Shown here in pieces: positions 1 through 64,000 of a DNA stretch of 64,000 bases. Under the pieces are notes generated by a model. That model searched no databases, had not been told where the DNA came from, and worked only from the letters and a program-made list of their open reading frames with translations. The first letter of the stretch is position 1; every line of letters starts with the position of its first letter. The stretch spans positions 12,326,576-12,390,575 of the forward strand of contig CM049309.1 of NCBI GenBank assembly GCA_026874595.1. The letters run 5' to 3'. The translations under genes and the position numbers were made by a program. The DNA is from Sipunculus nudus. Lineage: Eukaryota > Annelida > Sipuncula > Golfingiida > Sipunculidae.

Positions 1-1919
1 ATTTAGGCTATGCAGTAAATAATATATGAAACACATGCCACAACAGCTGGGTAGATTTATTTTAAAAGGTAAATTGTACTATGAAATTTTAAATAAAAAC
101 TTTCACCTTTCCAAAAAACAATATGGAATGTATGAAGTTAAATAGATTATGAGCAGGAAACACTAAATATGGTACAAGTACCTTCACCATTCCCCCATAT
201 TCAAACCCTTTTCAAGGGAATATATATCCATAAAAAGGTTGAGATTTGAAAACAGAATCCCACCAATGTATCTGATTTGTGATGAATACTCCTGAATTGG
301 AATGTACACTTGCATAACATTTAATGTGTAAATACAACTCCTCTTGATTCTGAAAAATCACTACAAGCTAGGGTATTACAAGTAAAAACTTACATTACAC
401 CTGCTAGAATTAGAACTTGACACTGTGTTTCATTTTAGCTGTCATAGTACACAGTGATATTTTTTATGTATACATTTGGGGAGCACTCCTTTCTGGGACA
501 TTAAAAATAACACATTTTAAGTGATGAGAAATTTTTATCATAAATGGAACCTCATCCGACAAACACTTGCAAATGGGCTGCTCAAAAAGGGAAATGAAAT
601 CAAAATGCCGGGAATAAATGATATCACAGCACATGGAGTCTGATATGGATTTTAAAACTATAATTATTATCTACATTATCACAACCATGAGTCTATTATT
701 AACAAATTGCACATGTAGTATTTTTTATATAAATACATATAAATGGTTTCTCCAAAAGATCATTGTTGTCTATGATGTGCCCTTGAAAAACATCAATTGG
801 TGAGTTCACTCCAAATAAAATTGTATCTAACTAATGGCATTGGCAATCAGGTGAGAAAAATGCTAGGTTAATACTTGTACAAAATTTGTGTCAGTCATTA
901 AAATAGGCCGGATTCCACATATATAAAAAAATGACAAGATATGTACACAAGATATAAGTTCACCATCCTGCTGATAAAATATAAAATGTTAATTTTACGA
1001 AGTGTAATGGTGTATATGCATACACTGTAAAGTGCTGTTCACCACAGGACAAAATGTTTAATCCATAAATTACTGGATACCAAAGTTTCATCATTCTCTC
1101 AGTCAACAGTACTAACAAACTAGCCATCCATCTACCAGCTTCTCTGTTCTACTGGTGCCATTAGCACAGGACTCAAATACGGTCTCAAATCTCAGCTGAG
1201 GAGCTGTGAGATTTTTGTTGTTGCCCTAAACACACGCCTTCCCCCCCCCCCCCCACACACACACACTCAGGGTGAGCTCTGTAAAGGCTTCATGGGAAGG
1301 CTGTGCCAAACAGCCTTGTATCACTCACAAATCAAGTGCATATGTGGCTGGGGGGGGGGTTTCCTCAGTTTGATGATTACACACCCAGGACCTGCAGGTG
1401 TTATAGACACGGGGCCTGGGTGATACCAGAATACACAATTTGGACTCTATGTGTAGTTCTATGACACTATGACATTTAAAGGGATAAATTTTATAAGGAA
1501 AAGAAAAGGTGTCATCAAAACAAAACGTCAAATTATGTTAAGGCATGCAGCCCAATGTAAAAAAATGAGGTGGAGTTCAAATTAGAATAATAAAAACATC
1601 ATTAAAAAGCAAAATCAAAAGTCCATCTTGGACTCAGGAATGCCTGCAGGGTATGTTCTGTATTCATCACAAAATGTGCACCATTTTCTATGCCACATTT
1701 CCCACTTTTTATCCCATTAGTGACATTCTGTAACATGTTCAGATTTTGAGTTACAAATTTAAGCCTGATGAACCTTTTGGAATGACTATCAAGTGTTAGT
1801 GCTCTCCTGTGTGTGTGTCTGTGTGTTCATAATCAGATGAAACCAAGTACAGACGAACAGCACTTTACTCTGTATCTTTGTGTTCATAAGTGTGTATGTG
1901 TGTGTGTGGAAGTTTTATT
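1..1919. other. 3' flank of gene 1, no further gene seen
   Basis: AT-rich sequence with a C/CA simple repeat (about 1239-1265), TG repeats (about 1809-1910) and one copy of dispersed repeat I (below). The small ORFs here have no recognisable features. Confidence 0.5.
1183..1430 (+). repeat. Dispersed repeat I, copy 1
   Basis: It matches 35195-35430 in the same orientation in ordered blocks: ctgag..gtgagatttt, cagggtgag.tct, gggaa..ctgtgcc.aacagc, tcactcacaa, gattacacacccaggacct, gggcctgg. It could be a SINE-like or other short element; ends and target sites were not defined. Confidence 0.55.
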
Positions 1920-2068
1920 TCAGTGGTATACACTGAACAGTATAAGTAAGGTGGAAATGATGATTAAAACCACACTGGACTGAATGCTGCCAGCCCCCTC
2001 CATGACGTAGATAGTTGGTTTTATATATGGATTCTTGCCTTCTTCAAATCGCTGTGGACAGTCATCAA
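1920..2068 (-). CDS. Gene 1 exon 15: C-terminus with hydrophobic anchor
   Basis: It encodes FDDCPQRFEEGKNPYIKP and ends with EGAGSIQSSVVLIIISTLL then ILFSVYH and TGA at 1922-1920. Small residues (GAGS) followed by a hydrophobic end with almost no tail suggest a GPI-anchor signal; a single membrane helix is the alternative. AATAAA lies on the minus strand immediately after the stop (1919-1914), so the 3' UTR could be very short; other polyA sites are possible. Confidence 0.87.
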
Positions 2069-5000
2069 CTGTAAAAATACGGGATATAATTGCAATATAA
2101 ATGCTACAATGTTGGACGCAAAGTACAAGTAGGGTTCTAAGTGTAACAGACAAATTATGCAACCACACTGTAACAGGGAGTATTTCATTGTTGTGCTTAT
2201 AACAAAGGTTCTGTAAACATCTTTTGAATTAATATTGGGTATGGTACTTACATTTCTTAGGTACACATTACAGTAAAAGATTACATCAGTATTTAATTTT
2301 AATGTGTTAAATTTTATGCTCTTCTGATGGAAGACTGCAGTAATACACAAAAATAAAAAAATTAAGTAAATTCACTCTGCTGAAGAGGACCATTTATCTA
2401 TGCAGAAAGTATAAAAAATAAATACATATGCTGAGAAACTTCTTTAAAGCCAGCACATTTCCTTTTAAGTTATAAAATCAGTGAAATTATCTTAACAGCC
2501 AATATTAATTGTCCTACCAAAAATATTGTCTCAGATTTTGGATAAATTAAGTCCACTTTTTTTCAGTATATAAACAGTATGTGTCACCCTCGAAATAAGT
2601 TGAGATAATCTTACTTTGAAATGTAATATGATGAATAAAAAATTAAACTCTTGTTAATAATATGTTTAATCATGTTACTTACAGAGACGTTCATTTTCAA
2701 ACAGTTTCATCTGTAAGCTGGCACCCTCTGTTGGTGAGTCACTGTACGCTGTCTGTAGTTTACCACAGACACTGCGAGTAGCCCGAGAGATGATTATGTC
2801 ACGCCAGTCGAGCCTCTCGTACACCTGAACACACACAAAAAACTGATAAACTGATATAATAACAAATTTTAACCTTCAAAATATTCATTTCTCTGATGTT
2901 CTCTAGATGTCTGTGGATAGGTGTTGCTCTCCTTTTCCCCTGATACCTCTTGTTGCCCCCTGTCAGACTGCGAGGCAAGTTGGCTGGCTCCTTGGGGCTG
3001 AACTCATGGTGCCATCTACAATTTATGGCTGAAGGAGCATCTAAGGTGGGGGTCGAACCCCTAAAAACTAGAGCCCTTGGCAGGCCCAAACTTTAAATTT
3101 GATTCCAGATGTCCATGATGTCAAGTAATTGTTTTTTATATCTTAATTAACTTGATACATCCTTGATATATCAAGTGACACTGGCTCTTGCTAAAAATTA
3201 TATAATACATTTATACAATCTTGCACGGAAGAGGGTTAAAGTATTCAAAATTTGTATGGCATGAAGAAAACACTGAAACTTAATTGTTTTGTGTCCATCA
3301 AGATAATTCAAAGCAATTAAAGTAAACCTGAACCATGTAGCCTCTTTGTAGACTTCATCAACATTATGTTTTACTTATTATTTTTTTTTTAAACAAGCTT
3401 ATGTGCAATGCACTCAGTGTTTCTGGCTACAATCTAGAGAAATCAGCCATGTCATTGTCATTTATGAATAACTGAGAGATTAAGGATAACTGAGAGACAA
3501 CATATTCCAAGAATCTCCAAATGAGGAAACTAAAATTGGACATACTGTGGTCTAATTTATACGAGGCTGAAATTTCACAATATCTTAAATTTGAATGTTT
3601 CACGAGGGTTTCATTTTCACAAACGAAGCAGAACCTGTAAAATCTAAATATAGCAGGATCTGTATTGATGTATAATTTAGAAAAAAATGCTACAATACCT
3701 AACTAATTTCTGGTTCAGTCATTAAATCAGGACTTGTATCACAGTGATATTTATTACAGTCTGTGTTTGGCTAATGCATGGGCCAGTATCAAAACCAGGC
3801 ACAAATTAAGTTGCTGGTGAGGTTGTTTTCAAAGGTCACCTTAGCTGATAGGGCACCTTATTCCCAGAGGTATCATATTCACCATTATTTTATATTTGTG
3901 AATATCATGAAATTAAAACCGGGCAAGCGAATAAAAAGGCAACCACAGTATACAGTAGGACTGTTTAGTTACAGGTAGGTTAGCCTTGTTCATGTAATCT
4001 TCAAACTTCTGCCAGAGGTCATTTCTAGTCTAAATGAATCTCTTCTGTTTGCCAGGGATGGCCAGGACTACTTGTCTCGACTTTCAAACTTTAAAATCAA
4101 AATGTGTTATTTTTCAAAGAAACACCTTCTGTTTACCTATTACATGCGCATGCTTGCAATATATTACTTATTCCATAAGTCCTTACCACAAAAAACATCC
4201 ATGTTTATGTATTTTGCCTTAAAACAATTCTTATCCAACACACCTGAACGGACTACATTGCCCTTGTCACTACATTTATAACTACGCCGCTGGTGTAGTC
4301 AGAAGCCCTGGTGCATTGTGGGGGTAAGATTTTGACTCCAACAATCTCTCTTGTGAGTACAATTCTGCGTAGTGCGGATCATAATTTGTTGTATGTGTTT
4401 TATTATTTATAAACATTTAATTTGTTAGATTGAGCTCCACTCCCTGCAAAAAGCAATATAAACAATCACTGTACTCAATTTCCTTAATTTCAGAATTTAT
4501 TAATCAACGCACTCACCCAGCATCTGAACCTTGAGACTGGATCTTCTTCGTCGTAGGTTATCAGGTATGATCTCATGTCCTCCATCCAGTACCCCACACA
4601 GTTCAGCTCCCGGTCAGGGATATCTACACACACAACCACATCATTATCATTATCAGTCCAATCAACTGTACATATAATTATTTACAATAAAATGTGCATT
4701 TTCCCATGGAATTAGTTCATTTTGGCTCAATATGAGATTCCTACCCAAACCATCCTGGCATTCTCCAATTAACTCAAATTATGTTTTTATGGTTCTTTGT
4801 GTGAGTAAACACAATCCATGTCACCAGGTGGTGTGCCCTATGTTTATATTTTGCACCACTGACCATGCCAGGTGCAAGCTTTTACTAGCTGATACCAGAA
4901 CATGTTTGTGTATATTATACAAATGGTATGTGAAAAGGTTCTGTTAATGTAATGTATCTGAGCTAAATTCAGCTAGGTCATACAGATCCTGTGTCATGTA

Positions 5001-8000
5001 TGAATGTACCAACTAGAAAGCATGCTGCTCTAGGCTAACATTTCTTCTTCCTGTACTGACTGTCTAAATATTTTTGTTTTATTTAAGAAAAAAAAATATA
5101 TATATATCATCAACTCATTATAACAGATTTCACAAACAGTTGATGAAAAATATTTCTAAATCATTACTATATTCCATAAAATAAAGAATATCAGTACTTA
5201 ACAATTTTTTTTTTAATTTCTTGTTTTTATTTTTATAATATACTCAACTGTTTGAAACATAAGTGCATTTCTCATACAAAAGAACTGAGAGAATCTTTAA
5301 AAAAAAAATCCTCTTGGACATAAAAAATTACAGGTTTTATAATAAAAAATGAAATTTAAAATTTTATGAATGGAGATAAATCTAATTTTTTTCAAATTTT
5401 TTACATATATAAAATTCTTACCATATTCTCCAATTGGTCTGCCAGTGTGGTCTAGAGTTGCACAGTATTCTGCATCAATAAATATTTTCTTGGTGTTGGT
5501 GGAGCATGATTCGAACACAGTTTCATACTCGCGACAGTCGATCATGTGACGTGGTCGTTCGGTGATACCTCGGATCCTTGTGTAGTACTTTTCTTCCGGC
5601 GGCCCTGACTCTACATACTTGTATCTACCAGCGATCGGACAGTCAATGGGTGCAGGCGGGTTCACTGTAAAATGATCATTTAAAATATAATAGAACATAA
5701 TATATACATACATTAATATCCAAAAGATACAGAGGAATGCTTAAACAAGGGACCCATGGGTCACGGCACTCAGCTGTTATATATGATAAAAAATATGATT
5801 TGGGAAAGAGGCACATGCTTGTTTTGTGTTGTAATAAATAAAAGCTTTATTATGAGTTGTTGGTGTTTAGCTTATGTATGATTTTGATAGTATCTTTGGA
5901 GACAGGGAAGAGGATTGATTTCATTTATTTTATTAACAAATGGAGTGCTACTGTCACACAGATTTTGACTTGGCCATATAACTTATAAGCAGCACATATA
6001 ATAAAAAGAGTTTAACTATTTATTAAAATTTAATAACAAATATTGTGCCAATATAATTTTTATTAAAAAAACAAGGGACCTATGGGTCAATGTGCTCAGC
6101 TGACGTTAACCTTTAAGGTAAAATCTAAAATAATATCTAATGAAGATAAAGTGTAAGAGGAAGAGGTAATAAAGGCCATGGTTGGTTTATATGATTGGTT
6201 TGTATTGATGAGCAAGAAATTGTTGCAAAAAATATTTTGTGACCTGACCATGTGTTTCCTAATGTTGAAACTAAAGCATGTGAGCAGTTTGTAAACAAAT
6301 GATCTGTACTATTACCATGATCATTAGTTGGTTTTTCGATTAACTGTTGACATTTCAGTGGTTTACACATTTGTTCAATTGCATCTATTTTTTTGTATAA
6401 TATATATTATTAAATATATATATGTATTTTTTATGAAATGTATACAGTTGAAATATAGCTAATTAACAACATAAAACAGGGCAAACAAAGTCTGATCTCA
6501 AATTCTGCTGAGGCAGGAAAATAATGAAAAAAAGTTTGTATTAAATCCTGATTTTTTTATCACATCAATTATTTTCTAATTTAAGTTTATATTTCTATAC
6601 ATTTCCAATTTAACATATATATCTAAATATAAAAGTTGATTCATAATTCTCAATTGCGTTATCATAAATCTCAATCTTGTCAGATAACACCACATCATGC
6701 ATACAAATGTTTATTTATTTTTTACCACAAAAATATATCTTTGAAATCTGCAAAAAATAAATATCTTAAAATAATACTTGATTTAGATTTCACAATTTTT
6801 AATTGTGTCTTTATTTATCCATAATGTGCTTCATATTTTATAATAATTTAAGCATACTGACGGGTTCATTTATATTTGTTAAAATCATTTAAAAGAAAAT
6901 TTATTTCTTTAAAAATGCTACATAACACAAAATAGCATCTTCTGGATTACACCTTGAATTATTTTTTCAAGGAAAGTTTTTGCATATCAGAGTGGAAACA
7001 GCATTACAATTAAGGAGATACAGTGAAAACAATAACAATTACTGCATAACACTTGGTGGGTTGTGTTTGGGGCGGGGGGGGGGGGGGGGGGGGATGATTG
7101 GGGTGGTGATATGAGAATAACTGTACACCTGTCACAGCAGGGGATCTCCACCAGTGACTGTAACAAATCAGAATCCCTGGCATAGCTGATTTCCAGTGAC
7201 CTGGAGTGGGACCCTGCATCTGTAATCAAAGCAGGTGACTACAGAAAAAAAAATCAATAACTAGCTTCATTTTCAATTTTTATTTTCAAATTTCAGATTT
7301 AGACAAACTAAATATTTATGTTTACATGCTGTGAAAATTAAATCAATGGTGCTTACAGGAAAAAAACGTGCCATGGTCAAAGTTGGGCAAAATTTAAGGT
7401 ACTGATTTTTTTTTTATGCTAATAACTTAAAAAATTTTCAAAATTCAGATCTAATTTTTGGTAAACAATTGAATCCTAATTAAACATAGTTATATACTTG
7501 AGAAAATAGACCCTAGTTTCAAAATTGTTCATGTTAAGTGAGTTATTATTTTTCCTGATTTTTTACAAAGTCCATTATGTTTTTGCCCATTACTTAAAGA
7601 ATTTATACTTTACAGACTTAATTTCTGGCATGTACATAGGAAGTATATATAGGAATATTTATGGTAAATATGAGGAAAAACAGATGAGTGGTTTTGATAT
7701 AAGGCAGTCCTGAAGTGTGAAAATAAGATTTTAATACAAAATTGCGGTTTTTCCTTAATTTCTCAAAGGAACAAAGTCGCAAAGACCCAGTTTTCGGCTT
7801 GGTAGGAGATCTTGGGGACATCTAACATTATGCTGAATTTTGGATTCCTAGGTCTTACGGTTTCAAAACGTGCCACATCTACGGACGGACGGACGGACAG
7901 ACGGACGGACGGACAGACGGACGGACGACGGACAATGGACCACGACTATAGCTCAGGTGACTTATAGTCAGCTGAGCTAAAAATAATAAGAAAATCATAT

Positions 8001-11000
8001 GATTTTTTAAAATAAAATATAACTGAAATGATTATTGAAATAATATTTTAGAATATATTCATGAATGCATTCATGAATACATTTTGAAAGTATCTGCACT
8101 GGTATTCAAATACTTTCATTTTTACCTGAATTCCCTTTCTTATGCATTAAAAATTTTTTAATGCAGTACATATTCATATTTGTATTCAAATACATTTGCA
8201 AAGCATTCGCACCATGTCTAGTATTTATTCAGTTTTAGCCAAACAAAGATGTTGAGAATCCAGAATATACAAAATTCACAAATTTAAATAATGATCATAA
8301 GTACCTGGTTTTATGGCTTTTATTTATATAAAAAAAAATAAATGTAATATATTCACTTTGGACTACTTTCACATCAATCTACACACTAGACACAGTAGGA
8401 ATCTAGATTAATATTATCAACTGCATCTTTGTATATCATTTATTTCCTTCATATGATCCCTAATGATTAGTAATGAATAATATGATTTATTTTTTTATCA
8501 TTAAAATTTCACTGAAAAATACCATAGGTGACTGCATGGTGTTATTTGGAACTTATATAACATTGACATTCTATCCATCCATACAAGATTTGTACATCAT
8601 CAGTAACTGCAAGTTAATTTCTGTTACTCATCAACTAACAAATTCCTTTTCTATTAATTTTTCTTTAATTTGTTATAAAAAAAAATACAAAATTATTAAT
8701 TTATTGTTTATTGTTATGTTGTTTTTCAAAACAACTACTAGATGAGTTGGGTTGGACACCTGGATCAACTGTGGCTGGGCATTAGCTGCCTGGCTGCCCC
8801 AGTGTATGCTTCGCTCAAGCATGCATAATCTGATGAAAGGTCAACAAGGTCAACATACAGGTGACTGAAGAGGGGCTGGATTAAGCCTGGGTCTGACATG
8901 GTCTTTTAAAAAATTAATAAAAGCTACAATATTTGGCCAATATCTTCAGCTTTCTAAACTACAAAGATGAAATCCTTATGTGTGCATGATATGAAAATTA
9001 TATCAAGAGTGCTCTCAGGAAACAAACGTGCCATGGTCAAAGTTGGGCAAAATTTAAGGTACTAATTTTATATTTATACTAATCACTTATAAAATTTGAA
9101 AAATTCAGAACTAATTTTTGGTATTCAATTGAATCTTGATTAAATAATGTTACATCCCTGACAAAAAATCTCTAGCTTCAGCAATCCTCTTGTTAAGGGA
9201 GTTAATATATTTCTTGATTTTTAAAAAAGTGCATTATGTTTGGGCCCATAACTTAAAACAATTACGCAATACTGACATCATTTCTGGCATGTGCATAGCG
9301 AATGTATAGAAAAATATGTATATTGTATATGATCAAAGACAGATCAGTGGTTTTGATATTAGGCAGTCTTACGGTGCAACAATGGGTTTTTAATGGAAAA
9401 ATGAAATTTTTCATTAATATTTCGAAGGAATTAAGTCCTAGTGATCAAATTCTTGGCATGGTAGGGGATTTTGGAGACATCTAACTGTATGCTAAATTTA
9501 AGGAACTTAGAGCTGAAGCTGGGGAGCTGAGCTCTAGCAAACTGCATAAAACCAGCTTAATGTAAACTTGATGTGACATAGAGCTTAAAAACTTTAATAA
9601 AATCTACAGTTTTTGATCAACTGGTTTCAAATTTTTGGTGTTAACAGACAAAATGCTAACAAAAACATGCTGTGAAAATTAAACCCACAGTACTTACAGG
9701 AAAAAAACGTGCCATGGTCAAACTTTGGCAAAATTTAAGGTACTAATTTTATATTTTTGCCAATATTTAATAAAAAAATTAACAGATTTTGATCTAATTT
9801 TTGGTATACAATTAAATTTTGATCAATTAAAGTTGTATTACTGAAAAAAAGTCCCTTCCTTTAACACTTTTGGTCTTAAAAGACCAAATATCTTTCCTGA
9901 TTTTTTTACAAAGTCCATTATGTTTGGGCCCATAACTTTATAAAATTAAATAATACTGACTGAATTTCTGGCATGTACATAGGAACTATACAGAGGAATA
10001 TTTATGGTAAATATGAAGAAAACCAGATGAGTGGTTTTGATATTAGGCAGTCCTGAATTGTGAAAATAGATTTCTAATAAAAAATTGAGGTTTTTCCTTA
10101 ATATCTTGAAGGAACGAAGTCCTATTGACCCAATTTTCGGCATGGTAGGAGATTTTGGGGACATCTAACCATATGGCGAATTTCAGATTCATAGGTCCAA
10201 TGGTGTCGAAACATGCCAGTCTTACAGAGGGACATCCGGACAGACGGACGGCACGACAGACAGACGGACGGACGACTGGCAATGGACCACCACTATAGCT
10301 CAGATGACTTATAGTCAGCTGAGCTAAAAATGCCTAAATAATGCCCTACGTCCTATTATAGCTATTTTTCCAAATGATACACTATATAATGCCAGAAACT
10401 TGTTTTGTGACATTGAGATAGATATAACAACTGTAAGATCACGGTGTTTCATAAAAATATAAATTTTACAATTTTGGTGATTATTAGACCTGAAAGGAGT
10501 TTAACTCTCCTTCATAAAGAAACAAATACATACCCTTAATCCTATTAATATCCCATTAATGCAAAATGAACAAGAGAAACAAATATTGACAAAAGTTTAT
10601 TTCAAAACAGAATAAATTAATCTATATTTTATTCATTTGACATGAAAGGGTAATCAAGCTTGAATTTGGTACCATACCTTTTTACATATCATTTTGTTTG
10701 CAACTAATTATCTAGCAAGTTAAATGCTAGGCTATATCCTTTTGAACTTCTTTCCTTTACTGAATTTCTTAATTTTCTCTAATGTTTTGATTATAAAAAC
10801 TGAATAATCTTCATTTACTTTGATTATTATAATTTTCATCGTATCTTCACTGTCTAACCAAAACAAAATCTCTGTACAGAAGGTCTGTTTGTTACTCACA
10901 GAGAAAGGTGCTGTATTTCCATTTGACGTCTTCACGATCAATCGTAAAGGACGACCACATGCACACCTGTCGGAACTTCCGGTTCAAGAAGTCCGGAACC

Positions 11001-14000
11001 TGCCTCTCTTGACTTGTCAATCTGTACGGTTTACCTATGTGACAAAGAGTGTGGAATAGTGTAGATAGGTATCCAGTAACCTGGACTGTGATTATAATTA
11101 AAGTATCCATGATGATTAGGTTAAATTATTATGAACATATGATAATTAAGCTGATTGCAACAAATTTAAATTGGTTCTGTAAATTAAGATGATTAAATGA
11201 ATCTGGTTAAATAAACTGGATTAAAATCACTGTGATGATTTTGATAATTGAGATGAATATGATGATTATGATAATTGTGATGATTATAATAATAGAGATG
11301 ATTATGATAATTGTGATGATTAAAATAATAGAGATTATTATGATAATTAAGATATTTATGTTAATTATGATAATTGTAATGATTATGATAATTGTGATGA
11401 TCATGAGATTGTGATGATTGTGATAATTTTGATTATGATAATTGTGATGATTATGATAACTGTGATGACTATAACACAAATAAAGAGTTTCAATGTTCTA
11501 ATAATGAAGATGGTTATAACAATTGTAATGACTGAGATTATGATCATAATGATTATGGATCATATAATAATAATGATAACTAAGTTCATTCCAACAAAGA
11601 CAAATGTTACAATCATGTTAACTATAATTACCATGATAAATGTGATTATGATGATAACAATTTAATGCTAATGAAAATTATGATAATTATTATGTGATGA
11701 TCTTGATAACTATGATGATTGTGATGATCATGACTATGATATACATGATAAGAGATGATGATTATGATGTGATGATCATAATTTTAAAGTTAACACTTAC
11801 TCATTCTCCACCTGATGACACTGTGGTGTCTGGGCAGGAAATCAAAGCAGATATAATCCACCTCACTGTAATCAAATATTGGTTCCCGTTTCATTTTCAT
11901 GTTAAAAAGTTCAGAATCTATTCTTATTATTACAATTATGCTGTTAAGGAAAACTCATTAGAACATCAAAGTGGCACCAATGGCTGACCTGCATAATATT
12001 TACAATAAATTCTATGGTGTGGTCCAATTAAGTAGATCTTTTCTTGCAAAAAAACAGGTTGCAGTGACCTTATTTTAGGTACATTAGTTGAGTTCATCAT
12101 ATCAATAGTGCAGGCACAAATTGTATAAATGAAACATGCACCAATAAAATAACACTGAAATGAAAAGATAATACCATAAATGAAAGAAATACAGAAAATC
12201 ATTTTAAATAATGTTCTTATAGGTAATCGTACCATCTTCCGACTGTGACAGCGGTCATCAGGAATCGCGTATCCCTGTTCTGCAGACAGGTAAAGTAGGT
12301 TTCCTTGTACGTGAACTGATCCAGCTTGGTGCGGAAGTAGATGTGAGTGGCGTTGATGGTGACATCACTGTCATACTCTCCTGTAGTGAACCAGGTTCCT
12401 GTAAAATTCCTCGGAAGTCGGCATGACGGGACCTGGAGCTGATTCCCCCACACAACTAAAGACGAACATTGAGGTTAAATAAGTTTTAATCCATTATTAT
12501 AATAAAGATCTACACTATAAGCAAAATCTGTGAGGCTCTTGCTATCCACAAGTACCTAATGATCATGTACAAAAAAATCTTTATAACTATGTCTCAGACT
12601 TGTATTCTGCTTATCAATAAATATCTTAGCTTGTCTATATCCATGGTATTTTCTTAAAGGATTTGTGAACTCTTATGTATAAAATACATGATAAGAAACC
12701 TAACAAATGTGATCCATTAATAATCAAAAAGTTATTTATCACATCCTTCTTAATACAGGTACATATATATATGTTTTAATAAAGTTATAAGAATTTTTTT
12801 TTTCTAAAACAAAATGCTTAATACTCACAGTATCTGGGATCTGTCAGCAAGGCTGTACAAAAGATAAAACCATGTAAAATTCAATAGATACAGATATCTA
12901 TTACAAGAACATACCAGTTTTAAAATCATTAAACTGTTGACTCAATACATTAGGGCATAATAGCAAAATGTAATTTATAAAAAAAAACCTACATTCAGTT
13001 CTCAAAGTCCAATTCTGTTTATTAGTTTGTACCCTTAAAATAGCCCATACTGTGCATTAAATCACAAAAACCTTTTAATGTGCCAAAATATGCTTACTTC
13101 GAAAATTAGATTAACTATTCTCTTAGCCACCAGATGTCTCCAGTGTTCATTCAGTGGCAGGGAGAACACATTTTAAATACCAATCCCATTCTTCAAACTT
13201 TAATGGTTATTCTGGTCACATCAAAATGCACTACATTTCTTACTAGTAAGATACTTAATACTAAGAACAGATCTTTCAAAGTTCAAGATAGGGAAATTCT
13301 AATAACTAAAAATTTCAACCATTTCAACCAATAAGCAATTTTAGTATCAAATATATGAAAGTACTTAATATATGATCGAGTCTTTTAAATATATGAGTGT
13401 ACTAATGTATAATATTTGAAACAAAATTTGTGTTAATTAAAACTGTGTTAATCAAATTATTACTCTTTTCTGCCATTTTCTTAAGCACACAATCATGTCA
13501 TATACAAAGTATTTCTACTATTCTCTAAATTAAGCCAGTGTATGCTGTATAATGACAGTTCTCAATAGGTTACCTGGCTGCAAAACAAGACGGATGTCTC
13601 CCTCATAAGGACTCTTTAGACTCTCACACGTCCCCCAGCGTGATAAGGTGTAACGTACCAAGTTTCTGTCCTGCTGCTGATCGTCTCGTGTGAGCTGGAG
13701 GTCACAGAAGATTTCTTATCAAGACTCAAATAAAATATCATTATTATTATTAATTCATTTGTGTCACAATCATTCATAGTAAGTTCACATTCATATATAT
13801 TCTTAACAGGCGGAATTTAATTGTGTTGTATTGAACAGTGTGAATTCATGCAGTTATACCTTCTTTCATGTTTAAAGATTTGTGATGACTGATTTGTTTT
13901 GCAGCTTCCGGCATGCATTTGTATACAAAATGTTTCAGGAGTATAATGTTTACCCTTGCCTATTGTCTGCCTAACTGCATGTTTAGAATTTGAATATAAT

Positions 14001-17000
14001 CACAATTCCTTGTTTTTAACTGAAAGATAAACTCAATTTCTTGACAAAAAAATGGTAGCACAATTAATTTTTTGTGTCCCCTTAAGTAGTATCATTTTAT
14101 TTTTTCCAAATTTTCAGGCCCAATGACCTTGCATTGTCACAAACACATGTGACCGTTCCTCAGTGGATTTAAATAGTATAAATTTTGTTGTATATATTTT
14201 TAGGGATTTGTTTTGACAAAATTTTACAAGTCCCAAAGGCTATTTTCAACTAAACTTATTCCTAGTGATAAGGGCCTAAACATCATAGGAGGTATTCAGC
14301 ATCTCTGCTACATAACATTTAAGCGTTTCAGCCTTTCAACTTACCAAACACCTGAACCTCTCTCTCCAGACCTCACGTCCCAGGTCTGCTATACCCGCCC
14401 AGATGTTCCCCTCTGGGTCACGCCAAGATCCCATACACTGGAACCTGATTCCTGTAAAACAAGTTCAAATGTCATCCTTATTTATTCTTTTAGATTAACA
14501 CTCTTGAGGATTAATAAACCATTTGCAAATACTATATAACAATTTAGTAGCCGCACTGAAACACATTTGAATAAAAAGATAGTATTCTTAACAATCTATG
14601 GCAAATTTTTTCTCAAGTCTAAATAAACTGAATAAAGAATTTGTTTGCACCAACCCTAACAAAAAGTTTTCTGAGATGTTAAATTATTGTATATTGTATA
14701 CTAAGATGTCATGCTTTACTCACATTCTTTGCAAGGTATGGTGGTGGTCCTTATAAAATTACTGCTGGATCATATGGTTGATTCACTGATAAATAATTTT
14801 TCAAAACAAGCAAATTCATGGTATTTAAATACCCCGCTTCTGCATCTCAATTTTTGTAATTCATGCTTGCCTTCTCATTTCTCAATTTCTGTTTCAGTTT
14901 TTATTTTGGCCTGAAGATGTCTTCATATGTCATAGTTGATGTGTTTAAGTTTTCATGGCCCCCTGAATATGTCTCCATATATCATAATTTTGGTGTGAAG
15001 TGGGACCAAAAGTTTATTTTTTGTTTTGGAGCTGGTGAGGATAAATTTTTAGACAGACACTCAAAAACCAATCCCAACCAAGGTATGCATAGAGCAATCA
15101 GTGACCCAAATATGAATGAAATCGGATAATATTTAGGAAAGTTTTTAGCACAGAAATGAAAATGTGATGGACGCACAGAGAGACAAACAGAAAAACCCAA
15201 ATCAATGTCCCCCCTTCCAATGGAGTAAGGGACATTAAACTAACTCTATATCCTAAAACCATTGGGCACACCTAGCTGGGCTTGACTCTCAACTGCTAGG
15301 CTAATTAAGTCAAACCCAATAAACTTGTTCTTACTGGCATTTGCTGATGATGACACTTCTGGGCACTTTCCAAACTGCATGTCATACACCTGGTTGTCTA
15401 CATAGGGGGAGCCAGGTTCCTGACACGCTACGATGATACTCCGATCTGTGTCACAGATGCCTCCTCCAGCGAAGTTCACCTCGTACGAGAACTGGTACAC
15501 GCCCTCAAATGTTGTCTTACAGTTCACAATACTGATCTCCTTTTCTGTTTACAAAACAAATTAACACCATTTAGGCAAAAAAAAATTAAAAGGTATGGTT
15601 CTCATATGCAGGCACTGCCTGCTTCAATTTTGACCCACTGCATCAGATATTTTTATTTTGATTTTCATCTTTCAAGAAGATAAAATAATACAATTTTGAT
15701 AAGATTTCCTTTGTTATGTAGTGCTTTTACCTGTTTAGCAAAAAATCTGTTATTTTCATGCTTTTCCTTGATCATATGACATTTTTATCAAAACATACAA
15801 AAAGGGTAAAAAATAAAAACCCTTTCTCTGTACATGATATTTGCTTGGTAATAATCTATTGTAACAAGGAGCAGTTTGACCGTTCGTATCGTGGATGAAA
15901 CCCTGATAATTATGACATGGCTTCCCCATACACTGCCTCTCTGTGCAGTGAGGGGTAAATGGAGTGAAGCTGCACCTTTTTAATGTTATCACCTGGTAAT
16001 CATTACACGGTCCACTGGACTAAAACCTGTGTCCATTGATTTTAAATTATGTCACCTGAACCGACAAACTCAAAACTACAGGAGGCATATTGTCTAACTC
16101 AATTAAACTAATAGTCATACATTCTAAGATAACATTATACATTAATATAAACATTATATTTGCAAATAGATGGAACAGATTATGTTTAAGCAGAAATAAA
16201 GCTGAAAATTTATTAGATTTATATATTCCCACATGAAATTTGGGTTTCTTCCAGAAGAAATGGAGGAAACAATTTCTTCCAAGCCGGAATTTTCCGGAAG
16301 TTTCCAGGGAAGGAACCACCTCTCGGAAGAAATTGCCAACCCTGCTAAATAATATGCAAGGGACACTCCTAATGAGGGGAGACGTACAGATATAACCTTG
16401 ACCCCTTCTATAAAATTGTTTTGCATCATTGTTGTGCCGCAACAGTGCCTATGTATCCCTAATACCAAATTCAACGTACAATATTTCATACACTACATGT
16501 TTATACTATGTCAGAAAAAAAAATGGTCATATTCAGTACCATATTTGATGAGGTATTTGATTACCTTCTAATTATACACTCTGTTTGCAGTTATAGCTCA
16601 TATGTGTAAATACTCTTCCAACTGTGTACATTTTAAGGGAAATAGTATTTGACACACAAACATTTAATTCATGTTCACACTGCATTGGTGAGAATACCAT
16701 ATAAATGAAATTGGTATCTGAAACTACCTCCTGATGTGGTTTCACCGACATGGGTCGTAATATGAATGGATACAGATGTAGTGGAAAAAACGAACATGAA
16801 TTGGGGGCAATAAAATGGTACTTGATACCATATTTAGTGAATACAAGTGTAGTTTTAACAGTGGCTTAATACTCACTAAACATGGTGGCCACATCACTCT
16901 GAGGGTTGATTTGACCACAGTTGTAGTCGAAGTCACTGTTCCTGGTCTCACAGGAAGCTGTAAGAAAGCACAGAAAAGTAGGTCAATATGTTCTGATTTA

Positions 17001-19822
17001 ACACTTAATTAAGCAAATATGCTGCTGCCCTCTAGTTGTAAAACCTTGCAAGAAATTTATATTTTCAAAATAATCTATACACTTAAAGGGGCCTAATCAG
17101 CTTTAAAGAATGATGACTTCACACGAAAAATAGCTTTTTCTCTTTAAAATAAAGTTGTAACTGCCAAAATATTGCCTTGAAAGCGTTTGCTTACTCCTGT
17201 TAACAAGTTTTAAAACAGTAGACTGGACGCCATCGCAGGTGTAAACATAAACTCAGCGTGTGCATTGCTGGGCCACAACAATCAGGAGGTGCTCTGACTG
17301 ACTTTGCCCAAAAATATAATACATGCTCTTACTGGCTGAAACACAGCCTGTTGCGGCTCACAATCAGACCTCAGGTCACGCGGCCTTGTTATGGTGAACA
17401 GACACACACCACCTGTGTTTACCAACACGCGGAGACATAACAAGGTGTTAAACAGCTGTATGCAAGGTACTGAGACTGTTTGGTGGGATGGTTTTGCCCC
17501 AAAACTTTTGTAAAAGGCAAAACTGAAACTGATAGTGTGAAAGAGTAGGCATAATATTGCTCCTGATTATGTCCCTTTCAGATTGCTCTCAGTGAGGGTG
17601 TGCCTCTAGCTGTCAATCATCAAATTAACATCCAGATCCATCAAAAACTTTATTATTTAACAATTTTTTTCTGTAAAGGTGAAAAATTAAATCATCAAAT
17701 ACTACATATTTGCCAAGCATGAACTTATAGTCCTCATATCAATTTAAATTCAATAGTACTCGTGCTACTTCAAACCCAAGGGACCCATGAGTCACGTCGC
17801 TCAGCTGAATTTTGGAAAATATTACTAAATGCAAATCTTAAAAACCAATCTTTTGGTTTTTCATGTACATTACCACTTGAAAAGCTTAGAGAAAATGGCC
17901 CTGCTAAAATGAAACTCTGTATATTATAGAATAATGGACATGAGCTAAGCCATTTAGTGATGCACCATGGGAAAAAATGGGCCAATGGTAAGTGTTATAT
18001 AATAGTAACATTTCATAAACAAATAATGTGTGAAGGTAATTAAGTTTCAAAAAGTTAAATATATGGTCATATGAGTTAAAAATTAATCCTACAAAGTTTG
18101 ACCAATATTCCTAATTTTAAAACTACGTTTAACAGTGTTATTCACACCTAGGCCTGGCCAACTTAAAGAGATATGAATGAAATGCTACAAAGTATTTATA
18201 TCTTCTTAAATCTTGTCAGGTAGCACTTACATTAGATCCTAAAATTTTATCACATTTGAATATTAGGATTCAATTCCTGAACATTTTTTTCTTAAAAAAA
18301 AAAATTGTCCAAGTCTCAACAAAAAGAATTGATTTAACATTAAAATTATAAGATTAGTCTTGTTTATAAGTCCTGTGTATTGAAGGGGTGGGTGGGGGGA
18401 AGGGGCTCTGTTGTTACTGCTTGTTGCTGAAAAAAACAAGGGACCCATGGGTCACGGCGCTCAGCTGATCATGATTGGACTATAAATGTATCACCATTGT
18501 TATACTATATTGAGTAGAAAAAGCTTATGAATATCATGGTCATGTTGGACTTTTATAAAGGAATATAATGTAATATGTGAGTAAATGATATATGAAATAA
18601 TCTGACTGATGGATTAATATGGAGTAAAATATAGTGGTTTATTTTTTATTAATTTGGGAGGGGTCGAAAAAAACAATTTATTTGAGCAAATATGAATGCA
18701 ATGACAGTATACTAAGCAGTAGTATAATGATGATAAGGCTATTTGTTTAAGGATCTATAGTGTATGGAAAACTGCAAGCTTTCAATTTGACAGATACAAG
18801 GTTATGATTAACTATGCTGATGAGGGGATTAATGAATTTGTGACTGTATGACATGATATCTTGACAAGATTGTTCTTGACAAGGTACATTATTTTGATGA
18901 CCCTCACGTCTACATATTACACAATATTGACATAATTTCTGGCATGTACATAGGTACCTATGGACAAATGGTCAACATTACTGAACCACCTAGAGGGTTA
19001 AAATATTAAAAATATGATGAAATGTAGATAAAGTTTGAGAGGAAGAGGTAATTTGGGCCATGGTTGGTTTATATGATTGAAGAAAATGTTGCAAATAATA
19101 TTTGAGATCTGACCATGCCTTTCCATTGGTTACATTTTTGATAAGCTGTTGACAGTTCAACAGTTTACACATTTGTCTGATGAGATCTAATTTATTTGTT
19201 AAACCTTTTTTATCAATTTTATGATATGTATACAGTTGCCATACCGTCCCCACTCCACAGGTGCAATGACTTGATGGGGGGGGGGGGGGGGTGTTGTGTT
19301 GTGTTATGATCAGAGTTACAGCGCCTCTGTCTCTCTGCAGATATTTTCTTTAATTATTAAATTTTATGCTATAGCCATAGAACTATTGTTCACAGTGCCA
19401 AGGAGCAAAGCCTCAGTGGGATGAAGAAGGGGATGGTGAGAGTTACAACACCCTTGCATATACATACAGGACATGAAATTTAATTCAACAGTGCTTATAA
19501 AAAAAAGTTTATTCATGAACATTAAATATTTAAAACAGACAGAAAGATGGAGAAACAAAGCAAATCATTTTTTTCCCCATTCTACTGAGCCAATAAAAAA
19601 TTAACAATATTTGCATTTATTCCTTTTTTTCATTACATAATTTTTATCCAGGTTAACGAATGTTACTATTAATTTACAGTGTAACATTCATGTGATTGTT
19701 AATATTTCAATTGATTCACATTTCTAAATTGCATCAACATTTATAGCTAATGTATCTAGTTTATAGTACCTGTCAACAGAATGGGATGGAGGGAGGAAGG
19801 GAGGCAATAAGGGTAAGAGAGA

Positions 19823-19874
<52 letters not shown>

Positions 19875-19893
19875 AAGAGAGAGCTGGACTGCC

Positions 19894-19926
<33 letters not shown>

Positions 19927-22900
19927 GAGGCTCTCTGGTAATTACTGCCTGACCCAGCCTGACCCAGACACTCACAGTGGCAGTAGGTCAGACCTGAAGG
20001 TGTTATGTAACTGCCCAGTACACTGCATTTATACTGACCTGATGTAAACAATGAAGACTTGGTACCTGGGAACTTGAATAAAATCTACAGTTTTTGATCA
20101 ATTAGTTTCAAATTTCAGATTTTAACACATGAAATGCTAATGTGTACATGCTGTGGAAATTAAATCCACAGCACTAACAGGAAAAATTTAAATATTTTTA
20201 TTTTTTTAAATGGTATCAGGAAAAAAGAAAAGTATTCTCAACTATGAAACTAATACATGTGTTAAAATTAATCCAAGGATCAAAACACCCAATATATTAT
20301 ACCAGGAGCAAATTGGAGTTGGGAATGTTTAATTTTATGAACTGAAATAAAGGATCAGCAATATAAATTTTGATTATTTAGCCAGTATCATGTAACAACT
20401 GATACAACCATGAGTTATAAGTCAAACAAATTAAAATCTTTTATGAGCACTGATGAACATCCACACTTTCATAGCAATACATCACTTTGTGGACACAATT
20501 AAATGTGCACTTTAATCATTGTAACCCTGGTGGTACAATACAAAATCTAAAATGTAGCATAGCCAAAAATAAAATAAAATACAGAAAATTATAACATTCA
20601 TCTAGTTTATGCACCAGCTGGGGGGGGGGGGGGGGGGTGGGAGTGCAGGGCAGAGGGGAAGCCTGCTAGTAGTGGCTAAGCTTAGCCAAGGCAAGCTGCC
20701 TGGGGTGGGTTACATAATGCAAGTGAAGACTGTATTACTAGGTGGGCCAGATGTAAACAACACTTGACATGGTGTATGAAAACTTGAATAAAGCTACTCT
20801 TTTTAAACAATTCCTTTGAAATTTCAGATTTTAAAAGATTAAATCCTTTTGTATATATGCTGTGAAAATTAAATCAACAGTGCTTACAGGGAAAAAACGT
20901 GCCATTGCCAAAGTTGGACAAAATTAAAGGTACTGATTTTTTATTTATGCTAATAACTTGAAAAATTTGCAAAATTCAGATCTAATTTTGGGTAAACAAT
21001 TGAATCTTGATTAAATAAAGTTATATTCCTGAAAAAAAGTCTCCAGCCTCAGCAATTCTCATGTTAAGTGAGCAAATATATTTCCTGATTTTTAAGAAAC
21101 TGCATTATATTTGGGCCCATAACTTCAAAATAATATCCAATACTAATCTAATTTTTGGTATGTGCACAGAAAATGTATGGAAAAATATGAATACTAAATA
21201 TGATCAAAAACAGATCAGTGGTTTTGATATTAGGCAGCTTTGAAGTGTAACAATGGCTTTATTATGGAAAACGGAGGTTTTTCCTTAATATCTCTAAGGA
21301 ACAAAGTCCTAATGACCCAATTTTTGGTATGGAAGGAGATTTTGGGGACATGTATTGGTATGCAGAATTTTTGATTCGTAGGTCCAAAGGTTTTAAAACG
21401 TGCCCTGTTAACGGACGGACGGCTGGACGGACAAAGGACAAAGGACCACGACTAAAGCTCAGATGATTTATAGTCAGCTGAGCTAAAAATGTTAAATTAT
21501 AAGATTCATCTTGTTTATAGCACAGGTCTGTCAACAGAGTGGGGGGTGGGGGGGGGGAGAGAGAAAGGCTCCCTGTTGTATTAACTGCAGAGGGCCTGAT
21601 CAAGCTCAACTAGGGAGAGGGCTTGCCCAGAGTGATGGAATAACATAACAACAGCCTGGGGAGCATAGAGAGCTGCACTGAATGACCTACAGTGACCAAA
21701 GTGGACTGCTTGACTGTATGCAAATACAACAAGAGCCTCTTAAAAAAATTCATTAACTAGCCTAATTTTGCAGCTTTTATTTTCAAATTTCAGATTTAAC
21801 AGATTAAATTCTGTACATTTTCACAGCATGTATAAGTGTCCATGCTGTAAAAATTTAAATCTACAGTACTTACAGGAAAAAAACTTGCCGTGACCACAGA
21901 TGCGCAAAATTTAAGGTATTGATTTTATATTTATGCTAATAACTTGCATAAGTTGCAAAATTCAGATCTAATTTTTGGTATACAAATAAATCTTGTTTAA
22001 ATGAAGTTATATCCCTGAAAAAAAGTCTCTAGCATCAGCAATTCTTATGTTAAGTGAATAAATATATTTCCAGATTTTTTACAAGGTGCATTATGTTTGG
22101 GCCAATAACTTCAACAAATTATGCAATACTGACCTAATCTTTTGTATATACATTGGAAATGTATGGAAGAATATGATTAATTACTATGATCTAATTCAGA
22201 TCAGTGGTTTTGAGATTAGGCAGTTAAACTGTATCAATGGGGTTTTAATGGAAAACGGAGGTTTTTCCTTAAAATCAATTTTCTGTATGGTAGGAGACTT
22301 TGGGGACATCTCACTGTATGCAAATTTTTTATTCATAGGTCTAACAGTTTGAAAATGTGTCCTGTTAACGGTCGGACAGACGGACGGACAGACAATGGAC
22401 GAAGGACCATGACTACCAGTATAGTTCAGATGACTTATAGTCAGCTGAGCTAACAAGCACAGGAGCCATGCATGTTGGGCAACCTGCTTTTGGGCTCAGA
22501 GGGGATGCATACACATGTGCACTTCTGTTACAGTTGATATTGATATCAAGATATTTATGCAGATATTGTACCAACTTCTAACAAATGTACAAGGCAAATA
22601 TTTTCTTAACATGATAGATCTATCAAATTTGAACATCATTTACCAAGGATTACAATTATTCTTTAAAAAAAAGTTAAATTTGATCCACTCCATTTTATGC
22701 AAACATTTTCCTTTTGACAGAAGAGGGATTATACAATCATCTCTAGCAAAATTATGTGCCTCCACTTTTTGGTATTATAATCAGCTTATGATTAACTTTT
22801 ATTTTGAGTCAGACTGCATCCACTTTCAGTAAATATTAACAATACAGAACCTCAGTACTTGCTATTCATTATATGCAAGTACAAAGTTTTGTGATAATAC

Positions 22901-25658
22901 ACAGACTTACATTTTCTGTACTGAAGTATGTTTGGAGTCCGGTGATAAATCTGGTAACAAAAGTAGCATTTACTATTGCTGGAAGGGAAAAAGTAAATGG
23001 TCAGATCATTTTTAAAAAAAAAGGATACAAATATGATGACATTTGTTATCTTTTTAATCAGGTGAAGCTTATGTAAATATTACAGTTTATTTAACAAAAT
23101 GCTTTTCATTGTAACTACCTGCCATCAATTTTATCTTTATCCAAGTTATATATTTTAATAAAAAGAAATTGAAATTTGCATTATAGCTAGTGCAGACAGT
23201 AGTAATTACATTGTCTTCACAAAAGTGATGCAATATGAAATTAAATATGGTGCAAATATATATTCAATATGCGTGTAAAAACATGTAAAGTGATGGTAAA
23301 TTTCTGTAAATTTTTATTAATTCAATTGTTTGAAGGATAACTGCCTTTCTTCATCAGCACTTTTTGCCTTTCCACATCATCTTTTTGTCATTTCCACAAC
23401 TCTAAATTTTGCCTTTCTGCATCTCAATTTTTTGCATTTGTACATCTCCAATTATGGCCTTTCTACATCTCGAAAATGTTTGCCTTCCTACACTCAAAAT
23501 ACTTTTGCCTTTCTACATCTCCAATTTTTAGCTTTTCCAATTACTTCTACCTTTGTACCTCTCTACATTTCCAAATCTTTACCTCTTTATATCTCCAAAT
23601 TTTTACTTAATTTTGAACCAACTACCATGCCTGTATAAACCAGATACTGTAAAAATCTCAATTCAATCGTTCTTTAGTTCAAATATGCTGGTATCCTAGA
23701 TATAATTTGTCAAAATGGAAACACCAGAATTCTCTGGTCTTCCTGCAGATAGGCGTGTTTCAAATCAAAAGACATCCCTATGTGATAATGGTTATACAAA
23801 GAGAATAGAATTTAATCACAAATACACAGAGGACAACAAAATTATTGATCAGCAGGTTACTGTAAATATACAGGTAATACAGGTAACAGAAATACCGGTA
23901 CATGAAAATTCACAAATAAACAAAGTACTTCTGCAAATCCCAGTGAGTGACTTACAATACATTACCTGTCAAAAAAAAGAATTTCACTGTCGAACCGTCC
24001 TTGTCCATCATAAGAACTGTTGTCTATACGCATGCCCATGCATTTCCCATCAAATTTTTTCTCATCATAAGAGAGGCCATCTTCATTAATGATGAAGTCT
24101 CGTTCTATACCCCCAGCGTAGGAAAACCAGGAGCCGCGATAATGAGCTGGCACCTGACATGCTGAATCTGTAAGGAGCGAAGATAATACAATAATCATAT
24201 TCAGTTATAGTACAGGGCTGCAACAATACATCACCAAATGATATGATAAGCATCACCATACTTTACTCATGATACTCTACATGACACACTCTATGTAAGT
24301 ATACATCACCAAATGATCTATGGACACGCATACTTTCAGGCCAATACATTGAATTACTCTTGGGAAAAGGGGATTTATATATCCTATGAAAACATTAAGG
24401 TGAGTGGCACCACTTGTCTGGTTGACGAGAAAACTCCCCAAATTTCAGACCATGGTGCTGAGAAGCCAAAGTGATAGTTACAATCATTATGTTCAAAGGT
24501 ACCCCAATTGTCTATAATAAGGCACTGGTACACTAACACTGTAATAAATCAAGATACAAAATCAGATACTGTATCAGTATAGTAAGAGGTCCCTCCCTCT
24601 CCTGATATTTTACCAAAATATTATCACCAATCAGGGAATTATATCAGATATATATATGTAATGATGGCTGAAGTTTATATAATATTTTATACTTATATGA
24701 TCAAAGTTTCCCAACACCATGCAGGTTTATAAGATGAAAATTGATTGGTAAGAAATAGCTAATTGCAACTCTCTATTTCAATGAGAAAGGGAAAAAATCT
24801 GGAACAAAGTTAAATTTAGAAAGAAATGGGAAAGAAAATGAGTCCTGCTTTCACATATAATATAAAAAGAAAAGAACTTTTTCCCCATTTTACTTTATAA
24901 GCTGCTTTAATATATGCAGTATTTATTTACTTTTGTAAATAATTTTACTGAAAAGTTTCAACATCTTAATTATTAACTTAATAAAATAAATAAAACTTTA
25001 ATAAGATTAACATTCCATACCAGTTTTTTTATTTGCTCCAATACATTTAGAAATCTTGCAGGGTGTATGTCAACTTTGAGCCGAAGGGGGTAAACAAAAG
25101 AAGTTAACATTTTACTATATATTTATTTATATAAGCTATATAAACTGAAGATTTTTTAAAAATTAAGTAATATATATTTATAATGAGAAATTTGAGCATC
25201 ATCCTTATTAGGATGTGATGAGCATACTTGGTCAATATATTATCACTCAGTCTTGACTTAAGTTAATGATTAAACTTGCAATTTATTTCATGTTAAATAT
25301 AAAGTAACCAGACAAAGTATTTGATAAACCATTCAAGAAGTCTTGGTTTGGCTATATAAAAACTCAATCCACTGATTACAAGTTGTTATCAGTTACATAT
25401 AAATCACACCTGTCTACAGGTAAGACCTATTATAACACAATCAGAATCGGGTCACTTCAGGTATGCCGCTCGTTGAATGTGTACAAAGTCCCCAAGCTTC
25501 CGTTTTATCTGATTTATATCCATCCTATATCACGACAGATTGTCAGGTTAACTGATAAGGGTTGTACCTGAAGTATATCAGTGACACTTACCCGTTTGGG
25601 TCACAAATAATCCTAGCACCAGTACAGCCAGGTAAACTGTTTTCTCGAATGCCGCCAT
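1920..25658 (-). CDS. Gene 1: two-module cysteine-rich secreted/anchored protein (DUF7042-7045 class), 15 exons
   Basis: Fifteen exons chain in phase to a 647-residue protein (1944 nt with stop): 25658-25592, 24167-23966, 22978-22911, 16957-16877, 15544-15335, 14451-14345, 13694-13574, 12852-12829, 12455-12233, 11865-11801, 11034-10900, 5664-5422, 4623-4517, 2824-2683, 2068-1920. It has a signal peptide (about 1-22), module 1 (about 23-293), module 2 (about 294-605) and a C-terminal hydrophobic stretch. Each module runs: a C..P...G.W domain (CQVPAHYRGSWF; CRLPRNFTGTWF), a CxxC or C-containing NxLQYR-like strip, a C...G.Y.F/KY domain, then a W-rich block ending RFRC. This order matches the metazoan PTHR22255-type family as I know it. 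The biochemical function is unknown; it is likely extracellular. Exon structure is well supported by the phase chain; the family call is from memory of motifs. UTRs were not mapped. Confidence 0.82.
2683..2824 (-). CDS. Gene 1 exon 14
   Basis: It encodes VYERLDWRDIIISRATRSVC followed by GKLQTAYSDSPTEGASLQMK and LFENERL. The RCW|VYER junction between exons 13 and 14 is typical of the family. Acceptor gtgttcag, donor gtaagta, phase 0 to 1. Confidence 0.9.
2825..4516 (-). other. Gene 1 intron 13
   Basis: Mostly AT-rich. A GC-richer block at 2900-3095 contains, on the minus strand, ggggttcgaccc, similar to a tRNA B box, so a tRNA-derived SINE remnant is possible; no full tRNA fold was found. Nothing else recognised. 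Confidence 0.3.
4517..4623 (-). CDS. Gene 1 exon 13: GYWMED block
   Basis: This 107 nt exon encodes DIPDRELNCVGYWMEDMRSY and then LITYDEEDPVSRFRCW. This GYWMED...SYLITYD...FRCW block is the best-conserved part of the family. Acceptor tgtgtag, donor gtgagt, ending in phase 0 like exon 6. Confidence 0.92.
5422..5664 (-). CDS. Gene 1 exon 12: G-x-Y-x-Y cysteine domain, module 2
   Basis: It encodes NPPAPIDCPIAGRYKYVESG and continues PPEEKYYTRIRG, RPRHMIDCREYETVFESC and FIDAEYCATLDHTGRPIGEY. Acceptor cattttacag, donor gtaagaa, phase 1 to 1. The DCPIAGRYKY start matches exon 5. It sits only about 80 bases from the 3' end of an inserted A-family element. Confidence 0.9.
6070..7984 (-). mobile_element. 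A-family element nested inside A1
   Basis: The head hairpin is at 7978-7950, the GTCC-type tract (ACGG on plus) at 7881-7930, and the tail palindrome with CTTGTT at about 6100-6072. Outside both ends the sequence of A1 resumes within an A-run, as judged against 39330-39400. It contains a G-run (about 7073-7093) and a splice-compatible ORF segment at 7127-7219. Confidence 0.75.
7127..7219 (-). other. Cryptic symmetric exon inside the nested A element
   Basis: A 93 nt open segment after tttgattacag encodes AGSHSRSLEISYARDSDLLQ followed by SLVEIPCCDR. It would join exons 11 and 12 of gene 1 in phase 1-1, but only with a poor donor (gtacag; the neighbouring gtgtac gives the wrong phase). Because the module alignment is nearly gapless without it and it lies in a mobile element, I left it out of the gene model. 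Confidence 0.3.
10900..11034 (-). CDS. Gene 1 exon 11
   Basis: It starts after ctttgtcacatag and encodes SKPYRLTSQERQVPDFLNRK, then FRQVCMWSSFTIDREDVKW and KYSTFL. The donor gtgagtaa was chosen over an overlapping gtaac because it matches consensus better and gives the phase needed by exon 12. 135 nt. Confidence 0.82.
11098..11795. repeat. GAT/ATT-rich imperfect array filling gene 1 intron 10
   Basis: About 700 bases of imperfect GATGAT, GATAAT and GATTAT units, extending almost to exon 10 at 11801. The ORFs in it (runs of M, I and N) are products of the repeat. Confidence 0.85.
11801..11865 (-). CDS. Gene 1 exon 10
   Basis: This 65 nt exon (phase 2 to 1) encodes CEVDYICFDFLPRHHSVIRW followed by RM. 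It is the counterpart of exon 3 (CYFCYQIYHRTPNILQYR). Acceptor tgattacag, donor gtaagtg. It directly abuts the GAT-rich array that fills the next intron. Confidence 0.85.
12233..12455 (-). CDS. Gene 1 exon 9: second G-x-W cysteine domain
   Basis: It encodes VWGNQLQVPSCRLPRNFTGT with the tryptophan next, then EYDSDVTINATHIYF, YFTCLQNRDTRF and TAVTVGR. Acceptor cgtctttag, donor gtacga, phase 1 to 2. It is the module 2 counterpart of exon 2, with C-x2-P-x4-G-x-W conserved. Confidence 0.88.
12829..12852 (-). CDS. Gene 1 exon 8: 24-nt microexon linking the modules
   Basis: Acceptor ttgtacag and donor gtgagtat flank 24 nt that add LLTDPRY between module 1 and module 2. It is phase 1 to phase 1 (symmetric). 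Leaving it out would also keep the frame, so it may be optional; both splice sites are good, which favours a real exon. Confidence 0.72.
13574..13694 (-). CDS. Gene 1 exon 7
   Basis: It starts after gacctccag in phase 0 and encodes LTRDDQQQDRNLVRYTLSRW followed by GTCESLKSPYEGDIRLVLQP. Position and length parallel exon 14 of module 2, which also follows an RFRC end. Donor gtaacc, phase 1. Confidence 0.87.
14345..14451 (-). CDS. Gene 1 exon 6: W-rich block, module 1
   Basis: This 107 nt exon (phase 1 to phase 0) encodes RIRFQCMGSWRDPEGNIWAG and ends WRERFRCL. It has exactly the same length and phases as exon 13, its module 2 counterpart (LNCVGYWMEDMRSYL...SRFRCW). The donor is gtaagttg; an upstream gt in the same codon run was rejected because it breaks the phase. 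Confidence 0.9.
15335..15544 (-). CDS. Gene 1 exon 5: G-x-Y-x-F cysteine domain, module 1
   Basis: It encodes KEISIVNCKTTFEGVYQFSY and continues with VNFAGGGICD, VACQEPGSPYVDNQVYDM and FGKCPE. The C...F.G.Y.F.Y start parallels exon 12 (DCPIAGRYKY). Acceptor gtaaacag, donor gtaaga, phase 1 to phase 1, 210 nt. Confidence 0.9.
16877..16957 (-). CDS. Gene 1 exon 4
   Basis: This 81 nt exon has acceptor ttcttacag and donor gtgagt and encodes SCETRNSDFDYNCGQINPQ and then SDVATMF. Two cysteines and the closing TMF correspond to the VCMW...STFL region of exon 11 in module 2. Phase 1 to phase 1. Confidence 0.87.
17085..17578. mobile_element. Possible MITE with 17-bp imperfect inverted ends
   Basis: The left end AAAGGGGCCTAATCAGC and the inverted right end AAAGGGACATAATCAGG differ at three or four positions and enclose 494 bases that are more GC-rich than the surroundings. 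No clear target duplication and no ORF of note. Confidence 0.5.
18438..21489 (-). mobile_element. A-family element A3 (inner)
   Basis: The head hairpin is at 21484-21456 and the tail palindrome GACCCATGGGTC with CTTGTT at about 18470-18435. The interior carries a GA microsatellite (19816-19930), G-runs at 19275-19291 and 20620-20637, and blocks also seen inverted at 48640-50100. Confidence 0.6.
19816..19930. repeat. (GA)n microsatellite
   Basis: Interrupted GA repeat inside A3. The corresponding CT tracts occur at 48886-48977 and 49836-49924 in related plus-strand sequence. Confidence 0.9.
22911..22978 (-). CDS. Gene 1 exon 3: CxxC / NILQYR strip
   Basis: This 68 nt exon has acceptor cccttccag and donor gtaagtc and encodes NSKCYFCYQIYHRTPNIL followed by QYRK. 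It was found by asking which exon would repair the phase mismatch between exons 2 and 4: it starts with one base and ends in phase 1, as required. The CxxC and N-x-LQYR pattern fits the family and parallels exon 10. Confidence 0.85.
23335..23615 (+). repeat. Degenerate minisatellite, CTTTCTACATCTCCAATTTT-like unit
   Basis: About ten imperfect units of roughly 25-30 bases (tttgcctttctacatctcc.) in gene 1 intron 2. A related short stretch lies at 14836-14890. The 102-codon ORF across it is a repeat product. Confidence 0.6.
23966..24167 (-). CDS. Gene 1 exon 2: first G-x-W cysteine domain
   Basis: It starts after cttacag and ends at a gtaatg donor, phase 1 to phase 2. It encodes residues about 23-90, with CQVPAHYRGSWF near the start and DGKCMGMRID in the middle. 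The C-x2-P-x4-G-x-W pattern is repeated in exon 9, showing that this is the first domain of an internally duplicated module. Confidence 0.88.
25592..25658 (-). CDS. Gene 1 exon 1: start codon and signal peptide
   Basis: The ATG at 25658-25656 has A at -3 and G at +4, a good Kozak context. It encodes MAAFEKTVYLAVLVLGLFVT, a short polar start followed by a hydrophobic core, i.e. a secretory signal peptide. The exon ends at a consensus donor (gtaagt) in phase 1. No upstream in-frame alternative was preferred. Confidence 0.85.
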
Positions 25659-26446
25659 GTTTTACTGTTGAAACCATACAATTTGCTATCTGGCGCAGGT
25701 AAACTAGGTCAGGTGACTCATCACCATATATGGTAATTTGCGTCGGGGAAACCCCGCAACGCCGCCTTTCAAAATGACCTTTGGCATTTGTTAACTCAGT
25801 TTAACTTTAAAAGAAGGATATTAAAAATGTATTTAATGCAAAATATTCCCTTTTTGGTTTTAATTTAAGGTATTACATTTTTAATATATTGCATGTAAGG
25901 TTAAAAAGATATAAACTACTTGCATGACTTTTAAAATGCCTTTTAGTACCGGGAAAGGTAAGTCCGTCCCATAGAATATAACTAGATTCAGGATTTAAAC
26001 CGACAAATATTCTTAAAAGATCCAATGTCGGTTGCTCGCGATAACTATTAACACAGCAAAATATATTATAGTAACATAAATTTTATTAATAAATAATACG
26101 TTGAAAACGCTATTTAAAAACACGTATTAAAAATGTCGTTAATACAACTAAAATACACAAATTTGGACCGTATTATAGATCAGTATGAGAAAATGTGTCT
26201 TTTCCAGATGCCATAGAACTGGGATGAAATTATTATAATTTATTTCAGTAAATCATGTGGTTCATGACAAAACTTATAAAAACTTATGGTTTCTATTGAA
26301 TATACGGATTACATGACTTTTTAGTGAAAAATGCTGAAAACATAAAAAAGCACGAAAAATGTACAAATTTATTAATATGACAAGCGCACACCAAGCTGTA
26401 TTAAAACGGCCCTAAAAATATTCACGAGACATTAGGCCAAAATAAA

Positions 26447-26756
26447 AAAAGGTATGGTTCTCAGGCATTTTTTTTCAGAAATCAATGCGGGCGGGCGCTT
26501 TTTTTATTTTAAAATTTTTGGTATGTTTCGATAAAAATGTCAAATGATAAGGGAAAAGCATGAAAATAACAGTTTTATTTTGATAAACAAGTAAAAGCAC
26601 TACAAAACAAAGGAAATTGTATGATTTTATCTTCTTGAAAGAAATGTCGGAGCGGCAGCAGCTCAAAATTGGAAAGTTTCTATTGAAAATAAAAATAAAA
26701 ATTGTTGATGCGGGGGTTTAAAATTGATGCGGCGGTGCCTGAGAACCATACCTTTT
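26447..26756. mobile_element. 310-bp MITE with 21-bp perfect inverted ends
   Basis: The left end (26447-26467, containing GGTATGGTTCTCAGGCA) is an exact inverse of the right end (26736-26756, TGCCTGAGAACCATACC plus TTTT). The subterminal parts (gaaatcaatgcgggcggg / aaaattgatgcggcgg) are also related in inverse. No ORF. A diverged single end (aaaaggtatggttctca) occurs at 15588-15604 in gene 1 intron 4. Confidence 0.85.
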
Positions 26757-27098
26757 ATTTATTTATTTTTTTTTTTTTTTTTTGGTCTTACACTTTTGAA
26801 ACGCTGCATGACAAGAGGAGGACAGCGGATACAGACGCTGTACAAATAACGCCAGGCGACACCTAGGGCCTTATGCTCAGAGGCCAACTAATGGTTAACC
26901 GTTAGCCTCAGTTAAATCTTCAGACCAACTGTAAGCTCAAACACGGACTAGAGACAAACTGAGTTTATCTCTGCATTTTAGTCCGAGATTTTAGCAAAAT
27001 GTTGTACCTGGTAGGGGGGTAGTTTAAGGTCGGACTAAGTGCTAAAATTCATGGGAACCGATTGCATATGAACCATTTTCTGAACTGTTAAAAGTATT

Positions 27099-28977
27099 GT
27101 ATCCGCCAAAACAGAGTTTTGCGGATACCATGTTTTCAGCCCGCCGCCGCCGCCGCGTAGGTGTCCGGGGAACTCCTCCGTAACCGCTTGGCGGAATTTT
27201 ATGAAACCCGGGATTAATTATGTTCGGGTCACATGTGAACTGCTGCGCCCCGATCCATTTGTGCGTCTGTTTTCATACATAAACCCACATATCTCGGGAA
27301 CCGTTTAACCGATCAGTAAAAATGTTTGTACAAATGTAGCCCTTGGATAGCTTTATAACATACACAAAAATGGTGGCGCAACCTGCATCCATGTTTGCAC
27401 AATGTCCATCTGTTCATCTGCTTCGGGGTAAAATCACTCATATCTCTGCAGTGGTTTGACTAATTTACCTATAATTCGGCATGCGTATACATCCTGGATA
27501 GCTTTCTTGATTTTATGATAGGTGGCGCCACCTACATTCACGTTCACGCTGCAGACATCAAAGCTCATATCTCGGGAATCGTTTGACCGATTGGGCCAAA
27601 ATTTTGCATGTGTGTGGATCTCACATAGCTCTTTATCATAGGCAAAACTGGTGGCACCACCTGCAACCATTTTTGCACAGCGTCTGTCTGTTTGTCTGCC
27701 GTGGGCTAAAATCACTCATATCTCTGTAGTGGTTTGACTTATCTGCCTAAAAATTTTGCGTGTTTATACATCTTGGATAGCTTTCTCGATTGTTTTGGCA
27801 GGTGGCGCCACCTTCATTTATGTTAATGCTGCAGACATCCAAGCTCAAATCTCAGGACTGGTTGGACATATCTCCCTGATATTTTGCATGTGTATAGATC
27901 TCATATAGCTCGTAATCGTACACAAAATTGGTGGCGCCACCTGCCACCATTTTCGCACAAGTCCTTATGTTTGTCTGCTGTGGGATAAAATCACTCATAT
28001 ACATGTAGTGGTTTGACTTTCCTGCCTAAAATTTTGCATATGTATACAACTTTGACAGCTTTCTTGATTTTATGACAGGTGGTGCCACCTACATTCTAGT
28101 TTACGCTACATACATCCAAGCTCATATCTCGGGAACCGTTTGAGGGGCCACCTGCAACCATTTTTGCACAGCGTCCGTCTGTTTGTCTGCCGTTTGCTAA
28201 AATCACTCATATCTCTGTAGTGGTTCGACTTATCTGCCTGAACATTTTGCGTGTTTATACATCGTGGATAGCTTTCTGGATTTTTTGGCAGGTGGCGCCA
28301 TCTACATTTATGTTAACGCTGCAGACATCCAAGCTCATATCTCGGGAAACTTTTGACCAATTGGGCCAAAATTTTGCATGTGTATAGATCTCACATAGCT
28401 CTTTATCATACACAAAACTGGAGGGGCCATCTGCAACCATTTTTGCACAGCGTCCGTCTGTTTGTCTGCCACGTGCTAAAATCACTCATATCTCTGTAGT
28501 GGTTCGACTTATCTGCCTAAAAATTTGGCGTGTTTATACATCTTGGATAGCTTTCTGGATTTTTTGGCAGGTGGCGCCACCTACATTTATGTGAACGCTG
28601 CAGACATTCCGGCTTATATCTCAGGACTTGTTGGATATATCCCCCTGAAATTTTGCATGTGCATAGCTGGTGGTGCCACCTGCCACCATTTTCTCACAAG
28701 TCCTTCTGTTTGTCTGCTGTGGGATAAAATCACTCGTATACATGTAGTGGTTTGACTTTTCTGCCTACAATTTTGCATATGTATACAATTTGGATAGCTT
28801 TCTGGATTTGTGGTAGATGGCGCAACCTACATAAACATTTCGGCTGCAGACATCCATGCTAATATGCAACACACCTCACTCTATTTCCCCTTGCCACTCA
28901 ATCCATGCCTCACTTCACCCGTTCAACTCTGATTTTGGCGGATACACGTAGTCGCTTGTCAACTACCCGTATTCTAG
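27099..28977 (+). mobile_element. E-family element, most complete copy
   Basis: It starts with a hairpin GTATCCGCCAAAAC / GTTTTGCGGATAC (27099-27128) and ends with the inverted copy TTTTGGCGGATAC (28933-28946), a small stem GTAGT..ACTAC and CTAG|TT at 28974-28977. The body consists of about 290-base tandem units with ctcatatctcggga, the palindrome GGTGGCGCCACC, and gtctgtttgtctgcc. Length 1.88 kb, no transposase ORF. Confidence 0.8.
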
Positions 28978-29698
28978 TTGTATTAAATTGTTTTCACTCC
29001 AATAATTTATGAACCCCAAATACATGTGATATGCTGACATTGGCCCTCAAAGCAGTGCTATAGTTGAAGACCCGTCTGATCATTAGTTATTTCATCGCCG
29101 TTCGTTGGTTGCATGGTTACTTAGTTTGGTAAATTAATGAACAGTCCATAAATTTGTTTTAGGTAATCTGAATATTTTTTTTTATTTCAGTAGCCGGTAA
29201 TAAACTTAATTCTTTAAGATGTCATTTAGGCGGATGTTTGGGGGTATGTTTGCAGGGGGGCAGGCTTTGAGTGTCAGGGGTTAGAGGGCAACCGAAGCAC
29301 TATATGATCTAATAGCGCTTAAAAGTGTGTCTGAAAAAGTCCATCAGTAATATCATTATCAATTTTTACTGAGATATATTCAATATAACAAGTAACATTA
29401 ATTTTTGAACTGGTATCATTAAAGAGATACTATGCACATACCTGAGATAGGTCTATTATTATAGACCGGTCATCTGTAATATGCATGCTGAAAAAAGCAG
29501 AGCAAATCTAATATATTGTATATCAGTGATATTGTTTATATATATTACTGTATCAGTGTATCAGTATTTAAGAAGACTCTGGTATATTACCTTATATTGC
29601 CATGCATGTTTTCCTTCCAAGCTTTTGCAAGTTCCACAATATTTCACAAGTTGCCAAGAAAAAAATTTAGAGACTGCATGTAGATTCCCTGTATTAGC

Positions 29699-29818
29699 AT
29701 CCCCAAATTATGGAACAATCTTTCATATGCTCTCCAGTCTTCGAGCAGTGTCAATGTTTTTAAACGGAACTTTAAAAACATACATGTATATGTTAAAAGA
29801 AGTTTTAAATTAACATGA
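29699..29818 (+). pseudogene. Remnant of a non-LTR retrotransposon ORF2 3' end
   Basis: One frame reads IPKLWNNLSYALQSSSSVNV then FKRNFKNIHVYVKRSF and a stop at 29816-29818. The K-LWN-L...S...FKRN-K pattern is typical of the last residues of LINE reverse-transcriptase ORFs. Upstream coding is broken by stops. Only the tail is recognisable. Confidence 0.4.
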
Positions 29819-30986
29819 CAGAGTCGTGGTTAATATATATTATTTGTAAAATTGAATCTCCTGAATGCTATTTAAAGTGTAATTGGAAGATTTCATTACT
29901 GTTATAAGCGCTTTATTAATGTAAATGTAATGTAACATTGTCCTTAAAATGAAATTAAGTTTGAAACTTATTGAAAAAAAATAGATATGGGTTGTACATA
30001 TTTCCCCATGATATGGAAGGCAACAGATAATTCTGAATCAATTTGATCGTAAAGGTTATTTTTCTTTATCTTGCAATCGTGGACATCAAAATCAGTAAAT
30101 ATATATGCATAGCATATATATGTATGAATATTCTATGATCACATACACTATATTGTGAATGTACTATGATCATGTCGTATAAGACAAGTGAATAATTTTA
30201 ATAGAGATCAAACTATACCGTTTTATCCGACGACAGGATCACGGACAGCGGGAACCAGTGTCATCCGAGTTCGCAGTGTCTGAAAGGCAAAGTGGCAGTA
30301 GTACCGAACTGTTTTTATATGATCATGGCTGGTGTTACGCCGCAAGCAAGGTTGTGAGTTTAAATTGTGACCCAACCCGCTCAATAAATTATAATCTGTT
30401 TTGCTGTTAAATTCCCTTTTAAACGTTTGAAGTTTTTCTAAAAAAATATTACAAACACCGCAGTTGTCGGCCGAATTAATAATTCTACGGGCAGACCAAC
30501 ATTTGAGTGCTGATGTGAAAAGTTTTGGGAAAGTTTATTATGTTTATACAAATATTAAACTTGGAAGAAAGAGATGTAAATCATACTTTTTATATTTTAT
30601 AGATATAACCATTCATTGGCAAGGAAAATTTTTACAATAAAAAAAAAAGTGGGGGCCGGTAAAATTCCTGGAGAGACGGTAAAATTGTTTTCCTGCCCGG
30701 TTCCCTTTGCCCGGGGAAATGTTCCTCACATTTAACCCTGTGATAGATTAAAATTAAGGAGGCTGCCAATCATTTTTGTCAATTAAGGGAAATAACAGTG
30801 TCACGCAGAGGTCCAGCTGGGGTCGTAAGGTGGCGCCATCTAGTAAGCATACAGAGAACAATAACATAACGTTCACCGCATTACTTATGGTAGCCTATCA
30901 TTTCGCATATGTATTGTAAAATGAATAATCATTAGGGGATAAGCCTATGGCATTTATTTCACAAACCTGAGGCGTCTGCTGCGAAC

Positions 30987-31004
30987 ATGATGGCAGCGAA
31001 TAAT
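30987..31004 (+). CDS. GTF2F1: GTF2F1 exon 1 (start)
   Basis: This 18 nt coding segment (MMAANN) ends at donor gtgagc in phase 0, as required by exon 2. The ATG has A at -3 (aacATGA); the second ATG, directly after it, has a G at +4. An upstream ATG at 30325 with a weak donor was rejected because it leaves phase 2. The start is inferred from phase and short length, as in human RAP74, whose VRVPK motif also lies close to the N-terminus. Confidence 0.68.
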
Positions 31005-34000
31005 GTGAGCAGTAAAGACGGAAATCGGCTTGATAACTAAATATTACCGTTCATGGCTATATTATTACGTGTATTTAAAAAGGTTTTAACTGTACAGATT
31101 TTGATAGATCTGAAAAGCGCCAGGAGTAGAATCTTCTGTTGTTGTGCTTGCATGCATGCGTCTTTTTTTTGTTCCAGTTGCGACACCTCTAAAAAGGGGG
31201 GGGGGGATTTGTCTCATGATTGTTGAATCAGTAGATCCAGTTCATGTACAATAAGCAAACTATCTGCTGTCATTTTGGAATATTTCAATTACATATATTC
31301 AGATTGTTTTAAGTACTCCCAATTGTTTAAATCAATCTATTTATTTTGTAAATCATTCAAATTTTGGAAGCCCAGGAATGGTTGAAAAAAAAAAATAAAT
31401 AAAAAAATAGAATCTGAGACTGTCAGTATTCGCAGATTTATCATTTATGTGTGCTATAATATGTCCTGTTTTAACCCTTTACTGTTTAAATTTATTTTAG
31501 ATTTCCGACAAATTCTGACACTATTTATATTTACACTAACAGCCATATCTTTTCAAGATTTTTTTGTACCTTTATCAAATTTTCAACAGTTCCCACTAAG
31601 AGGGTTTGCTGAAGATTATTGAAAATCATTGAAACTTAGAAATAATTTGCAATATTTTTGTCCTTAAAGAATCTATACATACCATGGCATTCTAGTTGCC
31701 CATTTAGAGTGCTCTTTAGTGGCTTGTAAACAGTAAAGGGTTAAACTAGCTATAGGTTCTGCGCTCTCTCCCAGTGCCTGAGCAGTAGAATTTTTTAATC
31801 CTATCAGAAAAGTGGATATTATTCTTATTAAATAATAGGTTATGTTGTACTCCAATTTTGTTTAGACTAAATCAATCTGTTATGACGTTAATACCTATAT
31901 TATAGCAATGTTCCTGTCTCCAGCAAAACACATATACCAGCCGAGCAAGGACTGCCCTAGAGCAAGTGTTGTTACATTTTGTTTAAACTGACAGTACAAC
32001 AGGCTTGCACCCCTTGTGCATATTCTATGCTAAAGGCCAATGTGATGGCAGGATGTAACAACATTGGTTCTAGGGTGGTCTTCGCTGGGATTGGTGAGAG
32101 CCTAGTGAAAACTCTGGCCTGAATGTACCTGACTAAGAAAATCTAGACCTGGCTCCACAAAACTATGGAAAAGGACAACGTAGACAATTCTAAATAAAAA
32201 TATTTAATAGATCATTAATTTTCTGTAAAAGAATTCCTTATATTTGCTTCTTCTTAATTTTTTAAATTAATTATATGCTTTAAAATGATCAAATATTATA
32301 TTGTGACCATGTGAGAATGGTTCTTGTAAGGTTCCTGAGTTGTATTAACAAATGCTTGAGCATTGTTAGTTGTTTACTTTAAATTTCAATGAATTACTGT
32401 GACTTTCTGTTGAAAACCATTTAATAGAATGCGGAACCTTTAAATTCATGTTACTATAACCCTACAACAATGATTAATCTTTATGTGATAGTACTTTTTG
32501 ATTTTCTTTCAGAAACCATCCGCCAGTTCTTCTGAGAAGGCATTTTCTGTCCGTGTTCCAAAGTGAGTAACTATAGTGCTTTGTGCAAAGGATTCTGCAG
32601 ACCGGTGTAGCATTATTAGTCTGCTTAGTTCGAATGGGGTCTAACCTCCTGGGTAGTGTTCTTAACCTGCATAAGGTAACACTACAACAAACATAGATAT
32701 GGTCGGAGTATCCAAGCTTTAATTAGGTTGCTACTGACCTATACCATGCAGGAATTTTGAAGATAACAAAGACAAAGGTTGCAAATGTTCATTTGTGCAA
32801 CTGGGGTTGCCAATTTGTACATGTTAAGAATAAATTTGACAAAATTAAGACCATTTCTTAGCAACTTTATTTGCGACATTTGTATTCAATGGAAAAAAAA
32901 TGATTTCTTGTGATACTCGCATGGTGGAAGGTAATACACATAATCATTTGGCTCTTTCCTAATCCCAATGATCAAAGCAAAATGATTTGTGTTAAATCAC
33001 TAAAAAAAACCCTTGTTCATGAAGTAGGCCCTGTCCTGTACCCCCCCATAGGAAGGACAGCCATATCGATTAGTTATCTAACATCCAGAAATATTTCCAA
33101 AGCCTTTGTGAATCATAGCCTTTAGCTATGATATATAAATTTTGGTAATTGTTATGAATATAAATGTGCACCTTTGATTTATTTATTTTTTATTGAGTCG
33201 TTCTTTCCCTTTATATCTGTGTTGTACATATATGAACATATGCGTGGCATTGCAAGCAAATTTAGATCAATGTAAAAAAAGAATCCATCCTGAGAATCTG
33301 ATTGATTAGATGTGTCTTTAAATCTTCCAATGTAATGATTGTCCTGTTTTGTCATATTTTCTCCTTGCTTAAAAAACACCTTTAATTAGAATATTAAAGA
33401 CACCTTGTTCATTGATAAACAGTTACTAGACTTAAGTAAAATATATAGGAATTCTTTGTGTTTTCAAAAAGTATTTCTTTTATGAAAGGCTTAATATTTC
33501 AATTATACTGATTTTTAAAGCCATTGTCAATAAACCATTTCATATTACAGAGCTACTGACAAGAAGTTCAGCATCTTGAAGTTTGGGTCAAATAAATTTG
33601 ATTTTACAGAATGTGGACAGGTAAGATTCACACAGACCACACCCCCCTAAAAAAAAAAAATACAATGATTGATTCATCAAAGAACTAACTTACTATTAAT
33701 GTGAATTGTGGTATCTTTAATTGTGCATAGTGGAAATATTTTTCAGATTTGATCTTGTTTGTATTATTTTGCTTCAAAGTAAGTTGCATTGAATTGTGTA
33801 ATTAACCATTTCCAAAGTGTTTACAGCAGTGATGAAAAAATATAAATTCATATGAAACACCAAATCAGCACCTTCAAGGTTCTACTTTGACCATATAACT
33901 TCATTTCCACTGTATATGTTCCATGATGATATTAACTTTATACACATATCTTGTGTGTTTTTTCTTTTAATTTCAGACTGTAATTGCAAGGGAAAACAAT

Positions 34001-37000
34001 TTGAAAGAATATAAGCAGGCATATGACATAGACCAGATGCCTAAGTTTGGTGCTGGCAGTGAGTTTGGTCGAGAACAAAAGGAGGAGGCACGCAGGAAGA
34101 AATATGGCATAATGATAAAAAAATACAGTGTGGATGACCAGCCATGGGTCCTCAGGGCTGGTACAGGCAAACAGAGTAAAAAGTTAGTGATAATTTCCTT
34201 ATATATTGAGAAATATATTAAAGCTAGGTGTCTGTGATTAAATGGCAAACAATATTACTTGGAATAGTATGACTGTCAGGAAAATGTTTGATTCTTGAAA
34301 GGAACACTAGATAAGTCTGGTTATCAGTTTATGTATGTAGATATATGGTAGAAATAAGTTCCTCGGGCAGTGGTAAACCACCACAATTTATGATGCTCAT
34401 GTATCACTGCTGCCTGTTATATTACCTATTCATGAAATTAGGTGCTAGATAATGGGGTGGCACCAAATGTTTATATGATGTAACTTGCAGGTTATCAAAT
34501 GCCTGTTTACTGTACAGTCTAGAATTTATATGGCTGCAACCATTATACTGGATTGCAGCACTCTGTGCCTTAAAACATGATATTTTCCAGAAGGTACTCT
34601 AACAAGGCAGTCTTTAATGGCAATCTAATATAACAGTTTTCCAAGAAGGCTGATGCTTGTATAGTTTCCAATGTCCCACTGTCCCTTGGTTACCTGGTAA
34701 ACTGAATGCAGGCATAGTTGCAAAGGTCTTGTGTCAACTGATCAGTTCAGTCAGTCACAGAACTTAAATCACAAACTAAGCTATTGGTAGATTGGTCCAA
34801 CATGCTGTCTTAACCCCTTATGGCTAGGAACCTCTTATACCAAGGAATCAAAGCCCAACAAACAGTTCTTTTGAAAACATGATGTGTTGATAAACACTGC
34901 GTAAGGGTCATAGATATATCAATATACAGAGTTATTTTTCTCCTACAGGTTCAAGGGGAGTAAAGAAGGCGGAGTGTTGGAGAATGCGTCATATTATATC
35001 TTTACCCAGTGCCCTGATGGGGCGTTTGAAGCACACCCTGTACAAGAGTGGTACAACTTCACACCGGTCATCAACTACAAATACCTCAACTCAGAGGAGG
35101 CAGAGGAAGAGTTTGTCAGGTCAGTCTCATAGGTTACCAGAGGATTAGGCTAGGTATTTATCCGGCAGTAGCCTTATTGGCTGTTATAGTCATATTCAAT
35201 CATATTAGCTGAGCAGGTGAGATTTTTCACGTTCTGCCCACAGCCAGGGTGAGTTCTACAGGCTTAATGGGAAAACTGTGCCCAACAGCTGTGTTTCGCT
35301 CACAAACGAGTGTGCCTTTTTGGGGTTCCTTTGTGGTATGACCCAGCAATGGGGATGATTACACACCCAGGACCTCCAGTTGCAGCAGTTAGTGGGCCTG
35401 GTTAACACCAGGATATAAAATGAGGTGTAGTGTGTGATTCTTCCCTTTCACGTAGTCCAAAACCTGAGTGTAATTCTGCAGATGTACATATATACTTAGT
35501 TAAGTTAGCTTTTAAAAAATTTAGGGAGTTTCCTCCAACAACAAATATATTCCATTATATATGAGTTTCTGATTTCATTCATTGTATATAAGATAGTGTA
35601 AGTCAGTTCCAATTTATTTGAATTTCTGAATTTTTACATGGCTGGCTATAGTCCATTCCACCCCTTATATCCACCTATTTTTTTGCTAAGAAAATTATTA
35701 TTGGTTACATTTTGAGGGAAAAATTGTCATGTTGGGAAGTAGGTTGTAGGGTCTGATTTTCAATAATGTAAATAAATACCTACCTAACATATCAATAAAA
35801 AAAACAGAATAATTAAAAAATATGAGAAATCAGTCTACATATTACAGTATTTCAGACCCACTTATTGCAGTCAAGGTCACCTGCAAAAACACCATCAGTT
35901 GACAGCTGCAACTTGGATGATGTCATGTAAACACTCTAAAAATATGACCAGCTAAAACAGCTAATTTGAAAAGAGTAAAAAATGGTGTGAAACATAAACT
36001 ATAGATTTTAAGTTCAGCTGACTGAAAGTCATATAAGCATAACATTCACCCTTTGTCCGGCGTCCGTCTGTTTAGCTGTCTGTCTGTCCATCTGTCCGTT
36101 AACCAGGCACAATTCCTAACCACTAGACCTAGAATCTTCTCTCTTGACATGCAGGGAGGCCCGTGAAAAGTCACGTTGGAAACGTGAAATTAGGTTTCTG
36201 TTACCCATAAACTCTGAGCTATGGGGCTCCAAAATACCCCCCAGAATAATGGAAAATTTGGTACAAAAGCTCAAGGAAACTGAACAACTATTGCATTGAT
36301 TTGCATGGATATTAATCATGGAATATTTCATCAGTTTCTACAGACTGGTGGCGCCGCCTGGTTTTTTTTATTATTAACCATTTTTAGCTCAGCTGACTAT
36401 AAGTCATCTGAGCTAAAGTCGTGGTCTTTTGTCCGTCGGCTGTCCGTCCGTCCCTTAAACTGGCACGTTTTGAAACTGTTAGACCTACGAATCCAAAATT
36501 TGGCTAACTGTTAGATGCCCCCAAAATCTCCTACCATACTGAAAATTGGGTCATTAGGACTTGGTTCCTTCGAGATATTAAGGAAAAACCTCCATTTTCC
36601 ATAAAAAACATTGTTACAATAAAAGACTGCCTAATATCAAAACCACTGATCTGATTTTGATCATAGTGAATATGCATATTCTTCCATACATTTTCTATGT
36701 ACATACCAAAAATTAGGTCAGTATTGCGTAATATGTTGAAGTTATGGGCCGGAACATTATGCACCTCATAAAAAATCAGGAAATATATTAACCCACTTAA
36801 CATAAGAATGGCTGAAGCTAGAGACTTCTTTTCAGGGATATAACTCCATTTAATCAAGATTCAATTGTATACCGAAATTTAGATCTGAATTTTTCAAATT
36901 TTACAAGTATGAAATATGTACCTAAAATTTTGCCCAAATTTGGGCATGGCACGTTTTTCCCTGTAAGTACTGTTGGTTTAATTTTCATATCATGCACACG

Positions 37001-40000
37001 TAAGGATTTCAGCTTCTAAATTCTGAAATTTGAAAGGAATTGACCAAAAATGTAGCTTTTTTTTTATTACATTTTTAGCTCAGCTGACTATAAGTCATCT
37101 GAGCTATAGTCTTGGTCCATTGTCCGTCCTCTGTCTGTCCGTCCGTCCGTAGATGTGGCACGTTTTGAAACCATAAGACCTAGGAATCCAAAATTCGGCA
37201 TAATGTTAGATATTCCTAAGATCTCCTACCAAGCCGAAAACATGGTCTTTGCGACTTTGTTCCCTTGAGAAATTAAGGAAAAACCTCAATTTTTTATTAA
37301 AAACCTATTTTCACACTTCAGGACTGCCTAATACCTAAACTACTCATCTGTTTTTCCTCATATTTACCATAAATATTCCTCTATATAGTTCCTATGTACA
37401 TGCCAGAAATTGTGTCTGTATTATATAATTTAAAAAAGTTATGGGCCCAAACAATGCATTTTGTAAAAAGTCAGGAAAGATATTTGATCACTTAACACAA
37501 AACATGTTAAAGCTATGGACTTTTTTTCCAGTAATATAACTTTAATTAATCAAAAAATAAATTGTATACCCAAAATTAGATCAAAATCTTTTAAATTTTT
37601 TGAAATATTAACAAAAATAAAAAATTGGTACCTTAAATTTTGCCCAAGTTTGACCATGGCACGTTTTTTTTTAAGTACTGTGGATTTAATTTTCACAGCA
37701 TGTTTTTGTTAGCATTTTGTCTGTTAACACCAAAAATTTGAAACCAGTTGATCAAAAACTGTAGGTTTAATTCAAGTTTTCAAGCACCATGTCACATATT
37801 GTTTACATCAAGCTAGTGTTATGCAGTTTGCAAGAGCTCAGCTCCCTGGCTTCAGCTCTCAGTTCCTAAAATTTGGCATACAATTAGATGTCTCCAAAAT
37901 CCCCTACCATGCCAAGAATTTGGTCACTAGGACTTAATACCTTCGAGATATTAATGAAAAACTTCATTTTTCCATTAAAAACCCATTGTTACTTTTCAAG
38001 ACTGCCTAATATCAAAACCACCGATCTGACTTTAATCACATATAATATACATATTTTTCTATACATTCTCTATGCACATGCCAGAAATGATGTCAGTATT
38101 GCGTAATTGTTTTAAGTTATGGGCCCAAACTTAATGCACTTTGTAAAAAATCAAGAAATATATTTACTCCCTTAACAAGAGGATTGCTGAAGCTAGAGAT
38201 TTTTTGTCAGGGATGTAACATTATTTTATCAAGATTCAATTGAATACCCAAAATTAGTTCTGAAATTTTCAAATTTATAAGTTATTAATATAAATATAAA
38301 ATTAGTACATTAAGTTTTGCCAAACTTTGACCATGGCACGTTTGTTTCCTGTGAGCACTGTTGATATAATTTTCATATCATGCACACATAAGGATTTCAG
38401 CTTTTTAGTTTAGAAAGCTGAAAGAAATTGGCCAAAAATTGTAGCTTTTATTAATGTTTTTATGAGACCATGTCAGACCTTAGCTCTCCCCAGCCCCTCT
38501 TGAGTCACCTGTATGTTGACCTTGTTGACCTTTCATCAAATTATGCACGCTTGACGGGAGGCATACACTGGGGCAGCCAGGCAGCTTATGGCCAGCTACA
38601 GTTGATCCAGGTGTCCAACCCAACTCATCTAGTAGTTTTAACTAACAACATAACAATAAACAATAAATTAATAAATTTTTATTGGTTTTTAATAACAAAT
38701 TAAAGAAAAATGAAAAAGGAATTTGTTAGTTGATAATAACAGGAAATTAACTTGCAGTTACTGATGATATAAGAATCTTGTATCAATTGATAGAATGTCA
38801 CGTATTCCAATTAACACCATGCAGTCTCCTATGGTATTTTTCAGTTCAATTTTTATGATAAAAAAATAAATCATATTATTCATTACTAATCATTATGGAT
38901 CATATGAAGGAAATTAATGATAGACAAAGATGCAGTTGAAAATATTAATCTAGATTCCTGCTGTGTCTAGTGTGTACATTGATGTGAAATTAGTCCAAAA
39001 TGAATATATTACATTTATTTTTTTTAATATGAATAAAAGCCATAAAACCAGGTACTTATGATCATTATTTAAATGTGTGAATTTTGTATATTCTGGATTC
39101 TCAACGTCATTATTTGGTGAAAACTGAATAAATACCAGACATGGTGCGAATATTTTGCAAATGTATTTGAATACGAATATGAATATGTACTCCATTATAA
39201 AATTTCTTGCATAAGAATGGGAATTCAGGTAAAAATGAAAGTAAATGAACACCAGTGCAAATACTTTCAAAATGTATTCATGAATGCATTCATGAATATA
39301 TTCTTTGATATTATTTCAATATTCATTTCAGTTGTATTTTATTTTTAAAATACTATTCTCATATTATTTTAAAAAGAAATTATATTTGGGACAATTTGTA
39401 ATTATTTTTAATAAATAATTTAACTCTTATATTATATGTTCTTCTTATAAGTTATATGGCCAAGTCAAAATCTGTGTTACAATAGCACTCCATTTGTTAA
39501 TAAAATAAATGAAATCAATCCTCTTCCCTGTCTCCAAAGATACTATTAAAATCATACATAAGCTAAACACCCACAACTCATAATACAGCTTATATTTATT
39601 TCCACACAAAACAAGCATGTGTCTCATTTCTAAATCATATTTTTTTATCATATATAACAGCTGAGCGCCGTGACCCATGGGTCCCTTGTTAATGAGACCA
39701 TGTCACACCTAGGCTGTACTGAAGCCCCTCTATAAGTCCCCATATTGACCTTTCATGCTTGAAGCGGGGCATATACTGCAGCCAGCCAGCTCTTGGCACA
39801 ATATTTGTTATTAAATTTTAATAAATAGTTAAACTCTTTTTATTATATGTGCTGCTTATAAGTTATATGGCCAAGTCAAAATCTGTGTGACAATAGCACT
39901 CTATTTGTTAATAAAAAAAATGAAATCAATCCTCTTCCCTATCTCCAAAGATACTATCAAAATCATACATAAGCTAAACACCAACAACTCATAATACAGC

Positions 40001-43000
40001 GTATATTTATTTCCACAGAAAAACAAGCATGTGCCTCATTTCTAAATCATATTTTTTTATCATATATAACAGCTGAGCGCCGTGACCCATGGGTCCCTTG
40101 TTAATGAGACCATGTCACACCTAGGCTGTACTGAAGCCCCTCTTTAAGTCCCCATATTGACCTTTCATGTTTGAAGCGGGGCATATACTGCAGCCAGCCA
40201 GCTCTTGGGTGGCCTCAGCTGGATATAGCTATTCAACCCCAACCCCCCCCCCCTCTTGTAATTGTTTGGCCAAAAACATAACAATAAACAATAATTTTAA
40301 AAAATTATTGGTTTACAATAACAACTTTAAGAAAAATAAATGGAAAAGTAATTTTATGGTTAATGAGTAACAGGGACCTTGCAATTACTGATAGTTTATG
40401 GATCTTTCATGGATTGCTGAAAATATATTTCAAATGACACCATGCAGTCACCTTTGGGTATTTTTCAATTTCAATCATCAAATTGAAAAAAAATAATTAA
40501 ATAAAATTGTTGTTTACTATAAGGGATTATGTGAAGCAAGTTAATGATTTTGGTCATATTAAATATTCTAAATTTCCAGGTCTTTTCCAGGTGTTTAATT
40601 TGTAGGGGTTTTTTTATTACAAAATTAAAAAAAAAAATTAATTTGTCAAAAATTTTAAAAAAGTTCTCAGACAAGTGCTCATTAAAGATGTCAATATGTT
40701 TGAATAATAACATTTAGACTCATGGCTTTATCAGCTGTTACATGATACTGGTTAAATAATCAAAATTTATATTTCTGATAACTTTATTTCAGTTAATAAA
40801 ATTAACATTCCCAACTCCAGTTTGCTCCTTGTATAATATATTGGTTTCTTTTGATCTTTGGGGTTACATTTAACACATGTATTAGTTTCGTAGTAGAGAT
40901 TATTTTCTTTTTTTCTGATACAAATTCAAAATAAATTAAATTTTTAAAATGTGATAAAAAAATCAGGTCTTAAAGACAAGTTCTCATTATGATGTCTATA
41001 ATGTTAATAATTGTCATAAGTGTCTTGACAGTGATGTGAAAGTTTTCAAAAGTGAATATAATATTTTTTTTTTATAAATTAAAGCCATAAAACCAGGTAG
41101 TTACAATCATTTTTAGCTCAGCTGACTGAAAGTCATCTGAGCTATAGCGATCACTCTTTGTCCGTCGTCCGTCTGTCCGTCCGTCCGTCTGTCCGTCTGT
41201 CCGTCTGTCCGTCCGTTAACCAGGCACAAATCGTAACCGCTAGACCTAGAACCTTGTAACTTGGGATTCTGAGAGGTCCATAAAAAATCTCTTTGGAAAC
41301 CAGAAATTAGGTCTCTGTTACCCATATCCTTTGAGCTATGGGGCCCCAAAGTACCCCCCAGAATAGTAAAAAATTTCATACAAAAATTTCAATATCTCAA
41401 TAACTACATCACTGGTGGTCTTCATTTTTGGCATACATATTGATCATGAGATGTTCGATCAGTTCCTGCAGACTGGTGGCGCCACCTGTACTGTTTGATT
41501 TTTTACGATTTTTTCCTCTATTTTTGAGACCTTTGAGGATGCTGTCATCTGTTAGCGTGGCACAAATCGTAACGACTGGACCTAGAATCTTCATTTTCGA
41601 CACACTGAGAGACCTATGAAAAGTCTCCACGGAAACCAGAAATTAGGTCTCTCTTACCCATATCCTTTGAGTTAGGGGCCCAAAATTACCCCCCAGAATA
41701 GTCAAAAATTTCATACAAAAACTTCAATATCTCATTAACTACATCACTGATGGTCATGATTTTCGACATACATATTGATCATGAGATGTTTCATCAGTTT
41801 GTGCAGACTGGTGGCGCCACCTGTATTTTTCAATGTTCACGAATTGTTTTCTCCATTTTTGAGACCTTTAAGGATGTAGTTATCTGTCAACAGGGTACAA
41901 ATCGTAACGACTAGACCTAGAATCTTCGTTCTTGACACACAGGGAGACCCATGATAAGTCTCCATGGAAACCAGAAATTAGGTCTCTGTTACCCATATCC
42001 TTCGAGCTATGGGGCCCCAAAGTACCCCCCAGAATAGTAAAAAATTTCATACAAAAACTTCAATATCTCAATAACTACATCACTGATGGTCTTCATTTTT
42101 GGCATACATATTGATCATGAGATGTTCGATCAGTTCCTGCAGACTGGTGGCGCCACCTGTACTGTTTGATTTTTTAAGATTTTTTCCTCTATTTTTGAGA
42201 CCTTTGAGGATGCTGTCATCTGTTAGCGTGGCACAAATCGTAACGACTGGACCTAGAATCTTCGTTCTTGACACACAGGGAGACCCATGATAAGTCTCCA
42301 TGGAAACCTGAAATTTGGTCTCTGTTACCCATATCCTTTGAGCTATGGCACTCCAAAGTACAGCTCAGAATAATGGAAAATTTGATACAAAAGCTAAAGT
42401 AACTGAACAACTAATGCAGAGATAACCATAATTGTTTGCATGGATATTGATCATGGAGTGTTTCATAAGTTTCTGCAGACTGGTGGCACCACCTGTATTT
42501 GTTCGTTTTTTTTTTACGAAATTTTTCTGTATTTTTGAGACCTTTAAAGATATGAACATCTGTTAACAGGGCACAAATCATAAAAACTGGACCAAGAATC
42601 TTCATTCTTGACACACAGGGAGACCCATGAAAAGTCTCCATGGAAACTTGAAATTAGGTCTCTGTTACCCATATTCTTTAAGCTGTATGGGTCCAAAATA
42701 CCCCCCCCCCCCCAGAATAATGGAAAATTTGATACAAAAACTGCAGTATTTCAATAACTACAACACTGATGGTCATGATTTTCGGCATACATATTGATCA
42801 TGAGCTGTTCCATCAGTTTCTGCAGACTGGGTGTGCCACCTCTATTTTTTTTTCAAATTTTTACGAATTTTTTTCTTTTTTTTGAGACCTTTAAAAATGT
42901 GGTTATCTGTCAACAGGGTACAAATTGCAACAACTGGACCTAAAATCTTCATTCTTGTCATGCAAGGAGGCCCATGAAAGGTGCCTGTGGAAACTTAAAA

Positions 43001-46000
43001 TTAGGTCTCTGTTACCCATATCCTTCAAGCTATAGGACTCCGAAGTATCCCTCAGAATAATGGACAATTTAATACAAAAACTGAAGTATCTGAACAACTA
43101 ATGCAGAGATCACCATGATTTTTTGCATGGATATTGACCATTAAGTGTTTTTATTAGTTTCTTCAGACTGGTGGAGCCACCTGTATTTTTGTATCCACCA
43201 AAACGAAGTTTTGCGGATAATATATTTTTGACCAAGTTCCTCCGCCGCAGGGGCGTTCATTTCCAGAGAGCTCCTCGGAGACTAATGGACCTATTTTTCC
43301 CAAACTTACACCTATCATCGGGTCACATGTGAACTGGTGCCTAACCAATTTGCATTGACCTCTGACCTTTCCTCTCTATCCAGTGTCCATTTGTGGGTCT
43401 GTTTCCACTCATAAACCCTCATATCTCGGGAACCGTTTGACCGATCAGGAAATAAAATTGATACAAATGTAGCCCTTGGATTGCTTTATAACATACACAA
43501 AAAATGGTGGCGCCACCTGTAACCATGTTTGCACAGTGTCCATCTGTTCATCTGCCTTGGGTTAAAATCACTCATATCTCTGTAGTGGTTCGACATAACT
43601 GCCTAAAATTTTGCAGGTTTATACATCGTGGACAGCTTTCTTGATTTTATGACAGGTGGCGCCACCTACATTCTAGTTAACGCTGGACACATCCAAGCTC
43701 ATATCTCAGGAACCATTTGACCGATTGGGCCAAAATTGTGCATGTGTTTAGATCTCACATAGGTCTTTATCATACACAAAACTGGAGGGGTTACCTGCAA
43801 AGATTTTTGCACAGTGTTTGTCTGTTTGTCTGCCATGGGCAAAAATCGCTCATATACATGTAGTGGTTTGACTTTTCTGCCTAAAATTTTGCAGGTGTAT
43901 ACAACTAGGACAGCTTTCTGGATTTGTGGTAGGTGGCACAACCTACAAACACATTTAGGCTGCAGACATCCATGCTAATATGCAACATACCTCACTCTAT
44001 TTCCCCTTGCCACTCAATCCATGCCTCACTATCCGATTTTGGCAGATACATGTAGTCACTTGTCGGTTACCCGTATTCTAGTTTTAAAAGTTTACACATT
44101 TTTCTCTATTTTTGAGATATATAAATACAGACTAAATCTTGGCCTGTTGGTTAATCTGTTTGATGCTTCAGTTGAATGGGTATATACTACCATTCTGATG
44201 ATAAAATTTCCTTTTGCGAATCTCTTCCCAGTCAGCTGAACGTCATGACCCATGGGTCACTTGTTTAGTGTGTGGGCAGATAATGACCAGTTACAGATCG
44301 AGTTTGCGTTTTGTCCTGGTTGACCTACTTTTGACCGTTTTACAGCTCCTAAACTTAGAAAAATTCATGAAAAATAGAAATTTTCGTGACAAATACACAT
44401 GTCCAGCCGTTTTTAGCCCTCAGCTCATAGGCTGATGGGCTATTGTCGTCACCCAAGCTGTCCGTCTGTCCATCTGGCTGTCCGGTGTCTGTCCGTTCCG
44501 CTTCTGTTAACTTTTACCTTGTGAGCGGGATATCTCTAAAAGGATTCACCGTTGGAATTTTATTTCATCAGTGAAGATGTATATTGATAAAATCTTGGTC
44601 AAGTTCGAAGATGGGTGACCTTGACCCATTTTTCTACATTTTAGAGCTGATTATATCTCAGGAACCATTGTGTGGAATTTCACAAAACTTACTATGATCA
44701 TTGGGACTGATGGTCTGTATGTGCTGCACAATTTTGGTGGCGCCACCTGCAATTTCTGATTTTTAGCTCAGCTGACTGAAAGTCATCTGAGCTATAGCGA
44801 TCACTCTTTGTCCGTCGTCCGTCTGTCCGTCCGTTAACCAGGCACAAATCGTAACCACTGGACCTAGAACCTTGTAACTTGGGATTCTGAGAGGTCCATA
44901 AAAAATCTCCTTGGAAACCAGAAATTAGGTCTCTGTTACCCATATCCTTCGAGCTATGTGGCCCCAAAGTACCCCCCAGAAAAGTCAAAAATTTCATACA
45001 AAAACTTCAATATCTCATTAACTACTTGACTGATGGTCATGATTTTTGGCATACATATTGATCATGAGATGTTACATCACTTCCTGCAGACTGGTGGCGC
45101 CACCTGTATTTTTGGATTTTTTACGAATTTTTTTCTCTTTTTTTGAGACCTTTAAAAATGTGAACATCTGTTAACAAGGCACAAATCATAAAGACTGGAC
45201 ATAGAATCTTAATTCTTGACACACTGAGAGGTCCATGAAAAATCTCCTTGGAAACCAGAAATTAGGTCTCTGTTACCCATATCCTTTGAGCTATGGGGCC
45301 CCAAAGTCCCCCCCAGAATAGTAAAAAATTTCATACAAAAATTTCAATATCTCAATAACTACATCACTGATGGTCTTCATTTTTGGCATACATATTGATC
45401 ATAAATGTTCGATCAGTTCCTGCAGACTGGTGGCGCCACCTGTACTGTTTGATTTTTTACAAATTTTTCCTCTATTTTTGAGACCTTTGAGGATGCTGTC
45501 ATCTGTTAGCGTGGCACAAATCGTAACGACTGGACCTAGAATCTTCATTTTCGACACACTGAGAGACCTATGAAAAGTCTCCACGGAAACCAGAAATTAG
45601 GTCTCTGTTACCCATATCCTTGGAGCTATGGGGCCCAAAATTACCCCCCAGAATAGTCAAAAATTTCATACAAAAACTTCAATATCTCATTAACTACATC
45701 ACTGATGGTCATGATTTTCGACTTACATATTGATCATGAGATGTTTCATCAGTTTGTGCAGACTGGTGGCGCCACCTATATTTTTCAATGTTCACGAATT
45801 GTTTTCTCGATTTTTGAGACCTTTAAGGATGTAGTTATCTGTCAACAGGGTACAAATCGTAACGACTGGACCTAGAATCTTCGTTCTTGACACACAGGGA
45901 GACCCATGATAAGTCTCCATGGAAACCTGAAATTTGGTCTCTGTTACCCATATCCTTTGAGCTATGGCACTCCAAAGTACAGCTCAGAATAATGGAAAAT

Positions 46001-49000
46001 TTGATACAAAAGCTAAAGTATCTGAACAACTAATGCAGAGATAACCATAATTGTTTGCATGGATATTGATCATGGAGTGTTTCATAAGTTTCTGCAGACT
46101 GGTGGCACCACCTGTATTTGTTCGTTTTTTTTTACGAAATTTTTCTGTATTTTTGAGACCTTTAAAGATATGAACATCTGTTAACAGGGCACAAATCATA
46201 AAAACTGGACCAAGAATCTTCATTCTTGACACACAGGGAGACCCATGAAAAGTCTCCATGGAAACTTGAAATTAGGTCTCTGTTACCCATATTCTTAAAG
46301 CTGTATGGGTCCAAAATACCCCCCCCCCCAGAATAATGGAAAATTTGATACAAAAACTGCAGTATTTCAATAACTACAACACTGATGGTCATGATTTTCG
46401 GCATACATATTGATCATGAGCTGTTCCATCAGTTTCTGCAGACTGGGTGTGCCACCTCTATTTTTTTTTCAAATTTTTACGAATTTTTTTCTTTTTTTTG
46501 AGACCTTTAAAAATGTGGTTATCTGTCAACAGGGTACAAATTGCAACAACTGGACCTAAAATCTTCATTCTTGTCATGCAAGGAGGCCCATGAAAGGTGC
46601 CTGTGGAAACTTAAAATTAGGTCTCTGTTACCCATATCCTTCAAGCTATAGGACTCCGAAGTATCCCTCAGAATAATGGACAATTTGATACAAAAACTGA
46701 AGTATCTGAACAACTAATGCAGAGATCACCATGATTTTTTGCATGGATATTGACCATTAAGTGTTTTTATTAGTTTCTGCAGACTGGTGGAGCCGACTGT
46801 ATTTTTGTATCCGCCAAAACGAAGTTTTGCGGATACTATGTTTTTGACCGAGTTCCTCCGCGGCGGCGGCGTTCGTTTCCAGAGAGCTCCTCGGAGACTA
46901 ATGGACAGATTTTTCCCAAACTTACACCTATTATCGGGTCACATGTGAACTGGTGCCTAACCAATTTGCATTGACCTCTGACCTTTCCTCTCTATCCAGT
47001 GTCCATTTGTGGGTCTGTTTCCACTCATAAACCCTCATATCTCGGGAACCCTTTGATCGATCAGGAAATAAAATTCATACAAATGTAGCCCTTGGATTGC
47101 TTTATAACATACACAAAAAATGGTGGCGCCACCTGTAACCATGTTTGCACAGTGTCCATCTGTTCATCTGCCTTGGGTTAAAATCACTCATATCTCTGCA
47201 GTGAATTGACTAATTCACCTGAAATTCGTCATGTGTATACATCCAGGATAGCTTTCTTGATTTTATGACAGGTGGCGCCACCTACGTTCACGTTCACGCT
47301 GATGACATCCAAGCTTATATCTCGGGAACCCTTTGACCGATCAGGAAATAAAATTTATACAAATGTAGCCCTTTGATAGCTCTGTTACATACACAAAAAT
47401 GGTGGCGCCACCTGTAACAATGTATGCACAGCGTCTGTCTGTTAGTCTGCCGTGGCCTAAAATTACTCATTTCTCTGGTTCGACATAACTGCCTAAAATT
47501 TTGCAGGTTTATACATCGTGGACAGCTTTCTTGATTTTATGACAGGTGGCGCCACCTTCATTCTAGTTAATGCTGGACACATCCAAGCTCATATCTCAGG
47601 AACCATTTGACCGATTGGGCCAAAATTGTGCATGTGTTTAGATCTCACATAGGTCTTTATCATACACAAAACTGGAGGGGTTACCTGCAAAGATTTTTGC
47701 ACAGTGTTTGTCTGTTTGTCTGCCATGGGCAAAAATCGCTCATATACATGTAGTGGTTTGACTTTTCTGCCTAAAATTTTGCAGGTGTATACAACTAGGA
47801 CAGCTTTCTGGATTTGTGGTAGGTGGCACAACCTACATACACATTTAGGCTGCAGACATCCATGCTAATATGCAACATACCTCACTCTATTTCCCCTTGC
47901 CACTCAATCCATGCCTCACTATCCGATTTTGGCAGATACATGTAGTCACTTGTCGGTTACCCGTATTCTAGTTTTAAAAGTTTACACATTTTTCTACTAA
48001 ATCTTGGCCTGTTGGTTAATCTGTTTGATGCTTCAGTTGAATGGGTATATACTACCATTCTGATGATAAAATTTCCTTTTGCGAATCTCTTCCCAGTCAG
48101 CTGAGCGTCATGACCTATGGGTCACTTGTTTAAATTTGTGATATTTGTATATTCTGGATTCTCAACAGATTTGTTTGACTGAAACAATAAATATGAGACC
48201 TTGAGTGAAAACTTAATAATTGTATTCAAATATGATTAAAAAAATTCAATAGTTCAATAATGAAAATTAATACAAATACTAATACAGGTAAAAAGAAAGA
48301 ATTTGAGTGCAAATACTTTCAAAGTTTATTCATTAATGCATTCATGAATATATTTTATAATTTATTTTAATCATTTATTTCAATTATATTATTAAAAGAA
48401 ATCTTTTCAAATGTTACTGTTAATATTTTTCAATTAAAATTATATTTTGCCCAATAATTCCAATTAATTTTTAATGAATAGTTTAACTCTCATATCATCT
48501 GTGCTAGTGGTACTTTTGGCTATGGGCAATGTGAAATTATTGAATAACAGTTAACTCATTTGTAAAAAGCATGCATGATAATTAACATGACTTACAGTGG
48601 ACATTTATTTTCTGTTACTAGTGTTAGTGCTGTGGATTTAATTTTCACAGCATGTACACAAAAGCATTTCATCTGTTAAAATCTGAAATTGAAAACCAAT
48701 TGATAAAAAACTGTAGGTGCCATTCAATTTTTCAAGCACCATGCCTTGATTGTTATCATCAAGTCAGTGAAATGTGTGCTTGGGCAGTATTACATAACCA
48801 GCTCAACTTCTGACCTAGCCACAGCCTCTGTGATTGTCTGGGTCAGGCTGGGTCAGGCAATAATTACCAGAGAGCTCTCTCTCTCTCTCTTATCTTGCTC
48901 TCTCTCTCTCTCTCTCTCCATGACAGTCTAGCTCACCTTTTCTTGCTCTCTCTCTTTCTCTCTCTCTCTCTCTCCCATTCTCTCTCACCCCACCCATTCT

Positions 49001-49857
49001 CTCTCACCCCAAAGCCTCCCATTCTCCCTGCACCCCATTCTGTTGACAGGTACTATAAACCCGATTAATTAGCTATGAATGTTGAAGCAATTTAAAAATG
49101 TGAATCAACTGAAATATTCATATATATATATATTATACTGTAAATGTGTAGTTACATTTTTAAACCTGGAAAAAATGATGTATTGAAAAAAAGGAATAAA
49201 GGCAAATACTGTTTATTTTTCCTGGCTCAGTAGTATGGGAATAAAAATGATTTGCTTTGTTTCTCCACCTTTCTGCCTGCTTAAATATTTAATAATTATG
49301 AATAAACATTTTTCTCTGTAAGCACTTGAATTCAATTTAATATCCTGTATGAATATGCAAGGGTGCTGTAACTCCCACCATCCCCTTCCCCCACCCCACA
49401 GAGTCCTTGCTCTTTGGCACTGTGAACAATAGTTCTATTGCTTTTCCATAAAAATTAATAATTAAAGATAATATATACAGAAAGACTGAGGTGTTTTAAT
49501 ACCCATCATTACCCCCTCCCCCCGTCAATCCTTCCACCTGTTAAGTGGGGACTTTATGGCTACTGTATACATATAATAAAATAAAAAATAGGTATATTAA
49601 AATAATTGGATCTCATTAAACAAATCTGTAAACTGTTGAACTGTCAACAGCTCATCAAAAAGGTAACCAATGGAAACACATGGTCAGATCTCAAAATATT
49701 ATTTGCAACAATTTCTTTAATCATATCAACCAACCATGGCCAAGATTATCTTTTCCGATCAGACTTTATCTGCTTTTCATAATATTTTAGATTTTAACCT
49801 TCCAGGTGTTTAAGTACTGTTGAATGCTCCATCCCCTCTCTCTGTCTCTCTCTGTCT

Positions 49858-49924
<67 letters not shown>

Positions 49925-52900
49925 TTTCTCTCTACATCCACCTAATAGCTGCCCTCACTGTTCCCTTCTCTGAGCCCCATCCCAATGTCAGCCTCAGTAA
50001 ACAAGAACAAGATGAATCAGATATATTCATACTTAAATATTTTGTATAACTATTTGTCCATAGGTACCTATGTACATGCCAGAAATTGTCAATATTGTGT
50101 AATATGTAGACATAATGGGCATCAAAATAATGTACATTGTCAAGACTGAAGAGATATTGTGTCATGCAGTAACAAATTCATAAATCCCCTCATCAGCATA
50201 GTAAATCATAACATCATATCTGTCAAATTGAAATCTTGCAGACTTCCTTACACTATAGATCCTTCAACAAATAGCCTATTCATCATATTCTACATATTCA
50301 TAAAAGACTATTTCATCAGTTCCTGCTGACTGGTGGTGCAACCTGGATATTTTTTTTTTTTAACGAACCTGTGAGCTTATGCGATGGTGCGGTGGCATCC
50401 GTCGTGCGTCGTCTGTCGTGCGTCGTCTGTACGTTAACCATAGCTATCTCAAAAACGGCAGGAGCTAGCATCACCAAATTTTTTTGCAAATAATCAGTCA
50501 ACCAAAAAACTATTTCAGATTTTTTTTTTTCTAAATGCATTTTCTTAGATTTTATAGGGAAAAAGCTAAAAAAGCTTTAAAAATCTTCTTCTCCAAAACT
50601 GTCCAGCCAAATTGTCCAGTATTTCACAGAAATGATCCATGGAACAGTCTTTCTCAAGTTTGTTCGAATGGTTCCAGTTCGGAGATTTTTGGCTGAGTTA
50701 CAGGAGGTTGAACTTTGTTAAATGTGTGAAAAAGAATATTAAAATTACAATCTCAGAAACGGCTGTAGCTATCATCACCAAATTTTATGCCAATGTTGGT
50801 CACATAGGTCATATCTGAAATTGAGGTATTGGTGGCGCCACCTGCATTGGCCTTTTTGGTACAGGGTCATCAGTGCCTGTATCACACTGAGGGCTACAAA
50901 AAACTTCTTCTCTGAAACCATTTATTACATCATGTCTCTAGACATTTAGATTTCAGGTTATCTATGGTTAATATTGACAAGAATGTTTTTTAAAAGCTTT
51001 TAAAAAATGTAGGTTTATGATTTTTAGATATTCCTCATGCCAGGCAATGTTTACAATCACACCTATACAGCTCTCTGTGGGTATTTAAAGACGGCTGTAC
51101 ATGGATTATAAATAATTGGTATCCATAGTCAAATTAATTCAAGATTTTGCCATCAGTGAGGTGTATCTCAGTGTTTTACAATTTTGCATTCAATATGCAT
51201 CTGTAATAATTTTTAGTGAACTTGTGAACTAATGCAATGGTGTGGCGGCGTTTGTCTTCTGTACGTTTACCCATACTATTTTGATAATGATTGGAGCTAG
51301 CATCATAAAATTTAATGCAAAAAAATTAGCCATCTGAAAATTTTCTTAAATTTTATAGAGAAAAAGCTAAAAAAACCTTTGAAAATCTTCTCCAAAACAC
51401 TCAAGCCAAATTGCTCAATATTTCACAGAAATAATCTTTTATACCATCTCCCTCAATTGTGTTCAGGAAGTTGAACTTAGTCATCTGTCCAAAAAAGCAT
51501 ACTAAAATGACAGTCTCAGAAACAGCCAGAGCTATCATCACCAAATTTTTTGCCAGTGTTGGTCACATGAGTTATATATGAAATTCAGGTATTGGTGGCG
51601 CCACCTGAATTGACCTATTTTTGTACGGGGGTCATTGGTCATCTGTACATTAATCCATAATTTCTCAGGAATAGCAGGAGCTACTATTCCCAGATTTTAT
51701 GCAATAATCTGTCACATATCAAATTTTGTGGGATTCAGCTTATTTTTTTGCTATCTGCATTTACTTAGATTTTATAAGGAAAAAGCTGACAATATTTTAA
51801 AAGTCGTCTTCTTGTAGACGGTCCAGCCAAATTGTTAAATATTTTACATAAATGATCCCAGAAGCAAGCCCTCTCAAGTTTGTTCAAATGGTTTGCATTT
51901 GATGAATTTTAGTAGAGTTACACAAATTTGAACAGTCATATGGCCAAGTAAGCATACTGACATAGTACTCTCAGAAATGACAGAAGCTAGCATTACCAGG
52001 TATTGTGCAAATGTTGGTCACATGACTCATATTTGAAATTGTAGATTTGGTGGTGCCACCTACATTGACCTGTTTTTTATGGGCAAAAAACCTCATAATT
52101 TTAGCCTCTTTCAGCTTAATTATGAAACTGTCAAGTTGAATTGTTCAATTTTTCAAAAGAATTATCCTAGGACATGGTTCTTTCAATCATATCAGAATAT
52201 ACTGAGTTTGTTGATTTTTGGTTGAGTTGTGAAAAGCTTAAGTTGGTTTTATGGCCATTATTATGTCTTTTTCAAACTGAGGACTGCAATAGTGTTCTTC
52301 TACAAAATTATTATTTCAATTATATCTTCTGTAACATTGCACAAAATTATTCTTAGGTGGCCTTTGTTCAAGTTTACTAGAATGATTTTTGGCAGAACTA
52401 TTTGACCTTTAACAATGAAAGTACTGCATCTTTTATTATTCTAGATATTTTGATAAAAAGTTTATGAATATGTCGGCTTGAAAAAAGAAATTTTAACCAA
52501 AGTCTTTCAGTATGTGTAAACAGATATACCAACAGGCCAAGATTGAATCTGAATCTTTAAATAGGTTGAGAAACTGCCAGCTGTTTCAGATTTGGGAACA
52601 GATCAAGAGTTCATTCAGTGCAGCCAGATATAGGTCAAGAGTTCAATCAGTGCAGCCAAGCACATGGCATGTGATCACCTCATGGGTGACATGTGAACAC
52701 CTCATGGGCACCATGTGATCACTTCATGGGTGTCAAGCCCCTCAGGGCAGGGCCCCCGCATGAGCTTATGCACTGGTGTGGCTACTATTTCAGATTTTGC
52801 AACAGGCTAGAGGTCAGTCTGGATCTATTTATAGCTTTGGCAGACTGCCAACTGTATCAGATTAGGCAACAGGTCAAGAGTTCACTCAGTGCAGCCAGGT

Positions 52901-55900
52901 ATGGGTCAGGAGTTTACTCAGTGCAGTAGCTGCATTCTATTTATAGCTTTGGCAGACTGCCAACTGTGTCAGATTATGCAACAGGTCAAGAGTTCACTCA
53001 GTGCAGCCAGGTTCAGGTCAAAAGTTCACTCAGTCTAGCCAGGTGCAGGTCATGAGTTCACCCAGTGCAGTAGTCTGAGCAAGCAATTTGTCACAGTTCA
53101 CTCGGGGCAACAGCTTTTCTCATCTAAGCCTGGTCAGCCCCATGCATCAGACTCAAGGTAAGTTTGATGTATTGGCCTAATATTTTGACCTGTCTATGTG
53201 TCTTTGATGGCTTTCTCGCTCACAAGACAGGTGTCGCCACCTACCATGACTTTTGCACACGTTTTTCTCAGGAGGGGTTTGATATATCAGTCTGAAATTG
53301 GGCGTATGTATAGTATCTCTGATAGCTTCGTTGTATACAAGACTGGTGGTGCCAGCTACAATCTTTTTAGTGTTGTGTGCACCTATGCCAGAATTTCAGC
53401 AGTGATGTTTGTGTAATTTTCTTATTCAAAATGTTTAGTACTTGCATAGTTCATATACATGAACAGTAATGGTCCAGCATTGAAGCATTATACCTGGTGT
53501 ATTTCCCAATGCACAGGTTAGCATTAGGCCTGTAGGCCTTGTTTTGTTTTTACGCCTTTTAATACCCCCATAATTGCCACTTGACAGTACTGTAAGCATT
53601 ATAAGTCAAAAACTAATGGACAGATTTCTTTCATATTATGCACATGTAGAGAGATGGGTTATGGGATTAGGTCTATTTACATTTGGGTCATGACCTTTAC
53701 CATGAGAGTGGCCTTGACCTTTAATGTGTCCATATTTGGTGAAAATCACACACCTCTTATATCTCCAGTGTTGATAGCCATATGGATTTCAAACGTGACT
53801 TATGTATGGCCCACTACAAAAGCTAGAACCCTATAGGTTCTAGGGTCATGAAGTCAAAGGTCAAGGTCACTGGACTCGCATCTTAAAAGATACTGTGGAT
53901 GCATTTTAAGCCAAACTTTTATCCCAAGTCTTGCATCTTGAATATATAGCTCAATTGCCAATAGTGGATGATCCATATCAATTTTGGGGTCACAAGGTCT
54001 AAGGTCAAGGCCAAAAGGAGCTATCTGTCAAAAAATTAGTTTCTGGATGATAATTCCTGCTTTTATTAATGTATTGATTTCAAACTTGACTTATATATGT
54101 CCCATTGAAAAAGCAAGACCCGAATTGATTTTGGGGTCATGAGGTCAAAGTTCAAGGTCACAGGACACATCTTTAAAAAGATGTGGATGCATTTTCAGCC
54201 AAACATTTCATCTCAGATCTTTCATCTTGCACATATAGTTCACCTGCCAAGAGAGGAAGAACCCTATCAATTTTGAGGTCACAAGGTCAAAGCCACAGGA
54301 GCCATCTGTCCAAAAATTAGTTTCTGGATGATAATTCCTGCTTTTATTGATGTATAGATTTCAAACTCGACTTGTATATGTCCCGTTGGAAAAGCAAGAC
54401 CGGTATTGATTTTGGGGTCATGAGGTCAAAGGTCAAGATCACAGGACACATCTTTATAAAGATTGTGGATGCATTTTCAGCCAAACATTTCATCTCAGAC
54501 ATTTCATCTTGCACATATAGTTCACCTGCCAAGAGTGGAAGACCCCTATCAATTTTGAGGTCACAAGGTCAAAGGTGAAGGTCACAGGAGCCATCTGTCC
54601 AAAAATTAGTTTCTGGATGATAATTCCTGCTTTTATTGATGTATAGATTTCAAACTTGACTTGTATATGTCCCATTGGAAAAGCAAGACCCGAATTGATT
54701 TTGGGGTCATGAGGTCAAAGGTCAAGGTCACAGGACACATCTTTAAAAAGATTGTGGATGCATTTTCAGCCAAACATTTCATCTCAGACATTTCATCTTG
54801 CACATACAGTTCCCCTGCCAATAGAGGAAGGCGCCTGTCAATTGTGAGGTCACAAGGTCAAAGGTGAAGGTCACAGGAGCCATCTGTCCAAAAATTAGTT
54901 CCCGAGATGATAATTCAAGCTTGGATTAATATATGGATTTCAAACCTGACATATATGGCCCATCAATAAATCTTGACCTCTATTTATTTATATATAAAAG
55001 TGGATGGTCAATATCAATTTTGGGGTCACAAGGTCAAAGGTCAAGGCCACAGGAGCCATCTGTCAAAAAATTAGTTTCTGGATGATAATTCCTGCTTTTA
55101 TTGATGTATAGATTTCAAACTTGACTTATATATGTCCCATTGAAAAAGCAAGACCCCAATTGATTTTGGGGTCATGAGGTCAAAGGTCAAGGTCACAGGA
55201 CCAACATCTTCAAAAAAATTGTGGATTGATAGATGGAAGAAACAATAATTGCTTGCCAAGTGTCAGTATATGCTGCTTTTAATGGGGGCCTATTTTTAAA
55301 GGGGGGGCAGTTCTATGTCTGGGGATACTCTGGCACCCGCGGTGCCAAGAAATGTCTAGTTTATCTATATTCCTGGGGTTTTTTTTATAAAAAGTCAGCT
55401 GAAAAGCATTTTGTATTGGGAAAATAAATTTTAAAGTCATTTCAAGTAGTGACCACTTTTGTGTTCAGATGGCAGCACTTGGTTTACCATTGGCAGATTG
55501 CCAGTGCCTTGATGTTGGCCATTAGCCAAGATGATGTCAGCTCTATAAATAGTTTTGGCACAGTGCCAGGATTGGAAGAAGTGCAGCCAGGTATAGGTCT
55601 AGAGTTCACTCAATGCAGTAGCTGCATTCTATTTATAGCTTTGGCAGACTGCTCACTGCATCATATTTGGCACCCAAAGTTCAGCCTGAATCAATTTATA
55701 GCTTTGGCAGACTGCCATCTGTGTCAGATTATGCAACAGGTCAAGAGTTCACTCAGTGCAGCCAGGTACATGTCAAAAGTTTACTCAGTCTAGCCAGGTG
55801 CAGGTCAAAAGTTCACTCAGTGCAGTAGCTTAAGGCAGCAATTTGTCACAGGTCACTAGGGGGCAACTGCCTTACTCACCTTAGCCTTGTCAGCCCAGTG

Positions 55901-58900
55901 CATCAAACTCTGGGGAAGTTTGATGTATTGGACTGATATTTTGACCTGTCTATGCGTCTTTGATGGTATTCTCATTTACAAGACAGGTGGTTCCACGTAC
56001 ATTGACTCTTGCCCAGTGTATGTGCCTGCTTATTTCTACAGAGGAATTTGATATATCAGCCTGAAATTGGGCATATTTATACATATTGAATAGCTTTGTC
56101 ATATTCAAGACTGGGGGTGCCACCTACATTAATTTTTGCACAATGTGTGTCCCTGCTTATTTCTCAGGAGGGGTTTGATATATCAGTCTGAAAATTGGGC
56201 ATATGTGTCTATCTCTGATAGCTACGTTGTATACAAGACTAGTGGTGCCAGCTACAATCCTTTTTGTGTTGTTTGCCCCCTTGCCAGGATTTCAGCAGTG
56301 ATATTTGTGTAATTGTTTCTTATTAAAAATGTTTAGTACTTGCATTGTTCATATACATGAAAAGTAATGGTCCAGCATTGAAGCATTATACCTGGTGTAT
56401 TTCCCAATGCACAGGTTCGCATAAGGCCTGTAGGCCTTGTTTTAATTTTTATGCATTTTAGACCTGTAACAAAACTGTCAACTGTTAACATGGCACAATT
56501 CCTAACTGCTGGACCTGGAATTTTCTAACTTGACATCAAAGGAGGTTCATAAATATATCTCTGTGGAAACCTCAAATTAGGTCTCTGTAACCCATATTCT
56601 CCGAGCCCTCAGATTAATTAAAAATTTGATTTTAATTTTATTTCAATTTCATCTTAAAATACACTTGTATTTTCAAGTTCATCTGAGCATCATGGCCCAT
56701 GGGCCACTTGTTTGTAAAATTTTTGATTCCAATATCAAGCCATCAATTCCATATACAGCATTCTAGCAAATTATTGATAAATATGAACTTTCTTTGGTAA
56801 ATATAAAATTATCTAAAAAAAACCCAGGTGGACACAGGTTGACAAAACAGGGTATAATTGATTGTTTCATTAATTAAAATTAAGTTTTTCAATTTAATTC
56901 CTAAAGGATTTACTATATTTTCTGAGTTTGCTCTGCCTCAGCATAGGTTTCTGGAGAACTCCTCCGTAACCACTTGGCAGAATATTTTAAAATTTTGAAT
57001 TTTGGTCGGGTCACATTTGAACTGCTGAACCCTCATTTTTGGCTGACCTCTGACCTTTCCTCTCTGCCCAGCGTCCATTTGTGCGTCTATTTTCACACAT
57101 AAACCCACATATCTCGAAAACCGTTTGACCGATCAGGCTAAAAATTTTGCAAAAATGTAGCACTTGAATAGCTTTATAACATGCACTTATAAATGGGGTC
57201 CCCACCTGCTACCATTTTGGCACAGTGTCCATCTATTCATCTGCCTTGGGTTATTATCACTCATATCTCTGCATTGGTTGGACTTATCTGTCTAAAACTT
57301 TTCATGTTTATACATCTTGGTTAGCTTTCTTGATTTTGTGGCAGGTGGTGCCACCTACATCTCAGGACCAGTTTGCTGTATCCTTTTGAAATTTTGCATG
57401 TGTATAGATCTTACCTAGATCTTTATCATACACAAAACTGGAGGCCCCATCTGCAACCAGTTTTGCACAGCATCTTTCTGTTTGTCTGCTGTTGGTTAAA
57501 TCACTCATATCTCAGTAGTAGTTTGACTTATCTGCCTAATATTTTGCATGTTTATACATCTTTGATAGCTTTCTTGAATTTGTGGCAGGTGGTGCCACCT
57601 ACATTTATGTTTACACTGCAGACATTCAGGCTTATATCTCAGGACTGGTTTGACATATCCCCCTGAAATTTTTCATGTTATAGACCTCACATAGCTCTGA
57701 CTCAGAAACAAAATTGGTGGCACAACCTGCCACCTTTTTGGCACAGCGTCCTTCTGTTTGTCTGCTGTGGGATAAAATCACTCATTTACAAGTAGTGGTT
57801 TGACTTATCTGCCTATAATTTGCATATGTATACAACATGGATAGCTTTCTGGATTTTGTGGTAGGTGGCGCCACCTACACACACATTTTGGCTGCAGGTA
57901 TCCATGCTAATATGCAACACATCCCCTTGCCACTCAATCCATGCATCACTTCACCCGTCCCACTCTGATTTCGGCGGATACACCTGACTACCCATATTCT
58001 AGATTATGTTATCATAACTTTTCACTCTGATCAGTAACAGTTGTTAATGTATGGGTCCAAATTTGCACTTAGTCTCTGTTGTATTTATATTTGTTTTATT
58101 AATATTTTCAAATTTATATATGTTTGAAGAATGTTTTGTAATTCATTACAATGTTTACATATTTCCTTACATCACTTGCAGCTGACATTAAATCACAAGT
58201 AAAACATAATTATAGTTTTATATATAAAATGACTTCACAGAATCAGATACTAAATTTTTCATATTATATCTTATATGTTTTGTGTTGATTTATTTCTAGA
58301 CGAGACAAAACAATGAACTACTTCTCCATCATGTTAAAAAAACGTCTGAAAGGAGAGGAGGATGCTGACATTGATGGAGAGGAAGGAGGCGAGAAGAAGA
58401 AGAAGAAAGGCAAGAAAAAAAGAGACTTTGTAAGTCAGAAGGTTATCACATCATAATCATCAGTGTTATTGCCTGAGTCTGTTTCAGAGGAGCATGATTT
58501 CATGTAATCATTATTGTGAATGTCAGCTTGAAGGATGTGAAGAACATGCTTTCAGCACTGTTTCCTTAGCATCCCACCACTAGGATAAGCAATCCTTGCA
58601 AGAGAAGATAACTCCAGATATTTTACAGATCTCTGCCAAATCAAGTATGTGTATATAGAAGGGTATGATCTTTTTATGCCCCCGCCACAAAGTGGCCGGG
58701 GCATATAGTTTTACCAATGTCCGTTCTTCTGTCCTTCTGTCCTTCCGTCATTCCGAAATCAAACAGTTGTACAGACTTTTTTTCGCAATGCCTGCAGATA
58801 TTGGCCTGATTTTTGGGTGTGTGGGCAGATATTGACCAGTTACAGATCGAGTTCATGTTTCGTCCCAGTTGACCGACTTTTGACAGTTTTACGGCTCCTG

Positions 58901-61900
58901 AACATAGAAAATTTCACGAAAAATATAAATTTTCATGACAAGTGCACATGTTTGGACTTTTTTTTTGCAGTGCCTGCAGATACGGACCTGATTTTGGTGT
59001 GTTGGCAGATAATGACCAGTTACAGATCGAGTTCTTGTTTTGTCCCAGTTGTCCTACTTTTGACCATTTGACTGCTCCTGAACATAGAAACTTTCATGAA
59101 AAAATAGAAATTTTCATAACAAATGCATATGTACGGACTTTTTTTCCGCAATGCCTGCAGATACCGCCCTGATTTTTTATGTGTGGGCAGATAATGACCA
59201 GTTACAGATGGAGTTCGCGTTTCGTCTCGGTTGACCTACTTTTGATTGTTTTTTATGGCTCCTAAACATAGAAAATTTCATGAAAAATATAAATTTTCAT
59301 GATAAATGTACATGTACAGCTGTTTCTAGCCCTCAGCTCATAGGCTGATGGGTTATTGTCGTCACCCAAGCTGTCCGTCTATCGGTCCGTTCATCTTTCT
59401 GTCCGGTGTCCGTCTGTTCCGCTTCTGTTAACTTTTACCTTGTGAGCGGGATATCTCTAAAAGGATTCACCGTTGGAATTTTATTTCATCAGTGAAGATG
59501 TACATAGATAAAATCTCGGTCAAGTTCGAAGATGGGTGACCTTGACCCATTTTTCCACATTTTAGAGCTGATTATAGAAAAACACTCAGAAGCTTATATC
59601 TCAGGAACCATTGTGTGGATTTTCACAAAACTTACTATGATCATTGGGACTGATGGTCTGTATGTGCTGCACAATTTTGGTGGCGCCACCTGCAATTTCT
59701 GATTTTTTAATGAAATTTTATCGGATTTTCAATTTTGGCCTTTTGTGCAGGATATCTCTAAAGGTATTCAACATAGGAACTTCATTACTTCAGTGCTATT
59801 GCATTATATTAACAAAATCTTGGTCAAGTTCAAAGGTGGGTGGTCTTGACCTACTTTTCAAGGTCACAGAGATTAGAATAGAAAAAAAACTTATTTCTCA
59901 GGAAGCATTTGATGGATTGTTATGAAACATGGTACATACCTCTCCAATGTAAATTTATAACTGATTATCAGCTTTTGCTAATATTCTAGTTTCGCAATGC
60001 AATGCTTACAAATACTGGCCTAATGTTTGGTCTGTGGGCGCATAATGACCACTTACAGATCGAGTTCGCGTTTCGTCCCAGTTGACCTATTTTTGACCAT
60101 ATGACAGATCCTGAACATAGAAAATTTCATGAAAGACAGAAATGTTCATGAAAAATGCACAAGTATGGAACTTTTTTCACAATGCGTGCAGATACTGGCC
60201 TGATTTTTGGTGTGTTGCTTGATAATGACCCTAACAGATTGAGTTTGCATTTTGCCCTTGATGACCTACTTTTGACCTTACAACACCTCCTGAACTTAAA
60301 AAATTTTACATAATTTAACAAATGTTTCTAATTTGCCCCAGGCGGGGGCATTCGTGTCGTTCCGACACATCTAGTTTAGTTGGGTAATCCTGGACCTTGA
60401 ATTGATCCATATGGGTGAAAATTTCACAAATCATTTGATATCTTAAGAGTAAGTGGATGGGTTTCCCAAAAGTGTGTATGACCAGAGATCTTGGATCAAA
60501 CATATCTTGTCATTGGTTTTACCCAAAAAATTACCTTGTACAAAAAGACTTGTGAAGCCACCTTCAGTAGTTTCTGTTTTCGCACAGTTTCACTCCACAT
60601 ATAATTGACAACTTATGTAACAAATAAAAATAAAATATGAATTTCCTTTCAAATAAACATGTGCTTAAATGTGGGTCAGAAGTCAGAGCCTCATCATGAA
60701 TAGCTCTGTTTAATAAAGATATGTGGTGCCACCTGTGCAGCATGTCCATATGAATATGTGGGACTTTATAAAGGGAGTGTATAGATATAACTCCTATAAA
60801 GCCTAAGGATAATGCTGCATCTGTGATGGCAAGATGATTTTCTTGTCATCATCCATGACAGCTTCAGATAGACAGGATGTAACCATTGTTTGTGTGTCTG
60901 CTTCAGATGCTCACAGACATGGATGAGTGGGCTGTGCTGTCTGATGAGGACAGTGATGGGGATGGAGAAGATGATGATGGTGGGTCACCTGTACTCTTTA
61001 TTCATTCCTTATCAACCTCCCTTTTGGTGACAATGAAAAAATATATAAACTTTGAAGAAAACTTATCATTCTACTATAAATCACTGTTCTGGGCATCACC
61101 GATTCAGGTCAATCCTCTGGGTACTGTTTCATAATTAATGTTCAGTTTGTCCCCAAACTCTGTCAGCAAATAGATTTGTACCATGGGCATTTCTTTAGAC
61201 CTCTCCCAGGTCACACCCCTGTAGCCCTATCGAATTTCAATTGATTCCCCCCCCCCCCCCATCATATCAAGGGCCTGCCACCTTCCAACAAACCTGACAA
61301 AAGCACTTTGCGGCATTGTTTTCCATATCAGGGTCACTTATGAAGCAAGAGAGGTCTAGTTTTCTACTGTAGGTAGCATTGTAACAAGTTGTAACAGAGA
61401 TCACCTCACACATGAATTAGCAGGGCTAAGGTCCGCTAGTCATATTAGTAACCCAAATGTGACATGAAGGTTTTGATTAGGAACTCCACAGTCTATATTT
61501 TACAATATTTTGATGTATTCCCATGATTTGACAGGTTGAATGTATCACTGCATTAGTAGCTGCCTGATTTAGATGATGATATTTGCAGTGTGTACAAGCG
61601 AGTATAAAACATTTCTCCTTCTTGGAGCATTCATTTGTTCTTGCCTTGAATGCATTAAATGGGTTTGAATATTGTGGAATATAAATCTATTAATATTTTC
61701 TACATTTTAAATTGCAGACTTGTAATGCTTATTTTAATTCTGACTTTTGTTTTGCTGTCTGACTTTCTGATATCTTTGACAGAATAAGAATATTTTATCG
61801 GGATCATATGACTTCTTTGTGCATACATAATTGTTTGTGATGGACTGTTTTATTTATTAATCATTGATTAATCAGTTTAATTGATTATGAAAGAAAAGGA

Positions 61901-62117
61901 TCAATTATCGATATAATTGATAAATTGGCACACCACTAATGATCATGTGCAAGCTTCTCTGAATGTTTATTGCAGAAGACAAACCCAAAAAGCCAAAAGC
62001 CAAACAACCAAAGAAGAAGACACGCAAGGAAAAGCGGAATTCTGATGATGAAGCTTTGGAGGAAAGTGATAGTTTTGATGAGGGACAAGAAGTGGACTAT
62101 ATGACAGACACAGACAG
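30987..62117 (+). CDS. GTF2F1: Gene 2: TFIIF large subunit (RAP74), N-terminal part, 8 exons, continues past window
   Basis: Exons 30987-31004, 32513-32562, 33551-33620, 33977-34182, 34949-35119, 58300-58429, 60907-60979 and 61976-62117 chain in phase to 286 residues plus two bases. The product is the alpha subunit of general transcription factor TFIIF, which pairs with the small subunit (RAP30) and acts with Pol II in the nucleus during initiation. Evidence: SVRVPKATDKKFSILKFG, the MPKFGAGSEFGREQKEEARR stretch, DQPWVLR, SYYIFTQCPDGAFEAHPV, EWYNFTP, and in the linker EGQEVDYM-like GQEVDYMTD, all closely matching vertebrate RAP74 in order. Residues about 1-172 are the dimerisation domain; about 180-286 are acidic and lysine-rich linker. 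Human RAP74 is about 517 residues, so the C-terminal winged helix lies beyond the right edge. Intron 5 is 23.2 kb. Confidence 0.93.
31005..32512 (+). other. GTF2F1 intron 1
   Basis: AT-rich, with a G-run at 31196-31207 and the piggyBac-type MITE (31471-31744). No other feature recognised. Confidence 0.7.
31471..31744. mobile_element. piggyBac-type MITE with TTAA target duplication
   Basis: TTAA then CCCTTTACTGTTT at 31471-31487, and its exact inverse AAACAGTAAAGGG then TTAA at 31728-31744. CCC..GGG ends flanked by TTAA are the hallmark of the piggyBac superfamily. At 274 bases with no ORF it is non-autonomous. Confidence 0.82.
32513..32562 (+). CDS. GTF2F1: GTF2F1 exon 2
   Basis: It encodes KPSASSSEKAFSVRVP; VRVPK is the first conserved RAP74 strand. 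Acceptor ttttctttcag, donor gtgagt, phase 0 to 2. Confidence 0.9.
33551..33620 (+). CDS. GTF2F1: GTF2F1 exon 3
   Basis: It encodes KATDKKFSILKFGSNKFDFT then ECGQ, aligning with the second strand region of RAP74. Acceptor catattacag, donor gtaaga, phase 2 to 0. Confidence 0.92.
33977..34182 (+). CDS. GTF2F1: GTF2F1 exon 4
   Basis: It encodes TVIARENNLKEYKQAYDI, DQMPKFGAGSEFGREQKEEA, RRKKYGIMIKKYSVDDQPWV and LRAGTGKQSKK. This is the most conserved stretch of the dimerisation domain (GAGSEF, EEARRKKYG, DQPW). Acceptor taatttcag; the donor gttagt is weak but gives the right phase 2. Confidence 0.93.
34949..35119 (+). CDS. GTF2F1: GTF2F1 exon 5
   Basis: It encodes FKGSKEGGVLENASYYIFTQ, CPDGAFEAHPVQEWYNFTPV and NYKYLNSEEAEEEFV. 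The SYYIFTQCPDGAFEA and WYNFTP motifs are near-identical to vertebrate RAP74. Acceptor ctcctacag, donor gtcagt. Confidence 0.95.
35195..35430 (+). repeat. Dispersed repeat I, copy 2
   Basis: The second copy of the repeat seen at 1183-1430, at the start of GTF2F1 intron 5. The two are clearly related but diverged. Confidence 0.55.
36010..36385 (+). mobile_element. B-family element B3, 5' part
   Basis: It begins AGTTCAGCTGACTGAAAGTC, then a GTCC/GTCT tract and GTTAACCAGGCACAATTCC, followed by one B unit to a ggtggcgccgcc variant (36347-36358). It is cut at a T-run by the next element (36386). A B-type right part at 56445-56714 may be its other end. Confidence 0.65.
37077..39690 (+). mobile_element. 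A-family element A6, complete copy
   Basis: Hairpin head 37077-37105, GTCC-rich tract to about 37150, conserved block tggcacgttttgaaacc, then several ACGTGCCATGG-type sub-blocks inverted relative to the gene 1 copies, and a tail CAGCTGAGCG..GACCCATGGGTC..CTTG ending about 39690. The 5' GCTCAGCTG and 3' CAGCTGAGC form a subterminal inverted repeat. Length 2.6 kb; no protein-coding capacity seen. Confidence 0.82.
39388..40200 (+). repeat. Tandem duplication, unit about 405-410 bases
   Basis: Unit 1 (about 39388-39790) and unit 2 (about 39791-40200) both run from the tail of an A element through CATGGGTCCCTTGTT and on into aatgagaccatgtcacacc...cagccagctcttgg. They are nearly identical, indicating a recent event that crossed an element boundary. 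Confidence 0.8.
41111..44264 (+). mobile_element. B-family element B1
   Basis: Head hairpin 41115-41143 (AGCTCAGCTGACT..AGTCATCTGAGCT), GTCC/GTCT tract 41160-41217, then six tandem units of about 330 bases (GGCACAAATCGTAAC, GACCTAGAATCTTC, GTCTCTGTTACCCATATCC, GACTGGTGGCGCCACCTGTA, TTTTTGAGACCTTT). After the sixth unit an E element is inserted (43191-44081). The tail is GTCAGCTGAACG..GACCCATGGGTC..CTTG at about 44262. Confidence 0.82.
43191..44081 (+). mobile_element. E-family element inside B1
   Basis: Starts GTATCCACCAAAACGAAGTT and ends CCCGTATTCTAG|TTTT. It occupies the same position in B1 as the copy in B2 but is about 275 bases shorter, lacking about one internal unit. Confidence 0.8.
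44265..44763 (+). mobile_element. C/D fragment between B1 and B2
   Basis: 44265-44413 matches part of the C element unit at 59180-59330 (tgtgggcagataatgaccag); 44414-44763 matches the left half of D at 59331-59706 through GGTGGCGCCACCTGCAATTT. It stops at a T-run where B2 begins; the rest of D is missing. Confidence 0.8.
44764..48131 (+). mobile_element. B-family element B2
   Basis: Head hairpin 44765-44793, shorter GTCC tract, six tandem units, the inserted E element (46807-47971), and a tail ending GACCTATGGGTC..CTTG about 48129. It is near-identical to B1 from the fourth unit onwards, including the position of E, so the two are copies of one composite. Confidence 0.83.
46807..47971 (+). 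mobile_element. E-family element inside B2
   Basis: Hairpin head GTATCCGCCAAAAC / GTTTTGCGGATAC, tail CCGATTTTGGCAGATACA then CCCGTATTCTAG. One more internal unit than the copy in B1. Confidence 0.82.
48131..50300 (+). mobile_element. Right-hand remains of element X and related A sequence
   Basis: 48131-48480 continues X (matches 39073-39430). 48640-50150 matches, inverted, the A3 region 18850-20170, including CT tracts (48886-48977, 49836-49924), the block ctgtcaacagctcatcaaa and the palindromic tgtacatgcc block. No intact tail was found. Confidence 0.6.
50362..56444 (+). mobile_element. F-family element(s), with G array inside
   Basis: The head GAACCTGTGAGCTTATGCGA is followed by a GTCGTGCGTCGTCTGT tract. 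A related head occurs at 51213. Tails with TTCGCATAAGGCCTGTAGG then CCTTG|TTTT end at 56444, and a variant at about 53549. The 5' CTTATGCGA and 3' TCGCATAAG are exact inverted copies. The body contains GGTGGCGCCACC units (50831, 51594) and ttcactcagtgcagccagg tandem units. How many insertions this represents is not resolved. Confidence 0.6.
53550..55215 (+). repeat. G array 1: about 290-base units with GGTCA half-sites
   Basis: Units start near 54039, 54318, 54607 and 55070 with ttagtttctggatgataatt and each contain the phrase gaggtcaaaggtcaaggtca or close variants. Four or more units; the first 500 bases and the unit near 54889 are more diverged. Confidence 0.75.
56915..58002 (+). mobile_element. 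E-family element, 5'-truncated
   Basis: It carries typical E units (cacatatctcgaaaaccgtt, GGTGGCGCCACC at 57864) and a tail TTTCGGCGGATACACC then CCCATATTCTAG at 57999-58002. The head hairpin is missing. Confidence 0.7.
58300..58429 (+). CDS. GTF2F1: GTF2F1 exon 6
   Basis: It encodes RDKTMNYFSIMLKKRLKGEE followed by an acidic stretch and KKKKKGKKKRDF. The NYFSIM strip closes the dimerisation domain; the lysine-rich end begins the linker. Acceptor tatttctag, donor gtaagt, phase 2 to 0. It is reached only across the 23.2 kb intron 5. Confidence 0.93.
58676..60374 (+). mobile_element. C-family element in GTF2F1 intron 6
   Basis: Head hairpin ATGCCCCCGCCAC-AAA-GTGGCCGGGGCAT (58676-58703), then a GTCCTTCTGTCC tract, then about 150-180-base tandem units (gcctgcagatactggcctga, gataatgaccagttacagatc). 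The tail is GGCGGGGGCA (inverse of the head), a stem GTGTCG-TTC-CGACAC, then AT and CTAG|TTT. Length 1.7 kb including nested D. This is the clearest example of the shared architecture. Confidence 0.85.
59331..59994 (+). mobile_element. D-family element nested in C
   Basis: Head hairpin AGCCCTCAGCTCATAGGCTGATGGG, then a tcacccaagctgtccgtc tract, body with GGTGGCGCCACC (59679), tail CTGATTATCAGC and ATATTCTAG|TTT at about 59993. The C unit reads continuously across it if D is removed (acagctgttt / tttcgcaatgc). Confidence 0.8.
60907..60979 (+). CDS. GTF2F1: GTF2F1 exon 7: acidic linker
   Basis: It encodes MLTDMDEWAVLSDEDSDGDG then EDDD. It corresponds to the aspartate/serine-rich linker of RAP74, which is poorly conserved in sequence but conserved in composition. 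Acceptor tctgcttcag, donor gtgggt, phase 0 to 1. Confidence 0.87.
60980..61975 (+). other. GTF2F1 intron 7
   Basis: No element recognised; a C-run lies at about 61246-61260. An ORF reading through exon 7 into this intron is a read-through, not a gene. Confidence 0.6.
61976..62117 (+). CDS. GTF2F1: GTF2F1 exon 8: basic then acidic linker
   Basis: It encodes EDKPKKPKAKQPKKKTRKEK, then RNSDDEALEESDSFDEGQEV and DYMTDTD. The SDDEA-E-SD...GQEVDYM string matches the human linker. Acceptor tattgcag, donor gtgaga, phase 1 to 2. The coding sequence continues beyond the window. Confidence 0.92.
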
Positions 62118-62149
62118 GTGAGATATGTGTGTTTTATCTGTATAGAAGT

Positions 62150-63395
62150 GAATAAAGTTCAAGTTGCGAAAGGTATAAAGTGACACCTCCATTCTTGAGT
62201 TTGTCTGTCCGTCTGTCTGACTGTCCATCTGGAATTGGCTTGTGGATCGATTTCAAGCAAAACCATTTAACCAAACCTTTCATCTTGCATATAGCACTCA
62301 CCCACCTATAGATGAAGAACCCTATTGATTTTGAGGTCACAGGGTCATAGGTCACAGCCACAGGGTCTACTTCTTGAAAAACCTTGTGGACCCATATAAA
62401 GCCAAACCATTTGACCAAAACCTTTCATCTTGAAAATATGGCTCACCCACCCATGAATGAAAAACCCCATCAATTTTGAGGTCAGAGGGTCAAAGGTCAT
62501 GGCCATAAGGTCCACTTCTTGAAAAAGCTGTTGGACCCATTTAAAGCCAAACTGTTTGACCTTAACCTTTCATCTTGAACGAATGGCTCTCCCACCCATG
62601 TATGAACACCCCTATATTTCGAGGTCATGAGGTCAAAGGTCACTGTCACAGGGCCCATTTCTTCAAAAAGCTTATGGACCAATTTAATGCCAAACCATTT
62701 GACTAAATACTGTTATCTTGCAAATATGGCTAACCCACCCATGAATGAAAAACCTTATCAATTTTGAGGTCAGAGGGTCAAAGGTCATAGCCACAGGATC
62801 AAAGCCAAACTGTTTTACCTAAACCCCTCACCTTGAAAAAATGGATGAAGAACCCTATTGATTTTGAGGTCAAAGGGTCATAGGTCACGGCCGCAGGGCC
62901 CACTTCTTGAAAAAATTGTGGACCCATTTAAAACCAAACTGTTGGACCAAAACCTTTCATCTTGAACATATGGCTCCCCCACCCATGAATGAAGAACCCT
63001 ATCGATTTTGAGATCAGAGGGTCAAAGGTCACGGCCACAGGGCCCCCTTCTTGAAATAATCTAAAGCCAAACCGTTCGAAGAAAACCTTTCATCTTGCAC
63101 ATAAGGCTCACCTACCCATGGATAGGGAACACAGGGTCAAAGGTCACGGCCACAGGATCCACTTCTTGAAATAGCTTGTGGACCCATTTTTAGCCATACC
63201 GTTTGACAAACACCTGTCTTCTTGCTCATGTAACTCATCCACCTATGGATGGAGAACCTTATGTAGTTTCCCATTCTTTAGAAAGATTTTTCAAAGCATT
63301 TAATGCAAAACTTTTTATCCCAAACCTTCGATCTATGGTTACAGGCCAATTGGGGAAGAACACTATTTATTTTGAGGTCAAAAGGTCATAGGACC
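62150..63395 (+). repeat. G array 2: about 170-180-base units with GGTCA half-sites
   Basis: About seven units in GTF2F1 intron 8, each with cctttcatcttg, cccacccatgaatgaagaac, gattttgaggtca, gggtcaaaggtcacggccac. It starts after a GTCC/GTCT tract (62200-62230). Related to array 1 in the GGTCA phrase and in the catcttg..atatg block. Confidence 0.75.
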
Positions 63396-63399
63396 CTAG

Positions 63400-64000
63400 T
63401 TAGCGCAGCTGACTATAAGTCATCTGAGCTATAGTCGTGGTCCATTGTCAGTCGTCCGTCCGTCTGTCTGTCCGTCCGTCTGTCTTGATGTCTGTCTGTA
63501 AGACTGGCACGTTTCGACACCATTGGACCTACGAATCTGAAATTCCCCATACAGTTAGATGTCCCCAAAATCTCCTACCATGACGAAAATTGGGTCAATA
63601 GGACTTTGTTCCTTCAAGATATTAAGGAAAAACCTCAATTTTTTATTAGAAATCTATTTTCACACTTCAGGACTGCCTAATATCAAAACCACTCATCTGT
63701 TTTTCTTTATATTTACCATTAATATTCCTCTATATAGTTCCTATGTACATGCCAGAAATTAAGTTAGTATTATTTAATTTAAAAAAGTTATGGGCCCAAA
63801 CATAATGGACTTTGTAAAAAAATCAGGAAAGATATTTGGTCACTTAAGACCAAAAGTGTTAAAGGTAGGGACATTTTTTCAGTAATACAACTTTAATTGA
63901 TCAAAATTTAATTGTATACCAAAAATTAGATCAAAATCTGTTAAATTTTTTTAAATATTAACAAAAATAAAAAATTGGTACCTTAAATTTTGCCCAAGAT
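63400..64000 (+). mobile_element. A-family element A7, 5' part, runs off the window
   Basis: Head hairpin 63402-63430 (one substitution in the left arm), GTCC/GTCT tract 63450-63500, then tggcacgtttcgacaccatt and blocks matching 37150-37640. The right part is outside the window. Confidence 0.8.

Follow-up and report, generated by a model that had tools for sequence, protein, structure and literature searches.

HINE and DINE-1/INE-1 elements are described as the non-autonomous partners of Rep/Helicase/Endonuclease Helentrons, and they carry subTIRs, a 3′ stem and a TT target site (PMC4067079). The 11 Cg_HINEs of the oyster Crassostrea gigas bear a 5′ subTIR with a complementary IR, a GTCY/GTCC/GTCK microsatellite, a tandem-repeat body, a 3′ subTIR and a 3′ palindrome; they insert at T-rich TT sites, and their authors found no duplication (PMC7492417). 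By description, the elements reported here resemble these HINEs in their subTIRs, GTCC-type microsatellite, tandem-repeat body and insertion into T-runs, and some of the families also in the 3′ palindrome or stem. They differ from them in orientation: Cg_HINEs were reported in both assembly orientations, with no gene-relative orientation given in the parts of that paper covered (PMC7492417), and Drosophila INE-1, a member of the same class, is intronic in both orientations (PMC5624886), whereas we found sense copies only in the gene loci tested. Helraiser, a canonical Helitron, is alike in its HUH chemistry on single-stranded DNA and its tendency to insert into gene bodies and into genes with high expression; in vitro it cleaved ssDNA and not dsDNA, and its authors propose replication or transcription-driven melting as the source of ssDNA for the initial steps (PMC4778049). 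Canonical Helitrons differ in their 5′-TC and CTRR-3′ ends and in their target between A and T (PMC4067079).

We analyzed a stretch of 64,000 nucleotides of Sipunculus nudus DNA, referred to as the window. Two divergent host genes and the following repeat elements were mapped:

12220–24204, minus strand: host gene with exons within 23965–24204 (DUF7044, below cut-off), 15249–15548 (DUF7042) and 12220–12474 (DUF7043)
34013–62109, plus strand: host gene TFIIF-alpha (GTF2F1-like), exons 34013–34183, 34947–35120, 58298–58420 and 61969–62109
5746–7978, minus strand: family A, head 7951–7978, tails 6072–6102 and 5746–5776, beyond the final exon with a Pfam match in the minus gene
8051–10325, minus strand: family A, head 10298–10325, likewise beyond the final Pfam-matched exon; its lower boundary is where the library was cut, not a demonstrated end
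17777–22451, minus strand: family A, heads 22424–22451 and 21457–21484, tails 18437–18467 and 17777–17807, flanked by Pfam-matched exons of the minus gene
27099–28977, plus strand: family E, with its self-paired head at 27099 and its inverted subterminal motif at 28933–28945; the end is CTAG at 28977, followed by T
36386–40100, plus strand: family A copies, heads at 36386 and 37077, tails 39658–39688 and 40070–40100; the 3′ part is duplicated over 412 bp
41115–44263, plus strand: family A, 336-bp tandem monomers with a family E element nested within, head at 41115, tail 44233–44263
43191–44081, plus strand: the family E element nested in A in the same orientation, flanks ...TATTTTT and TTTTAAAA...
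44765–48128, plus strand: another family A copy, in which an E is nested (46807–47971)
50374–56439, plus strand: family F, head at 50374, tails 53527–53541 and 56425–56439, end AAGGCCTGTAGGCCTTG, followed by T
56680–56710, plus strand: family A tail of a truncated A copy
56900–58002, plus strand: E-like copy with a CTAG end at 58002; its start coordinate is where the library was cut, and no head was seen
58676–60374, plus strand: family C element, head at 58676, tail 60350–60374, G-type internal head near 59330
63402–64000, plus strand: family A, cut off at the end of the window

The predicted elements from 27099 onwards are present, and further A elements were found on the minus strand at 5.7–22.5 kb. 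Minus-strand A elements lie between exons of the minus gene, and plus-strand elements lie in the divergent TFIIF-alpha gene, including its 23-kb intron. The first exon of TFIIF-alpha was not found; the E element at 27099–28977 lies either between the two genes or within the first TFIIF-alpha intron. The compound of A with nested E is duplicated in the window.

According to the original prediction all families share one plan, with a self-paired head, in most cases a GTCC-type tract, the head motif recurring in inverse form towards the 3′ end, and a stem or palindrome before the terminus. In the window, A, C, E and F indeed have their heads, inverted subterminal motifs and termini at the predicted positions, and the motif is seen at both ends of each of these families. 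GTCC tracts with at most one mismatch occur 31 times in the window against 0.04 expected, and the tandem-repeat bodies contain 336-, 278- and 289-bp arrays. T-runs precede most heads and trail most tails, both in the window and at the loci described below. Heads were folded as ssDNA, one window copy each, against 200 shuffles: free energies of −9.8, −12.9, −10.8 and −9.7 kcal/mol (z −3.65, −5.07, −6.92 and −4.27) were obtained for A, C, E and the G-type head, respectively. The single F head copy yielded no fold (z 0.19; 112 of 200 shuffles as good or better), so the self-paired head is not universal. On the 3′ side the stem is strong in C (z −4.68) and moderate in F (z −2.54), the A palindrome GACCCATGGGTC is present but its fold is unremarkable (z −0.51), and the one E copy lacks a stem ahead of its terminus (z −0.97). 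The F head and the 3′ end of E depart from the common plan. Nor is the self-paired head new as a group feature, as had been supposed: it has been published for Cg_HINE (PMC7492417), and mite HINEs have palindromic subTIRs (PMC4067079). The architecture as a whole is not new either, its plan having been published for the oyster elements.

The A head 13-mer has 42,888 exact matches genome-wide (21,287 forward and 21,601 reverse), whereas the reversed-pattern control has 6. Exact head matches number 2,591 for C, 1,952 for E, 3,072 for F and 749 for the G-type, with controls of 0. The G-type head looks like a part of family C; an exact C head lies 0.4–1.3 kb upstream on the same strand for 17 of the 27 G places that fall within the stretch spanned by the C list.

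The repeats are non-autonomous Helentrons (HINEs), a membership supported by terminal structure and T-run insertion and, for family A, by the presence of its 3′ end on Rep/helicase elements. An autonomous partner was sought for family A, and the expected sharing of ends was found on one side: the A 3′ end occurs in Rep orientation at five of eight Rep loci examined (one diverged), 5.17–5.57 kb from the Rep match, but no matching 5′ head was found there, L043 included. The A-type tail was absent at Rep loci L041, L042 and L050. Domains were checked at L043 only, which contains a 2,342-aa stop-free frame with a PF14214 Rep, a PIF1 and a C-terminal Exo_endo_phos domain (20.5 bits, under the cut-off of 24.5); the A 3′ end comes after this frame. 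In the tail test, five 3′ flanks were positioned manually from the L043 geometry. At one nested E the joined flanks align to uninterrupted A monomers with scores of 74–95, the best of 200 shuffles reaching 42. This site has no duplication beyond T's; the monomers differ by a gap of a few bases beside the junction, and a duplication of T's only would be invisible in the T-run. A canonical Helitron was rejected because A, C and E heads start after T-runs without TC and the sites lie between T and T instead of A and T; the CTAG ends of C and E fit CTRR, whereas the CTTG ends of A and F do not. DDE transposons and MITEs were rejected as well, given subterminal, asymmetric inverted motifs and no duplication beyond T's at the one site.

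The unexpected part is orientation, which was outside the claims of the original prediction. Kinase loci (60 partial-domain exons and 8 single-exon ORFs) were taken from 138 matches by rank and exon type and were picked before their sequence was seen; the second 20 of the 60 were picked after the result of the first 40. The 60 loci are presumed multi-exon kinases, with the gene strand taken from Pfam matches and the sequence from within about 1.5 kb of the exon. Elements were borne by 24 of the 60, in all 24 in the sense orientation only (one-sided 2^-24 = 6e-8). All 21 BLAST blocks and all 21 head/tail motifs at kinase loci, two overlapping sets, were sense, and reversed patterns found 0. A 60-bp limit dropped five blocks of <40 bp from the first 40 loci (where 18 of 18 were sense, at 16 of the 40 loci); four of these (L005, L015, L024 and L032) return as tail or head motifs and L004 does not. 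One antisense alignment was obtained at L040, 74 bp at 75% identity to an AT-rich 13-bp tandem (window 48347–48393). The library segment holding this tandem (48131–50340) was removed before the final orientation count, and the antisense count of zero is the one obtained with the L040 row set aside. Of eight single-exon kinase ORFs one bears an element, in sense, a number too small to serve as an intergenic control. Elements at the gene loci tested thus lie sense, from 5′ hairpin head to 3′ palindromic tail along transcription, and this rule holds for families without common body sequence.

Strand agreement between families was examined on C1, using the first 100 listed places for each of A, C, E and F (all on C1) and 40 of 100 listed for G. 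Beyond 2.3 Mb, pairs from different families among C, E and F were on one strand in 24 of 25 cases at 2–10 kb, 29/33 at 10–25 kb, 31/41 at 25–50 kb and 36/68 at 50–100 kb, and in 40–52% beyond 400 kb. Up to 25 kb, 53 of 58 such pairs agree, a value matched by none of 1000 circular shifts and none of 1000 strand permutations. A and F heads agree in 10 of 13 pairs at 2–10 kb, so some close pairs are discordant. For control repeats X1 and X2 the strand tables covered C1 places (60 and 75 of 100 listed), 30 and 33 of them within the range of the HINE-head comparison. In the 68 kinase loci these repeats were sense/antisense 2/4 (X1) and 4/2 (X2), together 6:6, and neighbouring copies ≤100 kb apart on C1 agreed in 11 of 25 cases. 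Near HINE heads they shared the strand in 8/12 cases within 25 kb and 17/26 within 50 kb; these cases are few, and their strand is not clearly random.

A stretch of about 1 Mb on C1 is nearly all minus (heads of A 73/75, C 6/6, E 5/5, F 9/9). Its extent exceeds the usual gene length, which counts against a reading based on transcription. Of ten samples from it five had elements, four minus and one (L079) plus; among the ORFs listed one exon was recognised, of a minus-strand kinase, and tandem arrays and LINE-like pieces were seen by eye.

Several processes could produce such a bias. It is next to inconceivable that target T-runs are merely commoner on the coding strand of introns: element ends do lie within T-runs, and one tail (L024) is in the apparent polypyrimidine tract of a 3′ splice site, but with elements masked the sense strand of the 60 loci carries 447 T-runs and 460 A-runs of at least 5 (158 versus 159 at ≥6, 1510 versus 1325 at ≥4), which rules out target-strand supply for these loci. 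The main rival, which we regard as rather unlikely, is strand-blind insertion followed by selection against antisense intronic copies through premature polyadenylation or mis-splicing, leaving almost only sense copies. The 60 loci lie within about 1.5 kb of exons and therefore where purging would be strongest, and indeed every gene sample is near exons. In the 31-kb element library the antisense strands are richer in poly(A)-like hexamers (AATAAA 34 versus 31, ATTAAA 41 versus 18) and in 5′-splice-like GTRAGT (11 versus 6), but the sense orientation, which is tolerated, has many more 3′-splice-like motifs (24 versus 2). Purging would also have to be nearly complete across unrelated families, even deep within the 23-kb intron, and the bias is no weaker in blocks closely similar to window copies (identity up to 95.6%) than in diverged blocks (73%), nor stronger. 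Orientation of intronic elements in people is reported to be under selection, but the reported bias is antisense, the opposite direction (both in the parts covered of PMC3517506 and PMC1794541).

Replication polarity was our first reading of the orientation blocks and lost to the gene-relative test. That fork direction sets orientation, by insertion into the lagging-strand template as in IS608, with genes co-oriented with forks, now appears quite improbable. Blocks spanning tens of kilobases to about 1 Mb and the strand flip between the divergent genes of the window, a plausible origin, would suit it; however, 24 sense loci out of 24 would demand almost perfect gene–fork co-orientation, and the between-family agreement falls to chance by 50–100 kb, about gene scale. 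In animals gene–fork co-orientation is only moderate. We give very little credence to a common orientation arising from nested self-insertion, tandem or segmental duplication, or avoidance of dsRNA between opposite copies in one transcript. E within A in the same direction, the duplicated compound and two A tails in tandem at L048 are of this kind, yet different families agree at 10–50 kb, and at 24 separate loci the copies follow the absolute direction of the gene; avoidance of inverted pairs would neither favour sense over antisense nor bind unrelated families.

The explanation that we favour, and hold to be somewhat probable on the sequence evidence, is that germline transcription exposes the non-template strand and that a HUH transposase joins the element into it. 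HINEs would be mobilised by the Rep/helicase/endonuclease proteins of Helentrons, and single-stranded DNA would be the sole substrate of such HUH nucleases. Germline transcription would displace the non-template strand in a bubble, an R-loop or a negatively supercoiled patch behind the polymerase; T-runs on the displaced strand would be cut and joined to the single-stranded element, and the second strand would be synthesised at the next replication. The top strand of the element would therefore always enter the coding strand, and with orientation fixed at birth each copy would record the direction of past germline transcription. Whether integration is tied so strictly to transcription that the transposase accepts no strand but the displaced non-template one, tens of thousands of copies in this genome then forming a strand-resolved fossil map of germline transcription, we judge to be evenly balanced. 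IS200/IS605 elements such as IS608 are bacterial and transpose as single strands. IS608 works alike in that a host process exposing one strand dictates orientation, and differs in relying on replication rather than transcription and in belonging to a bacterial family unrelated to HINEs; its transposition depends on lagging-strand replication (PMC4778049).

Among the matches listed from open-licence full texts there was no report of a sense-only rule for such elements, and the term 'strand bias' has 0 occurrences in the Helraiser paper (PMC4778049). As to where Helitrons obtain single-stranded DNA, a sense-only rule that extends over unrelated HINE families would implicate transcription. Should selection be responsible, the intronic bias would be unusually strong and opposite to that reported for human elements. 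If insertion is indeed directed by transcription, the genome of S. nudus would provide a natural assay comprising tens of thousands of insertions, and in genomes rich in HINEs orientation could be used to infer the strand of genes and their transcription in the germline.

The repeat families of the window (C4:12326576-12390575, in a genome of 1.43 Gb and 153 contigs) have asymmetric ends, with tails that finish in CTTG|T or CTAG|T within T-runs. Among the copies tested by folding, heads of families A, C and E and a further head pattern, G, formed strong single-strand hairpins, and the A, C, E and F head motifs were found again, inverted, near the 3′ ends in the window. The single plan proposed for all families in the original prediction stood for the A, C and E heads, the inverted motifs of A, C, E and F and the CTTG/CTAG ends, but it is not universal, as the F head tested did not fold as a single strand and the E copy tested had no 3′ stem. 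The heads are repeated across the genome.

Exact genome-wide matches to head patterns, with reversed-pattern controls
A: 42,888 (control 6)
C: 2,591 (control 0)
E: 1,952 (control 0)
F: 3,072 (control 0)
G: 749 (control 0)

For 17 of 27 G heads an exact C head lies 0.4–1.3 kb upstream on the same strand; G heads look like an internal part of C. CACTAG|T replaces CACTTG|T at two A-type tails in fetched loci (L015:2951 and L049:137), so both endings occur within family A. At another locus a family-A tail (L024:713) is directly followed by TTTTCTTTACTTTCAGG, and this element seems to lie inside a 3′ splice-site polypyrimidine tract. Two A elements of the window (41115–44263 and 44765–48128) are near-identical over long stretches and carry a nested E at the matching place, which, judged from sequence, is a local duplication of a compound A+E element within one intron.

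This plan is that of the oyster Cg_HINE, for which passages of PMC7492417 describe an IR complementary to the 5′ subTIR, GTCC-type microsatellites (section 7) and T-rich TT sites as insertion targets without duplication (section 9). The predicted Helentron-like non-autonomous class agrees with this match, whereas the self-paired head, put forward as an undescribed group feature, has its precedent in the IR of section 7. The architecture is already known, and these elements add new members to the family. The joined flanks of one nested E align with uninterrupted A monomers; apart from possible extra T's no duplication is seen at this empty site, although a few-base gap adjoins the junction.

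Helitron Rep (PF14214) has at least 143 matches in the genome. A stop-free frame of 2,342 aa at one Rep locus on C17 (L043) matches Rep and PIF1 helicase, with a C-terminal Exo_endo_phos match below its cut-off and an N-terminal Herpes_teg_N-like domain above its own cut-off (aa 63–210, 44.4 bits). This domain may correspond to the OTU-type protease known in Helentrons from passages of PMC4067079. The end of the frame is followed, 1 kb further on, by a tail of family A (94% over 35 nt), and 5 of the 8 Rep loci examined carry an A-type tail in Rep orientation.

A-type tails at Rep loci
L043, L047, L048, L049: Rep orientation, close match
L051: Rep orientation, diverged match
L041, L042, L050: none found

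The similar distances from Rep match to tail end at the five loci (5,174, 5,168, 5,176, 5,266 and 5,566 bases) argue that tail and frame form one element. A 5′ head was looked for at L043 and not found, so the probable link to a Rep/helicase ORF is drawn from the 3′ end of family A. Among the matches listed, Rep forms megabase-scale clusters, for example at C1:63.9–71.8 Mb, C7:46–50 Mb and C14:41–44 Mb, and few copies of two unrelated dispersed repeats used as controls, X1 and X2, lie on C1 at ~59–69 Mb, which overlaps the Rep-rich C1 region. The Rep-rich regions are possibly pericentromeric.

Elements and genes in the window
5.7–10.3 kb, minus: A elements past the last matched exon of a minus gene
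17.8–22.5 kb, minus: A elements within the same minus gene, flanked by its exons (DUF7042/7043, plus DUF7044 below cut-off)
27.1 kb, plus: E element outside the exons found
36 to 60 kb, plus: elements flanked by exons of a TFIIF-alpha gene that is divergent from the minus gene
63.4 kb, plus: A head outside the exons found

Since element strand follows gene strand here, we turned for a test to kinase genes, 60 presumed multi-exon loci whose strand was given by Pfam matches to their exons. Elements were scored by head and tail motifs and by BLAST against a window library, the parent version of which had yielded 161 cross-matches, all in one orientation. We found elements in 24 of the 60 loci, and all 24 were sense-only; after removal of one AT-rich antisense match before final scoring, 21/21 BLAST blocks and 21/21 motifs (overlapping sets) were sense. 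One of 8 single-exon loci held an element, also sense. In the 68 loci the controls were found at 2 sense to 4 antisense (X1) and 4 to 2 (X2). X1 (~250 bp, e.g. L006:460-691) and X2 (~480 bp, e.g. L008:464-932, with TTAAAGG-like ends) occur in introns in either orientation. Sense orientation in the tested loci was observed across families, at T-runs and with a candidate HUH-type partner for A. T-run supply was rejected as a cause of the bias, being symmetric in the 60 multi-exon kinase loci (447 vs 460).

On C1, among the matches listed, families share a strand over long stretches; A, C and E are plus by 1.228–1.237 Mb. The C, E and F heads beyond 2.3 Mb were compared in between-family pairs.

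Strand of heads on C1 (matches listed)
Minus below 1.2 Mb: A 73/75, C 6/6, E 5/5, F 9/9, G 2/2
Same-strand C/E/F pairs beyond 2.3 Mb, by distance:
up to 2 kb: 5/5
2–10 kb: 24/25
10–25 kb: 29/33
25–50 kb: 31/41
50–100 kb: 36/68
100–200 kb: 95/155
200–400 kb: 151/260
400–800 kb: 279/539
0.8–1.6 Mb: 442/1094

Agreement up to 25 kb (53/58) was matched by 0/1000 circular shifts and 0/1000 strand permutations, and that up to 10 kb (25/26) by 2/1000 shifts. Among C1 matches listed, the control repeats form no such blocks (neighbours within 100 kb agree in 11/25); they share the strand of HINE heads in 8/12 cases within 25 kb and 17/26 within 50 kb, the HINE–HINE figure being 95/104 at 2.5–25 kb. Of ten samples from the nearly all-minus stretch, four carry elements on the minus strand and one on the plus strand, and the samples include at least one kinase exon, on the minus strand, presumably of the RAF-like family. 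Tandem arrays occupy several samples (L074–L077, C1:480–793 kb).

According to passages of PMC4778049, Helraiser cleaves ssDNA and not dsDNA and shows enrichment in promoters, gene bodies and genes with high expression; replication, or melting driven by transcription, has been proposed as the ssDNA source for its initial steps. The target here would be the displaced non-template strand, which would fix orientation. Alternatively, antisense copies could have been almost completely purged. In favour of this, the scored copies are genic ones from samples close to exons, and the antisense strand is richer in ATTAAA (41 vs 18) and 5′-splice-like GTRAGT (11 vs 6); however, 3′-splice-like motifs are in excess in the tolerated sense orientation (24 vs 2). 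Purging also fits poorly with the completeness of the bias, with sense-only copies even deep within a 23-kb intron, and with equal bias of near and distant copies (block identities to window copies 73–95.6%, a rough stand-in for age). We consider it less likely, though the main rival, and favour insertion into the non-template strand as the probable source of the bias.

None of the papers listed by our literature searches describes Helitrons or HINEs restricted to the sense orientation. In Drosophila, INE-1 has intronic copies in both orientations, according to passages of PMC5624886; barley Helitrons favour an asymmetric target, and the passages on them in PMC5738225 give no gene-strand result; Helitrons have 0 occurrences in a review of strand asymmetries (PMC10030826). 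As far as these searches show, strict co-orientation of such elements with transcription is undescribed, and it is open to direct testing.

Follow-up and report, generated by a model that had tools for sequence, protein, structure and literature searches.

A 12-bp palindrome recurring in HINE-borne tandem repeats of Sipunculus nudus, with shared descent, CpG decay and a candidate CTCF-like core

Results

Tandem arrays and HINE elements

The window analyzed here, a stretch of 64,000 bp from Sipunculus nudus, contains several families of tandem repeats and two complete HINEs (Helentron-type non-autonomous elements). A 12-bp palindrome, GGTGGCGCCACC, recurs through these features, which are as follows.

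41475..41486, no strand: one instance of GGTGGCGCCACC, the 12-bp palindrome; including the T that follows, its minus strand reads AGGTGGCGCCACC
41115..44266, plus strand: complete HINE 1, with 5' subTIR and inverted repeat, GTCC microsatellite, E array, A array, 3' subTIR and palindrome
41115..41143, plus strand: left module of HINE 1, in which the 5' subTIR (GCTCAGCTGACT, from 41116) precedes its inverted repeat
41159..41213, plus strand: GTCC-type microsatellite of the HINE 1 left module
41215..43190, plus strand: E array of HINE 1, 336-bp units; exact palindromes at 41475, 41810 and 42146
43418..43981, plus strand: A array of HINE 1; exact palindromes at 43506 and 43655
44230..44266, plus strand: right module of HINE 1, with the 3' subTIR at 44230 (one mismatch), the palindrome TGACCCATGGGTCA at 44246 and the terminus
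44267..44764, plus strand: G unit; exact palindrome at 44736, then the left end of HINE 2 after TTTTT
44765..48131, plus strand: complete HINE 2; 2.9 kb of it match HINE 1 at about 90% identity
44833..46806, plus strand: E array of HINE 2; exact palindromes at 45093, 45429 and 45765
47034..47871, plus strand: A array of HINE 2; exact palindromes at 47122, 47271, 47401 and 47545
27254..28982, plus strand: A array whose dimeric ~278-bp unit holds two palindromes; exact copies at 27521, 27801, 27930 and 28570
50422..52077, plus strand: F units; exact palindromes at 50831 and 51594, CpG-decayed at 52049
55914..56460, plus strand: A3 units of 127-bp period; motif CpG-decayed or diverged
57074..57913, plus strand: A array; exact palindrome at 57864, CpG-decayed at 57344 and 57588
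59173..59707, plus strand: G unit; exact palindrome at 59679

HINE 1 begins with its 5' subTIR and inverted repeat at 41115, directly after TTTTT, and ends with CTTGTTT. The subTIR GCTCAGCTGACT lies at 41116 and 44766, and its reverse complement was found exactly (12/12) at 48095 and with one mismatch at 44230. The features by which HINEs are recognized were present: a subTIR of 11 bp or more at each end, an inverted repeat near the 5' subTIR (11-bp arm, 1 mismatch), a short palindrome near the 3' end (TGACCCATGGGTCA at 44246), and a microsatellite with central tandem repeats (GTCC at 41159-41213; arrays of 336 and ~278 bp). All of these parts were found in both elements of the window and in locus L011. 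The A and E arrays sit inside HINEs, and the other families are probably carried by HINEs as well. Folded as a single DNA strand, the 41-nt HINE end was no more stable than its shuffles (z -0.76).

Genome-wide, a right-end pattern covering several subfamilies had 7,029 + 6,971 = 14,000 exact matches and its control 0; the right end at 44230..44266 is one base off this generic pattern. Related right ends numbered 12 in 264 kb. Left ends with 1 mismatch numbered nine (seven in the window, one each in L011 and L023), all after TTTTT in a search that itself required a preceding TTT. The listing at 36414 (the complement of 36386) and weak 2-mismatch matches in L010 and L012 were set aside. Further left-end-like hairpins follow TT at 22435, 63418, L021 5686 and L023 8100, and the one at 36010 has no preceding T's.

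The orientation of the elements was compared as well. In one right-end subfamily, 41/44 pairs closer than 0.3 Mb were co-oriented, a proportion reached in 0/20,000 shuffles, against 20/39 for another repeat. The CTCF words used as the first control also exceeded half (28/35 pairs below 0.1 Mb, 26/41 at 0.1-0.3 Mb), and a second HINE subfamily displayed no co-orientation (12/29 pairs below 0.3 Mb). The two subfamilies agreed with each other in 43/71 pairs below 0.3 Mb and in 15/18 below 0.1 Mb, while the first agreed with an unrelated repeat in 16/22 pairs below 0.1 Mb. A general rule that all HINEs follow the direction of replication was thus unsupported, with the second subfamily and the controls speaking against it; local duplication of one HINE subfamily is a likely cause of the co-orientation.

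A coding origin and a known RNA were both rejected for the window. Its three stop-to-stop frames of at least 130 aa lacked a Pfam match at E<=0.01, with later domain matches lying to the left of the arrays, and no Rfam match reached the gathering score.

Occurrence of the palindrome

An earlier note on this DNA had reported at least 20 exact copies of GGTGGCGCCACC; all 21 positions that it listed are exact, and they are the only ones in the window. Sites with at most one mismatch amount to 35, and among the 14 one-mismatch sites eight carry C-to-T or G-to-A at the central CpG. The base after the exact palindrome is T in 21/21 copies, so that the usual continuation given as TG or TA describes 13 and 6 copies, respectively, and misses two with TT. 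The description of one palindrome per tandem unit does not apply to the ~278-bp arrays, where the unit is a dimer with two palindromes at spacings of ~129 and ~149 bp (27521, 27650, 27801, 27930).

The impression that the motif is unexpected was borne out across the genome. The 1.4265-Gb assembly holds 111,729 exact copies, compared with 14 of the reversed word used as control and 5.0 expected from order-0 composition, an excess of ~22,000-fold in a 1.4-Gb animal genome. Twelve exact copies were found in total at random 10-kb loci, in 3 of the 20. Repeats dominate the counts of words of this kind in the genome, which calls for caution. A text search of the accessible literature for GGTGGCGCCACC returned a single match, a chitinase paper judging by its title and the start of its abstract, and a search of viral contigs for ACTGGTGGCGCCACCTG gave no match.

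Relationship of the repeat families

The families in which the palindrome recurs had been called unrelated. Our analyses showed that this is mostly wrong, since the units share a core upstream of the palindrome, although some family pairs fail stricter profile tests. With the motif masked, the flanks of 41/43 sites with at most 2 mismatches formed one single-linkage cluster, leaving 30829 and 60722 outside. A motif-blind model covering the upstream 64 bp was run on 60 C1 sites drawn from two stretches of one chromosome and detected the core at 57 of them with E<=1 and at 48 with E<=0.01; among the 40 sites outside the training set, it was detected at 37 (E<=1) and 30 (E<=0.01). One exact site of the 60, L066, lies in unrelated sequence. 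At random loci outside the training set the model gave 24 matches at E<=0.01, which come from 4/20 loci, mostly L011, and are not independent; the palindrome beside them had 0, 1, 2, 3 and 4 mismatches in 11, 7, 3, 2 and 1 cases, whereas only 77/19,567 random 34-mers held a site with at most 2 mismatches. The palindrome site was recovered in this way even in families that look unrelated by eye. T adjoined the palindrome in 71/71 detected units, as part of TG or TA in 65.

Upstream identity among 14 family representatives was 0.467, above 40 shuffles (maximum 0.397) and 40 random 58-mer sets (maximum 0.408). Anchored gapped profile comparison between families gave a mixed outcome: under strict profiles the A2-G upstream score was 0, and A2-E, A3-F, A3-G and E-F upstream as well as A1-A2 downstream showed no excess over off-register controls. 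Ungapped in-register comparison was uninformative because spacing varies. Among the explanations offered in the earlier note, shared descent therefore accounts for most of the recurrence, given the upstream model and the identity of 0.467 against a control maximum of 0.408, but not every family pair passes. The homology between units that the earlier note had named as refuting its reading is thus present over the core, though not over the full length of the units.

Conservation and CpG decay

Between the 14 representatives, motif identity was 0.919 (92%) compared with 0.467 (47%) in the upstream flank, the former being inflated since 7/14 representatives were found via an exact motif match. 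GGTGGCGCCACC is exact in 11/14 and followed by T in 13/14. Family L010, with an 87-bp unit (detected motif-blind but weakly, E 0.26 to 1.5), has the consensus CGTGATTCCACC, in which the left half is lost, and the L010-type unit carries CGTGATTCCACCT. Within families, the 12-bp windows that match or exceed the non-CpG identity of the motif were 12/118 in A1, 0/116 in A2 and 41/288 in E.

Decay is concentrated at the CpG. Genome-wide, the two CpG-transition variants amount to 45,683 copies against 60,766 for the other 34 one-mismatch variants, ~12.8-fold more per variant. Within units, the CpG of the motif was kept in 46/95 cases and other CpGs of the same units in 76/221 (Fisher p 0.023).

Discussion

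In this study, we found that the palindrome is inherited, dispersed by HINEs and decaying mainly at its CpG. With a probability of about 0.8, we consider it the landmark of an old superfamily of core units that was multiplied and scattered by HINEs and then underwent CpG decay. A core unit of this satellite-like superfamily has ~60 bp with the approximate sequence AAAATTTTGCATGTNTATAGATCNTGGATAGCTTTGTCAN..ACT, after which come GGTGGCGCCACC and a T. Units of the A and E types would have multiplied in tandem inside HINEs and been scattered by rolling-circle transposition, a mechanism suggested by the element family. Descent from one core, together with nested HINEs that juxtapose several arrays, could explain why different-looking families carry the same palindrome. 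Once inserted, copies would lose mostly the central CpG and come to read GGTGGTGCCACC, while in active source elements the flanks would drift and the palindrome be kept, probably as a protein-binding site used by the element.

The system resembles known elements. Available excerpts on Cg_HINE of the Pacific oyster (PMC7492417) describe, as here, a 5' subTIR with a nearby complementary inverted repeat, a GTCY/GTCC microsatellite, a 3' subTIR and a 3' palindrome, satellite-like tandem arrays with two consecutive arrays in some elements, and a monomer cluster dissimilar to its group save for two conserved segments; they contain neither GGTGGCGCCACC nor CTCF, and the likeness is one of description, not of sequence comparison. 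Similarly, the DINE-1/HINE/Helentron elements, as excerpted from PMC4067079, share subTIRs of 11-15 bp, an inverted repeat beside the 5' subTIR, a 3' stem-loop, a microsatellite and a lack of coding capacity; their T-rich insertion sites may be a further likeness. Unlike them, the Sipunculus element has long arrays of two families with a conserved palindrome resembling the CTCF core.

Independent gain of the same palindrome by unrelated families, through convergence or insertion of a short cassette, might be suspected from the strongly different unit lengths and downstream sequences and the poor alignment of some family pairs; it is very improbable, as homology extends upstream in register and motif-blind recovery already disfavours it. 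It is also rather unlikely that the motif is without function, its recurrence reflecting no more than slow divergence or its use as the search word in sampling. Its conservation within A1 and E is unexceptional and its CpG decays (kept in 46/95 cases against 76/221 at the other CpGs of the units); nevertheless, most core units still yield the motif in a motif-blind search, while flanks compared between families lie just somewhat above the alignment noise floor. The palindrome at 92% against flanks of ~47% between families suggests that something probably kept it in active source elements, and this better preservation leaves room for a bound factor. Some benefit to element or host may be supposed. 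A role at the level of DNA, in which the motif would expand and homogenize arrays by favouring strand exchange or unequal crossing-over, or would serve rolling-circle replication, seems quite unlikely: a loopless perfect palindrome of 12 bp gives a hairpin of 4 bp at best, even though arrays with periods of 87, ~140 and 336 bp carry one motif per monomer. A similar role has been proposed for CENP-B-box-like motifs in satellites. Motifs possibly driving monomer replacement are discussed in the available part of the oyster paper (PMC7492417).

Among bound factors, the CTCF core is the best single candidate for the conservation of the palindrome. On the minus strand the main families have the consensus [C/T]AGGTGGCGCC, which corresponds to the stretch of the CTCF motif contacted by zinc fingers 3 to 6, and the exact 12-mer with its T matches AG[GA][GT]GGC[GA]C, presumably the CTCF core consensus. 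The asymmetry of the flanking base fits too, with the A of AGG present in 71/71 detected units and C or T before it in 65. A single clear orthologue of CTCF is encoded in the genome, with 58% over ZF1-11 (next best match 41%) and an open frame of 989 aa; its best PDB match is CTCF and its helix residues -1, 2, 3 and 6 in ZF3, ZF4 and ZF5 are identical to those of vertebrate CTCF. The canonical word CCASYAGRKGGCRC occurs 3,379 times against 45 for its reverse, a 75-fold excess genome-wide, repeats included. ZF7 contacts the upstream CCA half of the CTCF site, and this half is absent at its place in the aligned families. ZF6 and ZF7 share only 1/4 and 2/4 contact residues with the vertebrate protein, so that ZF6 differs at 3/4 positions; moreover, CTCF has no need for a palindrome and copies lose the CpG. 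Binding is therefore predicted only tentatively, and on balance we doubt that the motif is a CTCF site. In the accessible literature text, matches to CTCF together with AGGTGGCGC included a rice gene and an oligo designed as a guide to the human CTCF site upstream of EGR1, which contains CTAGGTGGCGC (PMC6344568).

Binding by a different factor is possible if still doubtful. This could be a protein that binds as a homodimer and requires two-fold symmetry, or else a C2H2 protein particular to the lineage, perhaps one of the zinc-finger cluster on C16 acting as a repressor for the host. The full 12 bp are symmetric with both halves kept in most representatives, the centre TGGCGCCA is, we assume, E2F-like, and many C2H2 proteins are among the matches listed on C16. 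Pure symmetry, however, fits poorly with the L010 family, which keeps the right half and T better than the left, and with a T fixed on one side alone.

Mobile elements that spread one motif genome-wide have precedents in mammalian CTCF-bearing TEs and the Helitron ISX of Drosophila miranda, which lend some support to the CTCF reading; binding is reported there in the available text (PMC6598467), while the Sipunculus motif is a resemblance in sequence alone. The ctenophore loop-anchor motif of CTEP1/2 is likewise GC-rich and tied to TE-associated 3D architecture outside vertebrates, but the excerpted account names other proteins, with binding demonstrated by DAP-seq (PMC12221973). The available parts of PMC13317027 and PMC12221973 regard the way in which CTCF works in invertebrate genomes as an open question.

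Were CTCF the factor, HINEs could have profited from its binding, by gaining open chromatin or loop anchors in germ-line cells, and could in this way have dispersed over 100,000 candidate sites. That HINEs seeded more than 100,000 CTCF-core-like sites, kept through deep family divergence because CTCF binding helps the element, is an unlikely proposal at present; if true, candidate architectural sites outside vertebrates would come mainly from rolling-circle transposons. TE-borne sites resembling only part of the motif would reveal how much of it invertebrate CTCF needs. Sipunculus nudus offers a testable case of a mobile-element superfamily spreading a 13-bp zinc-finger-like candidate site over a 1.4-Gb genome.

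Abundance and Variants of the Palindrome

Exact copies of the 12-base palindrome GGTGGCGCCACC number 21 in the window, at precisely the positions that the earlier note had listed by eye, confirming its observation of a recurrent motif. Each is followed by T (TG in 13, TA in 6, TT in 2), and 35 sites carry at most one mismatch. In the assembly (1,426,538,692 bases, 153 contigs; window C4:12326576-12390575) the palindrome has 111,729 occurrences, its reversal has 14, and about 5 are expected from base composition; 12 exact copies were found in 3 of 20 random 10-kb loci; the motif is thus far above chance and genome-wide. At most one mismatch was found at 218,178 sites (control 575), 106,449 of them with exactly one, and 45,683 of these latter, both strands counted, are the CpG transition GGTGGTGCCACC. 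CpG-transition variants are about 12.8 times commoner per variant than the remaining 34 one-mismatch variants, and the CpG change is by far the most frequent single change of the motif. This excess is as expected for methylated CpG, methylation being putative here; CpG observed/expected was 0.75 in the 20 random loci.

Relatedness of the Repeat Families

The families carrying the palindrome had been considered unrelated. This does not hold for their core (about 60 bp upstream, the motif and the following T), although some family pairs do fail profile tests. When 140-base flanks were compared with the motif masked, 41 of 43 window sites with at most two mismatches formed one single-linkage cluster. 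Profile tests found A1-A3 and A2-A3 clearly homologous, and A3-E upstream and A1-G downstream scored above all 152 controls; A2-G upstream scored 0.0, and A2-E and A1-A2 downstream were among the pairs that did not beat controls. Sixty of the exact sites listed on contig C1 were taken, from the stretches 0.12-0.94 and 3.06-3.70 Mb; by eye they include additional families that bridge the others and have in common an upstream string with the ending ...GATC.TGGATAG..TTGTCA....AGAAACT.

A motif-blind model, for which 36 upstream stretches (16 from the window, 20 from C1) were used with the motif left out, was run on the window and the 20 random loci. Its 41 window matches had 0, 1, 2, 3 and 4 palindrome mismatches in 18, 10, 3, 7 and 2 cases, plus one with 7. 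The random loci, absent from training, gave 24 matches at E<=0.01 (11, 7, 3, 2 and 1 with 0 to 4 mismatches), which lie in four loci, mostly L011, and come partly from families represented in training. As a control, 77 of 19,567 random 34-mers had at most two mismatches. Of the 60 C1 sites, the same model placed the core in register at 57 with E<=1, at 54 with E<=0.1 and at 48 with E<=0.01; outside the training set it did so at 37 of 40 (30 at 0.01). The recovery of palindrome and core in register indicates, on sequence comparison, that the motif is inherited along with its core. No upstream match was obtained at three of the 60 C1 sites, L041, L066 and L078; by eye L041 and L078 resemble truncated A units. 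At L066 (C1, about 3.0611 Mb) unrelated sequence, not the repeat core, surrounds the exact palindrome, a candidate independent host site.

Retention of the Motif

Across 14 family representatives, the 58 upstream bases had a mean identity of 0.467, compared with 0.369 (maximum 0.397) in 40 shuffles and 0.363 (maximum 0.408) in 40 random 58-mer sets. Motif identity was 0.919, with exact motifs in 11 of 14, a value inflated by the seven representatives obtained via exact motif match. Within families, non-CpG columns scored 0.918 (A1), 0.948 (A2) and 0.924 (E) in the motif and 0.828, 0.816 and 0.844 elsewhere; non-motif windows scored at least as high in 12/118, 0/116 and 41/288 cases, respectively. 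The motif CpG was kept in 46/95 units versus 76/221 at other CpGs (Fisher p 0.023). Individual copies are thus at most weakly protected, and retention is between source lineages. One family, detected motif-blind and weakly (E 0.26 to 1.5), has CGTGATTCCACC at the motif place, keeping CCACCT, and counts against strict constraint:

L010, 4185-4804: tandem array of an 87-bp unit, nearly core alone, palindrome left half lost

HINE Elements Carrying the Arrays

Three Helentron-type non-autonomous elements (HINEs) were delimited:

41115-44266 (window): complete HINE
44765-48131 (window): complete HINE
L011 (random locus): third HINE, on the minus strand, with its left end at 3784 and its right palindrome at 361

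Both window elements start after TTTTT with AGCTCAGCTGACT, followed by an inverted copy and a GTCC-type microsatellite; the interior holds a 336-bp unit array and then a ~278-bp dimer array, and the right end consists of AGTCAGCTGAGC, the palindrome TGACCCATGGGTCA and CTTGTTT, with one mismatch in AGTCAGCTGAGC of the first and one in TGACCCATGGGTCA of the second. The parts of the window and L011 elements are those listed for HINEs in passages of PMC4067079 and PMC7492417; the element is a HINE with satellite-like arrays, that is, of a known kind. Carriage was delimited for the elements with A and E arrays. The generic right end CAGCTGAGCNNNNTGACCCATGGGTCNCTTGTT has 7,029 + 6,971 genome copies (control 0) and spans several subfamilies, palindrome carriage being established for part of them. 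In 801-base C1 loci, left ends occurred in L041, L065, L072 and L084 and right ends in L057 and L067. New left ends lie in the T-tract right after a palindrome at window 36386 and 44765 and at C1 loci L036 and L086, which explains part of the family mixing. As a single strand the right end folded no better than shuffles, so its hairpin is a feature of the sequence alone.

Orientation of the Elements

The right-end subfamily of the window elements (675 + 712 genome copies) was on the same strand in 41/44 pairs under 0.3 Mb and 9/38 at 0.6-1.0 Mb, among 100 listed places at 0.33-76.3 Mb in the first 76 Mb of C1; it is thus co-oriented over about 0.3 Mb, with a tendency to flip at the larger distance. 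A comparison repeat (2,265 copies, 100 listed) gave 20/39 and 44/76, and CTCF words, the first control, 28/35 under 0.1 Mb and 26/41 at 0.1-0.3 Mb. No co-orientation was seen in a second subfamily of right ends (424 + 400 copies; 88 places listed on C1), with 12/29 same-strand pairs under 0.3 Mb. Between the two subfamilies 15/18 pairs agreed under 0.1 Mb, hardly above the 16/22 of the first subfamily with the unrelated comparison repeat. Given the unordered second subfamily and this weak excess, co-orientation of one subfamily is a lead only, and local duplication may explain it because the second is not co-oriented. At 64 kb-1.17 Mb of C1, each of the 41 HINE right ends listed, which span several variants, was on the minus strand; so were the core units of 37 sampled loci (L029-L065), with L051 having both strands.

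In the window, the HINE ends detected are minus left of 22.4 kb and plus right of 27 kb, and 46 of 47 core matches at E<=0.05 are plus (sole minus, 24348). Unmasked GC skew is -0.038 left and +0.042 right of 24.2 kb; for HINEs themselves, read along their own strand, the skew is negative.

Other Features of the Window

12220-12474, 15249-15548 and 23965-24204, minus strand: exons matching, between them, DUF7043 (Pfam 1.5e-07), DUF7042 (6e-07) and DUF7044 (sub-threshold, 0.0087)
53781-55226: tandem array, ~289 bp, AGGTCA-type repeats, e.g. AGGTCAAAGGTCAAGGTCA
62238-63262: tandem array, ~145 bp, AGGTCA-type repeats

The three exons probably form one gene, to which a minus-strand frame at 5300-5740, similar by eye and without a Pfam match, perhaps also belongs. 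At 22.4-27.3 kb the minus-to-plus HINE switch adjoins the DUF7044-like exon, and the sign of GC skew flips nearby. The AGGTCA-type repeats resemble nuclear-receptor half sites; neither array holds palindrome sites with up to two mismatches.

Candidate Functions

All 71 detected core units have T directly after the motif (TG or TA in 65), and the conserved unit is therefore better read as 13 bases. Its minus-strand consensus, [C/T]AGGTGGCGCC, matches the segment of the CTCF motif that ZF3-6 contact. A CTCF orthologue lies on contig C11 (58% over ZF1-11; next best match 41%), and its top PDB match is CTCF. Its -1/2/3/6 residues are identical to vertebrate CTCF in ZF3, ZF4 and ZF5; in ZF6 three of four contact residues are changed, -1 being kept, and ZF7 has S to T and V to I. 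A passage of PMC12221973 describes CTCF as conserved across bilaterians. The gene thus points to a bilaterian genome, and the resemblance of the elements to oyster HINEs might tentatively suggest a mollusc. PMC6344568 gives a guide oligo that contains CTAGGTGGCGC and is directed at a human CTCF site lying upstream of EGR1.

Binding of the motif by host CTCF might be given about one chance in four. The orthologue with its identical ZF3-5 contacts, its PDB match and the canonical CTCF words genome-wide (3,379 versus 45 reversed, repeat and non-repeat copies pooled) argue for it, but the HINE units are without the CCA half of the CTCF motif, ZF6 is altered, and the palindrome's left half is not required by CTCF. 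Binding by another zinc-finger or dimeric factor would be slightly likelier than by CTCF, a lack of function about as likely as CTCF binding, and a role at the DNA level improbable. Contig C16 holds, mostly at 38-62 Mb, many of the CTCF-finger matches listed (part of 306 in all), a C2H2 zinc-finger cluster whose members are possibly TE-silencing factors.

The earlier interpretation is thus partly supported, in that the core is inherited, and fails in that the families are not unrelated. The interest of the palindrome centres on its retention and on its likeness to the CTCF core.
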